A stretch of 49,989 nucleotides of DNA from Alphaproteobacteria bacterium (GTDB lineage: Bacteria; Pseudomonadota; Alphaproteobacteria; Acetobacterales; Acetobacteraceae): assembly GCA_026400815.1 (NCBI GenBank), contig JAPLOI010000052.1, positions 1 through 49,989 of the forward strand, in the 5' to 3' direction. Under the pieces are notes generated by a model. That model saw nothing but the letters and a program-made list of their open reading frames with translations. It was not told the DNA's origin and did not search any database. The translations under genes and the position numbers were made by a program. This document shows, one piece after another, positions 1 through 49,989 of the stretch (positions are counted from its first letter, which is position 1; each line of letters begins with the position of its first letter).

Positions 1-284
1 AAGCAGGCCCCAGCGCCGGCCAACTCCACGACCTCCTGCAAACCGCCACCATCCAGGATTTCGTCCAGGCCGCCCCGCAAGCCGCCCGTCTCCTGCGCCC
101 GCTCTGCCACGCCCTCGGCGTCGACAAGCCCGCCTGGCTGAAACTCCCCCCACGCCCCAGAACCCCCCGCAAGCCCAGGCCGGCCAAACCCCGCCGCCTG
201 AAACTCACCGACCCGATCCTGAACCTGCGCCCCTACGAGATCGCCGCCGCCCGCTACTTCCTCAAAAAATATGGCCGCGACTGA
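1..284 (+). CDS. C-terminal part of an unknown protein (partial, 5' end outside window)
   Basis: Reading in the frame that starts at base 3 gives about 93 residues ending at TGA 282-284. The fragment has a predicted helical part, then a very basic Pro/Arg/Lys-rich stretch (RPRTPRKPRPAKPRR), and ends LRPYEIAAARYFLKKYGRD. The high third-position GC supports coding. I do not recognise the family. The basic linker followed by a short helix could contact nucleic acid, but that is only a guess. The gene converges on purF and its own stop codon sits inside the loop of a terminator-like hairpin. Confidence 0.55.
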   Translation, partial: AGPSAGQLHDLLQTATIQDFVQAAPQAARLLRPLCHALGVDKPAWLKLPPRPRTPRKPRPAKPRRLKLTDPILNLRPYEIAAARYFLKKYGRD

Positions 285-330
285 GCATCCCCAGCCGCGG
301 CCATATTATTTCGTAAGCGGATTTTTCCGC
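271..330. terminator. Two stem-loops between convergent genes (likely bidirectional terminator)
   Basis: ATGGCCGCG at 271-279 pairs perfectly with CGCGGCCAT at 296-304, followed by ATTATTT, which suits a plus-strand intrinsic terminator for the upstream gene. A second hairpin, GCGGA (317-321)/TCCGC (326-330) with a TTTT loop, lies between it and the purF stop and could serve transcripts from the minus strand. Confidence 0.5.
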
Positions 331-361
331 GATAAGTCACACCACCAGCAAGGCCGGCCGC

Positions 362-1858
362 TCAGCTCCGCTCAGACAGCAAGCTCAGCTGCCGATTATC
401 CGCATTCGCCATGTCCGGCAGCGCGATCGGATAATCCCCGGTGAAGCAGGCATCGCAATACTGCGGCGCCCCGGCATCCCGCCCCTTGTGCCCCAGCGCC
501 CGGTACAACCCGTCCTGGCTGATGAAGGCCAGGCTGTCCGCCCCGATCAACGTGGCCATCTCCGCCACCGAATGCCGCGCCGCCAGCAGCTTGCCCCGCT
601 CCGGCGTGTCGATGCCGTAGAAGCAGGAATGCGTCGTGGGCGGGGAGGAGATGCGCATATGCACCTCCGCCGCCCCCGCCGCGCGCACCATCTCCACGAT
701 CTTGCGGCTGGTGGTGCCGCGCACGATGCTGTCATCCACCAAAATCACCCGCTTGCCCTCGATCACCCCGCGATTGGCGGAATGCTTCAGCTTCACGCCA
801 AGGTGGCGAATGCTGTCGGTCGGCTCGATGAAGGTGCGGCCCACATAGTGGTTGCGGATGATCCCCAGCTCGAACGGGATGCCGCTTTCATCCGCATAGC
901 CCATCGCCGCCGGCACGCCACTGTCCGGCACCGGCACGATCACATCCGCCATCACATGGCTTTCGCGCGCCAGCTCCGCCCCGATGCGCTTGCGCGCGGC
1001 ATATACCCCCGTGCCCTCCATCACCGAATCCGGCCGGGCGAAGTAGATGTATTCGAACACGCAGAACCGCGCCGGCGCCTTCGCGAACGGCTTGATGCTG
1101 TGCACGCCCTGGTCCGTGATCACCACGATCTCGCCCGGCTCCACATCGCGCACGAAATCGGCCCCCACGATATCCAGCGCGCAGGTCTCGCTGGCCAGCA
1201 CCCAGGATCGCCCACCCTCGGCATTCTCCATCTGGCCCAGGATCAGCGGTCGCACCCCCAGAGGATCGCGCGCGCCCATCAGCGCCTCGTTGGTCAGCGC
1301 GATCAGCGAATAGGCACCGATCACCTGCTTCAGCGCGTCGATCAGCCGGTCCACCACGGTGGAATACTGGCTGATGGCAATCAGGTGGATGAACACCTCG
1401 CTGTCCATCGTGCTCTGGAACAGGCACCCGCGCCGCACCAGCGTGCGCCGCAGCCCGGTGGCATTGGTCAGGTTGCCGTTATGCGCCACCGCCAACCCGC
1501 CGAACTCGAAATCGGCATAAAGCGGCTGCACGTTGCGCAGCACGGTGTCGCCGGTGGTGGCATAGCGATTATGCCCCACCGCGTTCGGCCCCGGCAGCCC
1601 GGCGATCACCCGGGCATCGCCGAAATTCTCGCCCACCAGGCCCAGCCCGCGATGCTGATGAAAGTGGTGCCCGTCATGCGCCACGATCCCCGTGGCCTCC
1701 TGCCCCCGGTGCTGCAGCGCATGCAGCCCCAGCGCCGTCAGCGCCGCGGAATCGCCGTGATTCCACACGCCGAACACACCGCACTCTTCGTGCATTTTGT
1801 CATCAGCGCCAGGGGCGGCAAGATCATGATCGTCTCCGGGCAGGAAGGGCGTGGTCAT
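362..1858 (-). CDS. purF: Amidophosphoribosyltransferase
   Basis: Glutamine PRPP amidotransferase makes 5-phosphoribosylamine from PRPP and glutamine, the first step of de novo purine synthesis. The 498-residue product has a propeptide ending before Cys26 (EECGVFGV), which becomes the N-terminal nucleophile after self-cleavage. Residues up to about 240 are the class II glutaminase domain and the rest is the phosphoribosyltransferase domain, with the PRPP loop VILVDDSIVRGTTS. Cysteines in FCVFEYIYF, SCFYGID and YCDAC match the four 4Fe-4S ligands of the Bacillus-type enzyme, so this is the iron-sulfur form. AGGAG lies seven bases before the ATG. It is the last gene of a minus-strand run after radA and cvpA, an order common in Alphaproteobacteria. 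Confidence 0.97.
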   Translation of the reverse strand: MTTPFLPGDDHDLAAPGADDKMHEECGVFGVWNHGDSAALTALGLHALQHRGQEATGIVAHDGHHFHQHRGLGLVGENFGDARVIAGLPGPNAVGHNRYATTGDTVLRNVQPLYADFEFGGLAVAHNGNLTNATGLRRTLVRRGCLFQSTMDSEVFIHLIAISQYSTVVDRLIDALKQVIGAYSLIALTNEALMGARDPLGVRPLILGQMENAEGGRSWVLASETCALDIVGADFVRDVEPGEIVVITDQGVHSIKPFAKAPARFCVFEYIYFARPDSVMEGTGVYAARKRIGAELARESHVMADVIVPVPDSGVPAAMGYADESGIPFELGIIRNHYVGRTFIEPTDSIRHLGVKLKHSANRGVIEGKRVILVDDSIVRGTTSRKIVEMVRAAGAAEVHMRISSPPTTHSCFYGIDTPERGKLLAARHSVAEMATLIGADSLAFISQDGLYRALGHKGRDAGAPQYCDACFTGDYPIALPDMANADNRQLSLLSERS

Positions 1859-1891
1859 AGGCTACTCCTGGCGGGGATCGCGGGCGGCGGG

Positions 1892-2461
1892 CTACGGCTT
1901 GGGTTGCTGGCGGCCGAGCGGCACCGCCTGCAACAGGTCGATCGAACGGGCGGCAGGCAGCGGCGGCAGCACGGGCACGCTGGGGCGGAAGCGTTCGGGA
2001 ATATGTTCGGCCAGTTTCGTGGCACCCTCGGCCACGAAGGGCAGCAGCCGCGCCTCGCGCACCGGCTGGGGCCAGCGTTCCGGAATGCTGAGCCACCCCG
2101 CCCCGATATAGGCAGCGATCACCAGCAATGCACCCCGCGCCAGCCCGAAGGCGATGCCCAGCGTGCGATCCAGCGCCCCCAGGCCCAGCCCGTGGATCAC
2201 CTGCGCGATGATGCTGGTCATGATGGAGAGTATCAGCAGCCCCACCAGGAACAGCACGGCATAGGCGATCACCTCCGCCATCTGCTCGTTGCCCACGAAA
2301 TCGCGCGCCAGCGGGCGGGCAAGATCAACGAAGGTGTAGGCGAACCACGCCGCCCCGGCCCAGGCAACGATGCCCAGCGAGTCCCGCACGAAGCCGCGCA
2401 TGAACGCCGCCGCGGCCGAGATGGCCACGACAACGAGACCGGCAAGGTCGACCCAGTTCAA
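1892..2461 (-). CDS. cvpA: CvpA family membrane protein
   Basis: CvpA proteins are small inner-membrane proteins, often next to purF, linked to colicin V production and to envelope or bile stress; the biochemical role is unknown. About 189 residues. The start is taken as TTG (NWVDLAGLVVVAISAAAAF follows) because the CvpA similarity begins exactly there, and an upstream extension in the same frame would run into radA. Four hydrophobic segments occupy roughly residues 2-25, 30-48, 62-85 and 100-125, with the family-like ALDRTLGIAFGLARG after the third. The C-terminal 60 residues are Pro-rich and probably cytoplasmic. It lies 33 bp before purF. No clear ribosome site precedes the TTG, so the start is the least certain part. 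Confidence 0.85.
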   Translation of the reverse strand: MNWVDLAGLVVVAISAAAAFMRGFVRDSLGIVAWAGAAWFAYTFVDLARPLARDFVGNEQMAEVIAYAVLFLVGLLILSIMTSIIAQVIHGLGLGALDRTLGIAFGLARGALLVIAAYIGAGWLSIPERWPQPVREARLLPFVAEGATKLAEHIPERFRPSVPVLPPLPAARSIDLLQAVPLGRQQPKP

Positions 2462-2476
2462 CGGTCGGCCCGGAGA

Positions 2477-2517
2477 GGGGGGGTACGGGGCATGGGCGGG
2501 GCACCGTATATCCCCCC
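2477..2517 (-). other. Stem-loop between radA and cvpA
   Basis: On the plus strand, a G-run plus TACGG (2477-2488) faces CCGTA plus a C-run (2504-2517), with a three-base bulge. In the minus-strand transcript this forms a G:C-rich hairpin just upstream of the weak TTG start of cvpA. It could be an mRNA processing or attenuation site. It has no U-tract, so it is not a classic terminator. Confidence 0.35.
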
Positions 2518-2546
2518 TTGGCCCGGATGCGCCACCCCCGGCGCCA

Positions 2547-3923
2547 TCATGCCCGCGGCTTGGCCGGTTTCTGGGTGAAGCGGGCCACCAGGTCACCGAG
2601 ATGCCCGATCTCATCCAGCGCGATGCCCTCGGGGGCAGACAGCTTGCGATTGCCCCCCGCCACCCGGCGCGGCAGCGCGGCACGGGTGAAGCCCAGCTTC
2701 TGCGCCTCCTTCAGCCGCGCCTCCGCCTGCGCCACCTGGCGCACCTCGCCGGAAAGGCCCACCTCGCCAAAATACACGCTGGCCGGGTCGGTCGGCTGGT
2801 CCGTGGCCGCGCTGGCCAGGGCGGCCGCCACGGCCAGATCCGCCGCCGGCTCGCTCACCCGCAGCCCACCGGCGATGTTCAGGTACACATCGGTCGCGCC
2901 CATCTTCAGCCCGCACCGCGTCTCCAGCACCGCCAGCAGCATCGAAAGCCGGCCGGAATCCCAGCCGATCACCGAACGCCGGGGCGAGCCGCCGGCATTG
3001 GCGCTCAGCAGGCACTGCACCTCCACCAGCACCGGGCGCGTGCCCTCCATGCCGGCGAACACCGCGCTGCCGCTGACATTGCCGCGCCGCTCGGCCAGGA
3101 ACAGGGCAGATGGGTTGGCGACCTCCGTCAGCCCCTCCTCGCCCATCTCGAACACGCCTATCTCGTCCGTGGCGCCGAAACGGTTCTTCACCCCGCGCAG
3201 GATGCGGAACTGGTGGCCGCGATCGCCCTCGAAGTGCAGCACCGCATCCACCATGTGCTCCAGCACCCGCGGACCGGCGATGGTGCCCTCCCGCGTCACG
3301 TGCCCCACCAGCACCAGCGCGGCCGTCTGCTGCTTGGCGATGCGGATCAGCTCGAAGGCACTGGCCCGCACCTGTGAGACCGACCCCGGGGCACTCTCCA
3401 CCCCCTCCATCCACATCGTCTGGATGGAATCGATCACCACCAGCGCGGAATCCTTGGTCTCGGAAATAGAAGCCGCGATATCCCGCAGGTTGATGCTGGC
3501 GACCAGTTCCAGCGGATCGCCCTGCAGCCCCAGCCGGCGCGCCCGCAGCCGCACCTGATCCACCGCCTCTTCGCCCGAGATGTACAGCACCCGCTTGCCG
3601 CTGCGCGCCAGCCTTGCAGCGGCCTGCAGCAATAGGGTAGATTTCCCAATGCCGGGATCACCCGCCAGCAGAATCGCCGAGCCCGGCACGAATCCGCCGC
3701 CCAGCACCCGGTCCAGCTCCGCGATCCCCGTGCCCACCCGCGGCGGCGGATTGGCCACTCCGGCGAGATCGACGAACTGCAGCCGCCGCCCCTTGGCCAC
3801 AGCCGCCGTGGAAGCCTCCTCCACGATGGTGTTCCATTCGCCGCACGCTTCGCAGCGCCCGGCCCATTTGGGCGTGATGGCGCCGCAGCTTTGGCAGACG
3901 TAGCGGGTGGTTGCCTTTGCCAT
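2547..3923 (-). CDS. radA: DNA repair protein RadA
   Basis: RadA (Sms) is a RecA-like ATPase that drives branch migration during recombinational repair. 458 residues. The order is an N-terminal C4 zinc finger (Cys10, Cys13, Cys24, Cys27 in CQSCG...CEACG), a RecA-type ATPase with Walker A GDPGIGKST at 88-96, the RadA signature KNRFGATDE and a Lon-protease-like C-terminal domain. The start is the ATG whose A is shared with the TGA of gmhA (TGATG), so the two are probably translationally coupled. The frame stays open upstream through gmhA, but the zinc finger at the N-terminus fixes the true start. It is followed by cvpA and purF. Confidence 0.96.
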   Translation of the reverse strand: MAKATTRYVCQSCGAITPKWAGRCEACGEWNTIVEEASTAAVAKGRRLQFVDLAGVANPPPRVGTGIAELDRVLGGGFVPGSAILLAGDPGIGKSTLLLQAAARLARSGKRVLYISGEEAVDQVRLRARRLGLQGDPLELVASINLRDIAASISETKDSALVVIDSIQTMWMEGVESAPGSVSQVRASAFELIRIAKQQTAALVLVGHVTREGTIAGPRVLEHMVDAVLHFEGDRGHQFRILRGVKNRFGATDEIGVFEMGEEGLTEVANPSALFLAERRGNVSGSAVFAGMEGTRPVLVEVQCLLSANAGGSPRRSVIGWDSGRLSMLLAVLETRCGLKMGATDVYLNIAGGLRVSEPAADLAVAAALASAATDQPTDPASVYFGEVGLSGEVRQVAQAEARLKEAQKLGFTRAALPRRVAGGNRKLSAPEGIALDEIGHLGDLVARFTQKPAKPRA

Positions 3924-4540
3924 CAGACCTCCGGCGCCTTCTCCCGAAACAACGCCCGCTCCACCAATGCGCACACCAGGTGCGCCGCCGTCATGTACAC
4001 CTGCTGGATGATCGGGGTCCACGCCGAGGGCGCCAGCAGCAGCCGGTCGCAGGCGGTGGCCATGGCGCCGCCATTGCCGCCGCTGAAGCCGTGCACCACC
4101 ATGCCGCGCTGCCGGGCCGCCGCGATCGCGGCCAGCACGTTGGGCGAGTTGCCGGAGGTGGAGATGCCCAGCAGCACGTCCCCTTCCCGGCCCAACCCCA
4201 GCACCTGGCGGCTGAATACCTGCTCGAAGCCATAGTCGTTGCCGGTGGCGGTCAGCACGGAGCTGTCGGCCGTCAGCGCGATGGCAGCGAGCGGCGCATG
4301 GTCGAACATCAACCGGCCGACCAACTCGCCGGCGATGTGCTGCGCATCGGCGGCACTGCCACCGTTGCCGCAGACCAAATAGCGCCCACCGGCACGCATC
4401 GCGGCGGTGATGTCGGCCGCCATGCCCTGCACCACGGCGTGGGCAGCGGTATCCGTGGCGAAGGCTTCCATCGCCGCCCGGCTGGTGGCCAGGTAGTTGG
4501 CGGTGTAGCGCGCGGCATCGCCCATGGGATCGGGGGTCAT
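3923..4540 (-). CDS. gmhA: SIS-domain phosphoheptose isomerase
   Basis: Likely D-sedoheptulose-7-phosphate isomerase, making the heptose precursor of LPS core or other heptosylated glycans. 205 residues, the usual GmhA length. One SIS domain carries the phosphosugar loop CGNGGSAADAQHIAGELVGR and a second phosphate-binding stretch GISTSGNSPNVL. The ADP-heptose genes hldE and gmhB are not nearby, so the assignment rests on sequence alone; a DiaA-like SIS protein is the main alternative. Its ATG overlaps the rmuC stop (ATGA) and its TGA overlaps the radA start. GAGGAG precedes the ATG. Confidence 0.85.
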   Translation of the reverse strand: MTPDPMGDAARYTANYLATSRAAMEAFATDTAAHAVVQGMAADITAAMRAGGRYLVCGNGGSAADAQHIAGELVGRLMFDHAPLAAIALTADSSVLTATGNDYGFEQVFSRQVLGLGREGDVLLGISTSGNSPNVLAAIAAARQRGMVVHGFSGGNGGAMATACDRLLLAPSAWTPIIQQVYMTAAHLVCALVERALFREKAPEV

Positions 4541-6036
4541 TGCGCGGTCTCCTCTTCGGCGAGCGCACCCTCGTCGATGCCCAGCAGGCGGCTCGCCTCC
4601 TCCGGGTCCATGGCGGTGATGGTCTTCAGCTTGCGGTCCACCTGCCGGGTGCGGGTGCGGGCCTTGTCCAGCGCGGTGGTCAGCGTGCTGGACTGCTTGT
4701 GCAGCCGGTCCAGCGTTTCGTCCATCTTGCGCATTTCGGTGCGGGTGGCGCCCAGCAGCGCGCCGACCTCCTCCGCCTTGCGTTCCAGGGAGAGGGTGAC
4801 ATGGCCCAGATGGATGGTGCGCAGCATGGCCGGGAACAGGGTGGGGCCGAGCACGATCACGCGGTGCTCGCGGCCGATATTGTCGATCAGCCCGGGCACC
4901 CGGGCGACCTCGGCATAGAGCCCGTCCGTCGGCAGATACATGATGGCGAAATCCACCGTCAGCGGCGGGTGGATGTATTTCTCCCGCATCTTGCGCGCCT
5001 CATCCATGATGCGCCGGGCGAGGGCGGCGCGGGCGAGGCGGTCTGCATCGGCGTCGCCGTCATCCTGCGCGGTGAGCAGGCGCTCGTAATCCTCGGTGGG
5101 GAACTTGGCATCCACCGGCAGCCGGGCCTGCACGCCGTCGCGGCCGGGCATCAGGATGGCGAATTCCACGGAATCGCGGCTGTCCGGGCGCGGCTTCCAG
5201 TTCGCCTCCCAGGCATGCGGTGGCAGGATGTCCTCCAGCATGGCACGCACCTGGGTCTCGCCCCAGCCACCGCGGGTCTTCACGTTGCCGAACAGGCGCT
5301 TGAGGTCGCCGATCTGGGCGCCGACGGCCTGCATCTCGCCCATCGCCTTCTGCACCTGGGCGAACTGCTCCGTCACCCGGGCGAAGCTTTGCGTCATCTG
5401 CTGTTCCACGGACTTGGCGAGCTGTTCGTTCACCGCGCCCTGGATCTCGGTCAGCTTCTTCTCGTTGCCCTCGCGCAGTGCCAGCAGGGCCTGCTGGGTT
5501 TCCGCGCGCATGCCGGAGATGTCCTGGCGCAGCGCGGCGGCGGCGGCGGCGGTCTGCTCGGCGAAGGCCTGCAGCTGGGCGGTCATGGCACCCTGCATGG
5601 CGCCGATCTTCTGCTCGTTGCCCTCGCGCAGGGTGCCGACCTCCGCGCGCAGCGCCGTGGCGGCGGCGGCGGATTGCTCGGCGAGTGCCCCCAGCCGCTG
5701 CTCGTTGCCCTCGCGCAGGGTGGCCACCTCGGCGCGCAACGCGGCGGCATCGGTGCCGGATTGCGCGCGCAGGGCATCGACGGTGCCGGCGATTTCGGTA
5801 CGCAGCCCGGCGCCGCTTTCGGTCACCGCGCGGGCCAGGGCGCGCTCGGTTTCGGCCAGCGCGGTGCGCTGGGTGGCGGTGGCGGCATCCAGGCCCAGTC
5901 GGGTCTGTTCGCCCAGCAGCTTCAGCTGGTGCAGCACGGCGGCCTGGCGCTGCACCATGGCAAACGCGGCCAGTGCGGCGCAGGCCGCCAGCAGCGCCAG
6001 CCCGGCGGCCAGGATCGTCCAGGTGGCGGGGTCCAT
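4537..6036 (-). CDS. rmuC: DNA recombination protein RmuC homologue
   Basis: RmuC proteins limit rearrangements at inverted repeats and carry a PD-(D/E)XK-like nuclease fold. 499 residues. An N-terminal membrane anchor (about 6-28) is followed by a long Ala-rich coiled coil (about 35-235) and the conserved RmuC core (about 240-430, including KTRGGWGE and LPVDAKFPTEDYERL). The coiled coil contains near-repeats around LREGNE at 107, 136 and 187. GGAGG lies eight bases before the ATG. It is the first gene of the overlapping rmuC-gmhA-radA set. Confidence 0.93.
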   Translation of the reverse strand: MDPATWTILAAGLALLAACAALAAFAMVQRQAAVLHQLKLLGEQTRLGLDAATATQRTALAETERALARAVTESGAGLRTEIAGTVDALRAQSGTDAAALRAEVATLREGNEQRLGALAEQSAAAATALRAEVGTLREGNEQKIGAMQGAMTAQLQAFAEQTAAAAAALRQDISGMRAETQQALLALREGNEKKLTEIQGAVNEQLAKSVEQQMTQSFARVTEQFAQVQKAMGEMQAVGAQIGDLKRLFGNVKTRGGWGETQVRAMLEDILPPHAWEANWKPRPDSRDSVEFAILMPGRDGVQARLPVDAKFPTEDYERLLTAQDDGDADADRLARAALARRIMDEARKMREKYIHPPLTVDFAIMYLPTDGLYAEVARVPGLIDNIGREHRVIVLGPTLFPAMLRTIHLGHVTLSLERKAEEVGALLGATRTEMRKMDETLDRLHKQSSTLTTALDKARTRTRQVDRKLKTITAMDPEEASRLLGIDEGALAEEETAQ

Positions 6037-6096
6037 GCACGTGCCTCCGAATCCGGGGGCATTGTGCCACGCCGGGTCGTGGCGGTGACAGCCTGC

Positions 6097-7299
6097 CTAG
6101 GCGAGCCTGCCCTGCCGCACCGCGCGCTCCACCAACAGCCAGGAGATGAGGCCGGCGGAGAGGAAGCCCAGCATGGTCAGCGCCACGCCCAGCGCGCCGT
6201 AATCATCATGCATCTCGGCCACCACCACGCTGGCCACGGCCATGCACAGCATCTGGCCGGCGCCCATCAGCGCCGCAGTCACGCCGGCATGGTGCGGCAC
6301 CGGCTCCAGCGCCGCATGGGTGATGTTCGGCGTGGTCAGGCCCCGGCAGATGCCCACCACCACCACGAAGGGGATGAACGTGGCCACGGAGACGATGCCC
6401 GCACCGGTCACCAGCGCCGCCCACAGCGCCGCCAGCGGCCCCAGCGACAGCCCCACGGCCAGCGGTGCCCGCGCGCCCACGCCGCGCCGGGCCAGGATGT
6501 TGTTGATGGTGGACCCCAGCAGGATGCCGGAGGAGGTGGTGGCGAAGAGCAGCCCGAACACCGCGGTGGAAACGCCCATCGTGCCCATCAGCAGCATCGG
6601 CGAGCCGGCAATGAAGGCGAACAGCCCGCCGGAGCCCAGCGTGTTCCCCAACACGTAGCCCATGGTGCGGCGGTGCTGGAACACGGCGGCGTAGCGGCCC
6701 ACCAGATCCAATCGCGCCCCGGGCAGCGGCGGGCGGCTTTCGGCCAGGCCGAGCCAGACGGCGGCCACCAGCACCGCGCCGGCCAGGGCCAGTGTGGCGT
6801 AGATCACCCGCCAATCATGGAACAGCAGCAGCAGCAGCCCGCCCAGCGTGGGCGCGATGATCGGGGCGATGGTGATCACCATGCTCACCTGGCTCATCTT
6901 GATGCGCCCGGCCTGGCCTTCGAAACTGTCGCGCACCACGGCCATGGCAAGCGTGGTGCCACCGGCGGCCCCGATTCCTGCCAGCAGGCGGAAGGCCAGC
7001 AGCGCCTCGATACTGGTGGACAGGGCGCAGCCCAGCCCGGCCAGGGCATACAGTGTCATGCCCGCGAGCATCACCGGCCGGCGGCCATGGCGGTCTGACA
7101 GCGGGCCCATCACCAGTTGGGAAAGGCCGAACCCGACCAGGAACAACGACAGCGTCAGCGCCGCCTGGGTGTGGCTCGCGCCGAGGGAGGATTCCAGCAG
7201 GTTCAGCGCCGGCAGGCCGAGGTCGATCGACAACGGCGGCAGGGCGGCGAGGGCACCGATCAGGAAGGTGAAGGCAAGGGATTGCGGGCGAAGCGCCAT
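6097..7299 (-). CDS. Bcr/CflA-type MFS multidrug transporter
   Basis: Inner-membrane proton-driven drug exporter of the DHA1 family. 400 residues with about twelve hydrophobic segments. Motif A of the major facilitator superfamily is intact as GPLSDRHGRRP (65-75), and the segment LLAGIGAAGGTTLAMAVVRD with PIIAPTLGG matches the Bcr/CflA branch. AGAGAGG precedes the ATG. It is 60 bp upstream of rmuC on the same strand. The substrate cannot be told from the sequence. The 382 bp upstream of it probably hold its promoter. Confidence 0.88.
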   Translation of the reverse strand: MALRPQSLAFTFLIGALAALPPLSIDLGLPALNLLESSLGASHTQAALTLSLFLVGFGLSQLVMGPLSDRHGRRPVMLAGMTLYALAGLGCALSTSIEALLAFRLLAGIGAAGGTTLAMAVVRDSFEGQAGRIKMSQVSMVITIAPIIAPTLGGLLLLLFHDWRVIYATLALAGAVLVAAVWLGLAESRPPLPGARLDLVGRYAAVFQHRRTMGYVLGNTLGSGGLFAFIAGSPMLLMGTMGVSTAVFGLLFATTSSGILLGSTINNILARRGVGARAPLAVGLSLGPLAALWAALVTGAGIVSVATFIPFVVVVGICRGLTTPNITHAALEPVPHHAGVTAALMGAGQMLCMAVASVVVAEMHDDYGALGVALTMLGFLSAGLISWLLVERAVRQGRLA

Positions 7300-7681
7300 A
7301 GGCCTCTCTGGAACCAGCGGAAATCGTTGTCATCCCGCAGCCGCCTTTTGGCGGGTGGCGGGTGTCCACCGCGGCGGGGCCGCGCTTTAGCCGGTCTGTC
7401 CCGCCATCCGGTACCTGGCCGCACGGGCCGGGCAGCGATCGCCGGGCATGCATCCTCGCAGGCGCGGCCTCTCCCAAGGGCCCCACGCGCCTTCATGCCA
7501 ACCCGCCCCGCCTGCATGCTGGCAGGGCCGGGCCTCCCCTTTCCGTGGCCGGCTTGCCCACTACGAACCGGGCGGCCTGCATCTCGTTACACTGTTTTAC
7601 CTGTATCCGCATAAAAAGCGCGAAACGGCTCCGCGATCAAGCCATGTTGCGTGTCGGGACTTATCTCGGTTTTAACAAATT
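7300..7681. other. Intergenic stretch between the dinG-like gene and the MFS gene
   Basis: No convincing gene. The frames here are short and lack ribosome sites. The part nearest the helicase stop (about 7590-7681) is clearly AT-richer than the surroundings and is the likely promoter region for the minus-strand MFS gene, but I could not place -35 and -10 boxes with confidence. A short TACA...TGTA symmetry around 7585-7605 is too weak to call an operator. Confidence 0.4.
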
Positions 7682-10456
7682 TCAGCCGAGGAAGTCCCGC
7701 ACCTGTGCGGCGGCGTCGGCCAGCCCCACGCGCTGCACCGCCACGCCGGCGGGAAAGGCCGAGAGCAGGCGGGTGGGGGTGGAGCGGTCCAGCAGCACGA
7801 AGGCGCCGCGATCGCTGCCGCTGCGGATCAGGCGGCCGAAGGCCTGGCGCAGGCGGAAGCGGGCGACGCGGGCATCGTAGCCGGCGGTATCGCCGCCCGA
7901 GAGGTGCACGCGGCGCTCGCGGTGCAGGATATCCGGGCGTGGCCAGGGCACGCGTTCGAACACCACCAGCCGCAGGGCCCGGCCGGGCACGTCCACGCCA
8001 TCGCGCATGGCGTCGGTGCCCAGCAGGCAGCTGTCTTCCTCGGTGCGGAACACGTCCACCAGGGTGGCGTTGTCCATCGCATCGACATGCTGGGCCAGCA
8101 GCGGGATGCCGGCTTCCTCCAGCGGGGCGGCGATGCGGGCGTGCACCGCGCGCAGCCGGGCGATGGCGGTGAACAGGCCGAGCCCGCCACCGGCGGAGGC
8201 CTGGAACAGGGTGCGGTAGGCGGCGGCGAGCGCGCCGATCTCGCGCGTGTTCACATCCGTCACCACGAAGCAGCGGGTTTGCGCGGCGTAGTCGAACGGG
8301 GAGGCGACGGCCACGCGGATGGCCGGGCTGGGCAGGTGGGTGGCGCCGACGCGGGCCTCCGCATCCGCCCAGGCGGCCTCCACATCCTCCGCCCCCGCGT
8401 CGCGCAGCGTGGCGGAGGTGACCAGCAGCCCCTGCGCCGGGCGGGCCAGCGTGGCGGCGAAGGGGATGGTGGGGTCCAGCCAGTGGCGGTGCAGGCCGAC
8501 ATCGCGATCCTCGGTGCCGCGGCGATCGAGGCGCAGGAACATCACGTGCTCCGGCCGCTCGCCAGGCTCCGGCGGCACAGCGCCGACGGCGGCGAGCATG
8601 GCCCCCCAGGCGCCCAGCGGATCCACCGCGCGGCGCTTGAGGGAGCGGCAGGCGGCTTCGATACGGGTGCGGGTGGCTTCGTCCAGCTCCTCCGCCTCGT
8701 CCTCCAGCCGGGCCGCCATGCGGTCCATCAGTGTTTTCAACGGGGTGGCCAGGCGCTGCAGGGCGCGGGCCAGACCGGCGGCGCGCTCCGGCAGTTCCGG
8801 GCCGACGGGGTACAGATCGCATTCGATGGCGCCGATCGCCTCGCCGTCGCCCTGCACGCGGGCCAGGGCCTGCTGGCGGGCGGCGCGCAGGAAGGCTTCG
8901 GTGGGGTTGGCCTGCTCGCCGTCGATGCTGGGCAGTTCCAGCCCCAGCCGCTCCGGCCAGCCGGGCGCCGGCAGGGCGCGGGCGGCCATCAGCGCGGCAT
9001 CCAGCGGGGCGAGCAGGTCATCGCGCGCCGCCACCAAATCCTCCACCCGGCGGCGCAGCCCGCGGGCACGGGAGCGGCCGCCTTCGGCGCCCAGGAGCCA
9101 GCGGCGGAGTTCGGCGGCTTCCATGCCGGAGATCACGGCGGAAAAGGCGCCGTCGGCGGCATCGAAGATGTGGTGCCCTTCGTCGAACACGTAGCGGCTG
9201 GGCACGGTGGCGTCGTCCAGCCCGCCCCAGACGGCCTGGGCCATCACCAGCGCGTGGTTGGCCACCACCAGTTCCGCCGAACGGGCGCGGCGGATGGTGT
9301 GTTCCACGAAGCACTTCTTCCAGTGCTCGCAGCCGGCATGGATGCATTCGCCGCGCCGATCGGCCAGCCCGGCGGAATAGGCGGGGGGGAAAAGGTCGCC
9401 GAACCAGCCGGGCAGGTCGCCGCCCTGGATGTCGCCATCGGTCGTGGCCATCGCCCAGCGCGCCACGAGGCCGAGCGGGATCACGCCGGGATGCGTCTGC
9501 CCCGAGAGCACGATGCCCAGCGCATCCTGCAGGTTGAGCAGGCAGAGGTAGTTCTCCCGCCCCTTGCGCACCACCACGCGGCGGCGGCGCTCGGCGGCGT
9601 TGGGGAAGAGGCGGGCCATCTCGCCTTCCACCTGGCGCTGCAGGTGGCGGGTGAAGGTGGAGATCCAGACGCTGCCCTTGTTGCGCTCCGCCCAGAGGCT
9701 GGCGGGCGCGACGTAGCCCAGGGTCTTGCCGGTGCCGGTGCCGGCTTCCGCCAGCACCAGATGCGGGTCGCCGCGCTGCTCGCGGGGGGCGAAGGCGTGG
9801 GTGACGGCGGCGGCGTAGTCGCTCTGGCCGGGCCGGGCTTCGGCGGCGTCGCCCAGCATGTCCGCCAGGCGGGTGCGTGCCTCGCCTTCCTCCACGCCGA
9901 GGGCGGAGGGGGCGGGGGGTGGTGGCAGGTCTTCCCATTCGGGCAGGCGCTTCCAGACCCGCATCGGCTCGTCGGACGCGACCGCGCCGGGCAGGCCGAG
10001 GGCGGCCAGCACGGCATCGGACCAGCCCCAGCCGGCGCGGCCCATGCGGGCAGCGAGTTCGGAGAGCGGCCTGGCCGCCGGCAGCCCGCGCAGGCCGGAC
10101 AGGCGGCTCAGCAGCGCCTCGGCAATGTCCGGCAGGATCGCGGCGGCGGCTTCCAGCCCCGGGGCCGGCGGCTTCATGTCCAGTGCGAGGGCCAGGCCGC
10201 GCGGCGTGGGGGCGACGCCGCGCGCCGGGCGGACGAAGGCGAACAGCTCCAGCAGGTCCAGGCACGGCTCTTCGCGCAGGCCCAGCCGCTTCAGCGTGGC
10301 CGGCGCATGGACGAGCAGCGGCGCCTTGCCGCGCACCTCTCGCCCTGCTGCCTCCGCCGGCAGCAGCAGCATCTCGCCATCTTCGGTCAGAACCGCGGCC
10401 CGCGCGGCGCCCGCCACCACGGAAGGTGAGTCGAGCAGGGAAATCGGTGGGGGCAT
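7682..10456 (-). CDS. DinG/XPD-family ATP-dependent DNA helicase
   Basis: Superfamily 2 iron-sulfur helicase, probably 5'-3'. About 924 residues, long for DinG. Walker A is AGTGTGKT (about residue 237-244). Four cysteines, one in NYLCLL (about 304) and three in CIHAGCEHWKKC (about 370-382), match the 4Fe-4S pocket. The DEAH-type box reads DEGH (about 425). The C-terminal half has helicase motifs ending in FGRLIRSGSDRGAFVLLDRS. The first 200 residues resemble the degenerate exonuclease-like region of DinG relatives but lack an obvious DEDD set. The start is the second ATG of ATGCAAATG because AAGG sits six bases before it; an in-frame extension upstream crosses the palindrome at 10536 and is not credible. 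Confidence 0.9.
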   Translation of the reverse strand: MPPPISLLDSPSVVAGAARAAVLTEDGEMLLLPAEAAGREVRGKAPLLVHAPATLKRLGLREEPCLDLLELFAFVRPARGVAPTPRGLALALDMKPPAPGLEAAAAILPDIAEALLSRLSGLRGLPAARPLSELAARMGRAGWGWSDAVLAALGLPGAVASDEPMRVWKRLPEWEDLPPPPAPSALGVEEGEARTRLADMLGDAAEARPGQSDYAAAVTHAFAPREQRGDPHLVLAEAGTGTGKTLGYVAPASLWAERNKGSVWISTFTRHLQRQVEGEMARLFPNAAERRRRVVVRKGRENYLCLLNLQDALGIVLSGQTHPGVIPLGLVARWAMATTDGDIQGGDLPGWFGDLFPPAYSAGLADRRGECIHAGCEHWKKCFVEHTIRRARSAELVVANHALVMAQAVWGGLDDATVPSRYVFDEGHHIFDAADGAFSAVISGMEAAELRRWLLGAEGGRSRARGLRRRVEDLVAARDDLLAPLDAALMAARALPAPGWPERLGLELPSIDGEQANPTEAFLRAARQQALARVQGDGEAIGAIECDLYPVGPELPERAAGLARALQRLATPLKTLMDRMAARLEDEAEELDEATRTRIEAACRSLKRRAVDPLGAWGAMLAAVGAVPPEPGERPEHVMFLRLDRRGTEDRDVGLHRHWLDPTIPFAATLARPAQGLLVTSATLRDAGAEDVEAAWADAEARVGATHLPSPAIRVAVASPFDYAAQTRCFVVTDVNTREIGALAAAYRTLFQASAGGGLGLFTAIARLRAVHARIAAPLEEAGIPLLAQHVDAMDNATLVDVFRTEEDSCLLGTDAMRDGVDVPGRALRLVVFERVPWPRPDILHRERRVHLSGGDTAGYDARVARFRLRQAFGRLIRSGSDRGAFVLLDRSTPTRLLSAFPAGVAVQRVGLADAAAQVRDFLG

Positions 10457-10715
10457 TTGCATCCTTATAGGCAAAGCCGGGGCGAGGGGCACCCTCCATG
10501 GCGTGTAGGGAGGAAGGGAAGGGAGGGCAGTGAGGGAACCGCCAAGGCGCCAAGATCGCCAAGAAGGACGCCAAGAGGCGATGGCGTGCGCCTTGGCGAT
10601 TCCCTTGGCGCCCTTGGCGCCTTGGCGGTTCGGCCCCTTGTTCCTTCCCTCGCCCAACCCCGCCATTCCCGCCCCACGGTTTCCCCTGCCTGCCAAATCC
10701 ACTAGGGTCCGCCGC
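10457..10715. other. Divergent intergenic region between the helicase gene and lysS
   Basis: 259 bp with no gene on either strand. It must hold the promoters of both divergent genes. It is dominated by the CGCCAAG palindrome at 10536-10631, with AG-rich sequence (10506-10535) on one side and C-rich sequence (10632-10715) on the other. I did not find clear promoter boxes. Confidence 0.5.
10536..10631. repeat. CGCCAAG/CTTGGCG compound palindrome
   Basis: The outer arms GAACCGCCAAGGCGCCAAG (10536-10554) and its exact reverse complement (10613-10631) are 19 bp each. Inside them ATCGCCAAG (10555-10563) matches CTTGGCGAT (10592-10600) exactly. CGCCAAG recurs four times on the left side, and CTTGGCG four times on the right. 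As DNA it could form a cruciform, and as RNA a long hairpin in either direction. Intergenic elements with this core are, from memory, scattered in several bacterial phyla; their function is not established. Confidence 0.85.
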
Positions 10716-12299
10716 ATGTCCGCCTCAGCCCCTGCCCAAGCCCCCACCCTCCCCCGCGCCTGGCCTTTCGAGGAGGCCAAGAAGGTGGTGGAGCGCATGG
10801 CCAAAACGGGCAAAGGGCATGCCCTGTTCGAAACCGGCTACGGCCCCTCCGGCCTGCCGCATATCGGCACGTTCGGCGAAGTTGCCCGCACCTCCTGGGT
10901 GCGGCGGGCCTTCACCGAGCTGACCGGCTTGCCCAGCAAGCTGCTGGCGTTCAGCGACGATATGGATGGCCTGCGCAAGGTGCCGGAGAACGTGCCGAAC
11001 AAGGAGATGCTGACGGGCTATCTCGGCCAGCCGCTGACGCGCATTCCCGATCCGTTCGGCACCCATTCCAGCTTCGGCGCGCACAACAACGCCCGGCTGC
11101 AATCCTTCCTCGACAGCTTCGGCTTCGAATACGAGTTCGCCTCCTCCACCGAGTACTACGCCACCGGGCGGTTCGACGACGCGCTGCGCCAGATCCTGCG
11201 CAAGCACGAACAGATCGTGGGCGTGATCCTGCCCACGCTCGGGCCGGAACGCCGCGCCACCTACTCGCCGATCCTGCCGATCCATCCGGAGACGGGGATT
11301 GTGATGCAGGTGCCGCTGACGGTGCTGGATACGGAGACGGGCATGGTGGCCTGGACCGACCCGGATACCGGCGCCAAGTACGAGACCTGCATCCTCGGCG
11401 GCGGCGGCAAGTGCCAGTGGAAGGCCGACTGGGCGATGCGCTGGCACGCGCTGGGCGTGGATTACGAGATGTCCGGCAAGGACCTGATCGACAGCGTGAA
11501 GCTTTCGGGCGCGATCTGCCGCATCCTGGGCAGCGAGCCGCCGGTGGGCTTCACCTATGAGCTGTTCCTGGACGAGCAGGCGCAGAAGATCAGCAAGTCC
11601 AAGGGCAACGGCCTGTCGGTGGAGGAATGGCTGCGTTACGCGCCGCCGGAATCGCTCGGCCAGTACATGTTCAACCAGCCGCAGCGCGCCAAGCGGCTGT
11701 ATTTCGACGTGATCCCGAAGGCGGTGGACGAGTACATCGCCAACGCGCTGAAGGGCCAGGGCCAGGGGCCGCAGGAGCAGCCGGCCAACCCGGCCTGGCA
11801 CATCCATGCCGGCCGCATCCCGCAGGACGCGCACTCGCCGCTCAGCTTCGCCATGCTGCTGAACCTCGCCAGCGTGGTGAATGCGGAGTCGCCCGATATC
11901 CTGTGGGGCTTCATCCGCCGCTACAACGCGGCCGCGACGCCCGAGGACATGCCGCTGCTGGCGCGGCTGGTGGAATACGCGCTCGCCTACTACCGGGACT
12001 TCGTGCGCCCGGCCAAGCAGTACAAGGCACCCGACGACACCGACCGCGCGGCGCTTACCGACCTGCTGGCCGATCTGCGCAAGCTGCCGGATGGCAGCCC
12101 GGCCGAGGCGATCCAGGACGTGCTGTACGAGGTGGGCAAGCGCCACCCCTTCCCGGAACTGCGCGCCTGGTTCGGCTGCCTCTACCAGGTGCTGCTGGGC
12201 CAGCAGGAGGGGCCGCGCTTCGGCCAGTTCATCGCGCTCTATGGCCTGCCGGAGACCGCGGCGCTGATCGAGGGGGCGCTCGCCCGTACCGCGGACTGA
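10716..12299 (+). CDS. lysS: Class I lysyl-tRNA synthetase
   Basis: Charges tRNA-Lys. This is the archaeal-type class I enzyme (also called lysK), found in archaea, spirochetes and many Alphaproteobacteria, and unrelated to the class II LysRS of E. coli. 527 residues. The HIGH-like motif is GPSGLPHIGTFGE (HIG at 49-51) and the KMSKS-like motif is KISKS at 291-295. An anticodon-binding helical domain follows. The start is the ATG at 10716, just after the palindromic element. It is 13 bp upstream of an MprF-like gene whose full-length relatives use Lys-tRNA as substrate, so co-transcription may be functional. Confidence 0.96.
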   Translation: MSASAPAQAPTLPRAWPFEEAKKVVERMAKTGKGHALFETGYGPSGLPHIGTFGEVARTSWVRRAFTELTGLPSKLLAFSDDMDGLRKVPENVPNKEMLTGYLGQPLTRIPDPFGTHSSFGAHNNARLQSFLDSFGFEYEFASSTEYYATGRFDDALRQILRKHEQIVGVILPTLGPERRATYSPILPIHPETGIVMQVPLTVLDTETGMVAWTDPDTGAKYETCILGGGGKCQWKADWAMRWHALGVDYEMSGKDLIDSVKLSGAICRILGSEPPVGFTYELFLDEQAQKISKSKGNGLSVEEWLRYAPPESLGQYMFNQPQRAKRLYFDVIPKAVDEYIANALKGQGQGPQEQPANPAWHIHAGRIPQDAHSPLSFAMLLNLASVVNAESPDILWGFIRRYNAAATPEDMPLLARLVEYALAYYRDFVRPAKQYKAPDDTDRAALTDLLADLRKLPDGSPAEAIQDVLYEVGKRHPFPELRAWFGCLYQVLLGQQEGPRFGQFIALYGLPETAALIEGALARTAD

Positions 12300-12312
12300 C
12301 CGGGATCCCCCG

Positions 12313-14322
12313 ATGAAGCCCTGGCTACGCCACCTCCCCGCCGTGCTGGGCGTCGCCCTGCTCGGCGGGGCGATCTACGTGGTGTTCAACGAATTCCGCA
12401 ATCTCAGCATCGCCGACATCAAGACGGCACTGTCGGCGATTCCGTCTGCGCGCCTTTGGCAGGCCTTCGGCTGGACGCTGCTCGCCTATGCCATCCTCAC
12501 CATCTACGACCGGCTCGGCACCATCTATGCCGGCCGGCCGGTGAGCTACGCGCGGGCCGCCTTCGCCTCCTTCTGTGCCTATACGCTGGCGCATAATCTG
12601 GGCTTCGCTGCGGTTTCGGGGGCGGCGGTGCGTTACCGGCTTTATGCCCATTGGGGCCTGACGCCGCTGCAGATCGGCAAGGTGGTGGCGTTCTGCTCCC
12701 TCACCTTCATCCTCGGCGGCATGGTGCTGGGCGGCGCGGTGCTGCTGCTGGAGCCGGAGGTGCTGCCGGTGCTGGGCAGCCGCCTGCCGCGCTGGATGCT
12801 GCAGGGCATCGGCGCCGCATGCCTGGCCGCAACGGCGGTGTATGTGGTGCTCTCCCGCCTCGTCGGCCATGTCCGGCTGTTCGGGCACGACGTGGACCTG
12901 CCTTCCTGGCGCATGGCGATCGTCCAGACCGCCCTGGCGACGGTGGACGTGGTGGTGACGGCGGCGATCTTTCACGCCCTGCTGCCGCCGGCCGAGGGCC
13001 TGACCTTCTTCGTGGTGCTCGGCGTTTATGTGTTCGCCTATACGGCGGGGCTGCTGGCCAATGTGCCCGGCGGGCTGGGCGTGTTCGACACCGCCATGCT
13101 GCTGGGCTTGTCCACCTGGCTGGAGCCACCGGCCATCGTTGGCGCCATCGTGGTGTTCCGCCTATACTACTACATCGTGCCGCTGTTCCTGGCCGGCGCG
13201 CTGTTCGCGGGCAATGAGATGCTGCTGCGCGTACGCGGCCTGTTCGCCGGCACCGCCCGCCTGCCCGGCGTGCAGACCATTGGCCGCTGGAGCCAGCCGG
13301 ATTTCGAGGTGGCCGCCGTGGCCGGCGCGGTGGCGCTGTGCGGCGCGCTGCTGATGGCCCTCGGCGCCATGGATGCGCTGGGCGACTACACCTGGATCGG
13401 CCCGGCCTGGAGCTTGCCCGGCTGGGCGCAGTCGCTGTTCCACCCGGCCAGCGAATTCGTGCCCAGCCTGATCTGGGCGGCGCTGATGGTGCTCTCCATC
13501 GCGCTCACCCGGCGCGTGACGCTGGCCTGGGGGGTGACCATCGCGCTGCTGCTGCTGGGGGCGGCCTTCACCGCGGCGCGCGGCGAGCATTTCTGGATCC
13601 CGGCCCTGCTGCTGGGGGCTACCGCCCTGCTCGCCCCGTTCCGCCGGCTGTTCTACCGCCACGCGCGGCTGCTCTCCGGGCCGATGACGGTGCAGCGTGC
13701 TTCCGGCCCGCTGATGCTGGCCGGCGCCGTGGTGGTGTTGGCCACCTACGAACCACGGCTGACGCTGCTGGCGAAAACCTCCTGGTGGCAGGTGGTGCTC
13801 TCCAACGCAGTGCCCAACGCGGTGCGCGTCAGCGTCGCGCTGGCCGTGCTGGTGGCGCTGGTGGCGATCTGGCGCACGGTGCGCCCCGGCCGCGTGACCC
13901 ACGATGCCTGGAACGAGGCCACGCGCGCCCGCTACCGCGCCCTGGGCGGCACGCCGCTGGCCGAGGCCGACGGGTTGCTATGGGGCGAGGCGGGCCGCGC
14001 CGCCATCCCGTTCCGCCGCGTGGGCGGAGTGCTGCTGGGCTTCGGCGACCCGGCCGGCGCCGCCGCCGACCGCGTCTCGGCCATCTGGCGGCTGCGCGAC
14101 CTCGCCGCGCAGGAAGGGCTCGATCCCGCGATCTGGCGCGCCGGGCCCACGCTGCTGGGGGTCTATGCCGATATCGGCCTGGCCGCGCTGCCGCTGGATG
14201 CAGACGGCATGCCCCGGGCCGGGGAGGAAGCCGCCCCCGCCAGTGGCGAATACCTCGCCTGCGTCGCGGAGCGGGACCTGCCGACGTTGTTGCCGCTGCT
14301 GCCGGAGTTGGCCAGGCAGTAA
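12313..14322 (+). CDS. MprF-like flippase with an incomplete lysyltransferase domain
   Basis: 669-residue polytopic membrane protein. Residues about 1-310 match the UPF0104/MprF flippase part (TLAHNLGFAAVSGAAVRYRLY; NVPGGLGVFDTAM), followed by a further membrane region to about 520. The C-terminus begins a DUF2156-type aminoacyl-phosphatidylglycerol synthase domain (VGGVLLGFGDPAG; LLGVYADIGLAALPL; GEEA), then diverges and stops after GEYLACVAERDLP. Full MprF is roughly 850 residues with a complete GNAT-like catalytic region that is missing here. The protein may flip lipids without making lysyl-PG, or use a partner. The stop codon TAA is the first three bases of repeat element copy A. Confidence 0.8.
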   Translation: MKPWLRHLPAVLGVALLGGAIYVVFNEFRNLSIADIKTALSAIPSARLWQAFGWTLLAYAILTIYDRLGTIYAGRPVSYARAAFASFCAYTLAHNLGFAAVSGAAVRYRLYAHWGLTPLQIGKVVAFCSLTFILGGMVLGGAVLLLEPEVLPVLGSRLPRWMLQGIGAACLAATAVYVVLSRLVGHVRLFGHDVDLPSWRMAIVQTALATVDVVVTAAIFHALLPPAEGLTFFVVLGVYVFAYTAGLLANVPGGLGVFDTAMLLGLSTWLEPPAIVGAIVVFRLYYYIVPLFLAGALFAGNEMLLRVRGLFAGTARLPGVQTIGRWSQPDFEVAAVAGAVALCGALLMALGAMDALGDYTWIGPAWSLPGWAQSLFHPASEFVPSLIWAALMVLSIALTRRVTLAWGVTIALLLLGAAFTAARGEHFWIPALLLGATALLAPFRRLFYRHARLLSGPMTVQRASGPLMLAGAVVVLATYEPRLTLLAKTSWWQVVLSNAVPNAVRVSVALAVLVALVAIWRTVRPGRVTHDAWNEATRARYRALGGTPLAEADGLLWGEAGRAAIPFRRVGGVLLGFGDPAGAAADRVSAIWRLRDLAAQEGLDPAIWRAGPTLLGVYADIGLAALPLDADGMPRAGEEAAPASGEYLACVAERDLPTLLPLLPELARQ

Positions 14323-14478
14323 GGAAGGGTCTTCTTTTTCTGAAGAAAAAGAAGCAAAAAGACTTTTGTTCGTTTGTGCGCGGCGATGCCTTGCTTACCT
14401 GCGCGGGCGCATCGAACCGCTAAGTGATGAAAGTTTTTTGGTTCTTTTTTTCAAAAAAGAACCTCCTTTCTTCCCTTA
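14320..14478. repeat. Bipartite AT-rich stop-codon element, copy A
   Basis: Begins TAAGGAAGG, the TAA being the stop of the preceding gene. The left stem-loop at 14331-14354 has arms CTTCTTTTTCT and AGAAAAAGAAG with a GA loop. The right stem-loop at 14440-14463 has arms GGTTCTTTTTT and AAAAAAGAACC with a TC loop. The inward flanks AAAAAGACTTTT and AAAGTTTTTTGG are near inverted copies. The centre (14368-14430) is GC-rich and variable. The far end reads CTTCCCTTA. Probably a transcription terminator between the MprF-like gene and the HpnN-like gene. Confidence 0.9.
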
Positions 14479-14513
14479 TGGACCCCACCGCCCGGAGCGG
14501 ATATCCCGGGGGC

Positions 14514-17500
14514 ATGACCAATTTCTCCCTGCCGCGCCTGCTCACCGCCATTGCGGAATACTGCCGCACCCGTGCCCTGTTGGTGGTGCTCGCCGGCGTG
14601 GTGCTGGGGGCGCTGGGCGCCTGGGCCGCCGCCGCGCGGCTGGGTGTTTCCACCGATACCGACGCGCTGTTCGACTCCGCCCTGCCCTGGCGCCAGCGCG
14701 AGATCGCCGCGGCGAAGGCCTTCCCGCAGTTCAGCGACCTGCTGGTGGCCGTGGTGGAGGGCGCCACGCCGGAGGAGGCGGATGCCACGGCCGATGCGCT
14801 GGCTTCCGCGCTGGCCGCGGACACCACGCATTTCCGCTTCGCCCGCCGGCCCGATGCCGCGCCGTTCCTGCAGCGCCATGGGCTGCTCTACCTGGAGACC
14901 GCCGACCTCTCGGCCCTGCTGGACCAGACGATCGATGCCCAGCCCTTCCTGGGCCAGCTCGCCTCCGACCCCTCGGCGCGCGGGTTGTTCTCCACCCTGG
15001 CCCTGGTGGCGATGGGCGTGGAGCGCGGCGAGAAGCTGGACAGCTTCCGCCCGGCGCTGCAGGGCTTCGCCACGGCGCTGGCCGATGCGGCCGCAGGCAC
15101 CCCCACCCCGCTGTCCTGGCAGCGCCTGCTGGGCGGCAAGCTGGTGGACATGGCCGGCCCGCGCCGGCTGGTGCTGGCCCAGGCCCGGCTTGACCTCGGC
15201 GCGCTGGAGCCCGGCGGTGCGGCAACCGCTGCCCTGCGCAGTGCTGCGGCCGGGCTGGAATATGTCATGGCCGGCCGGGCTACGGTGCGGGTGACCGGCC
15301 AGGTGGCGCTGGCGGATGAGGAATTCGCCACCGTCGCCCAGGGGGCGTTGGGCGGCATGGCGATCTCTGGCGCCTTGGTGCTGCTGTGGCTGGTGCTGGC
15401 GGTGCGCTCCTGGCGGCTGATCGTGCCGATCGTGGCGACTTTGTGGCTGGGCCTGGTGCTCACCTGCGGCTTCGCGGCGCTGGCGGTGGGCACGCTCAAC
15501 CTGATCTCGGTGGCCTTCGCCGTGCTGTTCACCGGCATCGCGGTGGATTTCGCCATCCAGTTCTGCGTGCGCTACCGGGAGATGCGGCTGACCGCCGGGG
15601 AGCCCGCCCTGGCGCTGACGCAGACCGTGGTTGGCGTTGGCCCGCAGATCCTGCTGGCGGCGGTGGCAATCGCGGCGGGGTTCCTGGCTTTCGTGCCCAC
15701 CAGCTTCCGCGGCGTGGCGGAGCTGGGGCTGATCGCCGGCTTCGGCATGCTGATCGCGCTGGCCTGCACGCTGACGTTCCTGCCGGCCATGCTCACCTTG
15801 CTGCGCCCGCGCGGCGAGGCGGCGGAAATCGGCTGGGCCTGGGCGGCACGGGTGGAGGGGAAGCTGCTGCGCCACCGCGTGGCCGTCGCCGGCGGGTTCG
15901 CCGCGATCTGCCTGCTCGGCGCCGTGCTGCTGCCGCGCATCGCCTTCGACAGCGACCCGCTGCACACCAAGGACCCATCCACGGAAGCCATGGTCACGCT
16001 GCGCGCGCTGATGGATGACCCGCTCACCTCGCCCTACTCGGCCGACATCATGGTCGCCTCCCCGCAGGAGGCCGCCTTGATGATGCCACGATTGCGCGCC
16101 CTGCCGTTGGTGGCGGAGGTCGTCAGCCTCCCGTCCCTGGTGCCGGAGAACCAGGCGGAGAAGCTGCCGCTGATCGCCGATGCCGCCTCCATCCTCGGCG
16201 CCACGCTCGCCCCCCGCTCGGCCCCTGCCCCGGTGACGCCGGCTGATCTGCGCCTGGCCGTGCTGACCGCCCGCACCGAGATCGACCGCGTGCTGCCGCG
16301 CCTGGCGCCGGATGACCCGCTGCGCGCCATCGCCGCCGCGCTGGGCACGCTGGCCACCGCGCCGGATGAGCGGCTGATGCAGGCCAACGGCGCCCTTACC
16401 CGCTTCCTGCCGCGCCAGCTCGATGCACTGCGACGCGTGCTGGAGGCCGGGCCCGTGACGCTGGCGGACATCCCCGCCGACCTCGCCGCCGACTGGCGCG
16501 CGCCGGATGGGCGCATCCGCATCCAGGCCAGCGCCAAGCCCGAGGCGCGGGACGGGGCGGGGCTGCAGCGCTTTGTCGCCCAGATCCGCACCGTGGCCCC
16601 CCAGGCCGGCGGTTCCGCCGTGACGATCGTGGAGACGGCGGGGACCATCGTCGGCGCCTTCGTCACGGCCGCGCTGGGGGCGCTGGCCGCCATCGCGGTG
16701 CTGCTGCTGGTTCTGCTGCGCCGGCCGTTGGACGTGGCGCTGGTGCTCGGCTCCCTGCTCGCCTCCGCGCTGCTGACCGTTCCCGTGATCGTGTTGCTGC
16801 CCCTGCCGCTCAACTTCGCCAATATCGTGGCGTTGCCGCTGCTGCTGGGGGTGGGCGTGTCGTTCAACATCTATTTCGTGATGAACCGTGCCGCCGGGGC
16901 CAGGGCCTTCCTGGGCACCGCCACGGCGCGCGCGGTACTGTTCTCAGCCCTCACCACCGCCACCGCCTTCGGCGCGCTGGCCGGCAGTGCGCATCCCGGC
17001 ACGGCCAGCATGGGGGCGCTGCTGCTGTGGAGCCTCGGCGCCACGCTGCTGGTGACCTTCGTGCTGCTGCCCGTGGTGCTGGCCTGGAAGCGCGTGGCCG
17101 GCGCCATGCTGGCGGCGCTGCTGCTGCTCGGCCTGCCGCTGCCGGCCGCCGCCGACACGCTGGTGCCGCCAGACGGCGCCCAGCAGGGCGGGCCGCAAGT
17201 GCGCGCGCTGTGGCGGTTCGAGGCACCCACCACCGGCACCGGCACCCTCGCGCTGGAATGGACCGACACGCTCGGGCGCGTGGTGGAGCGCCGCCGCATC
17301 GCGCTCGACCTGCGCGCCGCGCGCGAGGTGGCGATCCCGCTGGACATGCGGCGCGCCATCGCGATGTCCAACACGCTGGTGGCGACGCTGGAACTCGCCG
17401 GCCAGCCGCCGCGCCGGCAGGAGGCGCGCTTCATTGCCCGGCCACCGGCCGGATGGCACGACTGGGTGGCGCAATACTGGCACGACGCCGATCCGGAGGG

Positions 17501-19571
17501 CCGCCGCCGCCTGCAGGCGCTCGGCATCGCCGCCGGCAAGGTGATCCCCAGCCGCGACGAACCCTATGATCCCGGCGTGGCGGAAACGCGCATGGCCGCG
17601 CTGGTTGCCGCCGATACGCGCTGGTACCTGGAGAACATCGCCACCGATTTCTACGCCAACTACCATCGCTGGCGCCCCAATCTCAGCGTGACATGGCTGT
17701 GGGACGAGGTGCGCCGCCGCCAGGGCGAGAACCCGGCCGACCCCAGCGTGTTCCATCGCGAGCCCAGCCTTTCCGACCCCGCCTGGATCGCCCGCATCCA
17801 GGAGCGCATTCGCGCCACCGTGCGCCATCTCGGCCCCTACCGCCCCTTGTGGTACGACCTGGCCGACGAGGCGGGGATCGCCGACCTCGCGGCGGCCTGG
17901 GATTTCGACATGGGGCCGCAGTCGCTCGCCGGCTTCCGCACCTGGCTGCGCGGCCAGTACCGCGACCTCGCGGCGCTCAACCGGCAATGGGGCAGCAGCT
18001 TTGCCACGTGGGATGCGGTGATGCCGCTGACCACCACCGAAGCGATCGCCCGCGCCGACCGCAACTGGTCCGCCTGGGCCGACTTCAAGGCGTGGATGGA
18101 CATCGCCTTCGCCCGCGCGCTGCGGGCCGGCACGGATGCTCTGCACAAGGCTGACCCCACCGCACTTTCCGGCATCGCCGGCGCGCAGGTGCCGGGCTGG
18201 GGTGGCTACGATTACGGCCTGCTCTTCGGCGCGCTCGATGCGCTGGAGATCTACGACAACGCCAACAACATGGAGATCGTGCGCTCCATCAGCCCGGGCA
18301 CCGTGCTGCTGAACACCAACTTCGCCTCCGGCCCCGGCGAGATCGCGGGCATCTGGCGACAGGTTTTGCTGGGCAGCCGCGGCCTGGTGCTGTGGGACGA
18401 GGATGCGTCGCTGCTGAACCCTGCCTCACCTCGCACCACCGGCCTTGCCCCGGTGTTGCGCGAGCTCTCCGGCGGGCTGGGCGCACAGCTGATCGCCAGC
18501 CAGCCGCACCATGACGGGGTGGCGATCCTGTATTCCCAGGCCAGCTTCCGCACCCAGTGGCTGGAAGAGCAGCTGGCCGTGGGGCCGCGATGGGTGGAAC
18601 GCGATTCCGAGAAGGAATGGGTGGAACGCGATTCCGAGAAGGAATGGTTCTTCACCCCGCCCCACCGCGCCGCGCGCGAGCGGGCGGCGCGCCTGCTTTC
18701 CACGCTCGGCGCCCAGCCACGCTGGCTTACCTCCGACCTGCTTGCCGGTGGGGCGTTGCGGAAATCCGGCGTGCGGCTGCTCATCCTGCCCGAGGTTTCT
18801 GCCCTGTCGGACGCCGAAGCCGCGGAAATCCGCGCCTTCGCCGCGCGCGGCGGCACGGTTTTGATGATGGGCACGCCCGGCCGCTATGATGGCCGCAGCC
18901 GCCTGCTGGCGCATCCGCAACTGGCCAACCTTGCCCCCGCCCGCGCCATCGCCCGCCTGCCGGACGCCGACGAGGCCGCCCTGCCCGCGCTCGCCGCCCT
19001 GCTCGCCCGCGCGGAAGCGGCCCCCCTGCTGCGCATCGCCTCCGCCGCCGGCGGCCCCGCAGCGCGCGTGGAAAGCCGTGTTCTGGCCAACGGCCGCGTA
19101 CTGCTGGTGGGCCTGCGCGCCCTGGGCGACGGCCCCACCGACATCGTGCTGACCCTGCCCCAGGGCCACATCGCCCACGACCTGCGCCGCGGCGGCCGGC
19201 TGCCGGAGACCCAGGGCCGCATCGCGCTGCGCCTTGCCGGGCCCGAGCCGGTGATCCTTGCCCTCGCGCCCTCCCGCCTGCCCGCCCCCAGCATCACGGC
19301 CGGTGCGGGCTTGCGGGCGGGCGAGGTCGCGGAGCTGCGGCTCGCCCTTGCCGGCGCCACACCCGCCGAGGCCACCGCGCTTCGGGTGGAGGTTACCGCG
19401 CCCGATGGCACGGCGATGCCGCGCTATGGCGGCAACATGGTTCTGCGCAGCGCGCCGGCCACCTGGCGGCTGCCGCTTGCCGCCAACGACCCGCCGGGAC
19501 TGTGGCGGGTGCGGGTGACCGACATGCTCTCGGGCGCGAGCGACAGCATCGTGCTGCCGGTCGCGCCCTGA
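14514..19571 (+). CDS. HpnN-like hopanoid RND transporter fused to a GH42-like glycosidase
   Basis: One uninterrupted frame of 1685 residues. Residues 1-864 are an MMPL/RND protein of the HpnN type, the hopanoid-associated exporter (DTDALFDSALPWRQRE, AFPQFSDLLVAVVEG, then two blocks of membrane segments around 280-470 and 720-870). Residues 865-1685 resemble a GH42 beta-galactosidase: LADEAGI as possible acid/base, LAGFRTWLRGQYRDLAALNRQW, DALEIYDNANNMEIVRS with a candidate nucleophile Glu, and a trimerisation-type segment DGVAILYSQASFRTQW. The junction MLAALLLLGLPLPAAADT looks like a start plus signal peptide at 17106, so two overlapping genes or a lost stop codon are possible. The start at 14514 was chosen because the open frame upstream lies in repeat A. 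A 27-bp duplication occurs at 18591. Confidence 0.8.
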   Translation: MTNFSLPRLLTAIAEYCRTRALLVVLAGVVLGALGAWAAAARLGVSTDTDALFDSALPWRQREIAAAKAFPQFSDLLVAVVEGATPEEADATADALASALAADTTHFRFARRPDAAPFLQRHGLLYLETADLSALLDQTIDAQPFLGQLASDPSARGLFSTLALVAMGVERGEKLDSFRPALQGFATALADAAAGTPTPLSWQRLLGGKLVDMAGPRRLVLAQARLDLGALEPGGAATAALRSAAAGLEYVMAGRATVRVTGQVALADEEFATVAQGALGGMAISGALVLLWLVLAVRSWRLIVPIVATLWLGLVLTCGFAALAVGTLNLISVAFAVLFTGIAVDFAIQFCVRYREMRLTAGEPALALTQTVVGVGPQILLAAVAIAAGFLAFVPTSFRGVAELGLIAGFGMLIALACTLTFLPAMLTLLRPRGEAAEIGWAWAARVEGKLLRHRVAVAGGFAAICLLGAVLLPRIAFDSDPLHTKDPSTEAMVTLRALMDDPLTSPYSADIMVASPQEAALMMPRLRALPLVAEVVSLPSLVPENQAEKLPLIADAASILGATLAPRSAPAPVTPADLRLAVLTARTEIDRVLPRLAPDDPLRAIAAALGTLATAPDERLMQANGALTRFLPRQLDALRRVLEAGPVTLADIPADLAADWRAPDGRIRIQASAKPEARDGAGLQRFVAQIRTVAPQAGGSAVTIVETAGTIVGAFVTAALGALAAIAVLLLVLLRRPLDVALVLGSLLASALLTVPVIVLLPLPLNFANIVALPLLLGVGVSFNIYFVMNRAAGARAFLGTATARAVLFSALTTATAFGALAGSAHPGTASMGALLLWSLGATLLVTFVLLPVVLAWKRVAGAMLAALLLLGLPLPAAADTLVPPDGAQQGGPQVRALWRFEAPTTGTGTLALEWTDTLGRVVERRRIALDLRAAREVAIPLDMRRAIAMSNTLVATLELAGQPPRRQEARFIARPPAGWHDWVAQYWHDADPEGRRRLQALGIAAGKVIPSRDEPYDPGVAETRMAALVAADTRWYLENIATDFYANYHRWRPNLSVTWLWDEVRRRQGENPADPSVFHREPSLSDPAWIARIQERIRATVRHLGPYRPLWYDLADEAGIADLAAAWDFDMGPQSLAGFRTWLRGQYRDLAALNRQWGSSFATWDAVMPLTTTEAIARADRNWSAWADFKAWMDIAFARALRAGTDALHKADPTALSGIAGAQVPGWGGYDYGLLFGALDALEIYDNANNMEIVRSISPGTVLLNTNFASGPGEIAGIWRQVLLGSRGLVLWDEDASLLNPASPRTTGLAPVLRELSGGLGAQLIASQPHHDGVAILYSQASFRTQWLEEQLAVGPRWVERDSEKEWVERDSEKEWFFTPPHRAARERAARLLSTLGAQPRWLTSDLLAGGALRKSGVRLLILPEVSALSDAEAAEIRAFAARGGTVLMMGTPGRYDGRSRLLAHPQLANLAPARAIARLPDADEAALPALAALLARAEAAPLLRIASAAGGPAARVESRVLANGRVLLVGLRALGDGPTDIVLTLPQGHIAHDLRRGGRLPETQGRIALRLAGPEPVILALAPSRLPAPSITAGAGLRAGEVAELRLALAGATPAEATALRVEVTAPDGTAMPRYGGNMVLRSAPATWRLPLAANDPPGLWRVRVTDMLSGASDSIVLPVAP
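18591..18644 (+). repeat. 27-bp perfect tandem duplication inside the glycosidase half
   Basis: Two identical 27-bp units (18591-18617 and 18618-18644) encode WVERDSEKE twice, residues 1360-1377 of the fused product, followed by TGG that starts a third unit. The frame is kept. The segment lies after the trimerisation-like motif and before FFTPPHRAARERAARLL, so it lengthens a charged surface loop. The identity between units suggests a recent slip. Confidence 0.95.
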
Positions 19572-19574
19572 CGC

Positions 19575-20489
19575 TTAGGGAACGCGCGGGGAGACCGGCG
19601 TGGCGCCGTCCATCGTGGCGCGCACGAAGGCACCGCCATTGACGATGGCGCGGCGCCCGGCCGCCAGCACCGGGTGCATCACGTGCCAGACGTGGATCAT
19701 CTCCGGCCACACTTCGAGCGTGACGGCCACGTGGGCTGCGCCGGCCGATGCGGCCAGCCGGGTTGAATCGTCCAGCAGCGTTTCGGCCGCGCCCACCTGG
19801 ATCAGCAGCGGGGCGAGGCCGATGAAATTGGCGTGCAGCGGCGAGGCCAGCGGGTTCTTCGGATCCGCCCCGCCCAGATAGGTCTTGGCCATGAACTCCA
19901 GCCCGGCCTTCTGCACCGACGGGTCCTCGCCGGACTTGGACGTGATCGAGCCGCCCGTCGCTTCCATGTCGATCCAGGGCGAGATGCACCAGCCGCAGGA
20001 TGGCTGCGGCAGCCCGGCGTCGCGGATCGCCAACAGGGCGGACACGACCAGGCCGCCACCGGCACTGTCGCCGGCCAGCGCGATGTGCGAGGGGGCGTAG
20101 CCCTGGGCCAGCAGATAGCGGTAGCCGGCCACCGCGTCCTCGACCGGCGCTGGGAAGGGATGTTCCGGCGCCATGCGGTAGTCGAGCGCCAGCACGCGGG
20201 TTGCCGCCGCCCGGCCCATCTCCGCCACTGCATGGCGGTGGCTGTCGAGCGAGCCGATCACGAAGCCGCCGCCGTGGAAATACAGGATCGCCCGGTTGGC
20301 CGCGGCATTGGGCGTGCTGGTCCACTCGGCCTTTACCCCGGCGGCCGTCACCGGCTCCACCGTGACGTCGTCGGCCAGTTTGTTGGCGAGGCCGCGCGCA
20401 TCGATACCGCGGCGCATTTCGGCGAGGTCTGCCGCCTTCGGGCGCGCGGCGATGGCGGCGCGCAGGGCGTCGATTTCCGGATTGCTCAT
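19575..20489 (-). CDS. HSL-family alpha/beta hydrolase (esterase/lipase)
   Basis: Serine carboxylesterase of the hormone-sensitive-lipase type. 304 residues. The oxyanion-hole motif is HGGGF (72-76), the nucleophile elbow is GDSAGG with Ser142, the acid is probably Glu236 or Asp240 (GAAETLLDD) and the His is in WPEMIHVWH (about 266). The sequence RMAPEHPFPAPVEDA is typical of the family. No signal peptide, so cytoplasmic. The ATG at 20489 has a G-rich ribosome site (GGGGGGAA) about seven bases before it. The gene ends three bases from the stop of the convergent HpnN-type gene. Repeat copy B lies between it and the upstream amidase gene. Confidence 0.92.
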   Translation of the reverse strand: MSNPEIDALRAAIAARPKAADLAEMRRGIDARGLANKLADDVTVEPVTAAGVKAEWTSTPNAAANRAILYFHGGGFVIGSLDSHRHAVAEMGRAAATRVLALDYRMAPEHPFPAPVEDAVAGYRYLLAQGYAPSHIALAGDSAGGGLVVSALLAIRDAGLPQPSCGWCISPWIDMEATGGSITSKSGEDPSVQKAGLEFMAKTYLGGADPKNPLASPLHANFIGLAPLLIQVGAAETLLDDSTRLAASAGAAHVAVTLEVWPEMIHVWHVMHPVLAAGRRAIVNGGAFVRATMDGATPVSPRVP

Positions 20490-20510
20490 GGTTTGGTTCC
20501 CCCCAGGGTT

Positions 20511-20619
20511 CAAGCAAGCGCCTTCTTTTTCTGAAGAAAAAGAAGCAAAAAGACTTTTATCACTTTCATGTCATAAAAGTTTTTTGGTTCTTTTTTTCAA
20601 AAAAGAACGTTCTTCCTTA
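20511..20619. repeat. Bipartite AT-rich stop-codon element, copy B
   Basis: Left stem-loop 20522-20545 (arms CTTCTTTTTCT/AGAAAAAGAAG). Right stem-loop 20587-20608 (arms GTTCTTTTTT/AAAAAAGAAC). The centre is only about 30 bp and is itself an imperfect inverted repeat, CTTTTATCAC/GTCATAAAAG. The right end TTCCTTA contains the reverse complement of the amidase stop codon TAA (20617-20619). It lies between two minus-strand genes, so the amidase transcript enters through the right end. Confidence 0.9.
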
Positions 20620-21957
20620 CTTCAGTGCCGCCTCCACCGCCGCGGCCACACGGAACAGCTTGGCATCCCCCATCGTTTCGCCCATCAGCATCAACCCCAC
20701 CGGCGCCTCGCCCGGCGCGGTGCAGGGCAGCGAGATGGCGCAGCGATCCAGGAAGTTGCCGAAGGCGCAGTTGCGCAGCTGCATCAGGTTCACCCGCGTA
20801 TAGGCATCGCTGTCCGCCTCCAGCGCTGCGATCGGCGGCGGCAGCAGCGGGCAGGTGGGCATCACGATCGCGTCGAAATCCTGCGTGACGGCGTTGGCAC
20901 GGGCGCAGATTTCGGCGCGGGCGGAGAGCAGCGCCACGTAGTCCGCGGCCGCCATGCCTTGCCCCGGCATGATGCGCTTCAGCACTTGCGGGTCGTAGCC
21001 GGCGGCCTTGGCGGCGATCAGCTCGCGGTGCCAAGCCCAGGCCTCGGCGGCGGCGAAGGTGCCGCGGGCGTTGGCGCGGGGGATCTCATCGAACGCGGCC
21101 AGGCGGAGGCGCACGATGCGCGCCCCGGCGGCCGAGAGCTTGGACAGCGCGGCCTCGAACGCATTGGCCACCTCGGCATCCATGCCATCCAGCACTGCGT
21201 TCTCCGGCGCGCCCAAGCGCAGGCCGGCGAGCGGGGCGGCGGCGAGGTCGGGGATCGGTTCGCCCGCGAACACCGCATCGATTGCGGCGCAGCAGGCGAC
21301 GGAATTGGCCAGCGGGCCGATCGAATCGAGGCTGGTGGACAGCGGCACCACGCCGGTGATCGGCACGCGCCGCGCCGTGGGCTTGTAGCCGACGATGCCG
21401 TTCATCGCGGCAGGGATGCGGCAGGAGCCGCCGGTATCCGTGCCCAGCGCGCCATAGGCCATGGCATCGGCGATCGACACGCCGGCGCCGGAGGAGGAGC
21501 CGCCGGGGATGCGGCCCGTCGCGCGGTCCCACGGGGATTTCGGCGTGCCGTAATGCGGGTTGATGCCCAGGCCGGAGAAGGCGAACTCCGTCATGTTCGT
21601 GCGGCCCATGATCACGAACCCGGCCTCGGCGATGCGTTGCACCACGGGGGCGTTGGCCGCCTCTGGCGCCGCATCGGCCAGCACGGTGGAGCCGGCAGTG
21701 GTGACCTGCCCGGCGATTCCGGCCAAATCCTTCACGCTGAACGGAATGCCGGCGAACGGCCCCAGCGCGCGGCCGGCGCGGCGCAGCAGGTCCATCGCAT
21801 CCGCCGCGGCGCGCGCACCTTCGGCATCCACCTTGATGAAGGCGCGGCTGCCCTCCCCGGCCGGGTCTGCAATGCGGGCGAGGCAGTCCTCCACCAGCTG
21901 GCGGGATGTGGTCTTGCCAACGGCAAGGGCGGCGGAGAGATCGTTCAGGGTGCGCAT
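20617..21957 (-). CDS. Amidase-signature family hydrolase
   Basis: Hydrolyses amide bonds with a Ser-cisSer-Lys triad. 446 residues. Lys76 in GIPFSVKDLAG, cis-Ser154 in PGGSSSGAG and nucleophile Ser178 in GTDTGGSCRIPA are all present at the usual spacing. No gatB or gatC homologue is adjacent, and the length and lack of a GatA tail argue for a small-molecule amidase. The substrate is unknown. The start is the ATG at 21957; the frame stays open much further upstream, but that extension is antisense to the neighbouring SDR gene. It is divergent from that gene with 93 bp between starts. Confidence 0.92.
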   Translation of the reverse strand: MRTLNDLSAALAVGKTTSRQLVEDCLARIADPAGEGSRAFIKVDAEGARAAADAMDLLRRAGRALGPFAGIPFSVKDLAGIAGQVTTAGSTVLADAAPEAANAPVVQRIAEAGFVIMGRTNMTEFAFSGLGINPHYGTPKSPWDRATGRIPGGSSSGAGVSIADAMAYGALGTDTGGSCRIPAAMNGIVGYKPTARRVPITGVVPLSTSLDSIGPLANSVACCAAIDAVFAGEPIPDLAAAPLAGLRLGAPENAVLDGMDAEVANAFEAALSKLSAAGARIVRLRLAAFDEIPRANARGTFAAAEAWAWHRELIAAKAAGYDPQVLKRIMPGQGMAAADYVALLSARAEICARANAVTQDFDAIVMPTCPLLPPPIAALEADSDAYTRVNLMQLRNCAFGNFLDRCAISLPCTAPGEAPVGLMLMGETMGDAKLFRVAAAVEAALK

Positions 21958-22050
21958 AGGCGAAAGGTGCAGCGCGAGGCGCGGGCGCGCAAGGTGTTGA
22001 CGGCCGCGGCCCCCCGGTGCCCTGCTGCGGCGAAACCAAGGAGAGCGACG

Positions 22051-22878
22051 ATGAGCCAGATTCCCGAAAAGCCCGTGCTGCTCACCGGCGCCTCCGGCGG
22101 GCTCGGCCGCGTGCTGGCCCGTGGCCTGGGGGCCTTGGGCTGGAAGCTGGTGCTGACGGATATCGTGCCCTTCCCCGACCCCGTGCCGGCCGCCAGCCGC
22201 TTCGTGAAGGCGGACCTGAATGACGGCGTGACGATCCTGCGCCTGGCCGAAGGCTGCGGCATGATCCTGCATTTCGGCGGCGTTTCGGTGGAGCGGCCGT
22301 TCGAGGAAGTGCTGGGGCCGAACATCCGCGGCCTGTACCACATCTACGAAGCGGCCCGCCGCGAGGGCGCGCGCGTGCTGTTCGCGAGCAGCAACCACGC
22401 CATCGGCTTCCACGAACGCAGCGAGGCGCTGGACGATGACTGCCAGCTTCTGCCCGACGGGTACTACGGGCTTTCCAAGGCCTATGGCGAGCTGATGGGG
22501 CGGATGTACTGGTTCAAGCACGGGGTGGAGAACATCAATGTGCGCATCGGCAGCTCCTTCCCGGAGCCGATCGACGCGCGGATGCTCTCCACCTGGCTGA
22601 GCTACGACGATCTGGTGCGGCTGTGCGTGCGGGCGACGCTGGCGGAGAAGGTGGAGAGCTGCGTGATCTGGGGGGCTTCGGCGAACAGCCGGACGTATTG
22701 GCGCCGGGATGCGCGGGATACGCTGGGCTGGGCGCCGGCGGATAGTGCGGATGGGTTTGCGGGGCAGATGGGGGGGAAGGTCAGCGGCGACGCTGTGGTG
22801 GAGCGGTATCAGGGCGGCGCCTACACCGCGATGGACTATTCCCGGACGGCCAGGCCGCCCGGCAAGATGTTCCCGTAG
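22051..22878 (+). CDS. NAD-dependent sugar dehydrogenase, uronate dehydrogenase-like
   Basis: Extended short-chain dehydrogenase of 275 residues. The Rossmann motif TGASGGLG is at 12-19, the active-site Ser in ASSN at 113-114, and Y139-x3-K143 in YYGLSKAYGE. The stretches HFGGVSVERPFEEVLGPNI, SSNHAIGF, LSTWLSYDDLV and VIWGASAN follow the pattern I recall for Agrobacterium uronate dehydrogenase, which oxidises D-galacturonate and D-glucuronate to aldarolactones. AAGGAG lies seven bases upstream of the ATG. No other uronate genes are in the window, so the substrate is inferred only. Confidence 0.82.
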   Translation: MSQIPEKPVLLTGASGGLGRVLARGLGALGWKLVLTDIVPFPDPVPAASRFVKADLNDGVTILRLAEGCGMILHFGGVSVERPFEEVLGPNIRGLYHIYEAARREGARVLFASSNHAIGFHERSEALDDDCQLLPDGYYGLSKAYGELMGRMYWFKHGVENINVRIGSSFPEPIDARMLSTWLSYDDLVRLCVRATLAEKVESCVIWGASANSRTYWRRDARDTLGWAPADSADGFAGQMGGKVSGDAVVERYQGGAYTAMDYSRTARPPGKMFP

Positions 22879-22903
22879 CCCCGGTCTGGTTGCATGCCCG
22901 CAA

Positions 22904-22929
22904 GGAGGTGGCGATGATGCGCCACCTTC
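22904..22929 (+). other. Hairpin upstream of the cysteine protease gene
   Basis: GGTGGCG (22907-22913) and CGCCACC (22920-22926) pair around ATGATG, and the stem can extend on both sides to about ten pairs. It lies three bases before GGAGG (22932-22936), the ribosome site of the downstream gene. It could end the dehydrogenase transcript or affect protease translation. There is no U-tract. Confidence 0.45.
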
Positions 22930-22945
22930 CCGGAGGAACCGCGCC

Positions 22946-23569
22946 ATGAATGCCCAGCCAGCCGCCCGCACCGAATCCCTGCCCGGACGGCGAAACCGCA
23001 TCGAGGGCATCGCCTGGCAGTCCCAGAACGCCAACCAGTGGTGCTGGGCCGCCTGCTGCGTGATGATCGCCGAGGCGCTCGGCCTCCGGCGCCTGCCGGG
23101 CAACCTGCCGCTCACGCAATGCGGCGTCGTCGCCCTCACCCTCGGCCGCGCGCCGGAAACGCTCTGCCGCCAGCCCACGCGCGCGCTGTCCGGCCTCTGC
23201 GCCCGGTTCGATTGCATCGAGGACGGCGCGCGCGAGATCGGCGGCGTGGTCAGCGAAACGCTGCGCCGCATGCTCCCGCCTGACCTGCCCGTTGCCCACA
23301 GCATCCATGGCCTGGAGCGCATCGACGATGCCGAGATCCGCGGCATGATCGATCGCGGCCGCCCCGTTGCCGTGCTGTGCGAAATCCCCACCGCCGGCGG
23401 CGGCAGCCGCAACCACTACGTGCTGATCATCGGCTACGACACCGGCTGCGGCGACTACACGATCTGGGACCCCGACCCGCGCCACGGCCTGCGCCGCATC
23501 AGCCGCGGCCGCTGGTACGAACTCGGCACCTGGGTCGGCGCCGTGGTCCTGCGCGACGCTGCCGCCTGA
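22946..23569 (+). CDS. Papain-like (C39/AvrRpt2-type) cysteine protease
   Basis: 207 residues. NQWCWAACCVMI places the catalytic Cys at 33 after a Gln-rich QSQNANQ segment, NHYVLIIGYD supplies His157 and IWDPDP supplies the acid residue (Asp175). This Cys-His-Asp order with WCWAA is the signature of the C39-like/AvrRpt2 papain-like fold. Short N-terminus and no signal peptide. The ATG at 22946 is preceded by GGAGG. Members act as bacteriocin-leader peptidases, secreted effectors or toxins; nothing here decides which. It converges on the haloperoxidase-like gene and opens an accessory cluster. Confidence 0.85.
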   Translation: MNAQPAARTESLPGRRNRIEGIAWQSQNANQWCWAACCVMIAEALGLRRLPGNLPLTQCGVVALTLGRAPETLCRQPTRALSGLCARFDCIEDGAREIGGVVSETLRRMLPPDLPVAHSIHGLERIDDAEIRGMIDRGRPVAVLCEIPTAGGGSRNHYVLIIGYDTGCGDYTIWDPDPRHGLRRISRGRWYELGTWVGAVVLRDAAA

Positions 23570-23739
23570 CAGCTCAGAGCCTGCCCGAGAACGCGCTCTG
23601 GCGAGGCAGAGGCGGCCGCCTGGCCGCCGGCCGGCGGTGACTTGCGAGCACCGGAGCGGAGCGGCCTGGTGGCCGTGGGCACCGGAGCGCAGCAAATCCC
23701 CGTCGGATGGCCGCCAGAGGTAAGTGGCCAGGCAGGCTC
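23570..23739. other. Convergent intergenic region with nested inverted repeats
   Basis: 170 bp without a supported gene. AGAGCCTGCC (23576-23585) is the exact reverse complement of GGCAGGCTCT (23731-23740) and brackets the whole region. Inside, GGCGGCC/GGCCGCC (23611-23628, four-base loop) forms a strong hairpin that may end the protease transcript. GCACCGGAGCG occurs twice as a direct repeat. Confidence 0.4.
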
Positions 23740-24765
23740 TCAGGCCCGGCGGCGGAACCCTGGCCCGCCGCCCTCGTCGTCGTCGCCCGGCGCCTCGATC
23801 CGCGCCAGCGCATCGCGCGGCAGGCTCGCCTCGCTGCCGGAATGCTCGCCCTTGGCCAGCCGCATCCGCGCGGCCACCTCCGGCATCGCCGCAAGCCCCG
23901 CCCACACCGCCGGCGCCATGCGCTCGCTCGCCGCGCTGTCGGCGCGGAAATGCACCCCGGCCAGCTCGCGGTTCAGCGCGATCCGCGCCGCCAGCACCCT
24001 GGCCCGCGCGCCCAGCGCCGGCGCCACCTCGGCCAGCATCGCCGCCATCAGCTGCGCCTGCAGCCCATGCCCGCTGGGGTAGGCGGGATGGCGCGGCGTC
24101 GGCACCACCGTGTCGATCGAAGGAATCACCTGCACCGGCCGCGCCCGCATGTACTGCCGCTTGAACTTCCGCGCCGCCAGCGCCGCCACGCGCAGGCCCA
24201 GCTCCAGCAGGAACTGCGTGTTCGGCCGCACCGTGGCGGAGCAGGAGGCCAGCTTCATGAAATACGGCACCACATGCGCCGCCTGGTAGACGATCTCGGC
24301 CCGCCGCCCGGCATCGATCGTCTGCTGCTTCAGCACCAGCAGCGCCTCCACGTCGGCCGCCAGCAGCGCCTGCGCCGCCTGCCGCTCGGCCCGGCTGGCG
24401 CCCGCCGCCACATGGCCGGGCGGCGGCCCCGGATCGGCCGGCCCGCCCTCGCGCAGCACGTCCGTGCCGGCGAACTCCATGGCGATCCGGTCCACCTCGA
24501 TCGCCTGGTCCCATCCTTCGGCGGGAAAGCCCGCCCCGGTCACGTAGGCCGGCGTGCCCATCGCGTCGAACACCGCGTCCCAGCCCGGCAGCGGCCCGGG
24601 GTTGAACGGCACCGGCCCGCGCGGCTGCGCCAGCAGCCCGCGCCGCGCGGCCCGGCCCAGCCGGCCGCCGCCGCCATCGGTTTCGCCGCCGCCATCCGTC
24701 TCGCCACCGCCATCCGTCTCGCCGCCGCCGTCGGTCTCGCCGCCGCGCCAGAAACTGCCTGCCAT
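23740..24765 (-). CDS. PAP2/vanadium haloperoxidase-like phosphatase
   Basis: 341 residues. The full PAP2/haloperoxidase active-site pattern is present: K202-x6-R209-P, PSGH at 230-233, and N265-R266-x5-H272-x3-D276. Such proteins are either acid phosphatases or, with bound vanadate, haloperoxidases. There is no membrane segment, which favours the soluble haloperoxidase-like branch. The N-terminus carries four GGETDG repeats (about residues 8-32). ATG 24765 was chosen because GGTGG lies eight bases upstream; a GTG at 24777 would add four residues. It is 37 bp downstream of the BTAD regulator on the same strand, probably one operon. Confidence 0.85.
   Translation of the reverse strand: MAGSFWRGGETDGGGETDGGGETDGGGETDGGGGRLGRAARRGLLAQPRGPVPFNPGPLPGWDAVFDAMGTPAYVTGAGFPAEGWDQAIEVDRIAMEFAGTDVLREGGPADPGPPPGHVAAGASRAERQAAQALLAADVEALLVLKQQTIDAGRRAEIVYQAAHVVPYFMKLASCSATVRPNTQFLLELGLRVAALAARKFKRQYMRARPVQVIPSIDTVVPTPRHPAYPSGHGLQAQLMAAMLAEVAPALGARARVLAARIALNRELAGVHFRADSAASERMAPAVWAGLAAMPEVAARMRLAKGEHSGSEASLPRDALARIEAPGDDDEGGGPGFRRRA
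24670..24746 (-). repeat. 18-bp tandem repeats coding for GGETDG
   Basis: About four 18-bp units encode Gly-Gly-Glu-Thr-Asp-Gly at the N-terminus of the haloperoxidase-like protein. The units differ only at synonymous positions, alternating GTC and ATC and two glycine codons. The acidic, flexible Gly-rich stretch could bind calcium or act as a linker. Slippage would change its length in steps of six residues. Confidence 0.85.
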
Positions 24766-24802
24766 TGTCGTGTCCACCGTCTCGTTTTGAAGGAGGGGAA
24801 AA

Positions 24803-26752
24803 TCAGGGGTTGAAGCCGGCGGCGATCAGGTGCCCGCCATATTCCTCGCGCCGCGCCTGGCTGCCGAAGGGGCTGTTGCGCACCGAATTCGCCACGCGTT
24901 GGGTGGGCGCCACCGCCAGCGCCATGCGGGCCACCTCCAGCGCCTCCGCCGGCCGGCCGGAAGCGGCCAGCGATGCCGCGGTCCAGCGCATCGTCGCCAC
25001 GAACACGCCCGATTCCGCCAGCGCCCGGCGGCCCCAGGCGGCGGCCTCGTCGTAGTTGCGCGCAGCGTACTGCGCCACGCACATCGCGGAGTAGAAGTCG
25101 TGCGCCCGCCGGTCGCGCGGCGAAAGGTCCAGCGCCTGCTGCACGCGCCGTATCGCCTCCTGGGGCTCGTTGTCGTAGGCGAAGGTGTAGCTGCTCCACA
25201 GCCAGCTGTGCGCCGCCCCCGGCGCCACGTCCAGCGCGCGCTCAAACAGCTCGCGCGCCCCCTGGTAGTCGCGGTGCAGCAGCGCCCGGCGATGGCCGTA
25301 CAGCACCAGCGCGCGGATGTTGTCCCGGTCCAGCGCCAACGCCAGCCGCGCCAGCCGCTCCGGCTCCTGCCGCCCGCCATTGTCGTAGGGCAGCCAGCCC
25401 TGGTTCATCGACACGCCCTGCCAGTCCGCCAGCAGCGCATAGGCCTCGGCGTATTCCGGCTCCTCGCGCACCGTCTCGTCCAGCAGCCGCTTGGCCTCGC
25501 CGAAGCTGTCCCGCTCCAGCGCCTGCAGGTGCTCGCGCGCCAGCAGGATCCTCTCGTACACCGTCAGCACCTCGGGCCGCTGCCCGCGGATGCGCCGCAG
25601 CTCCAGGTCGCGCACGCGCGGGGCCAGCGTGTTGACGATCTGCGCCACCAGCCGGTCCTGGTCGGCGAAGCCCAGCGCGGCGGAGGTATCGTGGCTGCGC
25701 GCCCACACCACGGCCCCGGTGCGCGCATCGGCCAGCTCGGTGGTCAGCCGCAGCGCATCGCCGCGCCGCCGCATCGCCCCGCGCACCACGTAGCGCGCCC
25801 CCAGCTCCCGCCCCACCTGGCGCAGGTCGGCCTGCGGGTCGCGGTACGACAGGGTGGAGCCGTGCGAGATCACCTGCAACTCGCGCAGGCCGGCCAGCTG
25901 GCACACCGTGTCGATCAGGATGCCGTCGGCCAGGTGGCTCGGCACCGCCTCCTCGCCCAGCTGCGCGAAGGGCAGCACCGCCACGGCCGGCGGCGCCCCC
26001 AGCGCCACCGGCGCGGGCGCAGCCGGCGGGTCCATCTCGGCGCGCAGCCGCTGGGCGATCGCACGGGTCTGCGCGCCGGGCGCCACCCCCAGTTCGCGCT
26101 TCAGCACCTCGCCGATGGTGGCGAGATGCCGCATCGCATCCGCGCGCCGCCCGGCCGCCGCGCAGGCCTCCAGCAGCCGCCAATGGATCTCCTCGCGCAG
26201 CGGATCGATGGCGAACATCCGCTCCGCCGCATGCAGCGCGCCGGCGGCATCGCCCGCCGCCGTGCACAGGTCGCCGATCCGCCCCAGCACCGCCAGCGCG
26301 CGGCGCTCCAGTGCCGCTCGGCTCGGCGCCAGCCAGTCGCCGAAATCCTCCGACACCGGCGGGAATCCGGCCAGCAGCGGCCCGGCATAGGCCCGCGCCG
26401 CGCCCTGCAGCCCATCCAGGTCCTGCGTCAGCGCCAGCCGCTGGAAGCTGTCCACGTCGGTCGAGACATCCGGCCCCAGCGCCAGCCCGCCATCGCGCGT
26501 GACCACCACGTCCAGCCCGCGCAGCGGCCGGCGCAGCTGATACAGCGCCTCGCGCAGGCTGCCATGCACCTGCTCCGGCCCCCGCCCCGGCCACAGCAGC
26601 TCCCCCATCCGCTCGCGCGACATCAGCTGCGCCCGCTCCACCGCCAGCATCGCCAGCAGGGCACGGGTCTTCCGCGGCAGTGGCGGACCTTCCTGGCCCT
26701 CCACCTCCAGCCGGAACCCCCCGAGCACATAAAGCTGCACGCCTGGCGCCAC
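24803..26752 (-). CDS. BTAD/SARP-type transcriptional activator with TPR tail
   Basis: 649 residues. Residues about 5-95 form an OmpR-type winged helix (LYVLGGFRLEVEG; RKTRALLAMLAVE; LREALYQLRR), 96-240 a bacterial transcriptional activation domain (LREEIHWRLLEACAAAGRRADAMRHLA), 255-380 a TolB-like/adenylate-cyclase-type segment (PPAVAVLPFAQLGEE; LSYRDPQADLRQVGRELGARYVVRG), and about 390-649 TPR repeats. The start is a GTG with GGGGAG about eleven bases before it. It is divergent from the methyltransferase gene and upstream of the haloperoxidase gene, so it likely controls one or both. Confidence 0.87.
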   Translation of the reverse strand: MAPGVQLYVLGGFRLEVEGQEGPPLPRKTRALLAMLAVERAQLMSRERMGELLWPGRGPEQVHGSLREALYQLRRPLRGLDVVVTRDGGLALGPDVSTDVDSFQRLALTQDLDGLQGAARAYAGPLLAGFPPVSEDFGDWLAPSRAALERRALAVLGRIGDLCTAAGDAAGALHAAERMFAIDPLREEIHWRLLEACAAAGRRADAMRHLATIGEVLKRELGVAPGAQTRAIAQRLRAEMDPPAAPAPVALGAPPAVAVLPFAQLGEEAVPSHLADGILIDTVCQLAGLRELQVISHGSTLSYRDPQADLRQVGRELGARYVVRGAMRRRGDALRLTTELADARTGAVVWARSHDTSAALGFADQDRLVAQIVNTLAPRVRDLELRRIRGQRPEVLTVYERILLAREHLQALERDSFGEAKRLLDETVREEPEYAEAYALLADWQGVSMNQGWLPYDNGGRQEPERLARLALALDRDNIRALVLYGHRRALLHRDYQGARELFERALDVAPGAAHSWLWSSYTFAYDNEPQEAIRRVQQALDLSPRDRRAHDFYSAMCVAQYAARNYDEAAAWGRRALAESGVFVATMRWTAASLAASGRPAEALEVARMALAVAPTQRVANSVRNSPFGSQARREEYGGHLIAAGFNP

Positions 26753-26818
26753 GATCAGCCAACTCCCCTTCGCACCAAGCGGAACATCCCCACGCCCCTA
26801 CCCGCAAGTCTCGAAGCG

Positions 26819-27940
26819 ATGCAAATGCGATCCCCCTGCATTTTTGACGCCGCTCTTGCCTGCGCGCTGACGGCCCTGCGCTCCGATGCCCATGGCGGCG
26901 CCATCCCGCGCCGCGGAGCCGGAGCGCGCCCAGTGTACCTCATCGCCCCTGTCCTGCCTGCCGTGTCCGTCGCGCTGCGCTCCATGCACGAGCCGGCCGA
27001 GCACGACCCGGTCGGCCTGTTCGACGCCACCTGCGCGCGCATCCTGGCCGGCGGGGATGTCGCCCAGGCGGTCGATGTCCTCAGCGACGGGCTGTGGTGG
27101 ATGCGCGCCCGCCTGCCGGAGCAGGAATGGCAGCAGGCCGTCGCCCTGGTCCGCGCCCACCCGCTGCTCGGCCTCCTGCACGAGAACCCCTTCGCCCGCC
27201 GCGCCTTCCTGCGCCCGCGCGGCCATGCCGGCGACGCCCCGCTGCTGGATCTGATCTACGACGGCCACGCCGCCCCGGAGGCGCGCGGCGCCTCCCCGCT
27301 CGGCTACGCCCTGCTGGCGCGCGACACCGCCACCCCGCTCGCCGCCGCCCTGCGCGAACGCCGCGGCTTCATGGCCGAGCTGATCGACCACGTGGCCGAG
27401 GCCCGGCCCCGCCCACGCATCCTGGCCGCCGGCTGCGGCCACCTGCGCGAGGGGCTGTTCTCGGCGGCCGTGCAGCAGCGCCGCATCGGCCGCCTCGTGG
27501 CGCTCGACCGCGACGCAGAGGCGCTGGCCGTGGTGGAGCGCAGCTTCCCCGGCATGGGGGTGGAGGCGACCAATTGCGGCATCGACCTGGTACTGGAGGC
27601 CGGCTTCACCCCCGCTTCCTTCGACATGGTCTACGCCGCCGGGCTCTACGACCGCCTCGGCCAGCGCCTCGCCGCCGCCCTCACGCTCGCCCTCTTCGCC
27701 CTGCTGCGCCCCGGCGGGCGGCTTGTGATCGCCAGCGTCGCCCGCGGCATCTACGACGCCGCCTACCTGGAGGCGATCGCCAACTGGCCGCTCGTCTGCC
27801 GCGACGCCGCCGAGATGCAGGACCTTGCCGCCGGCATCGACCCCGCCGAGATCGCGCTGAAGCGCGTGTACACCCGCCAGAGCCCCGACATCTTCTATCT
27901 GGAACTGCGCCGCCGCACCGCCGCGCGGTGGGAGGCATGA
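26819..27940 (+). CDS. PhcB-like class I SAM-dependent methyltransferase
   Basis: About 373 residues. The pattern HPLLGLLHENPFARRAF...RPRGHAGDA (114-140), then the SAM site ILAAGCGHLREG (201-212) and VALDRD, and later FDMVYAAGLYDRL and RPGGRLVIASV, follows the family that includes PhcB of Ralstonia, which makes a methyl-ester fatty-acid signal. Function here is inferred by resemblance only. The start is uncertain: ATG 26819 has no clear ribosome site, while GTG 26933 has GGAG eight bases upstream and would remove 38 residues. Its TGA overlaps the next gene's ATG. Confidence 0.78.
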   Translation: MQMRSPCIFDAALACALTALRSDAHGGAIPRRGAGARPVYLIAPVLPAVSVALRSMHEPAEHDPVGLFDATCARILAGGDVAQAVDVLSDGLWWMRARLPEQEWQQAVALVRAHPLLGLLHENPFARRAFLRPRGHAGDAPLLDLIYDGHAAPEARGASPLGYALLARDTATPLAAALRERRGFMAELIDHVAEARPRPRILAAGCGHLREGLFSAAVQQRRIGRLVALDRDAEALAVVERSFPGMGVEATNCGIDLVLEAGFTPASFDMVYAAGLYDRLGQRLAAALTLALFALLRPGGRLVIASVARGIYDAAYLEAIANWPLVCRDAAEMQDLAAGIDPAEIALKRVYTRQSPDIFYLELRRRTAARWEA

Positions 27941-29103
27941 GCCAGCGCCGCGCCGCCCGCACCCCGCCGCCGGCCCCGCCCCATGGCGGCGGCAGCACCG
28001 TGCTCGCCGTCGCCGGGCCGCAGGCCGCCCCTGTCGCCCGCCCGCGCCCGGCCCTGGCCGCCCTAGGCCTCACCATCGAGGGGCCGGTGCCGCTGCCCGG
28101 CGAATACCCGCCCGGCACCGCCGGCTTCCGCTACTGGGCCACGGCCGAGGCGCTGGCCCGCGTCGTGGCGCCTTGGGCCGCCCTCAGTGCCGGCTCCGCC
28201 CCGCGCTGGCCGGCCGGCGTGGGGCCGCGCCTGCGCGTCCTGCTCGTCGGCGGCGGCGCGCGCCAGGCGGTCTACCAGCGCGGCCGCCTGATCCTGGGCG
28301 GCCGCGCCTCCCCCGAAGCCGCCATGCGCGCCCTCGGCCACGCCGTGCTCAATGCGCTGCGCCCCGCCCTGTGGGACACCTCCGCGGCGGAGGTCGCCGC
28401 CTTCCACGCCGGCTTCGCCGATGCCGCCGCCATGCTCGCGGTGCTGGAACTCCCCGGCGGCAGCGACAGCCTGGCCCAGGCCCGCCGGCAGGCCGTCACC
28501 CCCTTCGGCATCGCCTTCGCCGAGGTGATGGCCCTCCTCGCCCGGCCGGAGCCGGGGGGCGGGCGCGCCGATCCCTCACCGGTCGGAGTGCGCGGCGCCA
28601 GGCTGCTGGGCGATGCGGTGCGCCGGGCCGCCATCGCGCCGGATTTCCTGCGCCAAGTGGCCGCGGAAATGGCGCTGGCCGCCACGGTGCGCGAGGGCCC
28701 GCAGCATGCCGAGCAGCTGCGCGCCCTCTTCGCCCGCCATGCCCTGCTGCCGCGCAACCCGTCGCTGGAGGGTTACGACCCCCACGCCGCCGAAGACGGC
28801 ACGGAACTGCCCGCGCCGACCGACGCGCTGCCCTGGATCGCCACCGAGGCCCTCGGGCTCGACCGTCCGCTGCTGCTCTGCCCCGCCACCCAGCCGCCCC
28901 TGCTCGCCGCCGCCGACCCCCCGGCCCCGCTCGCCGCCGCGCGAGAATTCGCCCGCGTGCTCACCGCGCACGGGATGGTCGAACGGCCGCCCATCGGCCG
29001 CCACCAACGCCGCGCCCCCGGCACCAAGCCCCTTCCCACCCACCGCCTGCTGGATGAAGGCCGCGCGCTGCGCCTGGTGCGCGAACGTTTCGTGGTGGAA
29101 TGA
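27937..29103 (+). CDS. Unknown protein resembling a metalloprotease with a degenerate HEXXH motif
   Basis: 388 residues, translationally coupled to the methyltransferase (ATGA overlap, GGGAGG ribosome site). Proline-rich first 50 residues. The segment MRALGHAVLNALRPALWD...EVAAFHAGFADAAAMLAVL (130-170) resembles gluzincin-type proteins, where I would expect HELGHALLDA, then a Glu ligand and AFHE-FAD. Here the first zinc His and the catalytic Glu are replaced (RALGH at 131-135), while His135 and the EVAAFH block remain. It is probably not an active protease; it may be a binding or structural derivative. The family assignment is from memory and moderate. Confidence 0.6.
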   Translation: MSQRRAARTPPPAPPHGGGSTVLAVAGPQAAPVARPRPALAALGLTIEGPVPLPGEYPPGTAGFRYWATAEALARVVAPWAALSAGSAPRWPAGVGPRLRVLLVGGGARQAVYQRGRLILGGRASPEAAMRALGHAVLNALRPALWDTSAAEVAAFHAGFADAAAMLAVLELPGGSDSLAQARRQAVTPFGIAFAEVMALLARPEPGGGRADPSPVGVRGARLLGDAVRRAAIAPDFLRQVAAEMALAATVREGPQHAEQLRALFARHALLPRNPSLEGYDPHAAEDGTELPAPTDALPWIATEALGLDRPLLLCPATQPPLLAAADPPAPLAAAREFARVLTAHGMVERPPIGRHQRRAPGTKPLPTHRLLDEGRALRLVRERFVVE

Positions 29104-29110
29104 GGCGGGC

Positions 29111-30631
29111 CTACTGGTTGTCCGTCCAGCCCGCCTCCGGATCGATCGGGTAGGCCGGGCGCGGCAGCCGCTTCCATTTGAAGCTCGACAGCACCGGTGA
29201 GTTGTAGCCCGGCACGTCCACCTCGAAGATCCGATCCGCCGTGAAGAACTCGTCGAACCCCGCCCGGAAATGCCCACGGGATTTCACGATCACCACGCGC
29301 TGGGCGGCGATGTCGAAGCCGTGCATCTCCAGCATCACCGGCTCCGCCAGCTGGCGCCGCAGCGAGCCCACCACCACGCGCAGGCCAGAGCCCATCAGCC
29401 GCAGCACCGCGCAGGGGCCGAGGTCGAAAACCCGCCCCTCGGCGATGCCGCGCCGGCCGATGCCCTTGCCGTCGCTCAGCTGCTCCACCACCACGTCAGC
29501 GTCGAAGCGCTTGGAGAACTCGCTCTCGTCGCTGGCGAAGGCCGCGCGGAAGATGCCGCCCACGCCGGCCGAATGCGAAAGTGCGGCCAGGGCCGGGTCC
29601 ACGAACACGCCCAGCACCACGCCCCGGCCCACGCCGGCCTCGTGCAGCGCGCGCAGGATCCAGGTGGTGTTGCCGCGCCCGCCTCCGCCGGGATTGTCGG
29701 CGCAATCGGCCAGGATGATCGGCGCGCGATCGCCCCGGCTCGCCTCGCCCGCGATCGCCACGGCATCGGCGAGCGACGTGAGCTTCGGCAGGAAGCGCTC
29801 CCGCCCCGCCCAGGCCGCTCGCGCGATCTGGCGCGCCACCTCGCGCGCCGCCGCCGGGTCGTTGTCCGCCGTGACGGTGATGCACAGACCGCATTTCGGC
29901 AGGTCGCTATAGGTGAAGCCGCCGGTGACAGACACATTCAGGATCGGCGGCTTGCACAGTTCCTGGCCGAGGTTGATCAGGTCGGCATAGGGCCCGCTCG
30001 CCGTCAGCTGCATCACGTTCGGCGGCATCAGCGGCATGCGGATGAAGGCCTTGGCCGTGCGCAGCCCGCCGCGCAGCCGCGCGATGAGGTCCGCCGCCTC
30101 CGCCGCCCGCTCGCGCATATCCACATGCGGGTTGGTGCGATAGGCGATCAGCGCATCCGACAGCTCCACCAGCTTTTCCGAGACGTTGCAGTGCAGGTCA
30201 TGCGTCACCACCACCGGCACCGCCGGCCCGACCATCGCGCGCACCAGCTCTATCAGCGTGCCGTCGCTGTCTTCGTCCCCGGTGGCCGAAGAGGCGCCGT
30301 GGCTGGCGATATACACCGCATCCACCGGCAGCGCGGCCGCCAGGCGCCGGCGCACGCGGTCCAGGAAATCCAGGAACACTTCCTGCACGATCGGCCCGCC
30401 CGGCGGGGCGGCGATCATCACCAGCGGCACCGGCGTCCACGGCCCCTTGGCATCCATCGCGGCGTAGAATCCCGGCACCTCGCTCGGCAGATGGCTGGGA
30501 GTGCGCGCCAGCTCGGTGATCCGCTCGCCCTCCTCCCAGCACTGGCGCAGGAAATCCTCGCGCACAGTGGCCGGCGCGAAGGAGTTGGCCTCAAGGTGAA
30601 GGCCCAGGATGGCGATGCGCGGTGCGGTCAT
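29111..30631 (-). CDS. M81 family metallopeptidase (MlrC-like)
   Basis: 506 residues. M81 proteins include MlrC of the microcystin-degradation pathway, a zinc enzyme acting on linear peptides. Recognisable parts are LGLHLEANSFAP at the N-terminus, VYIASHGASSATGDEDSDG, the metal-binding THDLHCN and NPHVDMRERA, and DCADNPGGGGRGNTTWIL. No signal peptide. The actual substrate is probably a small peptide or amidated metabolite. It is divergent from the M20 gene (47 bp) and converges on the preceding gene with seven bases between stops. Confidence 0.9.
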   Translation of the reverse strand: MTAPRIAILGLHLEANSFAPATVREDFLRQCWEEGERITELARTPSHLPSEVPGFYAAMDAKGPWTPVPLVMIAAPPGGPIVQEVFLDFLDRVRRRLAAALPVDAVYIASHGASSATGDEDSDGTLIELVRAMVGPAVPVVVTHDLHCNVSEKLVELSDALIAYRTNPHVDMRERAAEAADLIARLRGGLRTAKAFIRMPLMPPNVMQLTASGPYADLINLGQELCKPPILNVSVTGGFTYSDLPKCGLCITVTADNDPAAAREVARQIARAAWAGRERFLPKLTSLADAVAIAGEASRGDRAPIILADCADNPGGGGRGNTTWILRALHEAGVGRGVVLGVFVDPALAALSHSAGVGGIFRAAFASDESEFSKRFDADVVVEQLSDGKGIGRRGIAEGRVFDLGPCAVLRLMGSGLRVVVGSLRRQLAEPVMLEMHGFDIAAQRVVIVKSRGHFRAGFDEFFTADRIFEVDVPGYNSPVLSSFKWKRLPRPAYPIDPEAGWTDNQ

Positions 30632-30678
30632 GAATCGGGTCCGTTTGCGGCCGGGAGAGGGCAGTATAGAGTGCTGCC

Positions 30679-31878
30679 ATGGAGAGCAAAAACGCCTCAG
30701 GGGGCACCGTGTCAGGCAACGCCGAACCCGTCACCACCGCCGCCATGCTGGCCCGCCTGGTGGGCTTCGACACGACCAGCCGCAACCCCAACCTGGACCT
30801 GATCGGCTTCGTCCGTGCCTGGCTCGATCAGCACGGCGTGCCCTACCGCGTCAGCACCGATCCCTCCGGCGCCAAGGCCAACATCCACGCCATCATCGGC
30901 CCCCAGGTGCCCGGCGGCGTGGCGCTGTCCGGCCATGTGGATACCGTGCCGGTGGACGGCCAGGCCTGGAGCGCCGACCCCTTCGCGCTGCGTGCAGAGG
31001 GCGGCAAGCTCTATGCCCGCGGCGCCGCCGACATGAAGGGCTTCGTCGCCGCCTGCCTCGCCGCCGTGCCCGACCTCGCGCGCCGCAAGCTGCGCCAGCC
31101 CGTCCACCTCTTCATCACCCACGATGAGGAAACCGACATGGCCGGCGCGCGCGAGCTTGTGGAAGACCTCGCCGCCAGCGGCCTGCGCCCGGCCATGTGC
31201 ATCGTGGGCGAGCCCAGCCTCATGCAGCCCATCCTCGGCCACAAGGGGCGGCTGGCCCTGCGCGTGATCGCGCGCGGCAAGCCCGGCCATTCCAGCGAAC
31301 CCGCCCGCGGCGTCAACGCCATCGCCGCCGCCGCGGAGGCCATTGCCTACCTGAACGCGGACGCCAAGCGCTTCGCCACCCAGGGCCCGTTCGACCCCAA
31401 TTTCGACCCGCCCTACACCACGGTGCATGTCGGCACCATCCAGGGCGGCACCATCCTCAACATCATCCCAGAGCGTTGCGAATTCGTGATGGAATGGCGC
31501 ACCATTCCGTCCGATGATTTCTTCGCCCAGGTGGAACGCCTGCGCGCCCATGTCGCCGCCGCGATCGAGCCGGCGATGAAAGCCGTCGATCCCGCCTGCG
31601 GATTTTTGCTGGAGGTGATGAACTGGATCCCCGGCATGGCCCTGCCCGGCAGCCACGGCCTGGCAGACATGGTGAAGCAGCTCACCGGCTCCAACTCCAT
31701 GGGCTATGTGAGCTACGGCACGGAAGGCGGGCTCTACGAGCAGGCCGGCATCCCCACCATCGTCTGCGGCCCAGGCAACATCGCCCAGGCGCACCAGCCA
31801 GACGAATGGATCGAACAGTCGCAGCTCGATGCGTGCGACGCCTTCATCCGCCGCCTCGCCGACCGGCTTTCGGGCTAG
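30679..31878 (+). CDS. argE: M20 family deacetylase, acetylornithine deacetylase type
   Basis: 399 residues. Co-catalytic zinc hydrolase with His86 (SGHVDTVP), Asp118 (RGAADMKGF), Glu150-Glu151 (HDEETDM), Glu178 (GEPS) and a C-terminal His in AQAHQPDEW. The overall layout, with HKGRLALRVIARGKPGHSS and EGGLYEQAGIPTIVCGPG, fits proteobacterial ArgE, which frees ornithine from N-acetylornithine. Other arg genes are absent and the neighbours are peptidases, so a related N-acyl-amino-acid deacylase is possible. The ATG has only a weak ribosome site, and a GTG at 30709 is an alternative. The next gene follows after 22 bp. Confidence 0.82.
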   Translation: MESKNASGGTVSGNAEPVTTAAMLARLVGFDTTSRNPNLDLIGFVRAWLDQHGVPYRVSTDPSGAKANIHAIIGPQVPGGVALSGHVDTVPVDGQAWSADPFALRAEGGKLYARGAADMKGFVAACLAAVPDLARRKLRQPVHLFITHDEETDMAGARELVEDLAASGLRPAMCIVGEPSLMQPILGHKGRLALRVIARGKPGHSSEPARGVNAIAAAAEAIAYLNADAKRFATQGPFDPNFDPPYTTVHVGTIQGGTILNIIPERCEFVMEWRTIPSDDFFAQVERLRAHVAAAIEPAMKAVDPACGFLLEVMNWIPGMALPGSHGLADMVKQLTGSNSMGYVSYGTEGGLYEQAGIPTIVCGPGNIAQAHQPDEWIEQSQLDACDAFIRRLADRLSG

Positions 31879-31900
31879 CGCCCATCATGGTGGTGCTGGC

Positions 31901-32887
31901 ATGACCGGCTCCAACCCGCCCGGGGCCCCAGCGTACGGCCCGGCGAAGCTGCCGCAATTCGAGGTGCGGCTGCCCGCGCCTGATCTTTCCCCCTGGCGCA
32001 CCGGCAACACCGGCATCCCCGGCTTCACCAGCTTCGCCGCCGAGGCCCCTGGCCCGGACGTGCTGCTGCTGGGCCTGATGCACGGCAACGAATACGCCGG
32101 TGCCACGGTGCTGGACCGCATGCTGCGCGCCAAGCTGCGCCCGCTCTGCGGCCGGCTCACCTACGGCTTCGCCAACCTCGCCGCCTTTGCCGCCTTCGAT
32201 CCCGCCAACCCCACCGCGTCGCGCTTCCTCGACGAAGACCTCAACCGCGTCTGGGACCCCGCCCTGCTCGACGGCCCACGCCACTCCGCCGAACTGGCCC
32301 GCGCCCGCGAAATCCGCCCCGCCGTGGAAGCCGCCGACGTGGTGCTCGACCTGCACTCGATGCTCTGGCCGTCAGATCCGCTGATCCTGTGCGGCGCCGC
32401 CGCCCGCGGCCGGATGCTGGCCCAGGCGATCGGGGCGCCGCCCCTGGCAGTGGCCGATCGCGGCCACAGCAACGGCCCCCGGCTGATCGACATGGCACGC
32501 TTCGCCGGGCCCGATGGCAGCGCAACCGCCCTGCTGGTGGAATCCGGCCAGCACTGGGATCCCGCCGCAATGGACATGGCCGCGGCCAGCATCGCCGGCC
32601 TGCTGCGCCATCTCGGAATGCTGCGCGCCCACCCCACCCTGCCAGCCCCCGCTTCGCAACCGGGCCGCGTGGCCGAAGTCACCCATGCCGTCACCGCCGC
32701 CACCGGCAACTTCGCCTTCGTGCGCGCCTTCCGCGGCGGCGAAGTGATCCCCCGCCGCAACACGCTGATCGCGCTGGACGGCACAGAGGAAATCCGCACC
32801 CCGCACGACGACTGCCTGCTGGTGATGCCCAGCCTGCGGCCAAGCCGGGGGCATACGGCGGTTAGGCTGGCACGGTTTGTCGAATAG
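31901..32887 (+). CDS. Succinylglutamate desuccinylase/aspartoacylase family hydrolase
   Basis: 328 residues, zinc carboxypeptidase fold. Ligands His61 and Glu64 (GLMHGNEY) and His152 (VVLDLHSM) are present, with DEDLNRVW at 111-118 as in aspartoacylases. A beta-strand-rich C-terminal part follows (GEVIPRRNTLIALDG). It probably removes an acyl group from an N-acylamino acid; the neighbour upstream is an M20 deacetylase, suggesting a shared pathway. The start was chosen at the ATG with GGTGG seven bases upstream. The stop codon TAG begins repeat element copy C. Confidence 0.86.
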   Translation: MTGSNPPGAPAYGPAKLPQFEVRLPAPDLSPWRTGNTGIPGFTSFAAEAPGPDVLLLGLMHGNEYAGATVLDRMLRAKLRPLCGRLTYGFANLAAFAAFDPANPTASRFLDEDLNRVWDPALLDGPRHSAELARAREIRPAVEAADVVLDLHSMLWPSDPLILCGAAARGRMLAQAIGAPPLAVADRGHSNGPRLIDMARFAGPDGSATALLVESGQHWDPAAMDMAAASIAGLLRHLGMLRAHPTLPAPASQPGRVAEVTHAVTAATGNFAFVRAFRGGEVIPRRNTLIALDGTEEIRTPHDDCLLVMPSLRPSRGHTAVRLARFVE

Positions 32888-33007
32888 AAGGAAGCGGTTC
32901 TTTTTTGAAAAAAAGAACCAAAAAACTTTTATTCGTTTGATGCGGAAAACTCCTATCTTTCCGCATCAAACGAATGAGGTCTTTTTCTTCAGAAAAAGAC
33001 GGCCTTA
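32885..33007. repeat. Bipartite AT-rich stop-codon element, copy C (reverse orientation)
   Basis: Both flanking genes end in it: TAG (32885-32887) of the aspartoacylase-like gene and TAA (33005-33007, minus strand) of the enoyl-CoA hydratase. The right-type stem-loop comes first here (32896-32919, arms GGTTCTTTTTT/AAAAAAGAACC type) and a left-type loop second (32979-33000, arms GTCTTTTTCT/AGAAAAAGAC). The centre is an 18-bp perfect inverted repeat: ATTCGTTTGATGCGGAAA at 32931-32948 and its complement at 32958-32975. Confidence 0.92.
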
Positions 33008-33805
33008 CCTACCCTTCCACTGCGCCGGGCGCTTCTCCATGAACGCCGTGCGCCCTTCGCGATAATCCTCGCTGTCGAAGCAGGCCAGGATCGCAGCATC
33101 CACCGCCGCACGATCGCGCTGGCTCTCGCTGGCCATCGCCGCGTTCACCGTCAGCTTGGTGGCGCGCAGGGACAGCGGCGCGTTCGCGGAAATCGTCTTG
33201 GCCAGGGCCAGCACCGTGTCGGTCAGTTCTTCGTCCGGCACCACCTTGTTCACCAGGCCGACGCGCTGCGCCTCGGCGGCACCGAACCGCTCACCGGTCA
33301 TGATGATCATGCGCGCATGGGCCTGGCCCACCAGCGAGATCAGCCGCTCCACCATCTCGAAGCTATAGGCGATGCCGAGCTTCGCCGCCGGAATGCCGAA
33401 CTGCGCGCCCTCGCCAGCAATGCGCAAATCGGCCTGCATGGCGATGCCCAGCCCGCCACCCAGGCAGAAGCCGCGGATGGAGGCGATCACCGGCTTCGGG
33501 AACGCCGCCAGCCGCGCACGCCCGGCGCCGGTCAGCCGGTCGTATTCCAGCTGCGCGTTGCCGTCGGCGCGGGTGGATTCGAACTGGCTGATATCGGCAC
33601 CGGAGACGAACGCCTTCGTCTCGGCCCCGGTCATCACCACGGTGCGGATCGCCTCATCCGCCTCGAACGCGTCCAGGATCTCCGACAGCCCATGCCACAT
33701 CGCCACCGACATGGCGTTGCGCTTCTCCGGCTGGTTGAAGGTGATCAGCCCAACGCCCTCCGAAACCTCGGCGAGCATCTTTCCGTCGGCGTACTGCGTG
33801 GTCAT
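33005..33805 (-). CDS. Enoyl-CoA hydratase/isomerase family protein
   Basis: 266-residue crotonase. The CoA/oxyanion-hole motifs AFVSGADISQF and GFCLGGGLGIAMQADLRIA are present, and the C-terminus ends in FMEKRPAQWKGR, as in enoyl-CoA hydratases. Its ATG overlaps the stop of the CoA-transferase gene (ATGA), so the two are coupled and probably act on one CoA-linked substrate. The acid residue following the second oxyanion motif is partly changed (IPAAKLGIAYSFEM), so the exact reaction is open. Confidence 0.9.
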   Translation of the reverse strand: MTTQYADGKMLAEVSEGVGLITFNQPEKRNAMSVAMWHGLSEILDAFEADEAIRTVVMTGAETKAFVSGADISQFESTRADGNAQLEYDRLTGAGRARLAAFPKPVIASIRGFCLGGGLGIAMQADLRIAGEGAQFGIPAAKLGIAYSFEMVERLISLVGQAHARMIIMTGERFGAAEAQRVGLVNKVVPDEELTDTVLALAKTISANAPLSLRATKLTVNAAMASESQRDRAAVDAAILACFDSEDYREGRTAFMEKRPAQWKGR

Positions 33806-35007
33806 ACGATTCCCCGGGCCTTCATGTCAGTCAGTTCGGCCTCGCTGTAGCCCAACCCGCGCAACACCTCCACCGTATCCGCCCCGGCATCGGGCGTGGG
33901 CGAACGCACATCCTTCGGATGGCCGACGAGGTTGATGGGCGAGGCCACCACCTCCTTCACGCCCAGCCGCGGATGCGCCACCGGCCGCGCCATCTTCAGG
34001 TGCTTCACCTGCGGATCGGCGAACACCTTGTCGATCGTGTTGATCGGCCCGCACGGAATGCCGGCGCCCTCGAACAGCTCGATCCAGTGCTCCGCCGGCT
34101 TGGTCTGCGTGATCGCGGAGATCGCCGCGTTGATCGCCTTGCGGTCGGCGCTGCGGCCCTTCTGGGTGGACCACTCCGGCTTGGTCTTCCACTCCGGATG
34201 GCCGATCGCCTCCGCGAAGCGGTCCCACAGCCGCCCGGAGCTGGCCGCGATGTTGATGTAGCCATCGGCGGCCGGGAATGCGCCCGTGGGGATGCCCGTC
34301 GGATGGTCATTGCCCGCCTGGCCCGCCACCTCGCCATCGAACAGCCAGCGCGTGGCCTGGAAATCCAGCAGGAACACCTGCGTCTCCAGCAGGGAGGTCG
34401 TCACCCAACGGCCCACCCCGGTCTGCTCGCGTTCGAACAGCGCCATCATGATGCCCATGGAGAGCAGCGTGCCGGCACAGAGATCATCGATCGGAATGCC
34501 CACGCGCATCGGCCCGCGCCCGGGCTCGCCGGTGATGGACATCAGCCCACCCATGCCCTGCGCGATCTGGTCCACGCCGGCCCGCAGCCCATAGGGCCCG
34601 TCCTGCCCGAAGCCGCTGATGCTGCCATAGACGATGCGCGGGTTTACCGCCTTCACCTCGTCGTAGGAGATCTTGAGGCGATGCTTCACCGCCGCGCGCA
34701 TGTTCTCCACCACCACATCGGCGGTGGCGGCCAGCTTCATGAACGCCGCGTGCCCCTCCGGCGATTTCAGGTCCAGCCGGATCGCCTTCTTGTTGCGGTG
34801 CAGGTTCTGGAAATCGAACCCATCCCGGTTGCCGGCGATATCGTCGCCATTGCCGGGCGGCTCGATGCGGATCACGTTCGCCCCCCAATCCGCCAGATGG
34901 CGCACGCAGGTGGGCCCGGCGCGGGCGAGCGTGAGGTCGAGCACGGTAATCCGCGACAGCGGCAGCTTGGTGTCGCTCTGAACCTTGGGGGCGGCGTCGT
35001 CGGGCAT
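33802..35007 (-). CDS. Class III (CaiB/BaiF family) CoA-transferase
   Basis: 401 residues. The sequence ITVLDLTLARAGPTCVRHLADWGANVIRIEPPGNGDD and FDFQNLHRNKKAIRLDLKSPEG are typical N-terminal family III features, and GPYGLRAGVDQIAQGMGG contains the usual Asp region. It moves CoA between a carboxylic acid and an acyl-CoA donor; the substrate is unknown. The start is the second ATG of ATGAAGATG, because GGGAGG lies six bases before it and directly abuts the first. It is translationally coupled to the hydratase downstream. Confidence 0.92.
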   Translation of the reverse strand: MPDDAAPKVQSDTKLPLSRITVLDLTLARAGPTCVRHLADWGANVIRIEPPGNGDDIAGNRDGFDFQNLHRNKKAIRLDLKSPEGHAAFMKLAATADVVVENMRAAVKHRLKISYDEVKAVNPRIVYGSISGFGQDGPYGLRAGVDQIAQGMGGLMSITGEPGRGPMRVGIPIDDLCAGTLLSMGIMMALFEREQTGVGRWVTTSLLETQVFLLDFQATRWLFDGEVAGQAGNDHPTGIPTGAFPAADGYINIAASSGRLWDRFAEAIGHPEWKTKPEWSTQKGRSADRKAINAAISAITQTKPAEHWIELFEGAGIPCGPINTIDKVFADPQVKHLKMARPVAHPRLGVKEVVASPINLVGHPKDVRSPTPDAGADTVEVLRGLGYSEAELTDMKARGIV

Positions 35008-35082
35008 CTTCATCCTCCCGGATTGCTGCGCGATGATCGGCCGGATGGCGCCATCGCTCAAGGGTGATGGTAACGTGCCGCC

Positions 35083-35721
35083 ATGGACGACGCCGATCTC
35101 GCCCTGATCATCGCGCTGGACTGCTCGGCCAGCGTCTCGCTGGAGAGCTTCGGCCGCATGGCCAGCGGCTGCGCGGCCGGGCTGCGCGACGAAGCGGTGA
35201 TCGCCGGCCTGCTCTCAGGCCCGCGCGGCGCCAGCCTCTGCGCCCTGCTGATCTGGTCCGGCCCCACCGCGCAGGAGGTGATGCTGGACTGGACCCGCAT
35301 CGCCAGCCCCGACGCGCTGCACGCCTTCGCGGAGGAAGTGGAGAACGTCCCCCGCACCATCCGCGCCGGCGCCACCGCCGTCGGCGAAGCCCTGCGCGCC
35401 TGCGAAACCCTGATCCTCGCCGCCCCCGCCGGCGCCACACGCGTGGTGATCGACATGGTGGGCGACGGCAAATCCAACCAGGGCATCCTGCCCCACATAC
35501 CGCGCGACCGCCTCGTCGCTGGCGGCGTCACCATCAACGGCCTGTGCGTGCTGCACGAGGAGCCAGACCTGCTGGCGCACTACCAACAGAACGTCATCGG
35601 CGGCCCCGGCGCCTTCGCCATGACCTGCCAGAACTTCGCCGAGTTCGAGGAAGCAATGCGCCAGAAGCTACGGCGGGAGATCATCGCAGCGCTTGAGAAG
35701 AAAGAATCTTCTTTTTTCTGA
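35083..35721 (+). CDS. DUF1194 (von Willebrand A-like) protein
   Basis: 212 residues. IIALDCSASVSLESFGRMASG carries the DxSxS metal-ion motif, and LIWSGPTAQEVMLDW, RTIRAGATAVGEAL and VIDMVGDGKSNQG follow the DUF1194 pattern. Most members have a signal peptide; this one begins MDDADLALIIALDCS, so secretion is unclear. The function is not known. The natural family end is near KLRREIIAAL; the last residues KKESSFF are read from repeat element copy D, whose stem-loop supplies the stop. Confidence 0.82.
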   Translation: MDDADLALIIALDCSASVSLESFGRMASGCAAGLRDEAVIAGLLSGPRGASLCALLIWSGPTAQEVMLDWTRIASPDALHAFAEEVENVPRTIRAGATAVGEALRACETLILAAPAGATRVVIDMVGDGKSNQGILPHIPRDRLVAGGVTINGLCVLHEEPDLLAHYQQNVIGGPGAFAMTCQNFAEFEEAMRQKLRREIIAALEKKESSFF

Positions 35722-35842
35722 AGAAAAAAGAAGCAAAAAAGACTTTATTGACTTGCACGCGTGTCAGATGCCCTAGCACGCGTGCCAGTGATCAAAAGTT
35801 TTTTGGTTCTTTTTTTCAAAAAAGAACCGCTTCCTTGCCTTA
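35700..35842. repeat. Bipartite AT-rich stop-codon element, copy D
   Basis: Left stem-loop 35708-35733 with 12-bp arms CTTCTTTTTTCT/AGAAAAAAGAAG, one T longer than in the other copies. Right stem-loop 35805-35828 (arms GGTTCTTTTTT/AAAAAAGAACC). The variable centre contains CACGCGTG twice as an imperfect inverted repeat (35755-35795). The right end GCTTCCTTGCCTTA holds the TAA stop of the binding-protein gene. It sits between convergent genes. Confidence 0.9.
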
Positions 35843-37426
35843 CGCGCTCCGCTTCACATTCCAGAACACCGGCAGCCCGGTCAGCACCCCTTCCAGGTTG
35901 CTGCGATGGGCACTCTGCGCCCGCACCTGGCCCAGCGGGATATAGGGCACGTCGCGGAACGCCTGCAGTTGCAGCGCCTCGCACACTTTCTGTTGCGCGG
36001 CGAGGTCCGGGGCCAGCAGCCATTCGGCCCGCAGCGCCTCGATCGTGGGGCTGATCGGCCAGCCCATGATGCCCTGGCGCCCGTTGCCGCGCAGGAAGGC
36101 GTGCACCGCCGGGTTGAACTGGTCCACCCCGCCCCAGGAGGTGTGGAACACGCTCCAGCCGCCCTGGTCCACCGGCTCCTGCTTGGTACGGCGCTGCACC
36201 ACGGTGGCCCAGTCCATCGCCTGCGCCTCCACGTTCAGCCCGATGCGCTTGAACAGGTCGAAGGTCACCTCGGCGATCGCCTTGGTGGAAGGGATGTCCT
36301 GCGGCGCCAGCAGCACCACCTTCTCGCCCTTGTAGCCGGCCTCGGCCAGCAGGCGCTTCACGTTCTCCAGGTTGCGCGGGGCATTGAGGTTCTCCATCCC
36401 CGCCTGGGTGTCCATCGGCGTATCGGGGCAGAAATAGCCCACGCCCTCGCGCCACAGCGCCTTGTCCTCACCCTGGATGGCAATCATGTAGTCGCTCTGC
36501 GTCACGGCCTGCACGATGGCGCGGCGGATCGCCGGGTTGTCGAAGGGCGGCTGCAGCTGGTTGAACCGCATCGTGGCGATGGTCCCGGTCGGGATCATGG
36601 TGAACAGCCGCACATTGCGGGAGCGCTGCAGCACCGGCCGCAGATCGGCCGTCGGCCCGCCCCACCAGTCGATCTCGCCCTGGATCAAGCCGTTGGCCAC
36701 CGCGGAAACGTCGGGGATCACCGACCATTCCACCCGGTCGAAATGCACCACCTTGCCACCGGCGGTGCGCTCGGCCACCTCGTTGCGCGGCACATAGCCC
36801 TCGAACTTCTCGTACACCACGCGGCTGCCCGGCACGCGCTCATCCGCCTTGAAGCGGAACGGGCCGGAGCCGACCATCTCCGTGATCTGCCGGGAAGGGT
36901 CCGTCTCCGCCAGCCGCGCCGGCATGATCGGCAGCATGTTCGGCGAATAATGCCCCAGCGCATCCGGCAGCAGCGGGAACGGGTTCTTCAGGCGGAACAC
37001 GATGGTGCGGTCATCCTGCGCCACCAGCTCGTTGGTGGCCGCCATCAGCGCCTGGCCGAAGCTGTCGCGCTTGCCCCAGCGCTGGATGCTGGCCACGCAA
37101 TCGCGGGCGAGCACGCGTTCGCCGTCGTGGAACTTCAGCCCCTCGCGCAGGGTGATCTTCCAGGTCTTGCCGTCATCCTCCATCACATGGCCCTCGGCCA
37201 TCTGCGGGCGGATGCGATACTGGTCGTCCTGCCCATACAGGCTGTCGAACACCATGAACCCGTGGTCACGGGTCTGGTAGCTGGTGGTGATCACCGGGTC
37301 GATCACCGCGAGGTCGGCATCCGGCACGAACTTCAGCACGCGCCGGTTTTGCGCCTGCACGATCTTCGGGGCAGCAAGGGCCGCGCCCGCGGTTGCGAGT
37401 CCGCCGAGAACCTGACGCCGCTTCAT
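35840..37426 (-). CDS. Extracellular solute-binding protein, dipeptide/oligopeptide ABC type (family 5)
   Basis: 528 residues. The N-terminus MKRRQVLGGLATAGAALAA is a twin-arginine-like signal peptide with cleavage near VQAQ, so it is exported to the periplasm. The SBP_bac_5 fold is indicated by YGQDDQYRIRPQMAEGH, WKITLREGLKFHDGERV and GSGPFRFKADE. It binds peptides or related ligands for an ABC importer, but no permease or ATPase gene is in the window. AGGAGG lies eight bases upstream of the ATG. It is divergent (129 bp) from the FAD oxidoreductase and ends in repeat copy D. Confidence 0.92.
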   Translation of the reverse strand: MKRRQVLGGLATAGAALAAPKIVQAQNRRVLKFVPDADLAVIDPVITTSYQTRDHGFMVFDSLYGQDDQYRIRPQMAEGHVMEDDGKTWKITLREGLKFHDGERVLARDCVASIQRWGKRDSFGQALMAATNELVAQDDRTIVFRLKNPFPLLPDALGHYSPNMLPIMPARLAETDPSRQITEMVGSGPFRFKADERVPGSRVVYEKFEGYVPRNEVAERTAGGKVVHFDRVEWSVIPDVSAVANGLIQGEIDWWGGPTADLRPVLQRSRNVRLFTMIPTGTIATMRFNQLQPPFDNPAIRRAIVQAVTQSDYMIAIQGEDKALWREGVGYFCPDTPMDTQAGMENLNAPRNLENVKRLLAEAGYKGEKVVLLAPQDIPSTKAIAEVTFDLFKRIGLNVEAQAMDWATVVQRRTKQEPVDQGGWSVFHTSWGGVDQFNPAVHAFLRGNGRQGIMGWPISPTIEALRAEWLLAPDLAAQQKVCEALQLQAFRDVPYIPLGQVRAQSAHRSNLEGVLTGLPVFWNVKRSA

Positions 37427-37555
37427 CGCCGTGCCTCCTGAAAGGAATGGAAGTCCGGGATGTAGGGCCAACGGCCGGCACGGGGCAACCATGGCGTTGC
37501 CCCCCTTGCAAGCCGCCGCGCGCCGGGCATCTTGGGGGAACGTGGGAGGGTACCT

Positions 37556-38659
37556 ATGGAAGACGTGGACGTTGTGGTGGTCGGTGCGGGCGTGGTGGGC
37601 ATCGCCGTGGCCCGCGCCCTGGCGCTGGCCGGGCGCGAGGTGATCGTGCTGGATGCCGCGGAAGGGATCGGCACCGAGACCTCTTCGCGCAACAGTGAGG
37701 TGATCCACGCCGGCATCTACTACCCCAAGGGCAGCCTGATGGCGCGCTTCTGCGTCGAAGGCCGCCGCATGCTCTACCGCTTCTGCGATGAGCGCGGCGT
37801 GCCCTACAGCAATTGCGGCAAGCTGATCGTCGCCACCAGCGACGCGGAGACGGAGATGCTGGCCGGCATCAAGGCCCGCGCGGAGGCCAACGGGGTGGAG
37901 GGCATGCGCTTCCTCACCGCCGCCGAGGCCGTTGCCATGGAGCCCAACCTCACCTGCACCGGCGCCCTGTTCTCGCCCACCACCGGCGTGCTGGACAGCC
38001 ACGCCTACATGCTGGCCCTGCAGGGCGATGCCGAGCACGCCGGCGCCATGTTCGTCTTCCACTCCCCGGTGGAGGGCGGGCGCGTCACGGAACAGGGCGT
38101 GGAGCTCGCCGTCGGCGGTGCCGACCCGATGCGCCTGCGCGCCCGCCTGGTGATCAACTCCGCCGGCCTGCACGCCTGCCCACTGGCCCGCAAGATCGAG
38201 GGCATGCCACGCCAGCTGATCCCGCAGGAATACTACGCCCGCGGCAACTACTTCACCCTCACCGGCAAGTCCCCGTTCACGCGGCTGATCTACCCGGTTC
38301 CCGTCCCGGGCGGGCTGGGCGTGCACATCACCATCGACCTCGGCGGCCAGGCCCGCTTCGGGCCCGACGTGGAGTGGATCGACCACATCGACTACACGGT
38401 CGATCCCCGCCGCGCCGACAGTTTCTACGATGCCGTGCGCCGCTACTGGCCCGCCCTGAAGGACGGCCAGATCCAGCCGGGCTATTCCGGCATCCGCCCC
38501 AAGATCGTGCCCAAGGGCGCGCCGGCGCAGGATTTCGTGGTGCAGGGCAGCGCCGTGCACGGCATCCCGCACCTGATCAACCTGTTCGGCATCGAATCCC
38601 CTGGCCTCACCTCGGCCATCGCCCTGGCCGACCACGTCGCCGAGATCGCGGCCGCATGA
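37556..38659 (+). CDS. FAD-dependent oxidoreductase, L-2-hydroxyglutarate dehydrogenase-like
   Basis: 367 residues of the DAO/LhgO type. The Rossmann motif [17 protein letters not shown] (residues 7-23) and [20 protein letters not shown] match L-2-hydroxyglutarate dehydrogenase, and [22 protein letters not shown] supports it. It probably oxidises a 2-hydroxy acid and passes electrons to a quinone; the substrate is not certain. GGGAGGG precedes the ATG. The gene ends with an [21 protein letters not shown] flavin-binding tail. Confidence 0.9.
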
Positions 38660-38732
38660 CCCGTGGGTTGCGCGGGCCACGTGACGGAATGTATTAACGA
38701 TTCATCTCGCAAGCCCAGCCGGATCGTTTGAT

Positions 38733-38861
38733 ATGAACCGAAATATGCCCCGGATGATCCTGTTCGGGATCTTTTTCGTGATCATCGCCAGCTCGGCAAC
38801 CTTCGGCGCCGTCTGGGTCCTGGGCCACGCCAGCGGCGGGGGCTACGCCTCCCTCGACTGA
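38733..38861 (+). CDS. Small single-span membrane protein
   Basis: 42 residues. The N-terminus MNRNMPRM is basic, followed by a hydrophobic span (about 9-32, ILFGIFFVIIASSATFGAVWV), then GHASGGGYASLD. It lies 73 bp after the FAD oxidoreductase and three bases before the convergent recR stop. Codon use is consistent with neighbours. No strong ribosome site is visible before the ATG. It looks like other short membrane peptides of unknown function, and I cannot name a family. Confidence 0.6.
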   Translation: MNRNMPRMILFGIFFVIIASSATFGAVWVLGHASGGGYASLD

Positions 38862-38865
38862 CCCA

Positions 38866-39459
38866 TCAGGAGGCGCGGCGCGCCCGCAGCGCCGCCGCCA
38901 GCGTCCCGTCATCCAGCACATCCAGCGCGCCGCCCATCGGCACGCCCTGCGCCACCCGCGTCACCGCCACCCCAGTGGGGCGCAGCCGCTCGGTCAGCCA
39001 ATGGCTCGTCGTGGCCCCATCCACCGTGGCGGCCAGCGCCAGGATCACCTCCTGCACCCCGCCCGCCTCCACCCTCGCCAGCAGCGGCGCGATGTTGAGG
39101 TCCTCCGGCCCGATACCGGCCAAAGGGGAGAGCGTTCCGCCCAGCACGTGGTAGGTGCCGCGATGCACATGCGCCCGCTCCAGCGCCCACAGATCCCCCA
39201 CGCTCTCCACCACGCACACCAGGCCACGATCGCGATGCGGGTCGGTGCACACCTGGCAGGGATCGGTGCTGTCCAGATTGCCGCAGGCGGAACACGCCCG
39301 CACCGAGCGCGCCGCATCCTGCATCGCCTGGGCCAGCGGCAGCAGCCGCGTCTCGGGCTCCTGCAACAGCTTCAACGCGGTGCGCCGGGCGCTGCGCGGG
39401 CCGAGGCCAGGCAGGCGGGAGAGCAGCGCAATCAGGCGGTCGATTTCGGGGCCGCCCAT
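38866..39459 (-). CDS. recR: Recombination mediator protein RecR
   Basis: 197 residues. RecR helps load RecA at gaps and forks with RecO/RecF. The helix-hairpin-helix RLPGLGPRSARR at the N-terminus is followed by the zinc motif Cys56-Cys59-Cys68-Cys71 (CSACG...CQVC) and a Toprim domain (VCVVESVGDLWALE). Its start codon sits right beside repeat copy E, which supplies its 5' leader, with GAAGAG about eleven bases before the ATG. It is downstream of ybaB and dnaX in an otherwise conserved order. Confidence 0.95.
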   Translation of the reverse strand: MGGPEIDRLIALLSRLPGLGPRSARRTALKLLQEPETRLLPLAQAMQDAARSVRACSACGNLDSTDPCQVCTDPHRDRGLVCVVESVGDLWALERAHVHRGTYHVLGGTLSPLAGIGPEDLNIAPLLARVEAGGVQEVILALAATVDGATTSHWLTERLRPTGVAVTRVAQGVPMGGALDVLDDGTLAAALRARRAS

Positions 39460-39460
39460 T

Positions 39461-39596
39461 TAGGCAAGACTCTTCTTTTTCTGAAGAAAAAGAAGCAAAA
39501 AGACTTTTGTTCGTTCGCCGGCCACGAAGGCCAAGCGCAAACTCACAAAAGTTTTTTGGTTCTTTTTTTCAAAAAACAACATGCTTCCTTGCCTTA
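39461..39596. repeat. Bipartite AT-rich stop-codon element, copy E
   Basis: Left end TAGGCAAGACTCTTC one base outside the recR ATG; right end CTTCCTTGCCTTA with the ybaB stop TAA (39594-39596). Left stem-loop 39472-39495 (arms CTTCTTTTTCT/AGAAAAAGAAG). Right stem-loop 39558-39580 has one mismatch (CAAC where the others have GAAC). It separates ybaB from recR, both on the minus strand, so the whole element lies between two genes that are normally co-transcribed. Confidence 0.92.
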
Positions 39597-39920
39597 GAAC
39601 GGCAGCTTCATCCCCGGCGGAATCGGCAGCCCCGCCGTCAGCTTCTGCATTTCGTCCTGGCTGTTGGCTTCAACCTTGCGCTTGGCATCGTTATGCGCCG
39701 CCAGCACCAAATCCTGCAGCATCTCGGCATCGCCGCCTTCGCCCACCAGCTTGGGGTCGATCAGGATCGAGCGCATCTCGCCCTTTCCGTTCAGCGTCAC
39801 CTGCACCATGCCGGCGCCGGCCTGGCCCTGGATTTCCAATGCAGACAGCTTGGCCTGCATCTCCTCCATCTTCTGCTGCATCTGGGAGGCCTGCTTGAGC
39901 ATGCCGGCGAGGTTCTTCAT
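39594..39920 (-). CDS. ybaB: YbaB/EbfC family nucleoid-associated protein
   Basis: 108 residues. Small dimeric DNA-binding protein commonly encoded between dnaX and rec[30 protein letters not shown] forms the N-terminal helix, and [19 protein letters not shown] and [19 protein letters not shown] complete the fold. Its ATG overlaps the dnaX stop by four bases. Its stop codon is the right end of repeat copy E. Confidence 0.95.
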
Positions 39921-41791
39921 GGCGAGGTGTCCCAGCTATCGAAATCGTCGGAGGCGTTGAACCCGTCCTCGTCGGGCGGGGCGAATTCCAGGTCGTCGGC
40001 CGGCGGCGCGTCCTGCAGCAGGCTCGCGGGCTCGGCCGGCAGGCCATAGGCATCGGTGCGGCTGTCGTGCACCGCCTCGATCTTCGCGCCTGGGAAGGCG
40101 GCCAGGATCGCCTGCACCAGTGGATGCTGCGCGGCGCTCTGGCGCCGTGCCGTATCGGCAGCACTGCCCTGCTTGGCCAGCGTCAGCTCGCCCGCCTGGG
40201 CCGAGAGCGCGATGGTCCAGCGCACGCCGGTCGCCTCGCCCAGCACGGCCGAAAGCCGGGCCGCCAGGTCGCGCGGCGCCTCGGCCTGCGGCCGCAGCTC
40301 GATCACCGGCGGGGCATAGCGCACCAGATGCACGGAATGAACGAGATGGGCATGCAGCGAGGGCTCGCGCTGCTCCGCCACCAGGGCAGCCACCTCGCGG
40401 AAACTCGCCGGCAGGCGCGCCGCCGCGGGCACGGCCATCACGGCCCCACCCCCGCCAGCCATGGCCCGCGCCCCGCCACCACCATTGCCCGAAGGCGCAG
40501 GTGACCCACCGCCAGAGACCGCACCGCCCTCGGTCAGGCGGCGCACCAGATCCCCGGGCGGCGGCAAATCGGCCACGTGGCACAGCCGGATCAGCACCAT
40601 CTCGGCGGCCGCCTTGCGGTCGGGCGAGGTCTCCACCTCCGCCACGCCCTTCAGCAGCATCTGCCAGGCGCGGCCCAGCACCGGGATCGTCAGCGCCTCG
40701 GCCAATGCCACGCCACGGGTGCGCTCGGCTTCGGGAAGATCGTTCGATGTGCGCAGCGCCGGCACCGCCCGCAGGCGCGTCAGCGTATGCACCAGCTCCA
40801 GCAGGTCCTGCAGGATCACGCCGAGGTCCGCCCCGCGCGCATGCGCTCGGTCGGTCAGCTCCAGCGCCGCGGCCGGCTTGCCCGCCATCACCGCCTCGAA
40901 CAGGTCGAACACCGCCTCCCGATCCGCCAGGCCCAGCATGTCGCTCACCTGCCCGCCGGTGATCGTCACGCCGGCCTCGGTCTGCGCAATCGCCTGGTCC
41001 AGCAGCGAAAGCCCGTCGCGCGCCGATCCATCGGCCGCCCGCGCGATCAGCGTCAGCGCCTCCGGCTCGATCCGCACGCCTTCCTTGTCGCAGATGCCGC
41101 CGAAATGCGCCGCAAGCTCGGCCGTGGCGATGCGCCTGAGGTCAAAGCGCTGGCAGCGCGACAGCACCGTCACCGGCACCTTGCGGATCTCGGTGGTGGC
41201 GAACACGAACTTCACATGCGGCGGCGGTTCCTCCAGCGTCTTCAGCAGCGCGTTGAACGCCGGCTTGGACAGCATGTGAACCTCGTCCAGCACGAACACC
41301 TTCGTGCGCGCCTGCATGGGGCGGAAGCGCACCGCCTCGATGATCTCGCGCACATCGTCGATGCCGGTGTTGGAGGCGGCGTCCATCTCCATCACGTCGG
41401 GATGCCGGTCGGCCAGGATGCCGGTGCAGTTGGCGCACACGCCGCAGGGGTCGGCGGTGGGGCCGCCATTGCCATCCGGCCCGATGCAGTTGAGCGCGCG
41501 GGCAATGATGCGCGCCGTGGTGGTCTTGCCCACCCCGCGCACACCCGTGAGCATGAAGGCATGCGCCACCCGGCCCAGCGCGAAGGCGTTGCGCAGCGTG
41601 CGCACCATCGCCTCCTGCCCGATCAGGTCATCGAACACCGTCGGGCGGTATTTGCGCGCCAGCACGCGATAGGCGGGGGTGGCGAGCGCGGGGGCCGGGG
41701 CGGCCACCGGTTCGGCCACGCCGAACAGCCCGGGGCCTGCCGGTTCCGGCGGCGGCAGCTTGTCGTCTTCATCTGAGAACAAGCCCGACAT
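39917..41791 (-). CDS. dnaX: DNA polymerase III subunit tau/gamma
   Basis: 624 residues. Clamp-loader ATPase with Walker [10 protein letters not shown] (83-91), the zinc-binding Cys102, Cys116, Cys119 and Cys122, Walker [11 protein letters not shown], and the sensor [20 protein letters not shown]. An alphaproteobacterial tau-like C-terminus follows a Pro/Gly-rich linker (about 445-470). The ATG at 41791 ([10 protein letters not shown]) is chosen because an upstream extension enters the SRP RNA gene. The tail is acidic ([20 protein letters not shown]). No obvious A-rich slippery site was seen, so gamma may not be made by frameshift. Confidence 0.95.
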
Positions 41792-41845
41792 GCGCGGCGC
41801 CGATGATTGCTGCCGAAGGCAGGGGCCCAAGGCGGGGGGAGAGGG

Positions 41846-41946
41846 TGGGAGGCCGAACAAACGACCCGAGCGGAAACTCGTTGCGGCTGCTTCCTTCCGG
41901 ACCTGACCGGGTTGGCGAGGCGCCCGTCCGCCGCCGACCTCCCGCC
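41846..41946 (-). ncRNA. ffs: Signal recognition particle RNA (4.5S, small bacterial type)
   Basis: On the minus strand GGTCAGGTCCGGAAGGAAGC is the invariant SRP Alu-less core, with the GGAA tetraloop. The ends pair: GGCGGGAGG at the 5' end (41946-41938) with CCTCCC at the 3' end (41852-41847). The length of about 100 nt is typical. The ends are estimated from the pairing to within a few bases. It is read toward dnaX, which starts about 55 bases further. Confidence 0.93.
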
Positions 41947-41949
41947 GCA

Positions 41950-41978
41950 GATATCGTGCATCCCCGCCCCGGTGGCAA
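41950..41978 (-). promoter_or_regulatory. Predicted sigma-70-type promoter of the SRP RNA
   Basis: On the minus strand TTGCCA (41978-41973) lies 17 bases upstream of GATATC (41955-41950), with the RNA start expected four to seven bases further, where the SRP stem begins. The spacing and the position relative to the RNA support it. Confidence 0.6.
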
Positions 41979-42004
41979 GGGCGTTGCGTGCCTTGGGCGG
42001 GCCG

Positions 42005-43003
42005 CTAGCCCCCGGTCACGCTCATGTGCCGCGCCACGGCCGGCCGGTCATGCCGGCGATCGATGATGAAGTCGTGCCCCTTCGGCTTGCGCGCGATCGC
42101 GGCCACGATGGCGGCATCCAGCTCCTCATCCGTCGCGCCCGCCCGCAGCACGCGGCGGAAATCGGCGGAGTCGTCCTGGCCCAGGCACATGTACAGCGTG
42201 CCGGTGCAGGTCAGGCGCACGCGGTTGCAGCTCTCGCAGAAATTATGGGTCATCGGCGTGATGAACCCGATGCGCGCCCCGGTCTGCGCCACCGTGTAGT
42301 ACCGGGCGGGCCCACCGGTCTGGTAGTCGGTGTCCTCCAGCGTCCAGGTCTTGCGCAACTTGGCGCGCACCATGGACAGCGGCAGGTACTGGTCGGTGCG
42401 ATCGCCGTCGATATCGCCCATCGGCATGGTCTCGATCAGGCAGAGATCGAACCCGTGCTCGCCGCACCAGGCCACCATCGCGTCCAGCTCGTCCTCGTTG
42501 GTGCCCTTCAGCGCCACCGCGTTGATCTTGATCGCCAGCCCCGCCGCCTTGGCCGCGAAGATGCCGTCCAGCGTCTTCTCGATCTTGCCCCAGCGGGTGA
42601 TGGCGGCGAATTTTTCGGGGTTCAGCGTATCCAGGCTCACATTGATGCGCCGCACGCCGGCCTTCACCAGCCCCTCGGCATGCTTCACCAGCTGGCTGCC
42701 GTTGGTGGTCACGGTCAGTTCCTCCAGCCCGCCATGCCCCTTGGGCCCCAGCCGGGCTCCCAGGCTCTGGAACAGCGTCATCACGTCACGCCGCACCAAC
42801 GGCTCGCCGCCGGTGATGCGGATCTTGGTGGTGCCCAGGCGGATGAACGCGGCGCACAGCCGGTCCAGCTCCTCCAGCGACAGGATCTCCGCCTTCGGCA
42901 GGAAGGTCATGTCCTCGGCCATGCAGTACACGCAGCGAAGGTCGCAGCGATCCGTGACGGAAACCCGCAGATAGGTGATGGGCCGGCCGAAGGGGTCGAT
43001 CAT
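42005..43003 (-). CDS. moaA: GTP 3',8-cyclase MoaA
   Basis: 332 residues. Radical SAM enzyme that starts molybdenum cofactor synthesis. The N-terminal 4Fe-4S site is Cys20, Cys24, Cys27 (CDLRCVYC), [11 protein letters not shown] follows, and the second cluster is [11 protein letters not shown]. The C-terminus ends SVTGG, the Gly-Gly tail needed for activity. ATG 43003 ([20 protein letters not shown]) is chosen over a GTG at 43027 because GAGG lies ten bases upstream and the family begins there. The stop is 27 bases from the SRP promoter. No riboswitch is visible before it. Confidence 0.95.
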
Positions 43004-43090
43004 GGCGGAAGCCTCGGGGCTATACACGGCTGGATATAGCGCAGTGTCGTCTCCCCGGGCACCCAGTGCAAGGGCACCCTCGCAGGCCCG

Positions 43091-43300
43091 TCAATCGTCG
43101 GCCGGCTGCAGCGCCACGAGATGCGCGTTCACCAGAACTTTACCCTGATGCTCGAAATTCACCGTCACGCGCGGCCCGACCACCGACTGAACCTGGCCCC
43201 TGCCCCATTCCGGCTGTTGCGGGTGAACCACCCAATCGCCGGGGCGGAGATACCCGGCCTGGGGTGGCTTGGCTGCACCGCCTGCCCCGGTCCCCGTCAT
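43091..43300 (-). CDS. DUF3553 domain protein
   Basis: 69 residues. The core PGDWVVHPQQPEWGRGQVQSVVGPRVTVNFEHQGKVLVNAHLVALQP is the DUF3553 pattern, a small beta-barrel-like fold also found at the end of UvrD/PcrA-type proteins and alone in Alphaproteobacteria. The N-terminal 20 residues are Gly/Ala-rich and low in confidence. It is upstream of moaA on the same strand (87 bp from the moaA start). Function unknown. Confidence 0.8.
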   Translation of the reverse strand: MTGTGAGGAAKPPQAGYLRPGDWVVHPQQPEWGRGQVQSVVGPRVTVNFEHQGKVLVNAHLVALQPADD

Positions 43301-43358
43301 CGGGCACGGGTTTCGTTGACGATAGTTATAGACATACCTGCCATATCCTCGTAATTAA

Positions 43359-43375
43359 AACGTGATTTTCACGTT
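43359..43375. promoter_or_regulatory. Perfect palindrome upstream of the ChpT-like gene
   Basis: AACGTGA-TTT-TCACGTT in the AT-rich part of the divergent region between the DUF3553 gene and the ChpT-like gene. TTAA directly overlaps its left side (43355-43358). The spacing TTAA-N7-TTTT is one half of a CtrA-like box, so CtrA control is conceivable but weak. A TTGACG at 43316-43321 lies upstream; a matching -10 box is not clear. Confidence 0.4.
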
Positions 43376-43428
43376 CGACCGATGCGGGGGTAACGCCAGT
43401 GCAACAGCGCCCGGGGGGATTGGAGATC

Positions 43429-44091
43429 ATGAGTCGGCACCATGATCCCGTGGATGGGCTGCTGCTCGCTGAAACCCTGGCGGTGCGGCTGTGCCACGAC
43501 CTCAGCGGGCAAGTGAATGCCCTCACCGGCTGCATGGAAATCCTGCGCGAGGAAGCCGATCCCGAAGCCCTGGCCCTGGCCGGCGATGCCGCGGATATGC
43601 TGGCACGACGGTTGCGGCTGGCCCGCGCCGCCTGGGGGCGCACCGGCGGCCCGATGTCGGTGGCGGAATGGCGCCAGCTCGCCGAAGCCCTTGCCCGCCG
43701 CAACGTGGTCTTCGCGCTGGACGAGGTGGACCCCACCGAGCATTTCGCCCCCGCCGCCGCGCGCCTTACCCTCAACCTGTTGATCCTGGCGGCGGAATCC
43801 CTGCCCGCCGGCGGCGTGATCGAGGTGGCCGGGCAACCCGGCCAGGACCTGATGGTACGCATCAGCGGCCCACGCGCCGCCTGGCCCGCCGGGCTGGCCG
43901 GCATGCTCGCCGATCCCGATCTCGCCTGGGAAAGCCTGCGGCAGGCGGACCCCACCATGGCATCCCGCGCCCTGCAGGCGCCGCTCACCGCGCTGATCGC
44001 CCATGCCGAGGGGCTGCGCATCAGCATGCTGATGGGCCCGCAGGCCGAAGCCGCCCCGCCCTTGCTGGTCACGCTCGCGCCCGACGCCTAG
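43429..44091 (+). CDS. ChpT-like histidine phosphotransferase
   Basis: 220 residues. LAVRLCHDLSGQVNALTGCMEIL contains the phospho-accepting His23, and the rest has the degenerate HATPase-like fold of ChpT, which in Caulobacter passes phosphate from CckA to CtrA and CpdR. The start is the ATG with GGAG four bases upstream. A GTG at 43399 would add ten residues. It lies directly before the chemotaxis operon, about 200 bp from cheA, and may act with that system or with the CtrA pathway. Confidence 0.85.
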   Translation: MSRHHDPVDGLLLAETLAVRLCHDLSGQVNALTGCMEILREEADPEALALAGDAADMLARRLRLARAAWGRTGGPMSVAEWRQLAEALARRNVVFALDEVDPTEHFAPAAARLTLNLLILAAESLPAGGVIEVAGQPGQDLMVRISGPRAAWPAGLAGMLADPDLAWESLRQADPTMASRALQAPLTALIAHAEGLRISMLMGPQAEAAPPLLVTLAPDA

Positions 44092-44111
44092 GCCGGCCAC
44101 CCGTTCCCGCA

Positions 44112-44158
44112 GAGTCATTCAGCGCCGCTTCATTTGCACAGCGGCTGCAAGATGACTC
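44112..44158. other. Nested inverted repeat between the ChpT-like gene and cheA
   Basis: GAGTCAT (44112-44118) and ATGACTC (44152-44158) form the outer arms, GCCGCT (44124-44129) and AGCGGC (44140-44145) the inner arms, and the loop is ten bases. It probably ends the ChpT-like transcript, although a U-tract is missing. The rest of 44092-44291 should contain the cheA promoter. Confidence 0.45.
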
Positions 44159-44291
44159 AACGCTTGCCGTGAGCGGGTCTGTTTTCACGTAAATCACACA
44201 TCTCCATCACAAAGTCCGCTCTCCTTTACGATTTGTTTGTCCGCTCCGGCCACAGTGCCGCCACCCGCGCATCACTGCCCTGGAGTGACGG

Positions 44292-47003
44292 ATGGACGAC
44301 CTACTCGCTGATTTCCTGACCGAAACCAACGAAAGCCTGGCCGAGCTCGATGTCGCCCTGGTGAAGCTGGAACGCGCACCCGACGACGACGACACCCTCG
44401 CGCTGATCTTCCGCCTGGTGCACACCATCAAGGGAACCTGCGGGTTCCTCGGCCTGCCCCGGCTGGAACACGTGGCGCATGCCGCGGAGAACGTGCTGGG
44501 CCGCGTGCGCGACAAGCTGCTGCCGGTCACGCCCGAGATCGTCACGGTCATCCTGGCCGCGCTGGACCGGATCAAGGAAATCGTCGAGGGCTTGGCCACG
44601 TCCGGCACCGAGATCCAGGGCGATGATTCCGCCCTGGTGGAAGCCCTGGACGCCGCGTCCAACGGCCGCACCCCCGCGCCCGCTTCAGCCACGCTCGCCC
44701 CAATCGTGAGCGCCCCAATCGTGAGCGCGCCAGTTGTGGTTGCCCCGGTCGTGGTTGCCGCCGCACCGCCGCCGCCCGCGCCGGTGGTTGCCGCGGCACC
44801 CCCGCCCGTCGAAGCCCCCCCGCCCCCGGCCGCCGCGCTGCCCAAGCAGGTGCCCGAGATCCAGCCCGAATCCGCCGCCGGCCCGCAGACCATCCGCGTG
44901 GGCGTGGATGTGCTGGAAGACCTGATGACGCTGGTCAGCGAGCTTGTCCTCACCCGCAACCAGCTGCTCCAGCTGGCGCGCATGCAGGAGGCCCGCAACG
45001 GTGAGCCCAGCGGCTTCACCGTGCCGCTGCAGCGCCTGTCGCACATCACGTCCGACCTGCAGGAAGGCGTGATGAAGACCCGCATGCAGCCGATCGGCCA
45101 TGCCTGGCAGAAGCTGCCCCGCCTGGTGCGCGATCTCGCCCGCGACGTGGGCAAGAAGATCGAGCTGGTGATGCGCGGCGCCGAGACCGAGCTGGACCGC
45201 CAGGTGCTGGAGCTGATCAAGGATCCGCTGACGCACATGGTGCGCAACTCCGGCGACCACGGCCTGGAGAAGGCCGAGATCCGCCGCGCCGCCGGCAAGC
45301 CGGAGACCGGGCGCATCACGCTGAACGCCTATCATGAAGGCGGCCACATCATCATCGAGATCGCCGATGATGGCGCCGGCCTGCCGGCAGACCGCATCCG
45401 CGCCAAGGTGCTCTCCAAGGGCCTGGCCACGGAGGCCGAACTGGCCGGCATGAACGACAACGAGATCCAGCGCTTCATCTTCCGCGCCGGCTTCTCCACC
45501 GCCGCCGAGGTCACCGCCGTGTCTGGCCGTGGCGTGGGCATGGATGTGGTGAAGACCAACATCGAGAAGATCGGCGGCACGATCGACCTGAAGTCCGTGC
45601 CAGGCCGCGGCACCACCTTCACCATCAAGATCCCGCTCACCCTCGCCATCGTCTCGGCGCTGATCGTGGAAGCGGCCGGCGAGCGCTTCGCCATTCCGCA
45701 GCTGAGCGTGGTGGAACTGGTGCGCGCCCGCCTGGAAGCCGGGTCCGAGGAAGACACCTCGCCGATGGTGGAACACATCCACGGCACGCCGGTGCTGCGC
45801 CTGCGCGACAGGCTGCTGCCGCTGGTGAACCTGGGCGACCTGCTCGCCCTGCCCCCCACCGCCGGCTCTGACCGCAGCGCCCATGTGGTGGTGGTGCAGG
45901 TTGGTGTCACACAGCTCGGCATCATCGTGGACCGCGTGTTCGACACGGAGGAGATCGTGGTGAAGCCGGTGGCCCCGATCCTGCGCCACATCACGATGTT
46001 CAGCGGCAACACCATCCTGGGCGACGGTTCCGTCATCATGATCCTGGATCCCAACGGCATCGCCCGTGCCACCGGCGCCACCAGTGCTGCCAGCGCGGAT
46101 CGCAAGGGCGAGCGCGATGCCAGCGAAGGCCATGCCCTGGCCGCCGGGTCGAGTTCCCGCACCGCGATGCTGCTGTTCCGTGCCGGTGGGCAGGACCCCA
46201 AGGCGGTGCCGCTCGGCCTCGTCGCCCGTCTGGAGGATCTCGCCCGCGACCGGATCGAGTTCTCGGCCGGCCAGCCCGTGACGCAATATCGTGGCAAGCT
46301 GATGCCGCTGGTGCCGCTCTCTGGTGCCATCGACCCGGCGGCCGAGCGCCATGCGGTGCTGGTGTTCTCCGACAGCTCCGGCACGCAGGAACGCTCCATG
46401 GGCCTGGTGGTGGATGAGATCGTGGACGTGGTGGAAGACCACCTGCACATCGAGCTCAGCGGCGACCGGCCGGGCCTGCTCGGCACCGCGGTGATCGCCG
46501 GCAAGGCCACCGACGTGATCGATATCGGCCACTGGTTGACCATGGCGGCGCATGACTGGTTCCGGCGGTCCGACAACGCATCCGGCACGGCGGGGCAGCA
46601 GCGCCTGCTGATCGTGGAGGACAGCGACTTCTTCCGCCAGTTGCTGGTGCCCACGCTGGCTGCCGCCGGCTACCACGTGACGGCGGCGCGTGAGGCCAGC
46701 GAGGCGCTGCGGCTGCGCGAGGCCGGCGTGATGTTCGATGCCATCGTTTCCGACATCGAGATGCCCGGCATCGACGGCCCGGCACTGGTGCGCCAGATCC
46801 GCGCCGCCGGCCCCTGGGCGCAGCTGCCGGTGATCGCGCTGACCAGCCACGCCAGCCCCGAGCATATCGAGGCCGGGCGCGCGGCGGGGTTCACGGACTA
46901 CGTGACCAAGTTCGAACGCGAAGCGCTGCTCGCCAGCCTGAAGCAGTGCCTCGCCGTGGCGGCGCGGCCCGCGCATGGCCCCACCTTCGCCCACGCCGCC
47001 TGA
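44292..47003 (+). CDS. cheA: Hybrid chemotaxis histidine kinase CheA with two CheW-like domains and a receiver
   Basis: 903 residues. HPt domain 1-110 with His44 (RLVHTIKGTCGFLG), then a Pro/Ala/Val-rich linker (about 130-190, including SAPIVSAPVVVAPVVV) in place of a CheY-binding P2 domain. The dimer domain (about 200-265) and HATPase (LTHMVRNSGDHGLE; IADDGAGL; GFSTAAEV; GRGVGMDVV) follow. A CheW-like P5 domain (about 455-590), a second CheW-like domain (about 620-755, AMLLFRAGGQDPKAVPL) and a receiver domain (about 775-895, LLIVEDSDFFRQLL; phospho-Asp in VSDIEMPG) complete it. GGAG lies seven bases upstream of the ATG. It begins the cheA-cheW-cheY-cheB-cheR operon. Confidence 0.95.
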   Translation: MDDLLADFLTETNESLAELDVALVKLERAPDDDDTLALIFRLVHTIKGTCGFLGLPRLEHVAHAAENVLGRVRDKLLPVTPEIVTVILAALDRIKEIVEGLATSGTEIQGDDSALVEALDAASNGRTPAPASATLAPIVSAPIVSAPVVVAPVVVAAAPPPPAPVVAAAPPPVEAPPPPAAALPKQVPEIQPESAAGPQTIRVGVDVLEDLMTLVSELVLTRNQLLQLARMQEARNGEPSGFTVPLQRLSHITSDLQEGVMKTRMQPIGHAWQKLPRLVRDLARDVGKKIELVMRGAETELDRQVLELIKDPLTHMVRNSGDHGLEKAEIRRAAGKPETGRITLNAYHEGGHIIIEIADDGAGLPADRIRAKVLSKGLATEAELAGMNDNEIQRFIFRAGFSTAAEVTAVSGRGVGMDVVKTNIEKIGGTIDLKSVPGRGTTFTIKIPLTLAIVSALIVEAAGERFAIPQLSVVELVRARLEAGSEEDTSPMVEHIHGTPVLRLRDRLLPLVNLGDLLALPPTAGSDRSAHVVVVQVGVTQLGIIVDRVFDTEEIVVKPVAPILRHITMFSGNTILGDGSVIMILDPNGIARATGATSAASADRKGERDASEGHALAAGSSSRTAMLLFRAGGQDPKAVPLGLVARLEDLARDRIEFSAGQPVTQYRGKLMPLVPLSGAIDPAAERHAVLVFSDSSGTQERSMGLVVDEIVDVVEDHLHIELSGDRPGLLGTAVIAGKATDVIDIGHWLTMAAHDWFRRSDNASGTAGQQRLLIVEDSDFFRQLLVPTLAAAGYHVTAAREASEALRLREAGVMFDAIVSDIEMPGIDGPALVRQIRAAGPWAQLPVIALTSHASPEHIEAGRAAGFTDYVTKFEREALLASLKQCLAVAARPAHGPTFAHAA

Positions 47004-47031
47004 CGTCACCCCCCTCCGCAAGGAAGCCCTG

Positions 47032-47532
47032 ATGACGACGACGCTTCTTGAGCGCCCCTCCCTGCCCGGCCCAGCCGAGGCAGGGGATGGGGACGCCACC
47101 TTCGTAACACTCACGGTGGCCGACCAGCTCTGCGGCATTCCCGTGCTGGGCGTGCGCGATGTGCTGGGCGAACAGACCATCACCCGCATTCCGCTCGCCT
47201 CGCCGGAGATCGCCGGCAGCCTGAACCTGCGCGGGCGCATCGTGACCGCGATCGACCTGCGCCGCCGGCTGAGCCTGCCGGCGCCGCCGGATGGTGCGGA
47301 ACGCATGTCTGTTGTCGTGGAGCTGGCGGGCGAGCTCTACGCGTTGCTGGTGGACCAGGTCAGCGAAGTGATGACGCTGCAGACCAACAGCTTCGAACAA
47401 AATCCACCGACGCTGCCGCCGCAGTGGTCGGAATTCAGCGCAGGCATCTACCGCCTGCAGGGCCGTTTGCTGGTGGTGCTCGATGTGGGCCGCCTGCTGT
47501 CGATCGGTCCGCTTTTGCGTGGGAGGGCGTAA
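47032..47532 (+). CDS. cheW: Chemotaxis adaptor CheW
   Basis: 166 residues. CheW couples receptors to CheA. VTLTVADQLCGIPVLGVRDVLGEQTITRIPLA, NLRGRIVTAIDLRRRL and VDQVSEVM match the family. The start is the ATG with AAGGA eight bases upstream. It is 28 bp after cheA, and its TAA overlaps the cheY ATG by one base. Confidence 0.94.
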   Translation: MTTTLLERPSLPGPAEAGDGDATFVTLTVADQLCGIPVLGVRDVLGEQTITRIPLASPEIAGSLNLRGRIVTAIDLRRRLSLPAPPDGAERMSVVVELAGELYALLVDQVSEVMTLQTNSFEQNPPTLPPQWSEFSAGIYRLQGRLLVVLDVGRLLSIGPLLRGRA

Positions 47533-47897
47533 TGCCGACGTGCCTAGTGGTCGATGACAGCCGCGTCGTGCGCAAGGTCGCACGCCGCATTCTTGAAGGT
47601 AACGGCTTCACCGTACAGGAAGCCGAGGACGGGCAGGTGGCGCTGGACGCCTGCCGCAAGCAGATGCCGGACAGCGTGCTGCTGGACTGGAACATGCCGG
47701 TGATGAACGGCATCGAGTTCCTGAAGGCGCTGCGCCGCGAGTTCGGGCCCGGCAACCCGCCGGTGCTGTTCTGCACCACGGAGAACGACATCTCGTTCAT
47801 CGAGCAGGCGATCGAGCACGGCGCGCAGGAGTTCATCATGAAACCCTTCGACGCCGACATCCTGATGGGCAAGTTCGCGCAGGTCGGCCTCGCGTGA
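47532..47897 (+). CDS. cheY: Response regulator CheY
   Basis: 121-residue single receiver domain. Acid pocket Asp8-Asp9 (VVDDS), phosphorylation site Asp52 (LLDWNMPVMNG), Thr in FCTTEND and Lys104 (IMKPFD) are all conserved. It is the diffusible output of CheA and binds the motor or another target. The ATG overlaps the cheW stop (TAATG). Confidence 0.95.
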   Translation: MPTCLVVDDSRVVRKVARRILEGNGFTVQEAEDGQVALDACRKQMPDSVLLDWNMPVMNGIEFLKALRREFGPGNPPVLFCTTENDISFIEQAIEHGAQEFIMKPFDADILMGKFAQVGLA

Positions 47898-48994
47898 GCG
47901 GCGCCGCCGCTCCGGTGGCGGATCGCGCGCCGGCCGCGGCGCGCGTGATGCGGTGCGATGACTCGCTGGTGATCCGCGCGGCGCTGGCGCGGATGCTGGA
48001 GGCCGACAAGGGCATCCAGGTCGTGGCACGTGCCTCCAACGGCAAGCTGGCGGTTGAGGAGATCAAGCGCCAGGTGGCCGCGGGGACGCCGATCGATGTC
48101 GTTGTGCTCGACATCGAGATGCCGGTGATGGACGGGATGGCGGCGTTGCCGGAAATCCTGAAGGCCGATCCCGGCATCCGCGTGCTGATGGCCAGCACGC
48201 TGACCACGCGCGGCGCCGATATCGCGCTGCGGGCGTTGCGCCTGGGGGCCGCGGACTACGTGGCCAAGCCCGGCGCGGCGCAGATTGCCGATGACAGTTT
48301 CCGTGCCGACCTGCTGGCCAAGATCCGTGGCCTTTCCCGCACGCGCATGCAGCGCCGGGCCGGGCCGCCGCCGCCGGGCACGCCGGTGACGCTGCGCGCG
48401 GCGCCGATGAAGGCACCGCTGCTGCTGGCGGTGGGCAGTTCCACCGGCGGGCCGCAGGCGCTGTTCACGCTGATGCAGGGGCTGGGCAAGTCGGTGCCCG
48501 TGCCGGTGGTGCTGACCCAGCACATGCCGGCTGCCTTCACCCCGATCCTGGCGGAGCATTTGAACCGCATCGGCGGGCCGCCCTGTACCGAGGCGCGCGA
48601 CAGTGACGTGCTGGAACCGGGCCGCGCCTATCTCGCGCCCGGCGACCGGCACCTTTTGGTGGAGGGCACCCCGGGTGCGCTCCGCGCGCGGCTGTCGGAT
48701 GGGCCGCAGGAGAATTTCTGCCGCCCATCGGTGGACCCGATGCTGCGCACCGCCACGCAGGTGTGCGGCGGGCGCGTGCTGGTCGCGATGCTGACCGGCA
48801 TGGGGCATGACGGGTTGGCCGGCTCCAAGCTGGTGGTCGCCGCCGGCGGTGCCGTGATTGCCCAGGATGAAGCCAGCAGCGTGGTGTGGGGCATGCCAGG
48901 CGCTGTCGCCCAGGCCGGGCTTTGCTGCCACGTACTGCCGATGCCAGCCATTGCCGGCAAGATTGCCGATTTCATGAGGATGATGCGCGCATGA
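47894..48994 (+). CDS. cheB: Chemotaxis protein-glutamate methylesterase CheB
   Basis: 366 residues. Receiver domain (about 15-125) with Asp22-Asp23 (MRCDDS) and phospho-Asp73 (VVLDIEMPVMDG), then a methylesterase domain with the catalytic Ser in VGSSTGGP, His in TQHMP and Asp in LTGMGHDG. CheB demethylates and deamidates receptors during adaptation. It starts with GTG overlapping the cheY stop (GTGA). The first residues SGAAAPVADRAPAAA are Ala-rich and unlike the family, so the start could be further on. Confidence 0.94.
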   Translation: MSGAAAPVADRAPAAARVMRCDDSLVIRAALARMLEADKGIQVVARASNGKLAVEEIKRQVAAGTPIDVVVLDIEMPVMDGMAALPEILKADPGIRVLMASTLTTRGADIALRALRLGAADYVAKPGAAQIADDSFRADLLAKIRGLSRTRMQRRAGPPPPGTPVTLRAAPMKAPLLLAVGSSTGGPQALFTLMQGLGKSVPVPVVLTQHMPAAFTPILAEHLNRIGGPPCTEARDSDVLEPGRAYLAPGDRHLLVEGTPGALRARLSDGPQENFCRPSVDPMLRTATQVCGGRVLVAMLTGMGHDGLAGSKLVVAAGGAVIAQDEASSVVWGMPGAVAQAGLCCHVLPMPAIAGKIADFMRMMRA

Positions 48995-49854
48995 AGCCCC
49001 GTAGTTTCGACGTGCTCGCAACCTTGCTGCACCGCGGCTCCGGCCTGGTGATCGGGCCGGAAAAGCAATACCTGCTGGAAACCCGGCTGGGCGCGATCAT
49101 GCGCGATGTTGGCGCGCGCGACCTGGACGAGCTGGCCGACCGGCTGCAGGGCTCTTCGGCCGCCAGTGCCGAGATCGAGCGCAAGGTCATCGAGGCGATG
49201 ACCACGAATGAGAGCTTCTTCTTCCGCGACGAGAAGCCGTTCGCGCATGTGCGCACCGTGGCGTTGCCGGCGCTGCATGCGGCGCGGCCGCCGGGGGCGA
49301 AGATCCGCATCTGGTCGGCGGCTTCCAGCTCTGGGCAGGAGGCGTATTCGCTGGCGATGATCGTGGCCGAGCTGCGCCACACGCTGGGCAACCGCACGGT
49401 GGAAATTCTCGGCACCGATCTCAGCCGGGAGCAGGTGGTTCGGGCGCAGGAGGGCGTTTACACCCAGTTCGAGGTGCAGCGCGGCCTGCCGATGACGCAT
49501 CTGGTGAAGTATTTCCGCAAGGACGGGCTGAACTGGCGGCTGAACGATACCATCCGTTCCATGGTGACGTTCCGTGAATGGAACCTGCTGGCGGATCCGC
49601 GCCCGCTGGGCGAGTTTGACATCGTGTTCTGCCGCAACGTGCTGATCTATTTCGACCGGCCCACCAAGACCCGGGTGCTGGACATGGTGGCGCGGCAGAT
49701 GGCGGCAGATGGGCTGCTGTATCTTGGCGGGGCGGAAACCGTGTTGGGGATCAGCGACAAGTTCGAAATCCTGCCGGACAATCGTGGCGTGTACGAGAAG
49801 ACCCGCAGCGGCACGGCCCGCCCGTCCCTCGCCACCATCGGCGCAAGAGTCTAG
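48991..49854 (+). CDS. cheR: Chemotaxis protein methyltransferase CheR
   Basis: 287 residues. Methylates receptor glutamates with SAM. The N-terminal domain (1-75) is followed by the conserved TTNESFFFRDEKPF, the SAM motif IWSAASSSGQEAYSLAM, and FDIVFCRNVLIYFD. The start ATG overlaps the cheB stop (ATGA). The stop TAG lies exactly at the edge of the IS630 element, so the last few residues may have been changed by the insertion, but the catalytic part is intact. Confidence 0.94.
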   Translation: MKPRSFDVLATLLHRGSGLVIGPEKQYLLETRLGAIMRDVGARDLDELADRLQGSSAASAEIERKVIEAMTTNESFFFRDEKPFAHVRTVALPALHAARPPGAKIRIWSAASSSGQEAYSLAMIVAELRHTLGNRTVEILGTDLSREQVVRAQEGVYTQFEVQRGLPMTHLVKYFRKDGLNWRLNDTIRSMVTFREWNLLADPRPLGEFDIVFCRNVLIYFDRPTKTRVLDMVARQMAADGLLYLGGAETVLGISDKFEILPDNRGVYEKTRSGTARPSLATIGARV

Positions 49855-49989
49855 AGCAGAATCCTATCAATCTGGCTCATAGCCTGTCGCCGTGAAATAG
49901 TTGGCGCATTCCTGTGGCGTGAAGGCGTCCAAGGCATCGCGGATCGCGTCCCATAGCTCGCTGATGCTGCGTGCGGCGGCCTTTCGGAG
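49853..49989 (-). mobile_element. IS630-type insertion sequence, right end (partial)
   Basis: The transposase C-terminus is read on the minus strand and the element continues outside the window. The junction lies at the cheR stop TAG; IS630 elements target TA, which fits the TA of that stop codon. The terminal repeat AGAGCAGAATC cannot be checked because the other end is outside. Confidence 0.75.
49867..49989 (-). CDS. IS630-type transposase C-terminus (partial)
   Basis: 40 residues before TGA (49869-49867), reading LRKAAARSISELWDAIRDA then FTPQECANYFTATGYEPD. This tail is the familiar end of IS630-family DDE transposases in Alphaproteobacteria. The catalytic residues lie outside the window. 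Confidence 0.85.
   Translation of the reverse strand, partial: LRKAAARSISELWDAIRDALDAFTPQECANYFTATGYEPD

Follow-up and report, generated by a model that had tools for sequence, protein, structure and literature searches.

An AT-rich repeat family that abuts stop codons in part of the Acetobacteraceae

The window (the whole stretch of 49,989 nucleotides that was analysed) comes from an Acetobacteraceae bacterium whose genome has a GC content of about 69%, and yet it holds five AT-rich elements at the ends of genes. The question raised by this locus is what these elements are, how they came to lie at stop codons, and whether they act there as transcription terminators. As originally predicted, all five copies were found to share one common plan.

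Anatomy of the five copies

Elements of this type are 100 to 150 bases long and are composed, in order, of an (AAGN)n tail, an AU hairpin A, an A-tract, a palindromic centre, a T-tract, an AU hairpin B, and a second tail. The two outer stem-loops of the original prediction were present in all five copies; a third, central hairpin has to be added, because the boxes described there as pointing inward base-pair with one another, closing a stem in the centre. In all five, as predicted, each half is a diverged inverted copy of the other, so that the element has terminal inverted repeats; symmetric B..B forms occur in other genomes. Four of the five copies in the window run A..B, and the one at 32885 is inverted.

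Copy 1 (14320..14479, plus strand, A..B) has hairpin A at 14331-14354 and hairpin B at 14440-14463; the TAA at its left end (14320-14322) is the stop of gene 12313-14322, and its right tail enters the start of the MMPL family gene 14478-19571. Copy 2 (20511..20619, plus strand, A..B), with hairpin A starting at 20522 and hairpin B ending at about 20608, faces the start of the alpha/beta hydrolase gene 19575-20489 (minus strand) with its left tail, and on its right the complementary TAA at 20617-20619 is the stop of the amidase gene 20617-21957 (minus strand). The inverted copy 3 (32885..33007, minus strand), which combines a shortened variant of hairpin A with a long, perfect central hairpin, is bounded by two stops: the TAG at 32885-32887 of gene 31901-32887 (plus strand) and the complementary TAA at 33005-33007 of the enoyl-CoA hydratase-type gene 33005-33805 (minus strand). 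Stops also lie at both sides of copy 4 (35697..35842, plus strand, A..B), namely, the TGA at 35719-35721 within the loop of hairpin A, which ends the DUF1194 gene 35083-35721 (plus strand), and the complementary TAA at 35840-35842, which ends the SBP_bac_5 gene 35840-38680 (minus strand). Copy 5 (39460..39596, plus strand, A..B) is located between the YbaB/EbfC and RecR genes; the complementary TAA at 39594-39596 is the stop of the former (39594-39920, minus strand), and the left tail touches the start codon of the latter (38866-39459, minus strand). All five copies therefore have at least one outer end at a stop codon, in agreement with the prediction.

The proposed end consensus, TAA-GGCAAGGAAGC, was exact in two places only, namely, the right ends of copy 4 (35700) and copy 5 (39461); the general end is an (AAGN)n array. 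A tail, defined as at least two AAG in 16 nt, was found at 44 of 52 start-facing and 88 of 105 stop-facing ends. The distance from a TAA stop to the hairpin peaked at 4, 8, and 12 nt on the A side and at 3, 7, and 11 nt (also 4, 8, and 12 nt) on the B side. RNA folding z-scores for five copies or strands ranged from -4.5 to -7.5, and the arms of 61 centres paired at -17.4 kcal/mol with their own partners versus -11.0 kcal/mol with re-dealt ones (standard deviation, 0.6).

Extent of the family and its relation to known repeats

That the five copies belong to a dispersed family, as had been predicted, was borne out by 233 matches to the exact core AAAGTTTTTTGG in the 5.1-Mb genome, against none for the reversed control. 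In a profile search with half elements, matches in the genome reached the 65-70 bit bin, whereas reversed sequence stayed below 15 bits. Hundreds of copies are present in the source bacterium and its relatives; in the source genome, 89 of 90 copies were analysed (one, lacking a boundary, was left out), and 72 of the 89 were two-ended full copies. A real dispersed repeat family that abuts stop codons is very probable. No recent duplicates were seen within the source genome, the highest similarity among 61 centres (1830 pairs) being 84% identity. Rfam at its gathering score gave SRP RNA as the sole match in the whole window, with no family fitting the element, and no description of the repeat was recognised in the literature searched, for which the queries included the arm sequences.

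The family is unevenly distributed. Among 100 genomes of the same family (assigned to the Acetobacteraceae by inference from named carrier contigs), 29, counting the source genome itself, carried the exact 15-base core, and copy numbers of the exact core ranged from 0 to 626; exact cores were absent from 285 Alphaproteobacteria outside the Acetobacteraceae. Among the matches listed, a 21-base arm core occurred in contigs named Roseomonas, Gluconacetobacter, Acidiphilium, Rhodovastum, and others. Uptake sequences of Neisseria are located within terminators, and by analogy the element might be a recognition site for a family-specific DNA- or RNA-binding protein or for DNA uptake, whose sequence that protein would preserve and whose position at gene ends would limit harm. 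An arm core identical across several named genera, among the matches listed, would suit such a site, since a terminator as such can work without a fixed sequence; however, the arm core was itself the search pattern, so that this identity arises by construction, and 71 of the 100 family genomes were without the exact 15-base core. We consider a recognition site highly improbable.

The element resembles REP/BIME sequences in being a short, high-copy, extragenic palindrome arranged in inverted pairs around a variable centre. REP termini are reported often to provide the TAG stop of flanking ORFs, and CGTC repeats to be missing in Acetobacteraceae (PMC3733652). Unlike REP/BIME sequences, which are GTAG- or CGTC-tagged and RAYT associated, the present element is AT-rich. 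Its outer 20-nt flanks (n = 138) contained GTAG/CTAC in 7 cases and CGTC/GACG in 5, and a search for REP-associated tyrosine transposases with PF01797 (Y1_Tnp) gave one genome hit, at 28.7 bits, with no element profile match in the 8-kb region around it. Membership in the RAYT/REP system was rejected, as both the tags and a linked transposase were missing. With MITEs the element shares short length, lack of coding capacity, inverted-repeat ends, high copy number, and gain and loss at orthologous sites. It differs from them in its focus on stop codons, in the lack of target-site duplication above the level of re-dealt flanks, and in that no parent transposon was found, PF01797 being the sole transposase family searched. 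Direct repeats of 4, 5, 6, and 8 bases flanked 33, 9, 1, and 0 of 69 copies, respectively, versus re-dealt means of 35.3, 12.4, 3.7, and 0.3. The presence of TTA at each end of the 39460 site had pointed to a YTAR-type target that duplicates the stop, which was rejected on the same counts. The best reading is a REP/BIME- or MITE-like repeat that settles directly behind existing stops in part of the Acetobacteraceae, presumably mobilised by an enzyme acting in trans.

Placement at stop codons and history of orthologous sites

The prediction that location at stops exceeds chance held when distances were tabulated: at 93 of 105 stop-facing ends (89%), no more than 20 nt separated the hairpin from the stop, compared with 17% for random intergenic placement. 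In tandem full copies, a hairpin was within 20 nt on the stop side in 39 of 40 cases and on the start side in 8 of 40, with no preference for the A or B end (22 versus 21). Copies were found between tandem and between convergent genes, as predicted; they were enriched between convergent genes (13 of 55 junctions) and rare between divergent ones (2 of 55), tandem junctions carrying 25 in 269, for intergenic base pair shares of 10%, 33%, and 57%, respectively. None of the 72 full copies lay inside a called gene, although the home-made codon-usage caller would count as intergenic a copy that split a gene into two calls; the count covers full copies, and one half copy (C20 61299) overlaps a gene at its called 5' part. 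In genome G080, a stop was within 20 nt at 6 of 15 stop-facing ends, a figure that covers B-core ends only and comes from a caller trained on another genus.

Comparison of related genomes for empty sites was in line with the predicted mobility. From 39 full copies, 136 filled and 34 empty comparisons at orthologous sites were scored, and comparisons within a genus revealed both gain and loss. The claim that the element includes the stop codon itself was not sustained. Of 19 gene families that have filled as well as element-free members, 15 had the stop at one and the same codon in both types (element-free members were dropped if they had <40 nt of sequence or a hairpin-like remnant within 150 nt), which indicates that the stop position usually predates the element; supply of the stop by the element was accordingly rejected as a rule. 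What mainly changes is stop identity: TAA accounted for 38 of 62 stops in filled members and 10 of 60 in element-free ones, probably because the tail begins with AAG, so that a preceding T makes TAA. Another ortholog stop comparison scored some shortened-hairpin copies as empty, such as the one left of gene 33005-33805 in G000. The stop was shifted in the other 4 of the 19 families; examples of shifted stops are the gene ending at 14322, whose G104 counterpart is longer by 9 codons, and the DUF1194 gene 35083-35721 with its stop in the loop of hairpin A.

These comparisons also bear on the idea of a purely selfish, MITE-like repeat without host function, whose insertions elsewhere were purged and which is tolerated in the gap behind stops. 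Patchy copy numbers (0 to 626), gain and loss within a genus, opposite orientations of the element in different species at one site (C31 8044), and tolerance inside likely operons would all be expected of it. Intergenic space alone, however, yields the 17% and not the 89% of ends near stops, target-site duplication was not above re-dealt flanks, and no mobiliser was found with PF01797, the only family searched. In addition, the arms diverge less than their mostly coding flanks: between orthologous copies in the three nearest relatives, identity (gaps ignored; 8 of 9 own copies used) was 96-99% in arms, 94-96% in flanks, and 77-84% in centres, a pattern that suggests selection rather than gene conversion behind arm conservation. 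A purely selfish repeat appears quite unlikely.

The case for and against a terminator

The predicted anatomy of a bidirectional terminator, a long stem with a T-run on either strand, was recovered as a hairpin and T-tract plan on both strands. RNA polymerase leaving either flanking gene would transcribe the central hairpin, closed by the A-tract/T-tract stem, and might be released at one or more T-tracts; the same plan would be read on the opposite strand, and a hairpin a few nucleotides past the stop would become part of the protected 3' end of the mRNA. A run of five T within 170 nt of the stop was found behind 49 of 50 element-bearing stops versus 13 of 331 others, so that the element is present at 49 of the 62 sampled stops that have such a run. 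A hairpin plus T-tract followed 43 of 50 element-bearing stops versus 34 of 331 others. Bidirectional terminators of low-GC Firmicutes (PMC1590033) likewise have an A-tract, hairpin, and T-tract, located shortly after stops and where genes converge, and to that extent match the element in hairpin plan and location. They differ in that the element belongs to a repeat family whose arms are fixed, carries an (AAGN)n tail and two additional AU hairpins, and resides in a genome of about 69% GC.

Several observations count against a simple terminator. Among tandem half copies, of which only ends matching the B core were counted, the sense orientation expected of such a terminator failed to prevail: half B was sense in 1 and antisense in 4 in the source genome, and sense in 11 and antisense in 18 in other genomes. 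Covariation after insertion was also weak. At six orthologous sites, central pairing was better within than across species in three, and clearly so in one, implying that most of the central covariation was inherited and not maintained, and weakening covariation as proof of RNA function. Copies inside likely operons such as ybaB-recR speak against termination as well; such operons are indicated by the small gene gaps in element-free relatives at 3 of 6 tandem sites (6-7, -4/13(/103), or 31 nt). When two parts of the window were scanned for generic terminators, the predictions (2 against a shuffle mean of 4.6, and 12 against 5.6) were not clearly above shuffles. A bidirectional intrinsic terminator is the favoured mechanism; judged from sequence, the chance that the element works as one appears about even.

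Some of the same evidence would fit a REP-like post-transcriptional element, in which the conserved AU hairpin behind the stop acts on mRNA 3'-end stability or on terminating ribosomes and not on RNA polymerase. The hairpin lies 0 to 15 nt past the stop at 91 of 105 stop-facing ends; conservation after insertion is seen in the arms and not in the centre; whichever way a half copy points, it retains a hairpin near the stop; and at site 20508, G106 and G033 have internal deletions after which one hairpin is left behind the stop. Escherichia coli REPs <16 nt from the stop are reported to lower translation (PMC12306157). Such a role alone leaves the T-tracts on both strands and the convergent bias unexplained, and we regard it as rather unlikely. 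The broader proposal, a mobile palindrome actively targeted to gene 3' ends that inserts at or just past the stop, grafts a bidirectional terminator there, and over the history of the family became the main source of T-tract terminators in GC-rich genomes otherwise poor in them, is unlikely as a whole.

If the favoured reading is right, one repeat family would supply most T-tract hairpins behind genes in a bacterium of about 69% GC, and an element with the same arms would be common to several genera of a family that includes the acetic acid bacteria. The origin of terminators by spread of a repeat, rather than singly, would become testable, as would the stop-codon preference of a mobile sequence and repeat-driven change of stop usage from TGA or TAG to TAA. 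The element could also yield bidirectional terminator parts for Acetobacteraceae genetics.

Architecture and host range

Direct reading of the sequence confirmed the plan of the five AT-rich copies in the window (starting at 14320, 20511, 32885, 35700, and 39461), of which copy 32885 was inverted. Each consisted of an (AAGN)n tail, hairpin A (arms CTTCTTTTTCT and AGAAAAAGAAG), an inner box (CAAAAAGACTTTT), a centre, a second inner box (AAAAGTTTTTTGG), hairpin B (arms GGTTCTTTTTT and AAAAAAGAACC), and an inverted tail. Since the inner boxes are complementary, the element could fold as three hairpins; in the shortest folded copy (20517 to 20619), a single long hairpin was favoured over three. 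RNA folding z-scores for five copies or strands were -7.5, -5.8, -7.5, -5.5, and -4.5. None of the five copies matched an Rfam family at gathering scores, and a generic terminator scan of two parts of the window (2 hits versus 4.6 in shuffles, and 12 versus 5.6) was not clearly above background. The window also contained a bacterial small SRP RNA (RF00169; 41845 to 41942, minus strand, 58.5 bits).

In the source genome, the exact core AAAGTTTTTTGG occurred 233 times and its reversed form 0 times. A profile search of 450 contiguous kb plus 45 short loci recovered 90 copies, one of which was dropped because its boundary was lost; the remaining 89 comprised 72 full copies, 13 half B copies, and 4 half A copies (reduced to one end), in a sample that leans to intact B halves because the short loci were picked by the exact core. 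Two centres, on contigs C31 (~70640) and C37 (~57770), held a second repeat-like stretch (GATTGCTTCGCTTCGCTCGCAATGACGGG and similar), apparently a nested insertion.

The sequence AAAGTTTTTTGGTTC was present in 29 of 100 same-family genomes (99 genera, own genome included), at 0 to 626 copies per genome. Among 289 genomes drawn from the class (the source genome, 3 others of its family, and 285 of other families), only the source genome matched the 21-base core. Named carriers among the matches listed included Roseomonas, Gluconacetobacter, Acidiphilium, Rhodovastum, Nguyenibacter, and many Rhodospirillales MAGs, together with a small number of MAGs bearing Bacteroidales, Oscillospiraceae, or Acidobacteria labels, which are perhaps mis-binned. 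One copy matched two plasmid records, both from Pseudoroseomonas, and one phage record. A stretch of 37 bases between two annotated features of a Microviridae record obtained from cattle blood (MG945182.1, 5908 to 5944; L241:1001-1037) shared 97% identity with the T-tract/hairpin B half.

Position and identity of the stop codon

Genes were called by codon usage in 450 kb of the source genome (383 genes, 91.5% coding). As originally noted, copies lay between convergent genes (13 of 55 junctions) or tandem genes (25 of 269), with 2 at 55 divergent junctions (expected shares by intergenic length, 10%, 57%, and 33%, respectively). None of the 72 full copies lay inside a called gene; a half copy (C20, 61299) overlapped a gene at its 5' portion as called. 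Copies ended at stop codons beyond chance: 93 of 105 stop-facing ends had the stop 0 to 20 nt from the hairpin (16.9% expected per bp), 5 had it inside the hairpin, and 7 further off. For the 40 tandem full copies, the distance was ≤20 nt on the stop side in 39 and on the start side in 8. The 4-nt period in TAA spacing is due to the (AAGN)n array of the tail, which was as common at start-facing ends (44 of 52) as at stop-facing ones and thus belongs to the element.

In other genomes, among the matches listed on named contigs, none of 92 B ends lay inside a called gene, and 45 of the 63 stop-facing ends were within 20 nt; TAA accounted for 19 of these 45 stops versus 92 of 496 gene stops on those contigs. 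In G080, a carrier of another genus, 0 of 22 B ends were inside genes, and 6 of 15 stop-facing ends were within 20 nt. Tails at two G080 loci (L258 and L265) had grown into CTTC arrays of ~6 or more units, resembling a simple-sequence repeat behind genes.

Stops at element junctions in the source genome were TAA in 30 cases, TAG in 12, and TGA in 9, versus 33, 97, and 198 at element-free junctions. Orthologs were compared in seven same-genus genomes (48 syntenic stretches; best flanks 74 to 97% identical). The stop occupied the same codon in 135 of 165 filled/empty pairs (with and without the element), in 478 of 524 pairs in which neither gene abutted an element, and in 99 of 113 in which both did. 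In 19 gene families with both states, the modal shift was 0 in 15 (-9, -3, -1, and +2 in the others), which does not support, as worded, the earlier proposal that the stop codon itself is part of the element. Filled members of these families ended in TAA (38), TAG (12), or TGA (12), and element-free members in TGA (34), TAG (16), or TAA (10). The YbaB gene before recR kept its stop position in all eight genomes, with TAA (the source genome G000, G102, and G103), TAG (G105 and G104), or TGA (G106) where filled or partly filled, and TGA (G100) or TAG (G033) where empty; an amidase gene ended in TAA in six filled genomes versus TGA in the empty G104. True shifts occurred in the gene ending at 14322 and the DUF1194 gene (35083 to 35721). 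In the DUF1194 protein, the element supplies the last codons (KKESSFF) and the stop, which lies in the hairpin loop.

Gain, loss, and relationship to known repeats

Comparison of related genomes showed empty sites: 39460 was empty in G100 and G033, 20508 in G104, 14320 in G104 and G100, and C31 8044 in G104, the last being occupied in G033 and G100 by a copy that points the other way. In the C31_9 family, G105 was filled and G103 partly filled; the gene ended in TAA at the empty sites of G000, G102, and G106 and in TGA in G104, G100, and G033. On one reading, these TAA codons are scars of element loss. Orthologous copies in G102, G106, and G103 had arms 96 to 99%, flanks 94 to 96%, and centres 77 to 84% identical, ignoring gap columns (34 and 38 in the G106 arms, from deletions).

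REP termini have been reported to supply stop codons (PMC3733652), A/T-tract terminators to lie behind stops in low-GC Firmicutes (PMC1590033), and Escherichia coli REPs <16 nt from a stop to lower translation (PMC12306157); the parts consulted of a Gluconobacter transcriptome paper (PMC5756330) contained nothing on the present repeat. The element has such habits in common with REPs and A/T-tract terminators. It failed the tag and RAYT-linkage tests of REP membership and the target-duplication test, and therefore is not classed as a member of these known families. No target-site duplication was seen at the copies' flanks, and the 8-kb region of the sole Y1 transposase gene found in the source genome, which is RAYT-like (G000:C53, L240:3802-4464), held no copy.

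Evidence on terminator function

Several findings favoured the predicted role in termination. The A-tract/hairpin/T-tract arrangement was present on both strands, 49 of 50 element-bearing stops had a T5 run within 170 nt versus 13 of 331 others, and a hairpin plus T-tract followed 43 of 50 versus 34 of 331. Centre-arm pairing was far stronger for the own combination (-17.4 kcal/mol) than for re-dealt ones (-11.0, sd 0.6, n = 61), tandem full copies showed no preference in A/B orientation (22 versus 21), and symmetric B..B forms existed. Counted against termination, half B copies were not in sense orientation (1 sense and 4 antisense in the source genome; 11 and 18 elsewhere among the loci listed), the centre was clearly kept paired by compensation at only 1 of 6 orthologous sites, and central pairing was better within than across species at 3 of 6. 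Also counted against it were the gene gaps in element-free relatives at three tandem sites (6 to 7 nt, -4/13/103 nt, and 31 nt); the gaps at the remaining tandem sites were 72 to 110 nt. The YbaB-RecR pair (38866 to 39920), split by a copy in the window, was 6 to 7 nt apart in two same-genus genomes. Given this mixed evidence, the chances that the element is a terminator appear about even, and a REP-like post-stop role appears about half as likely.
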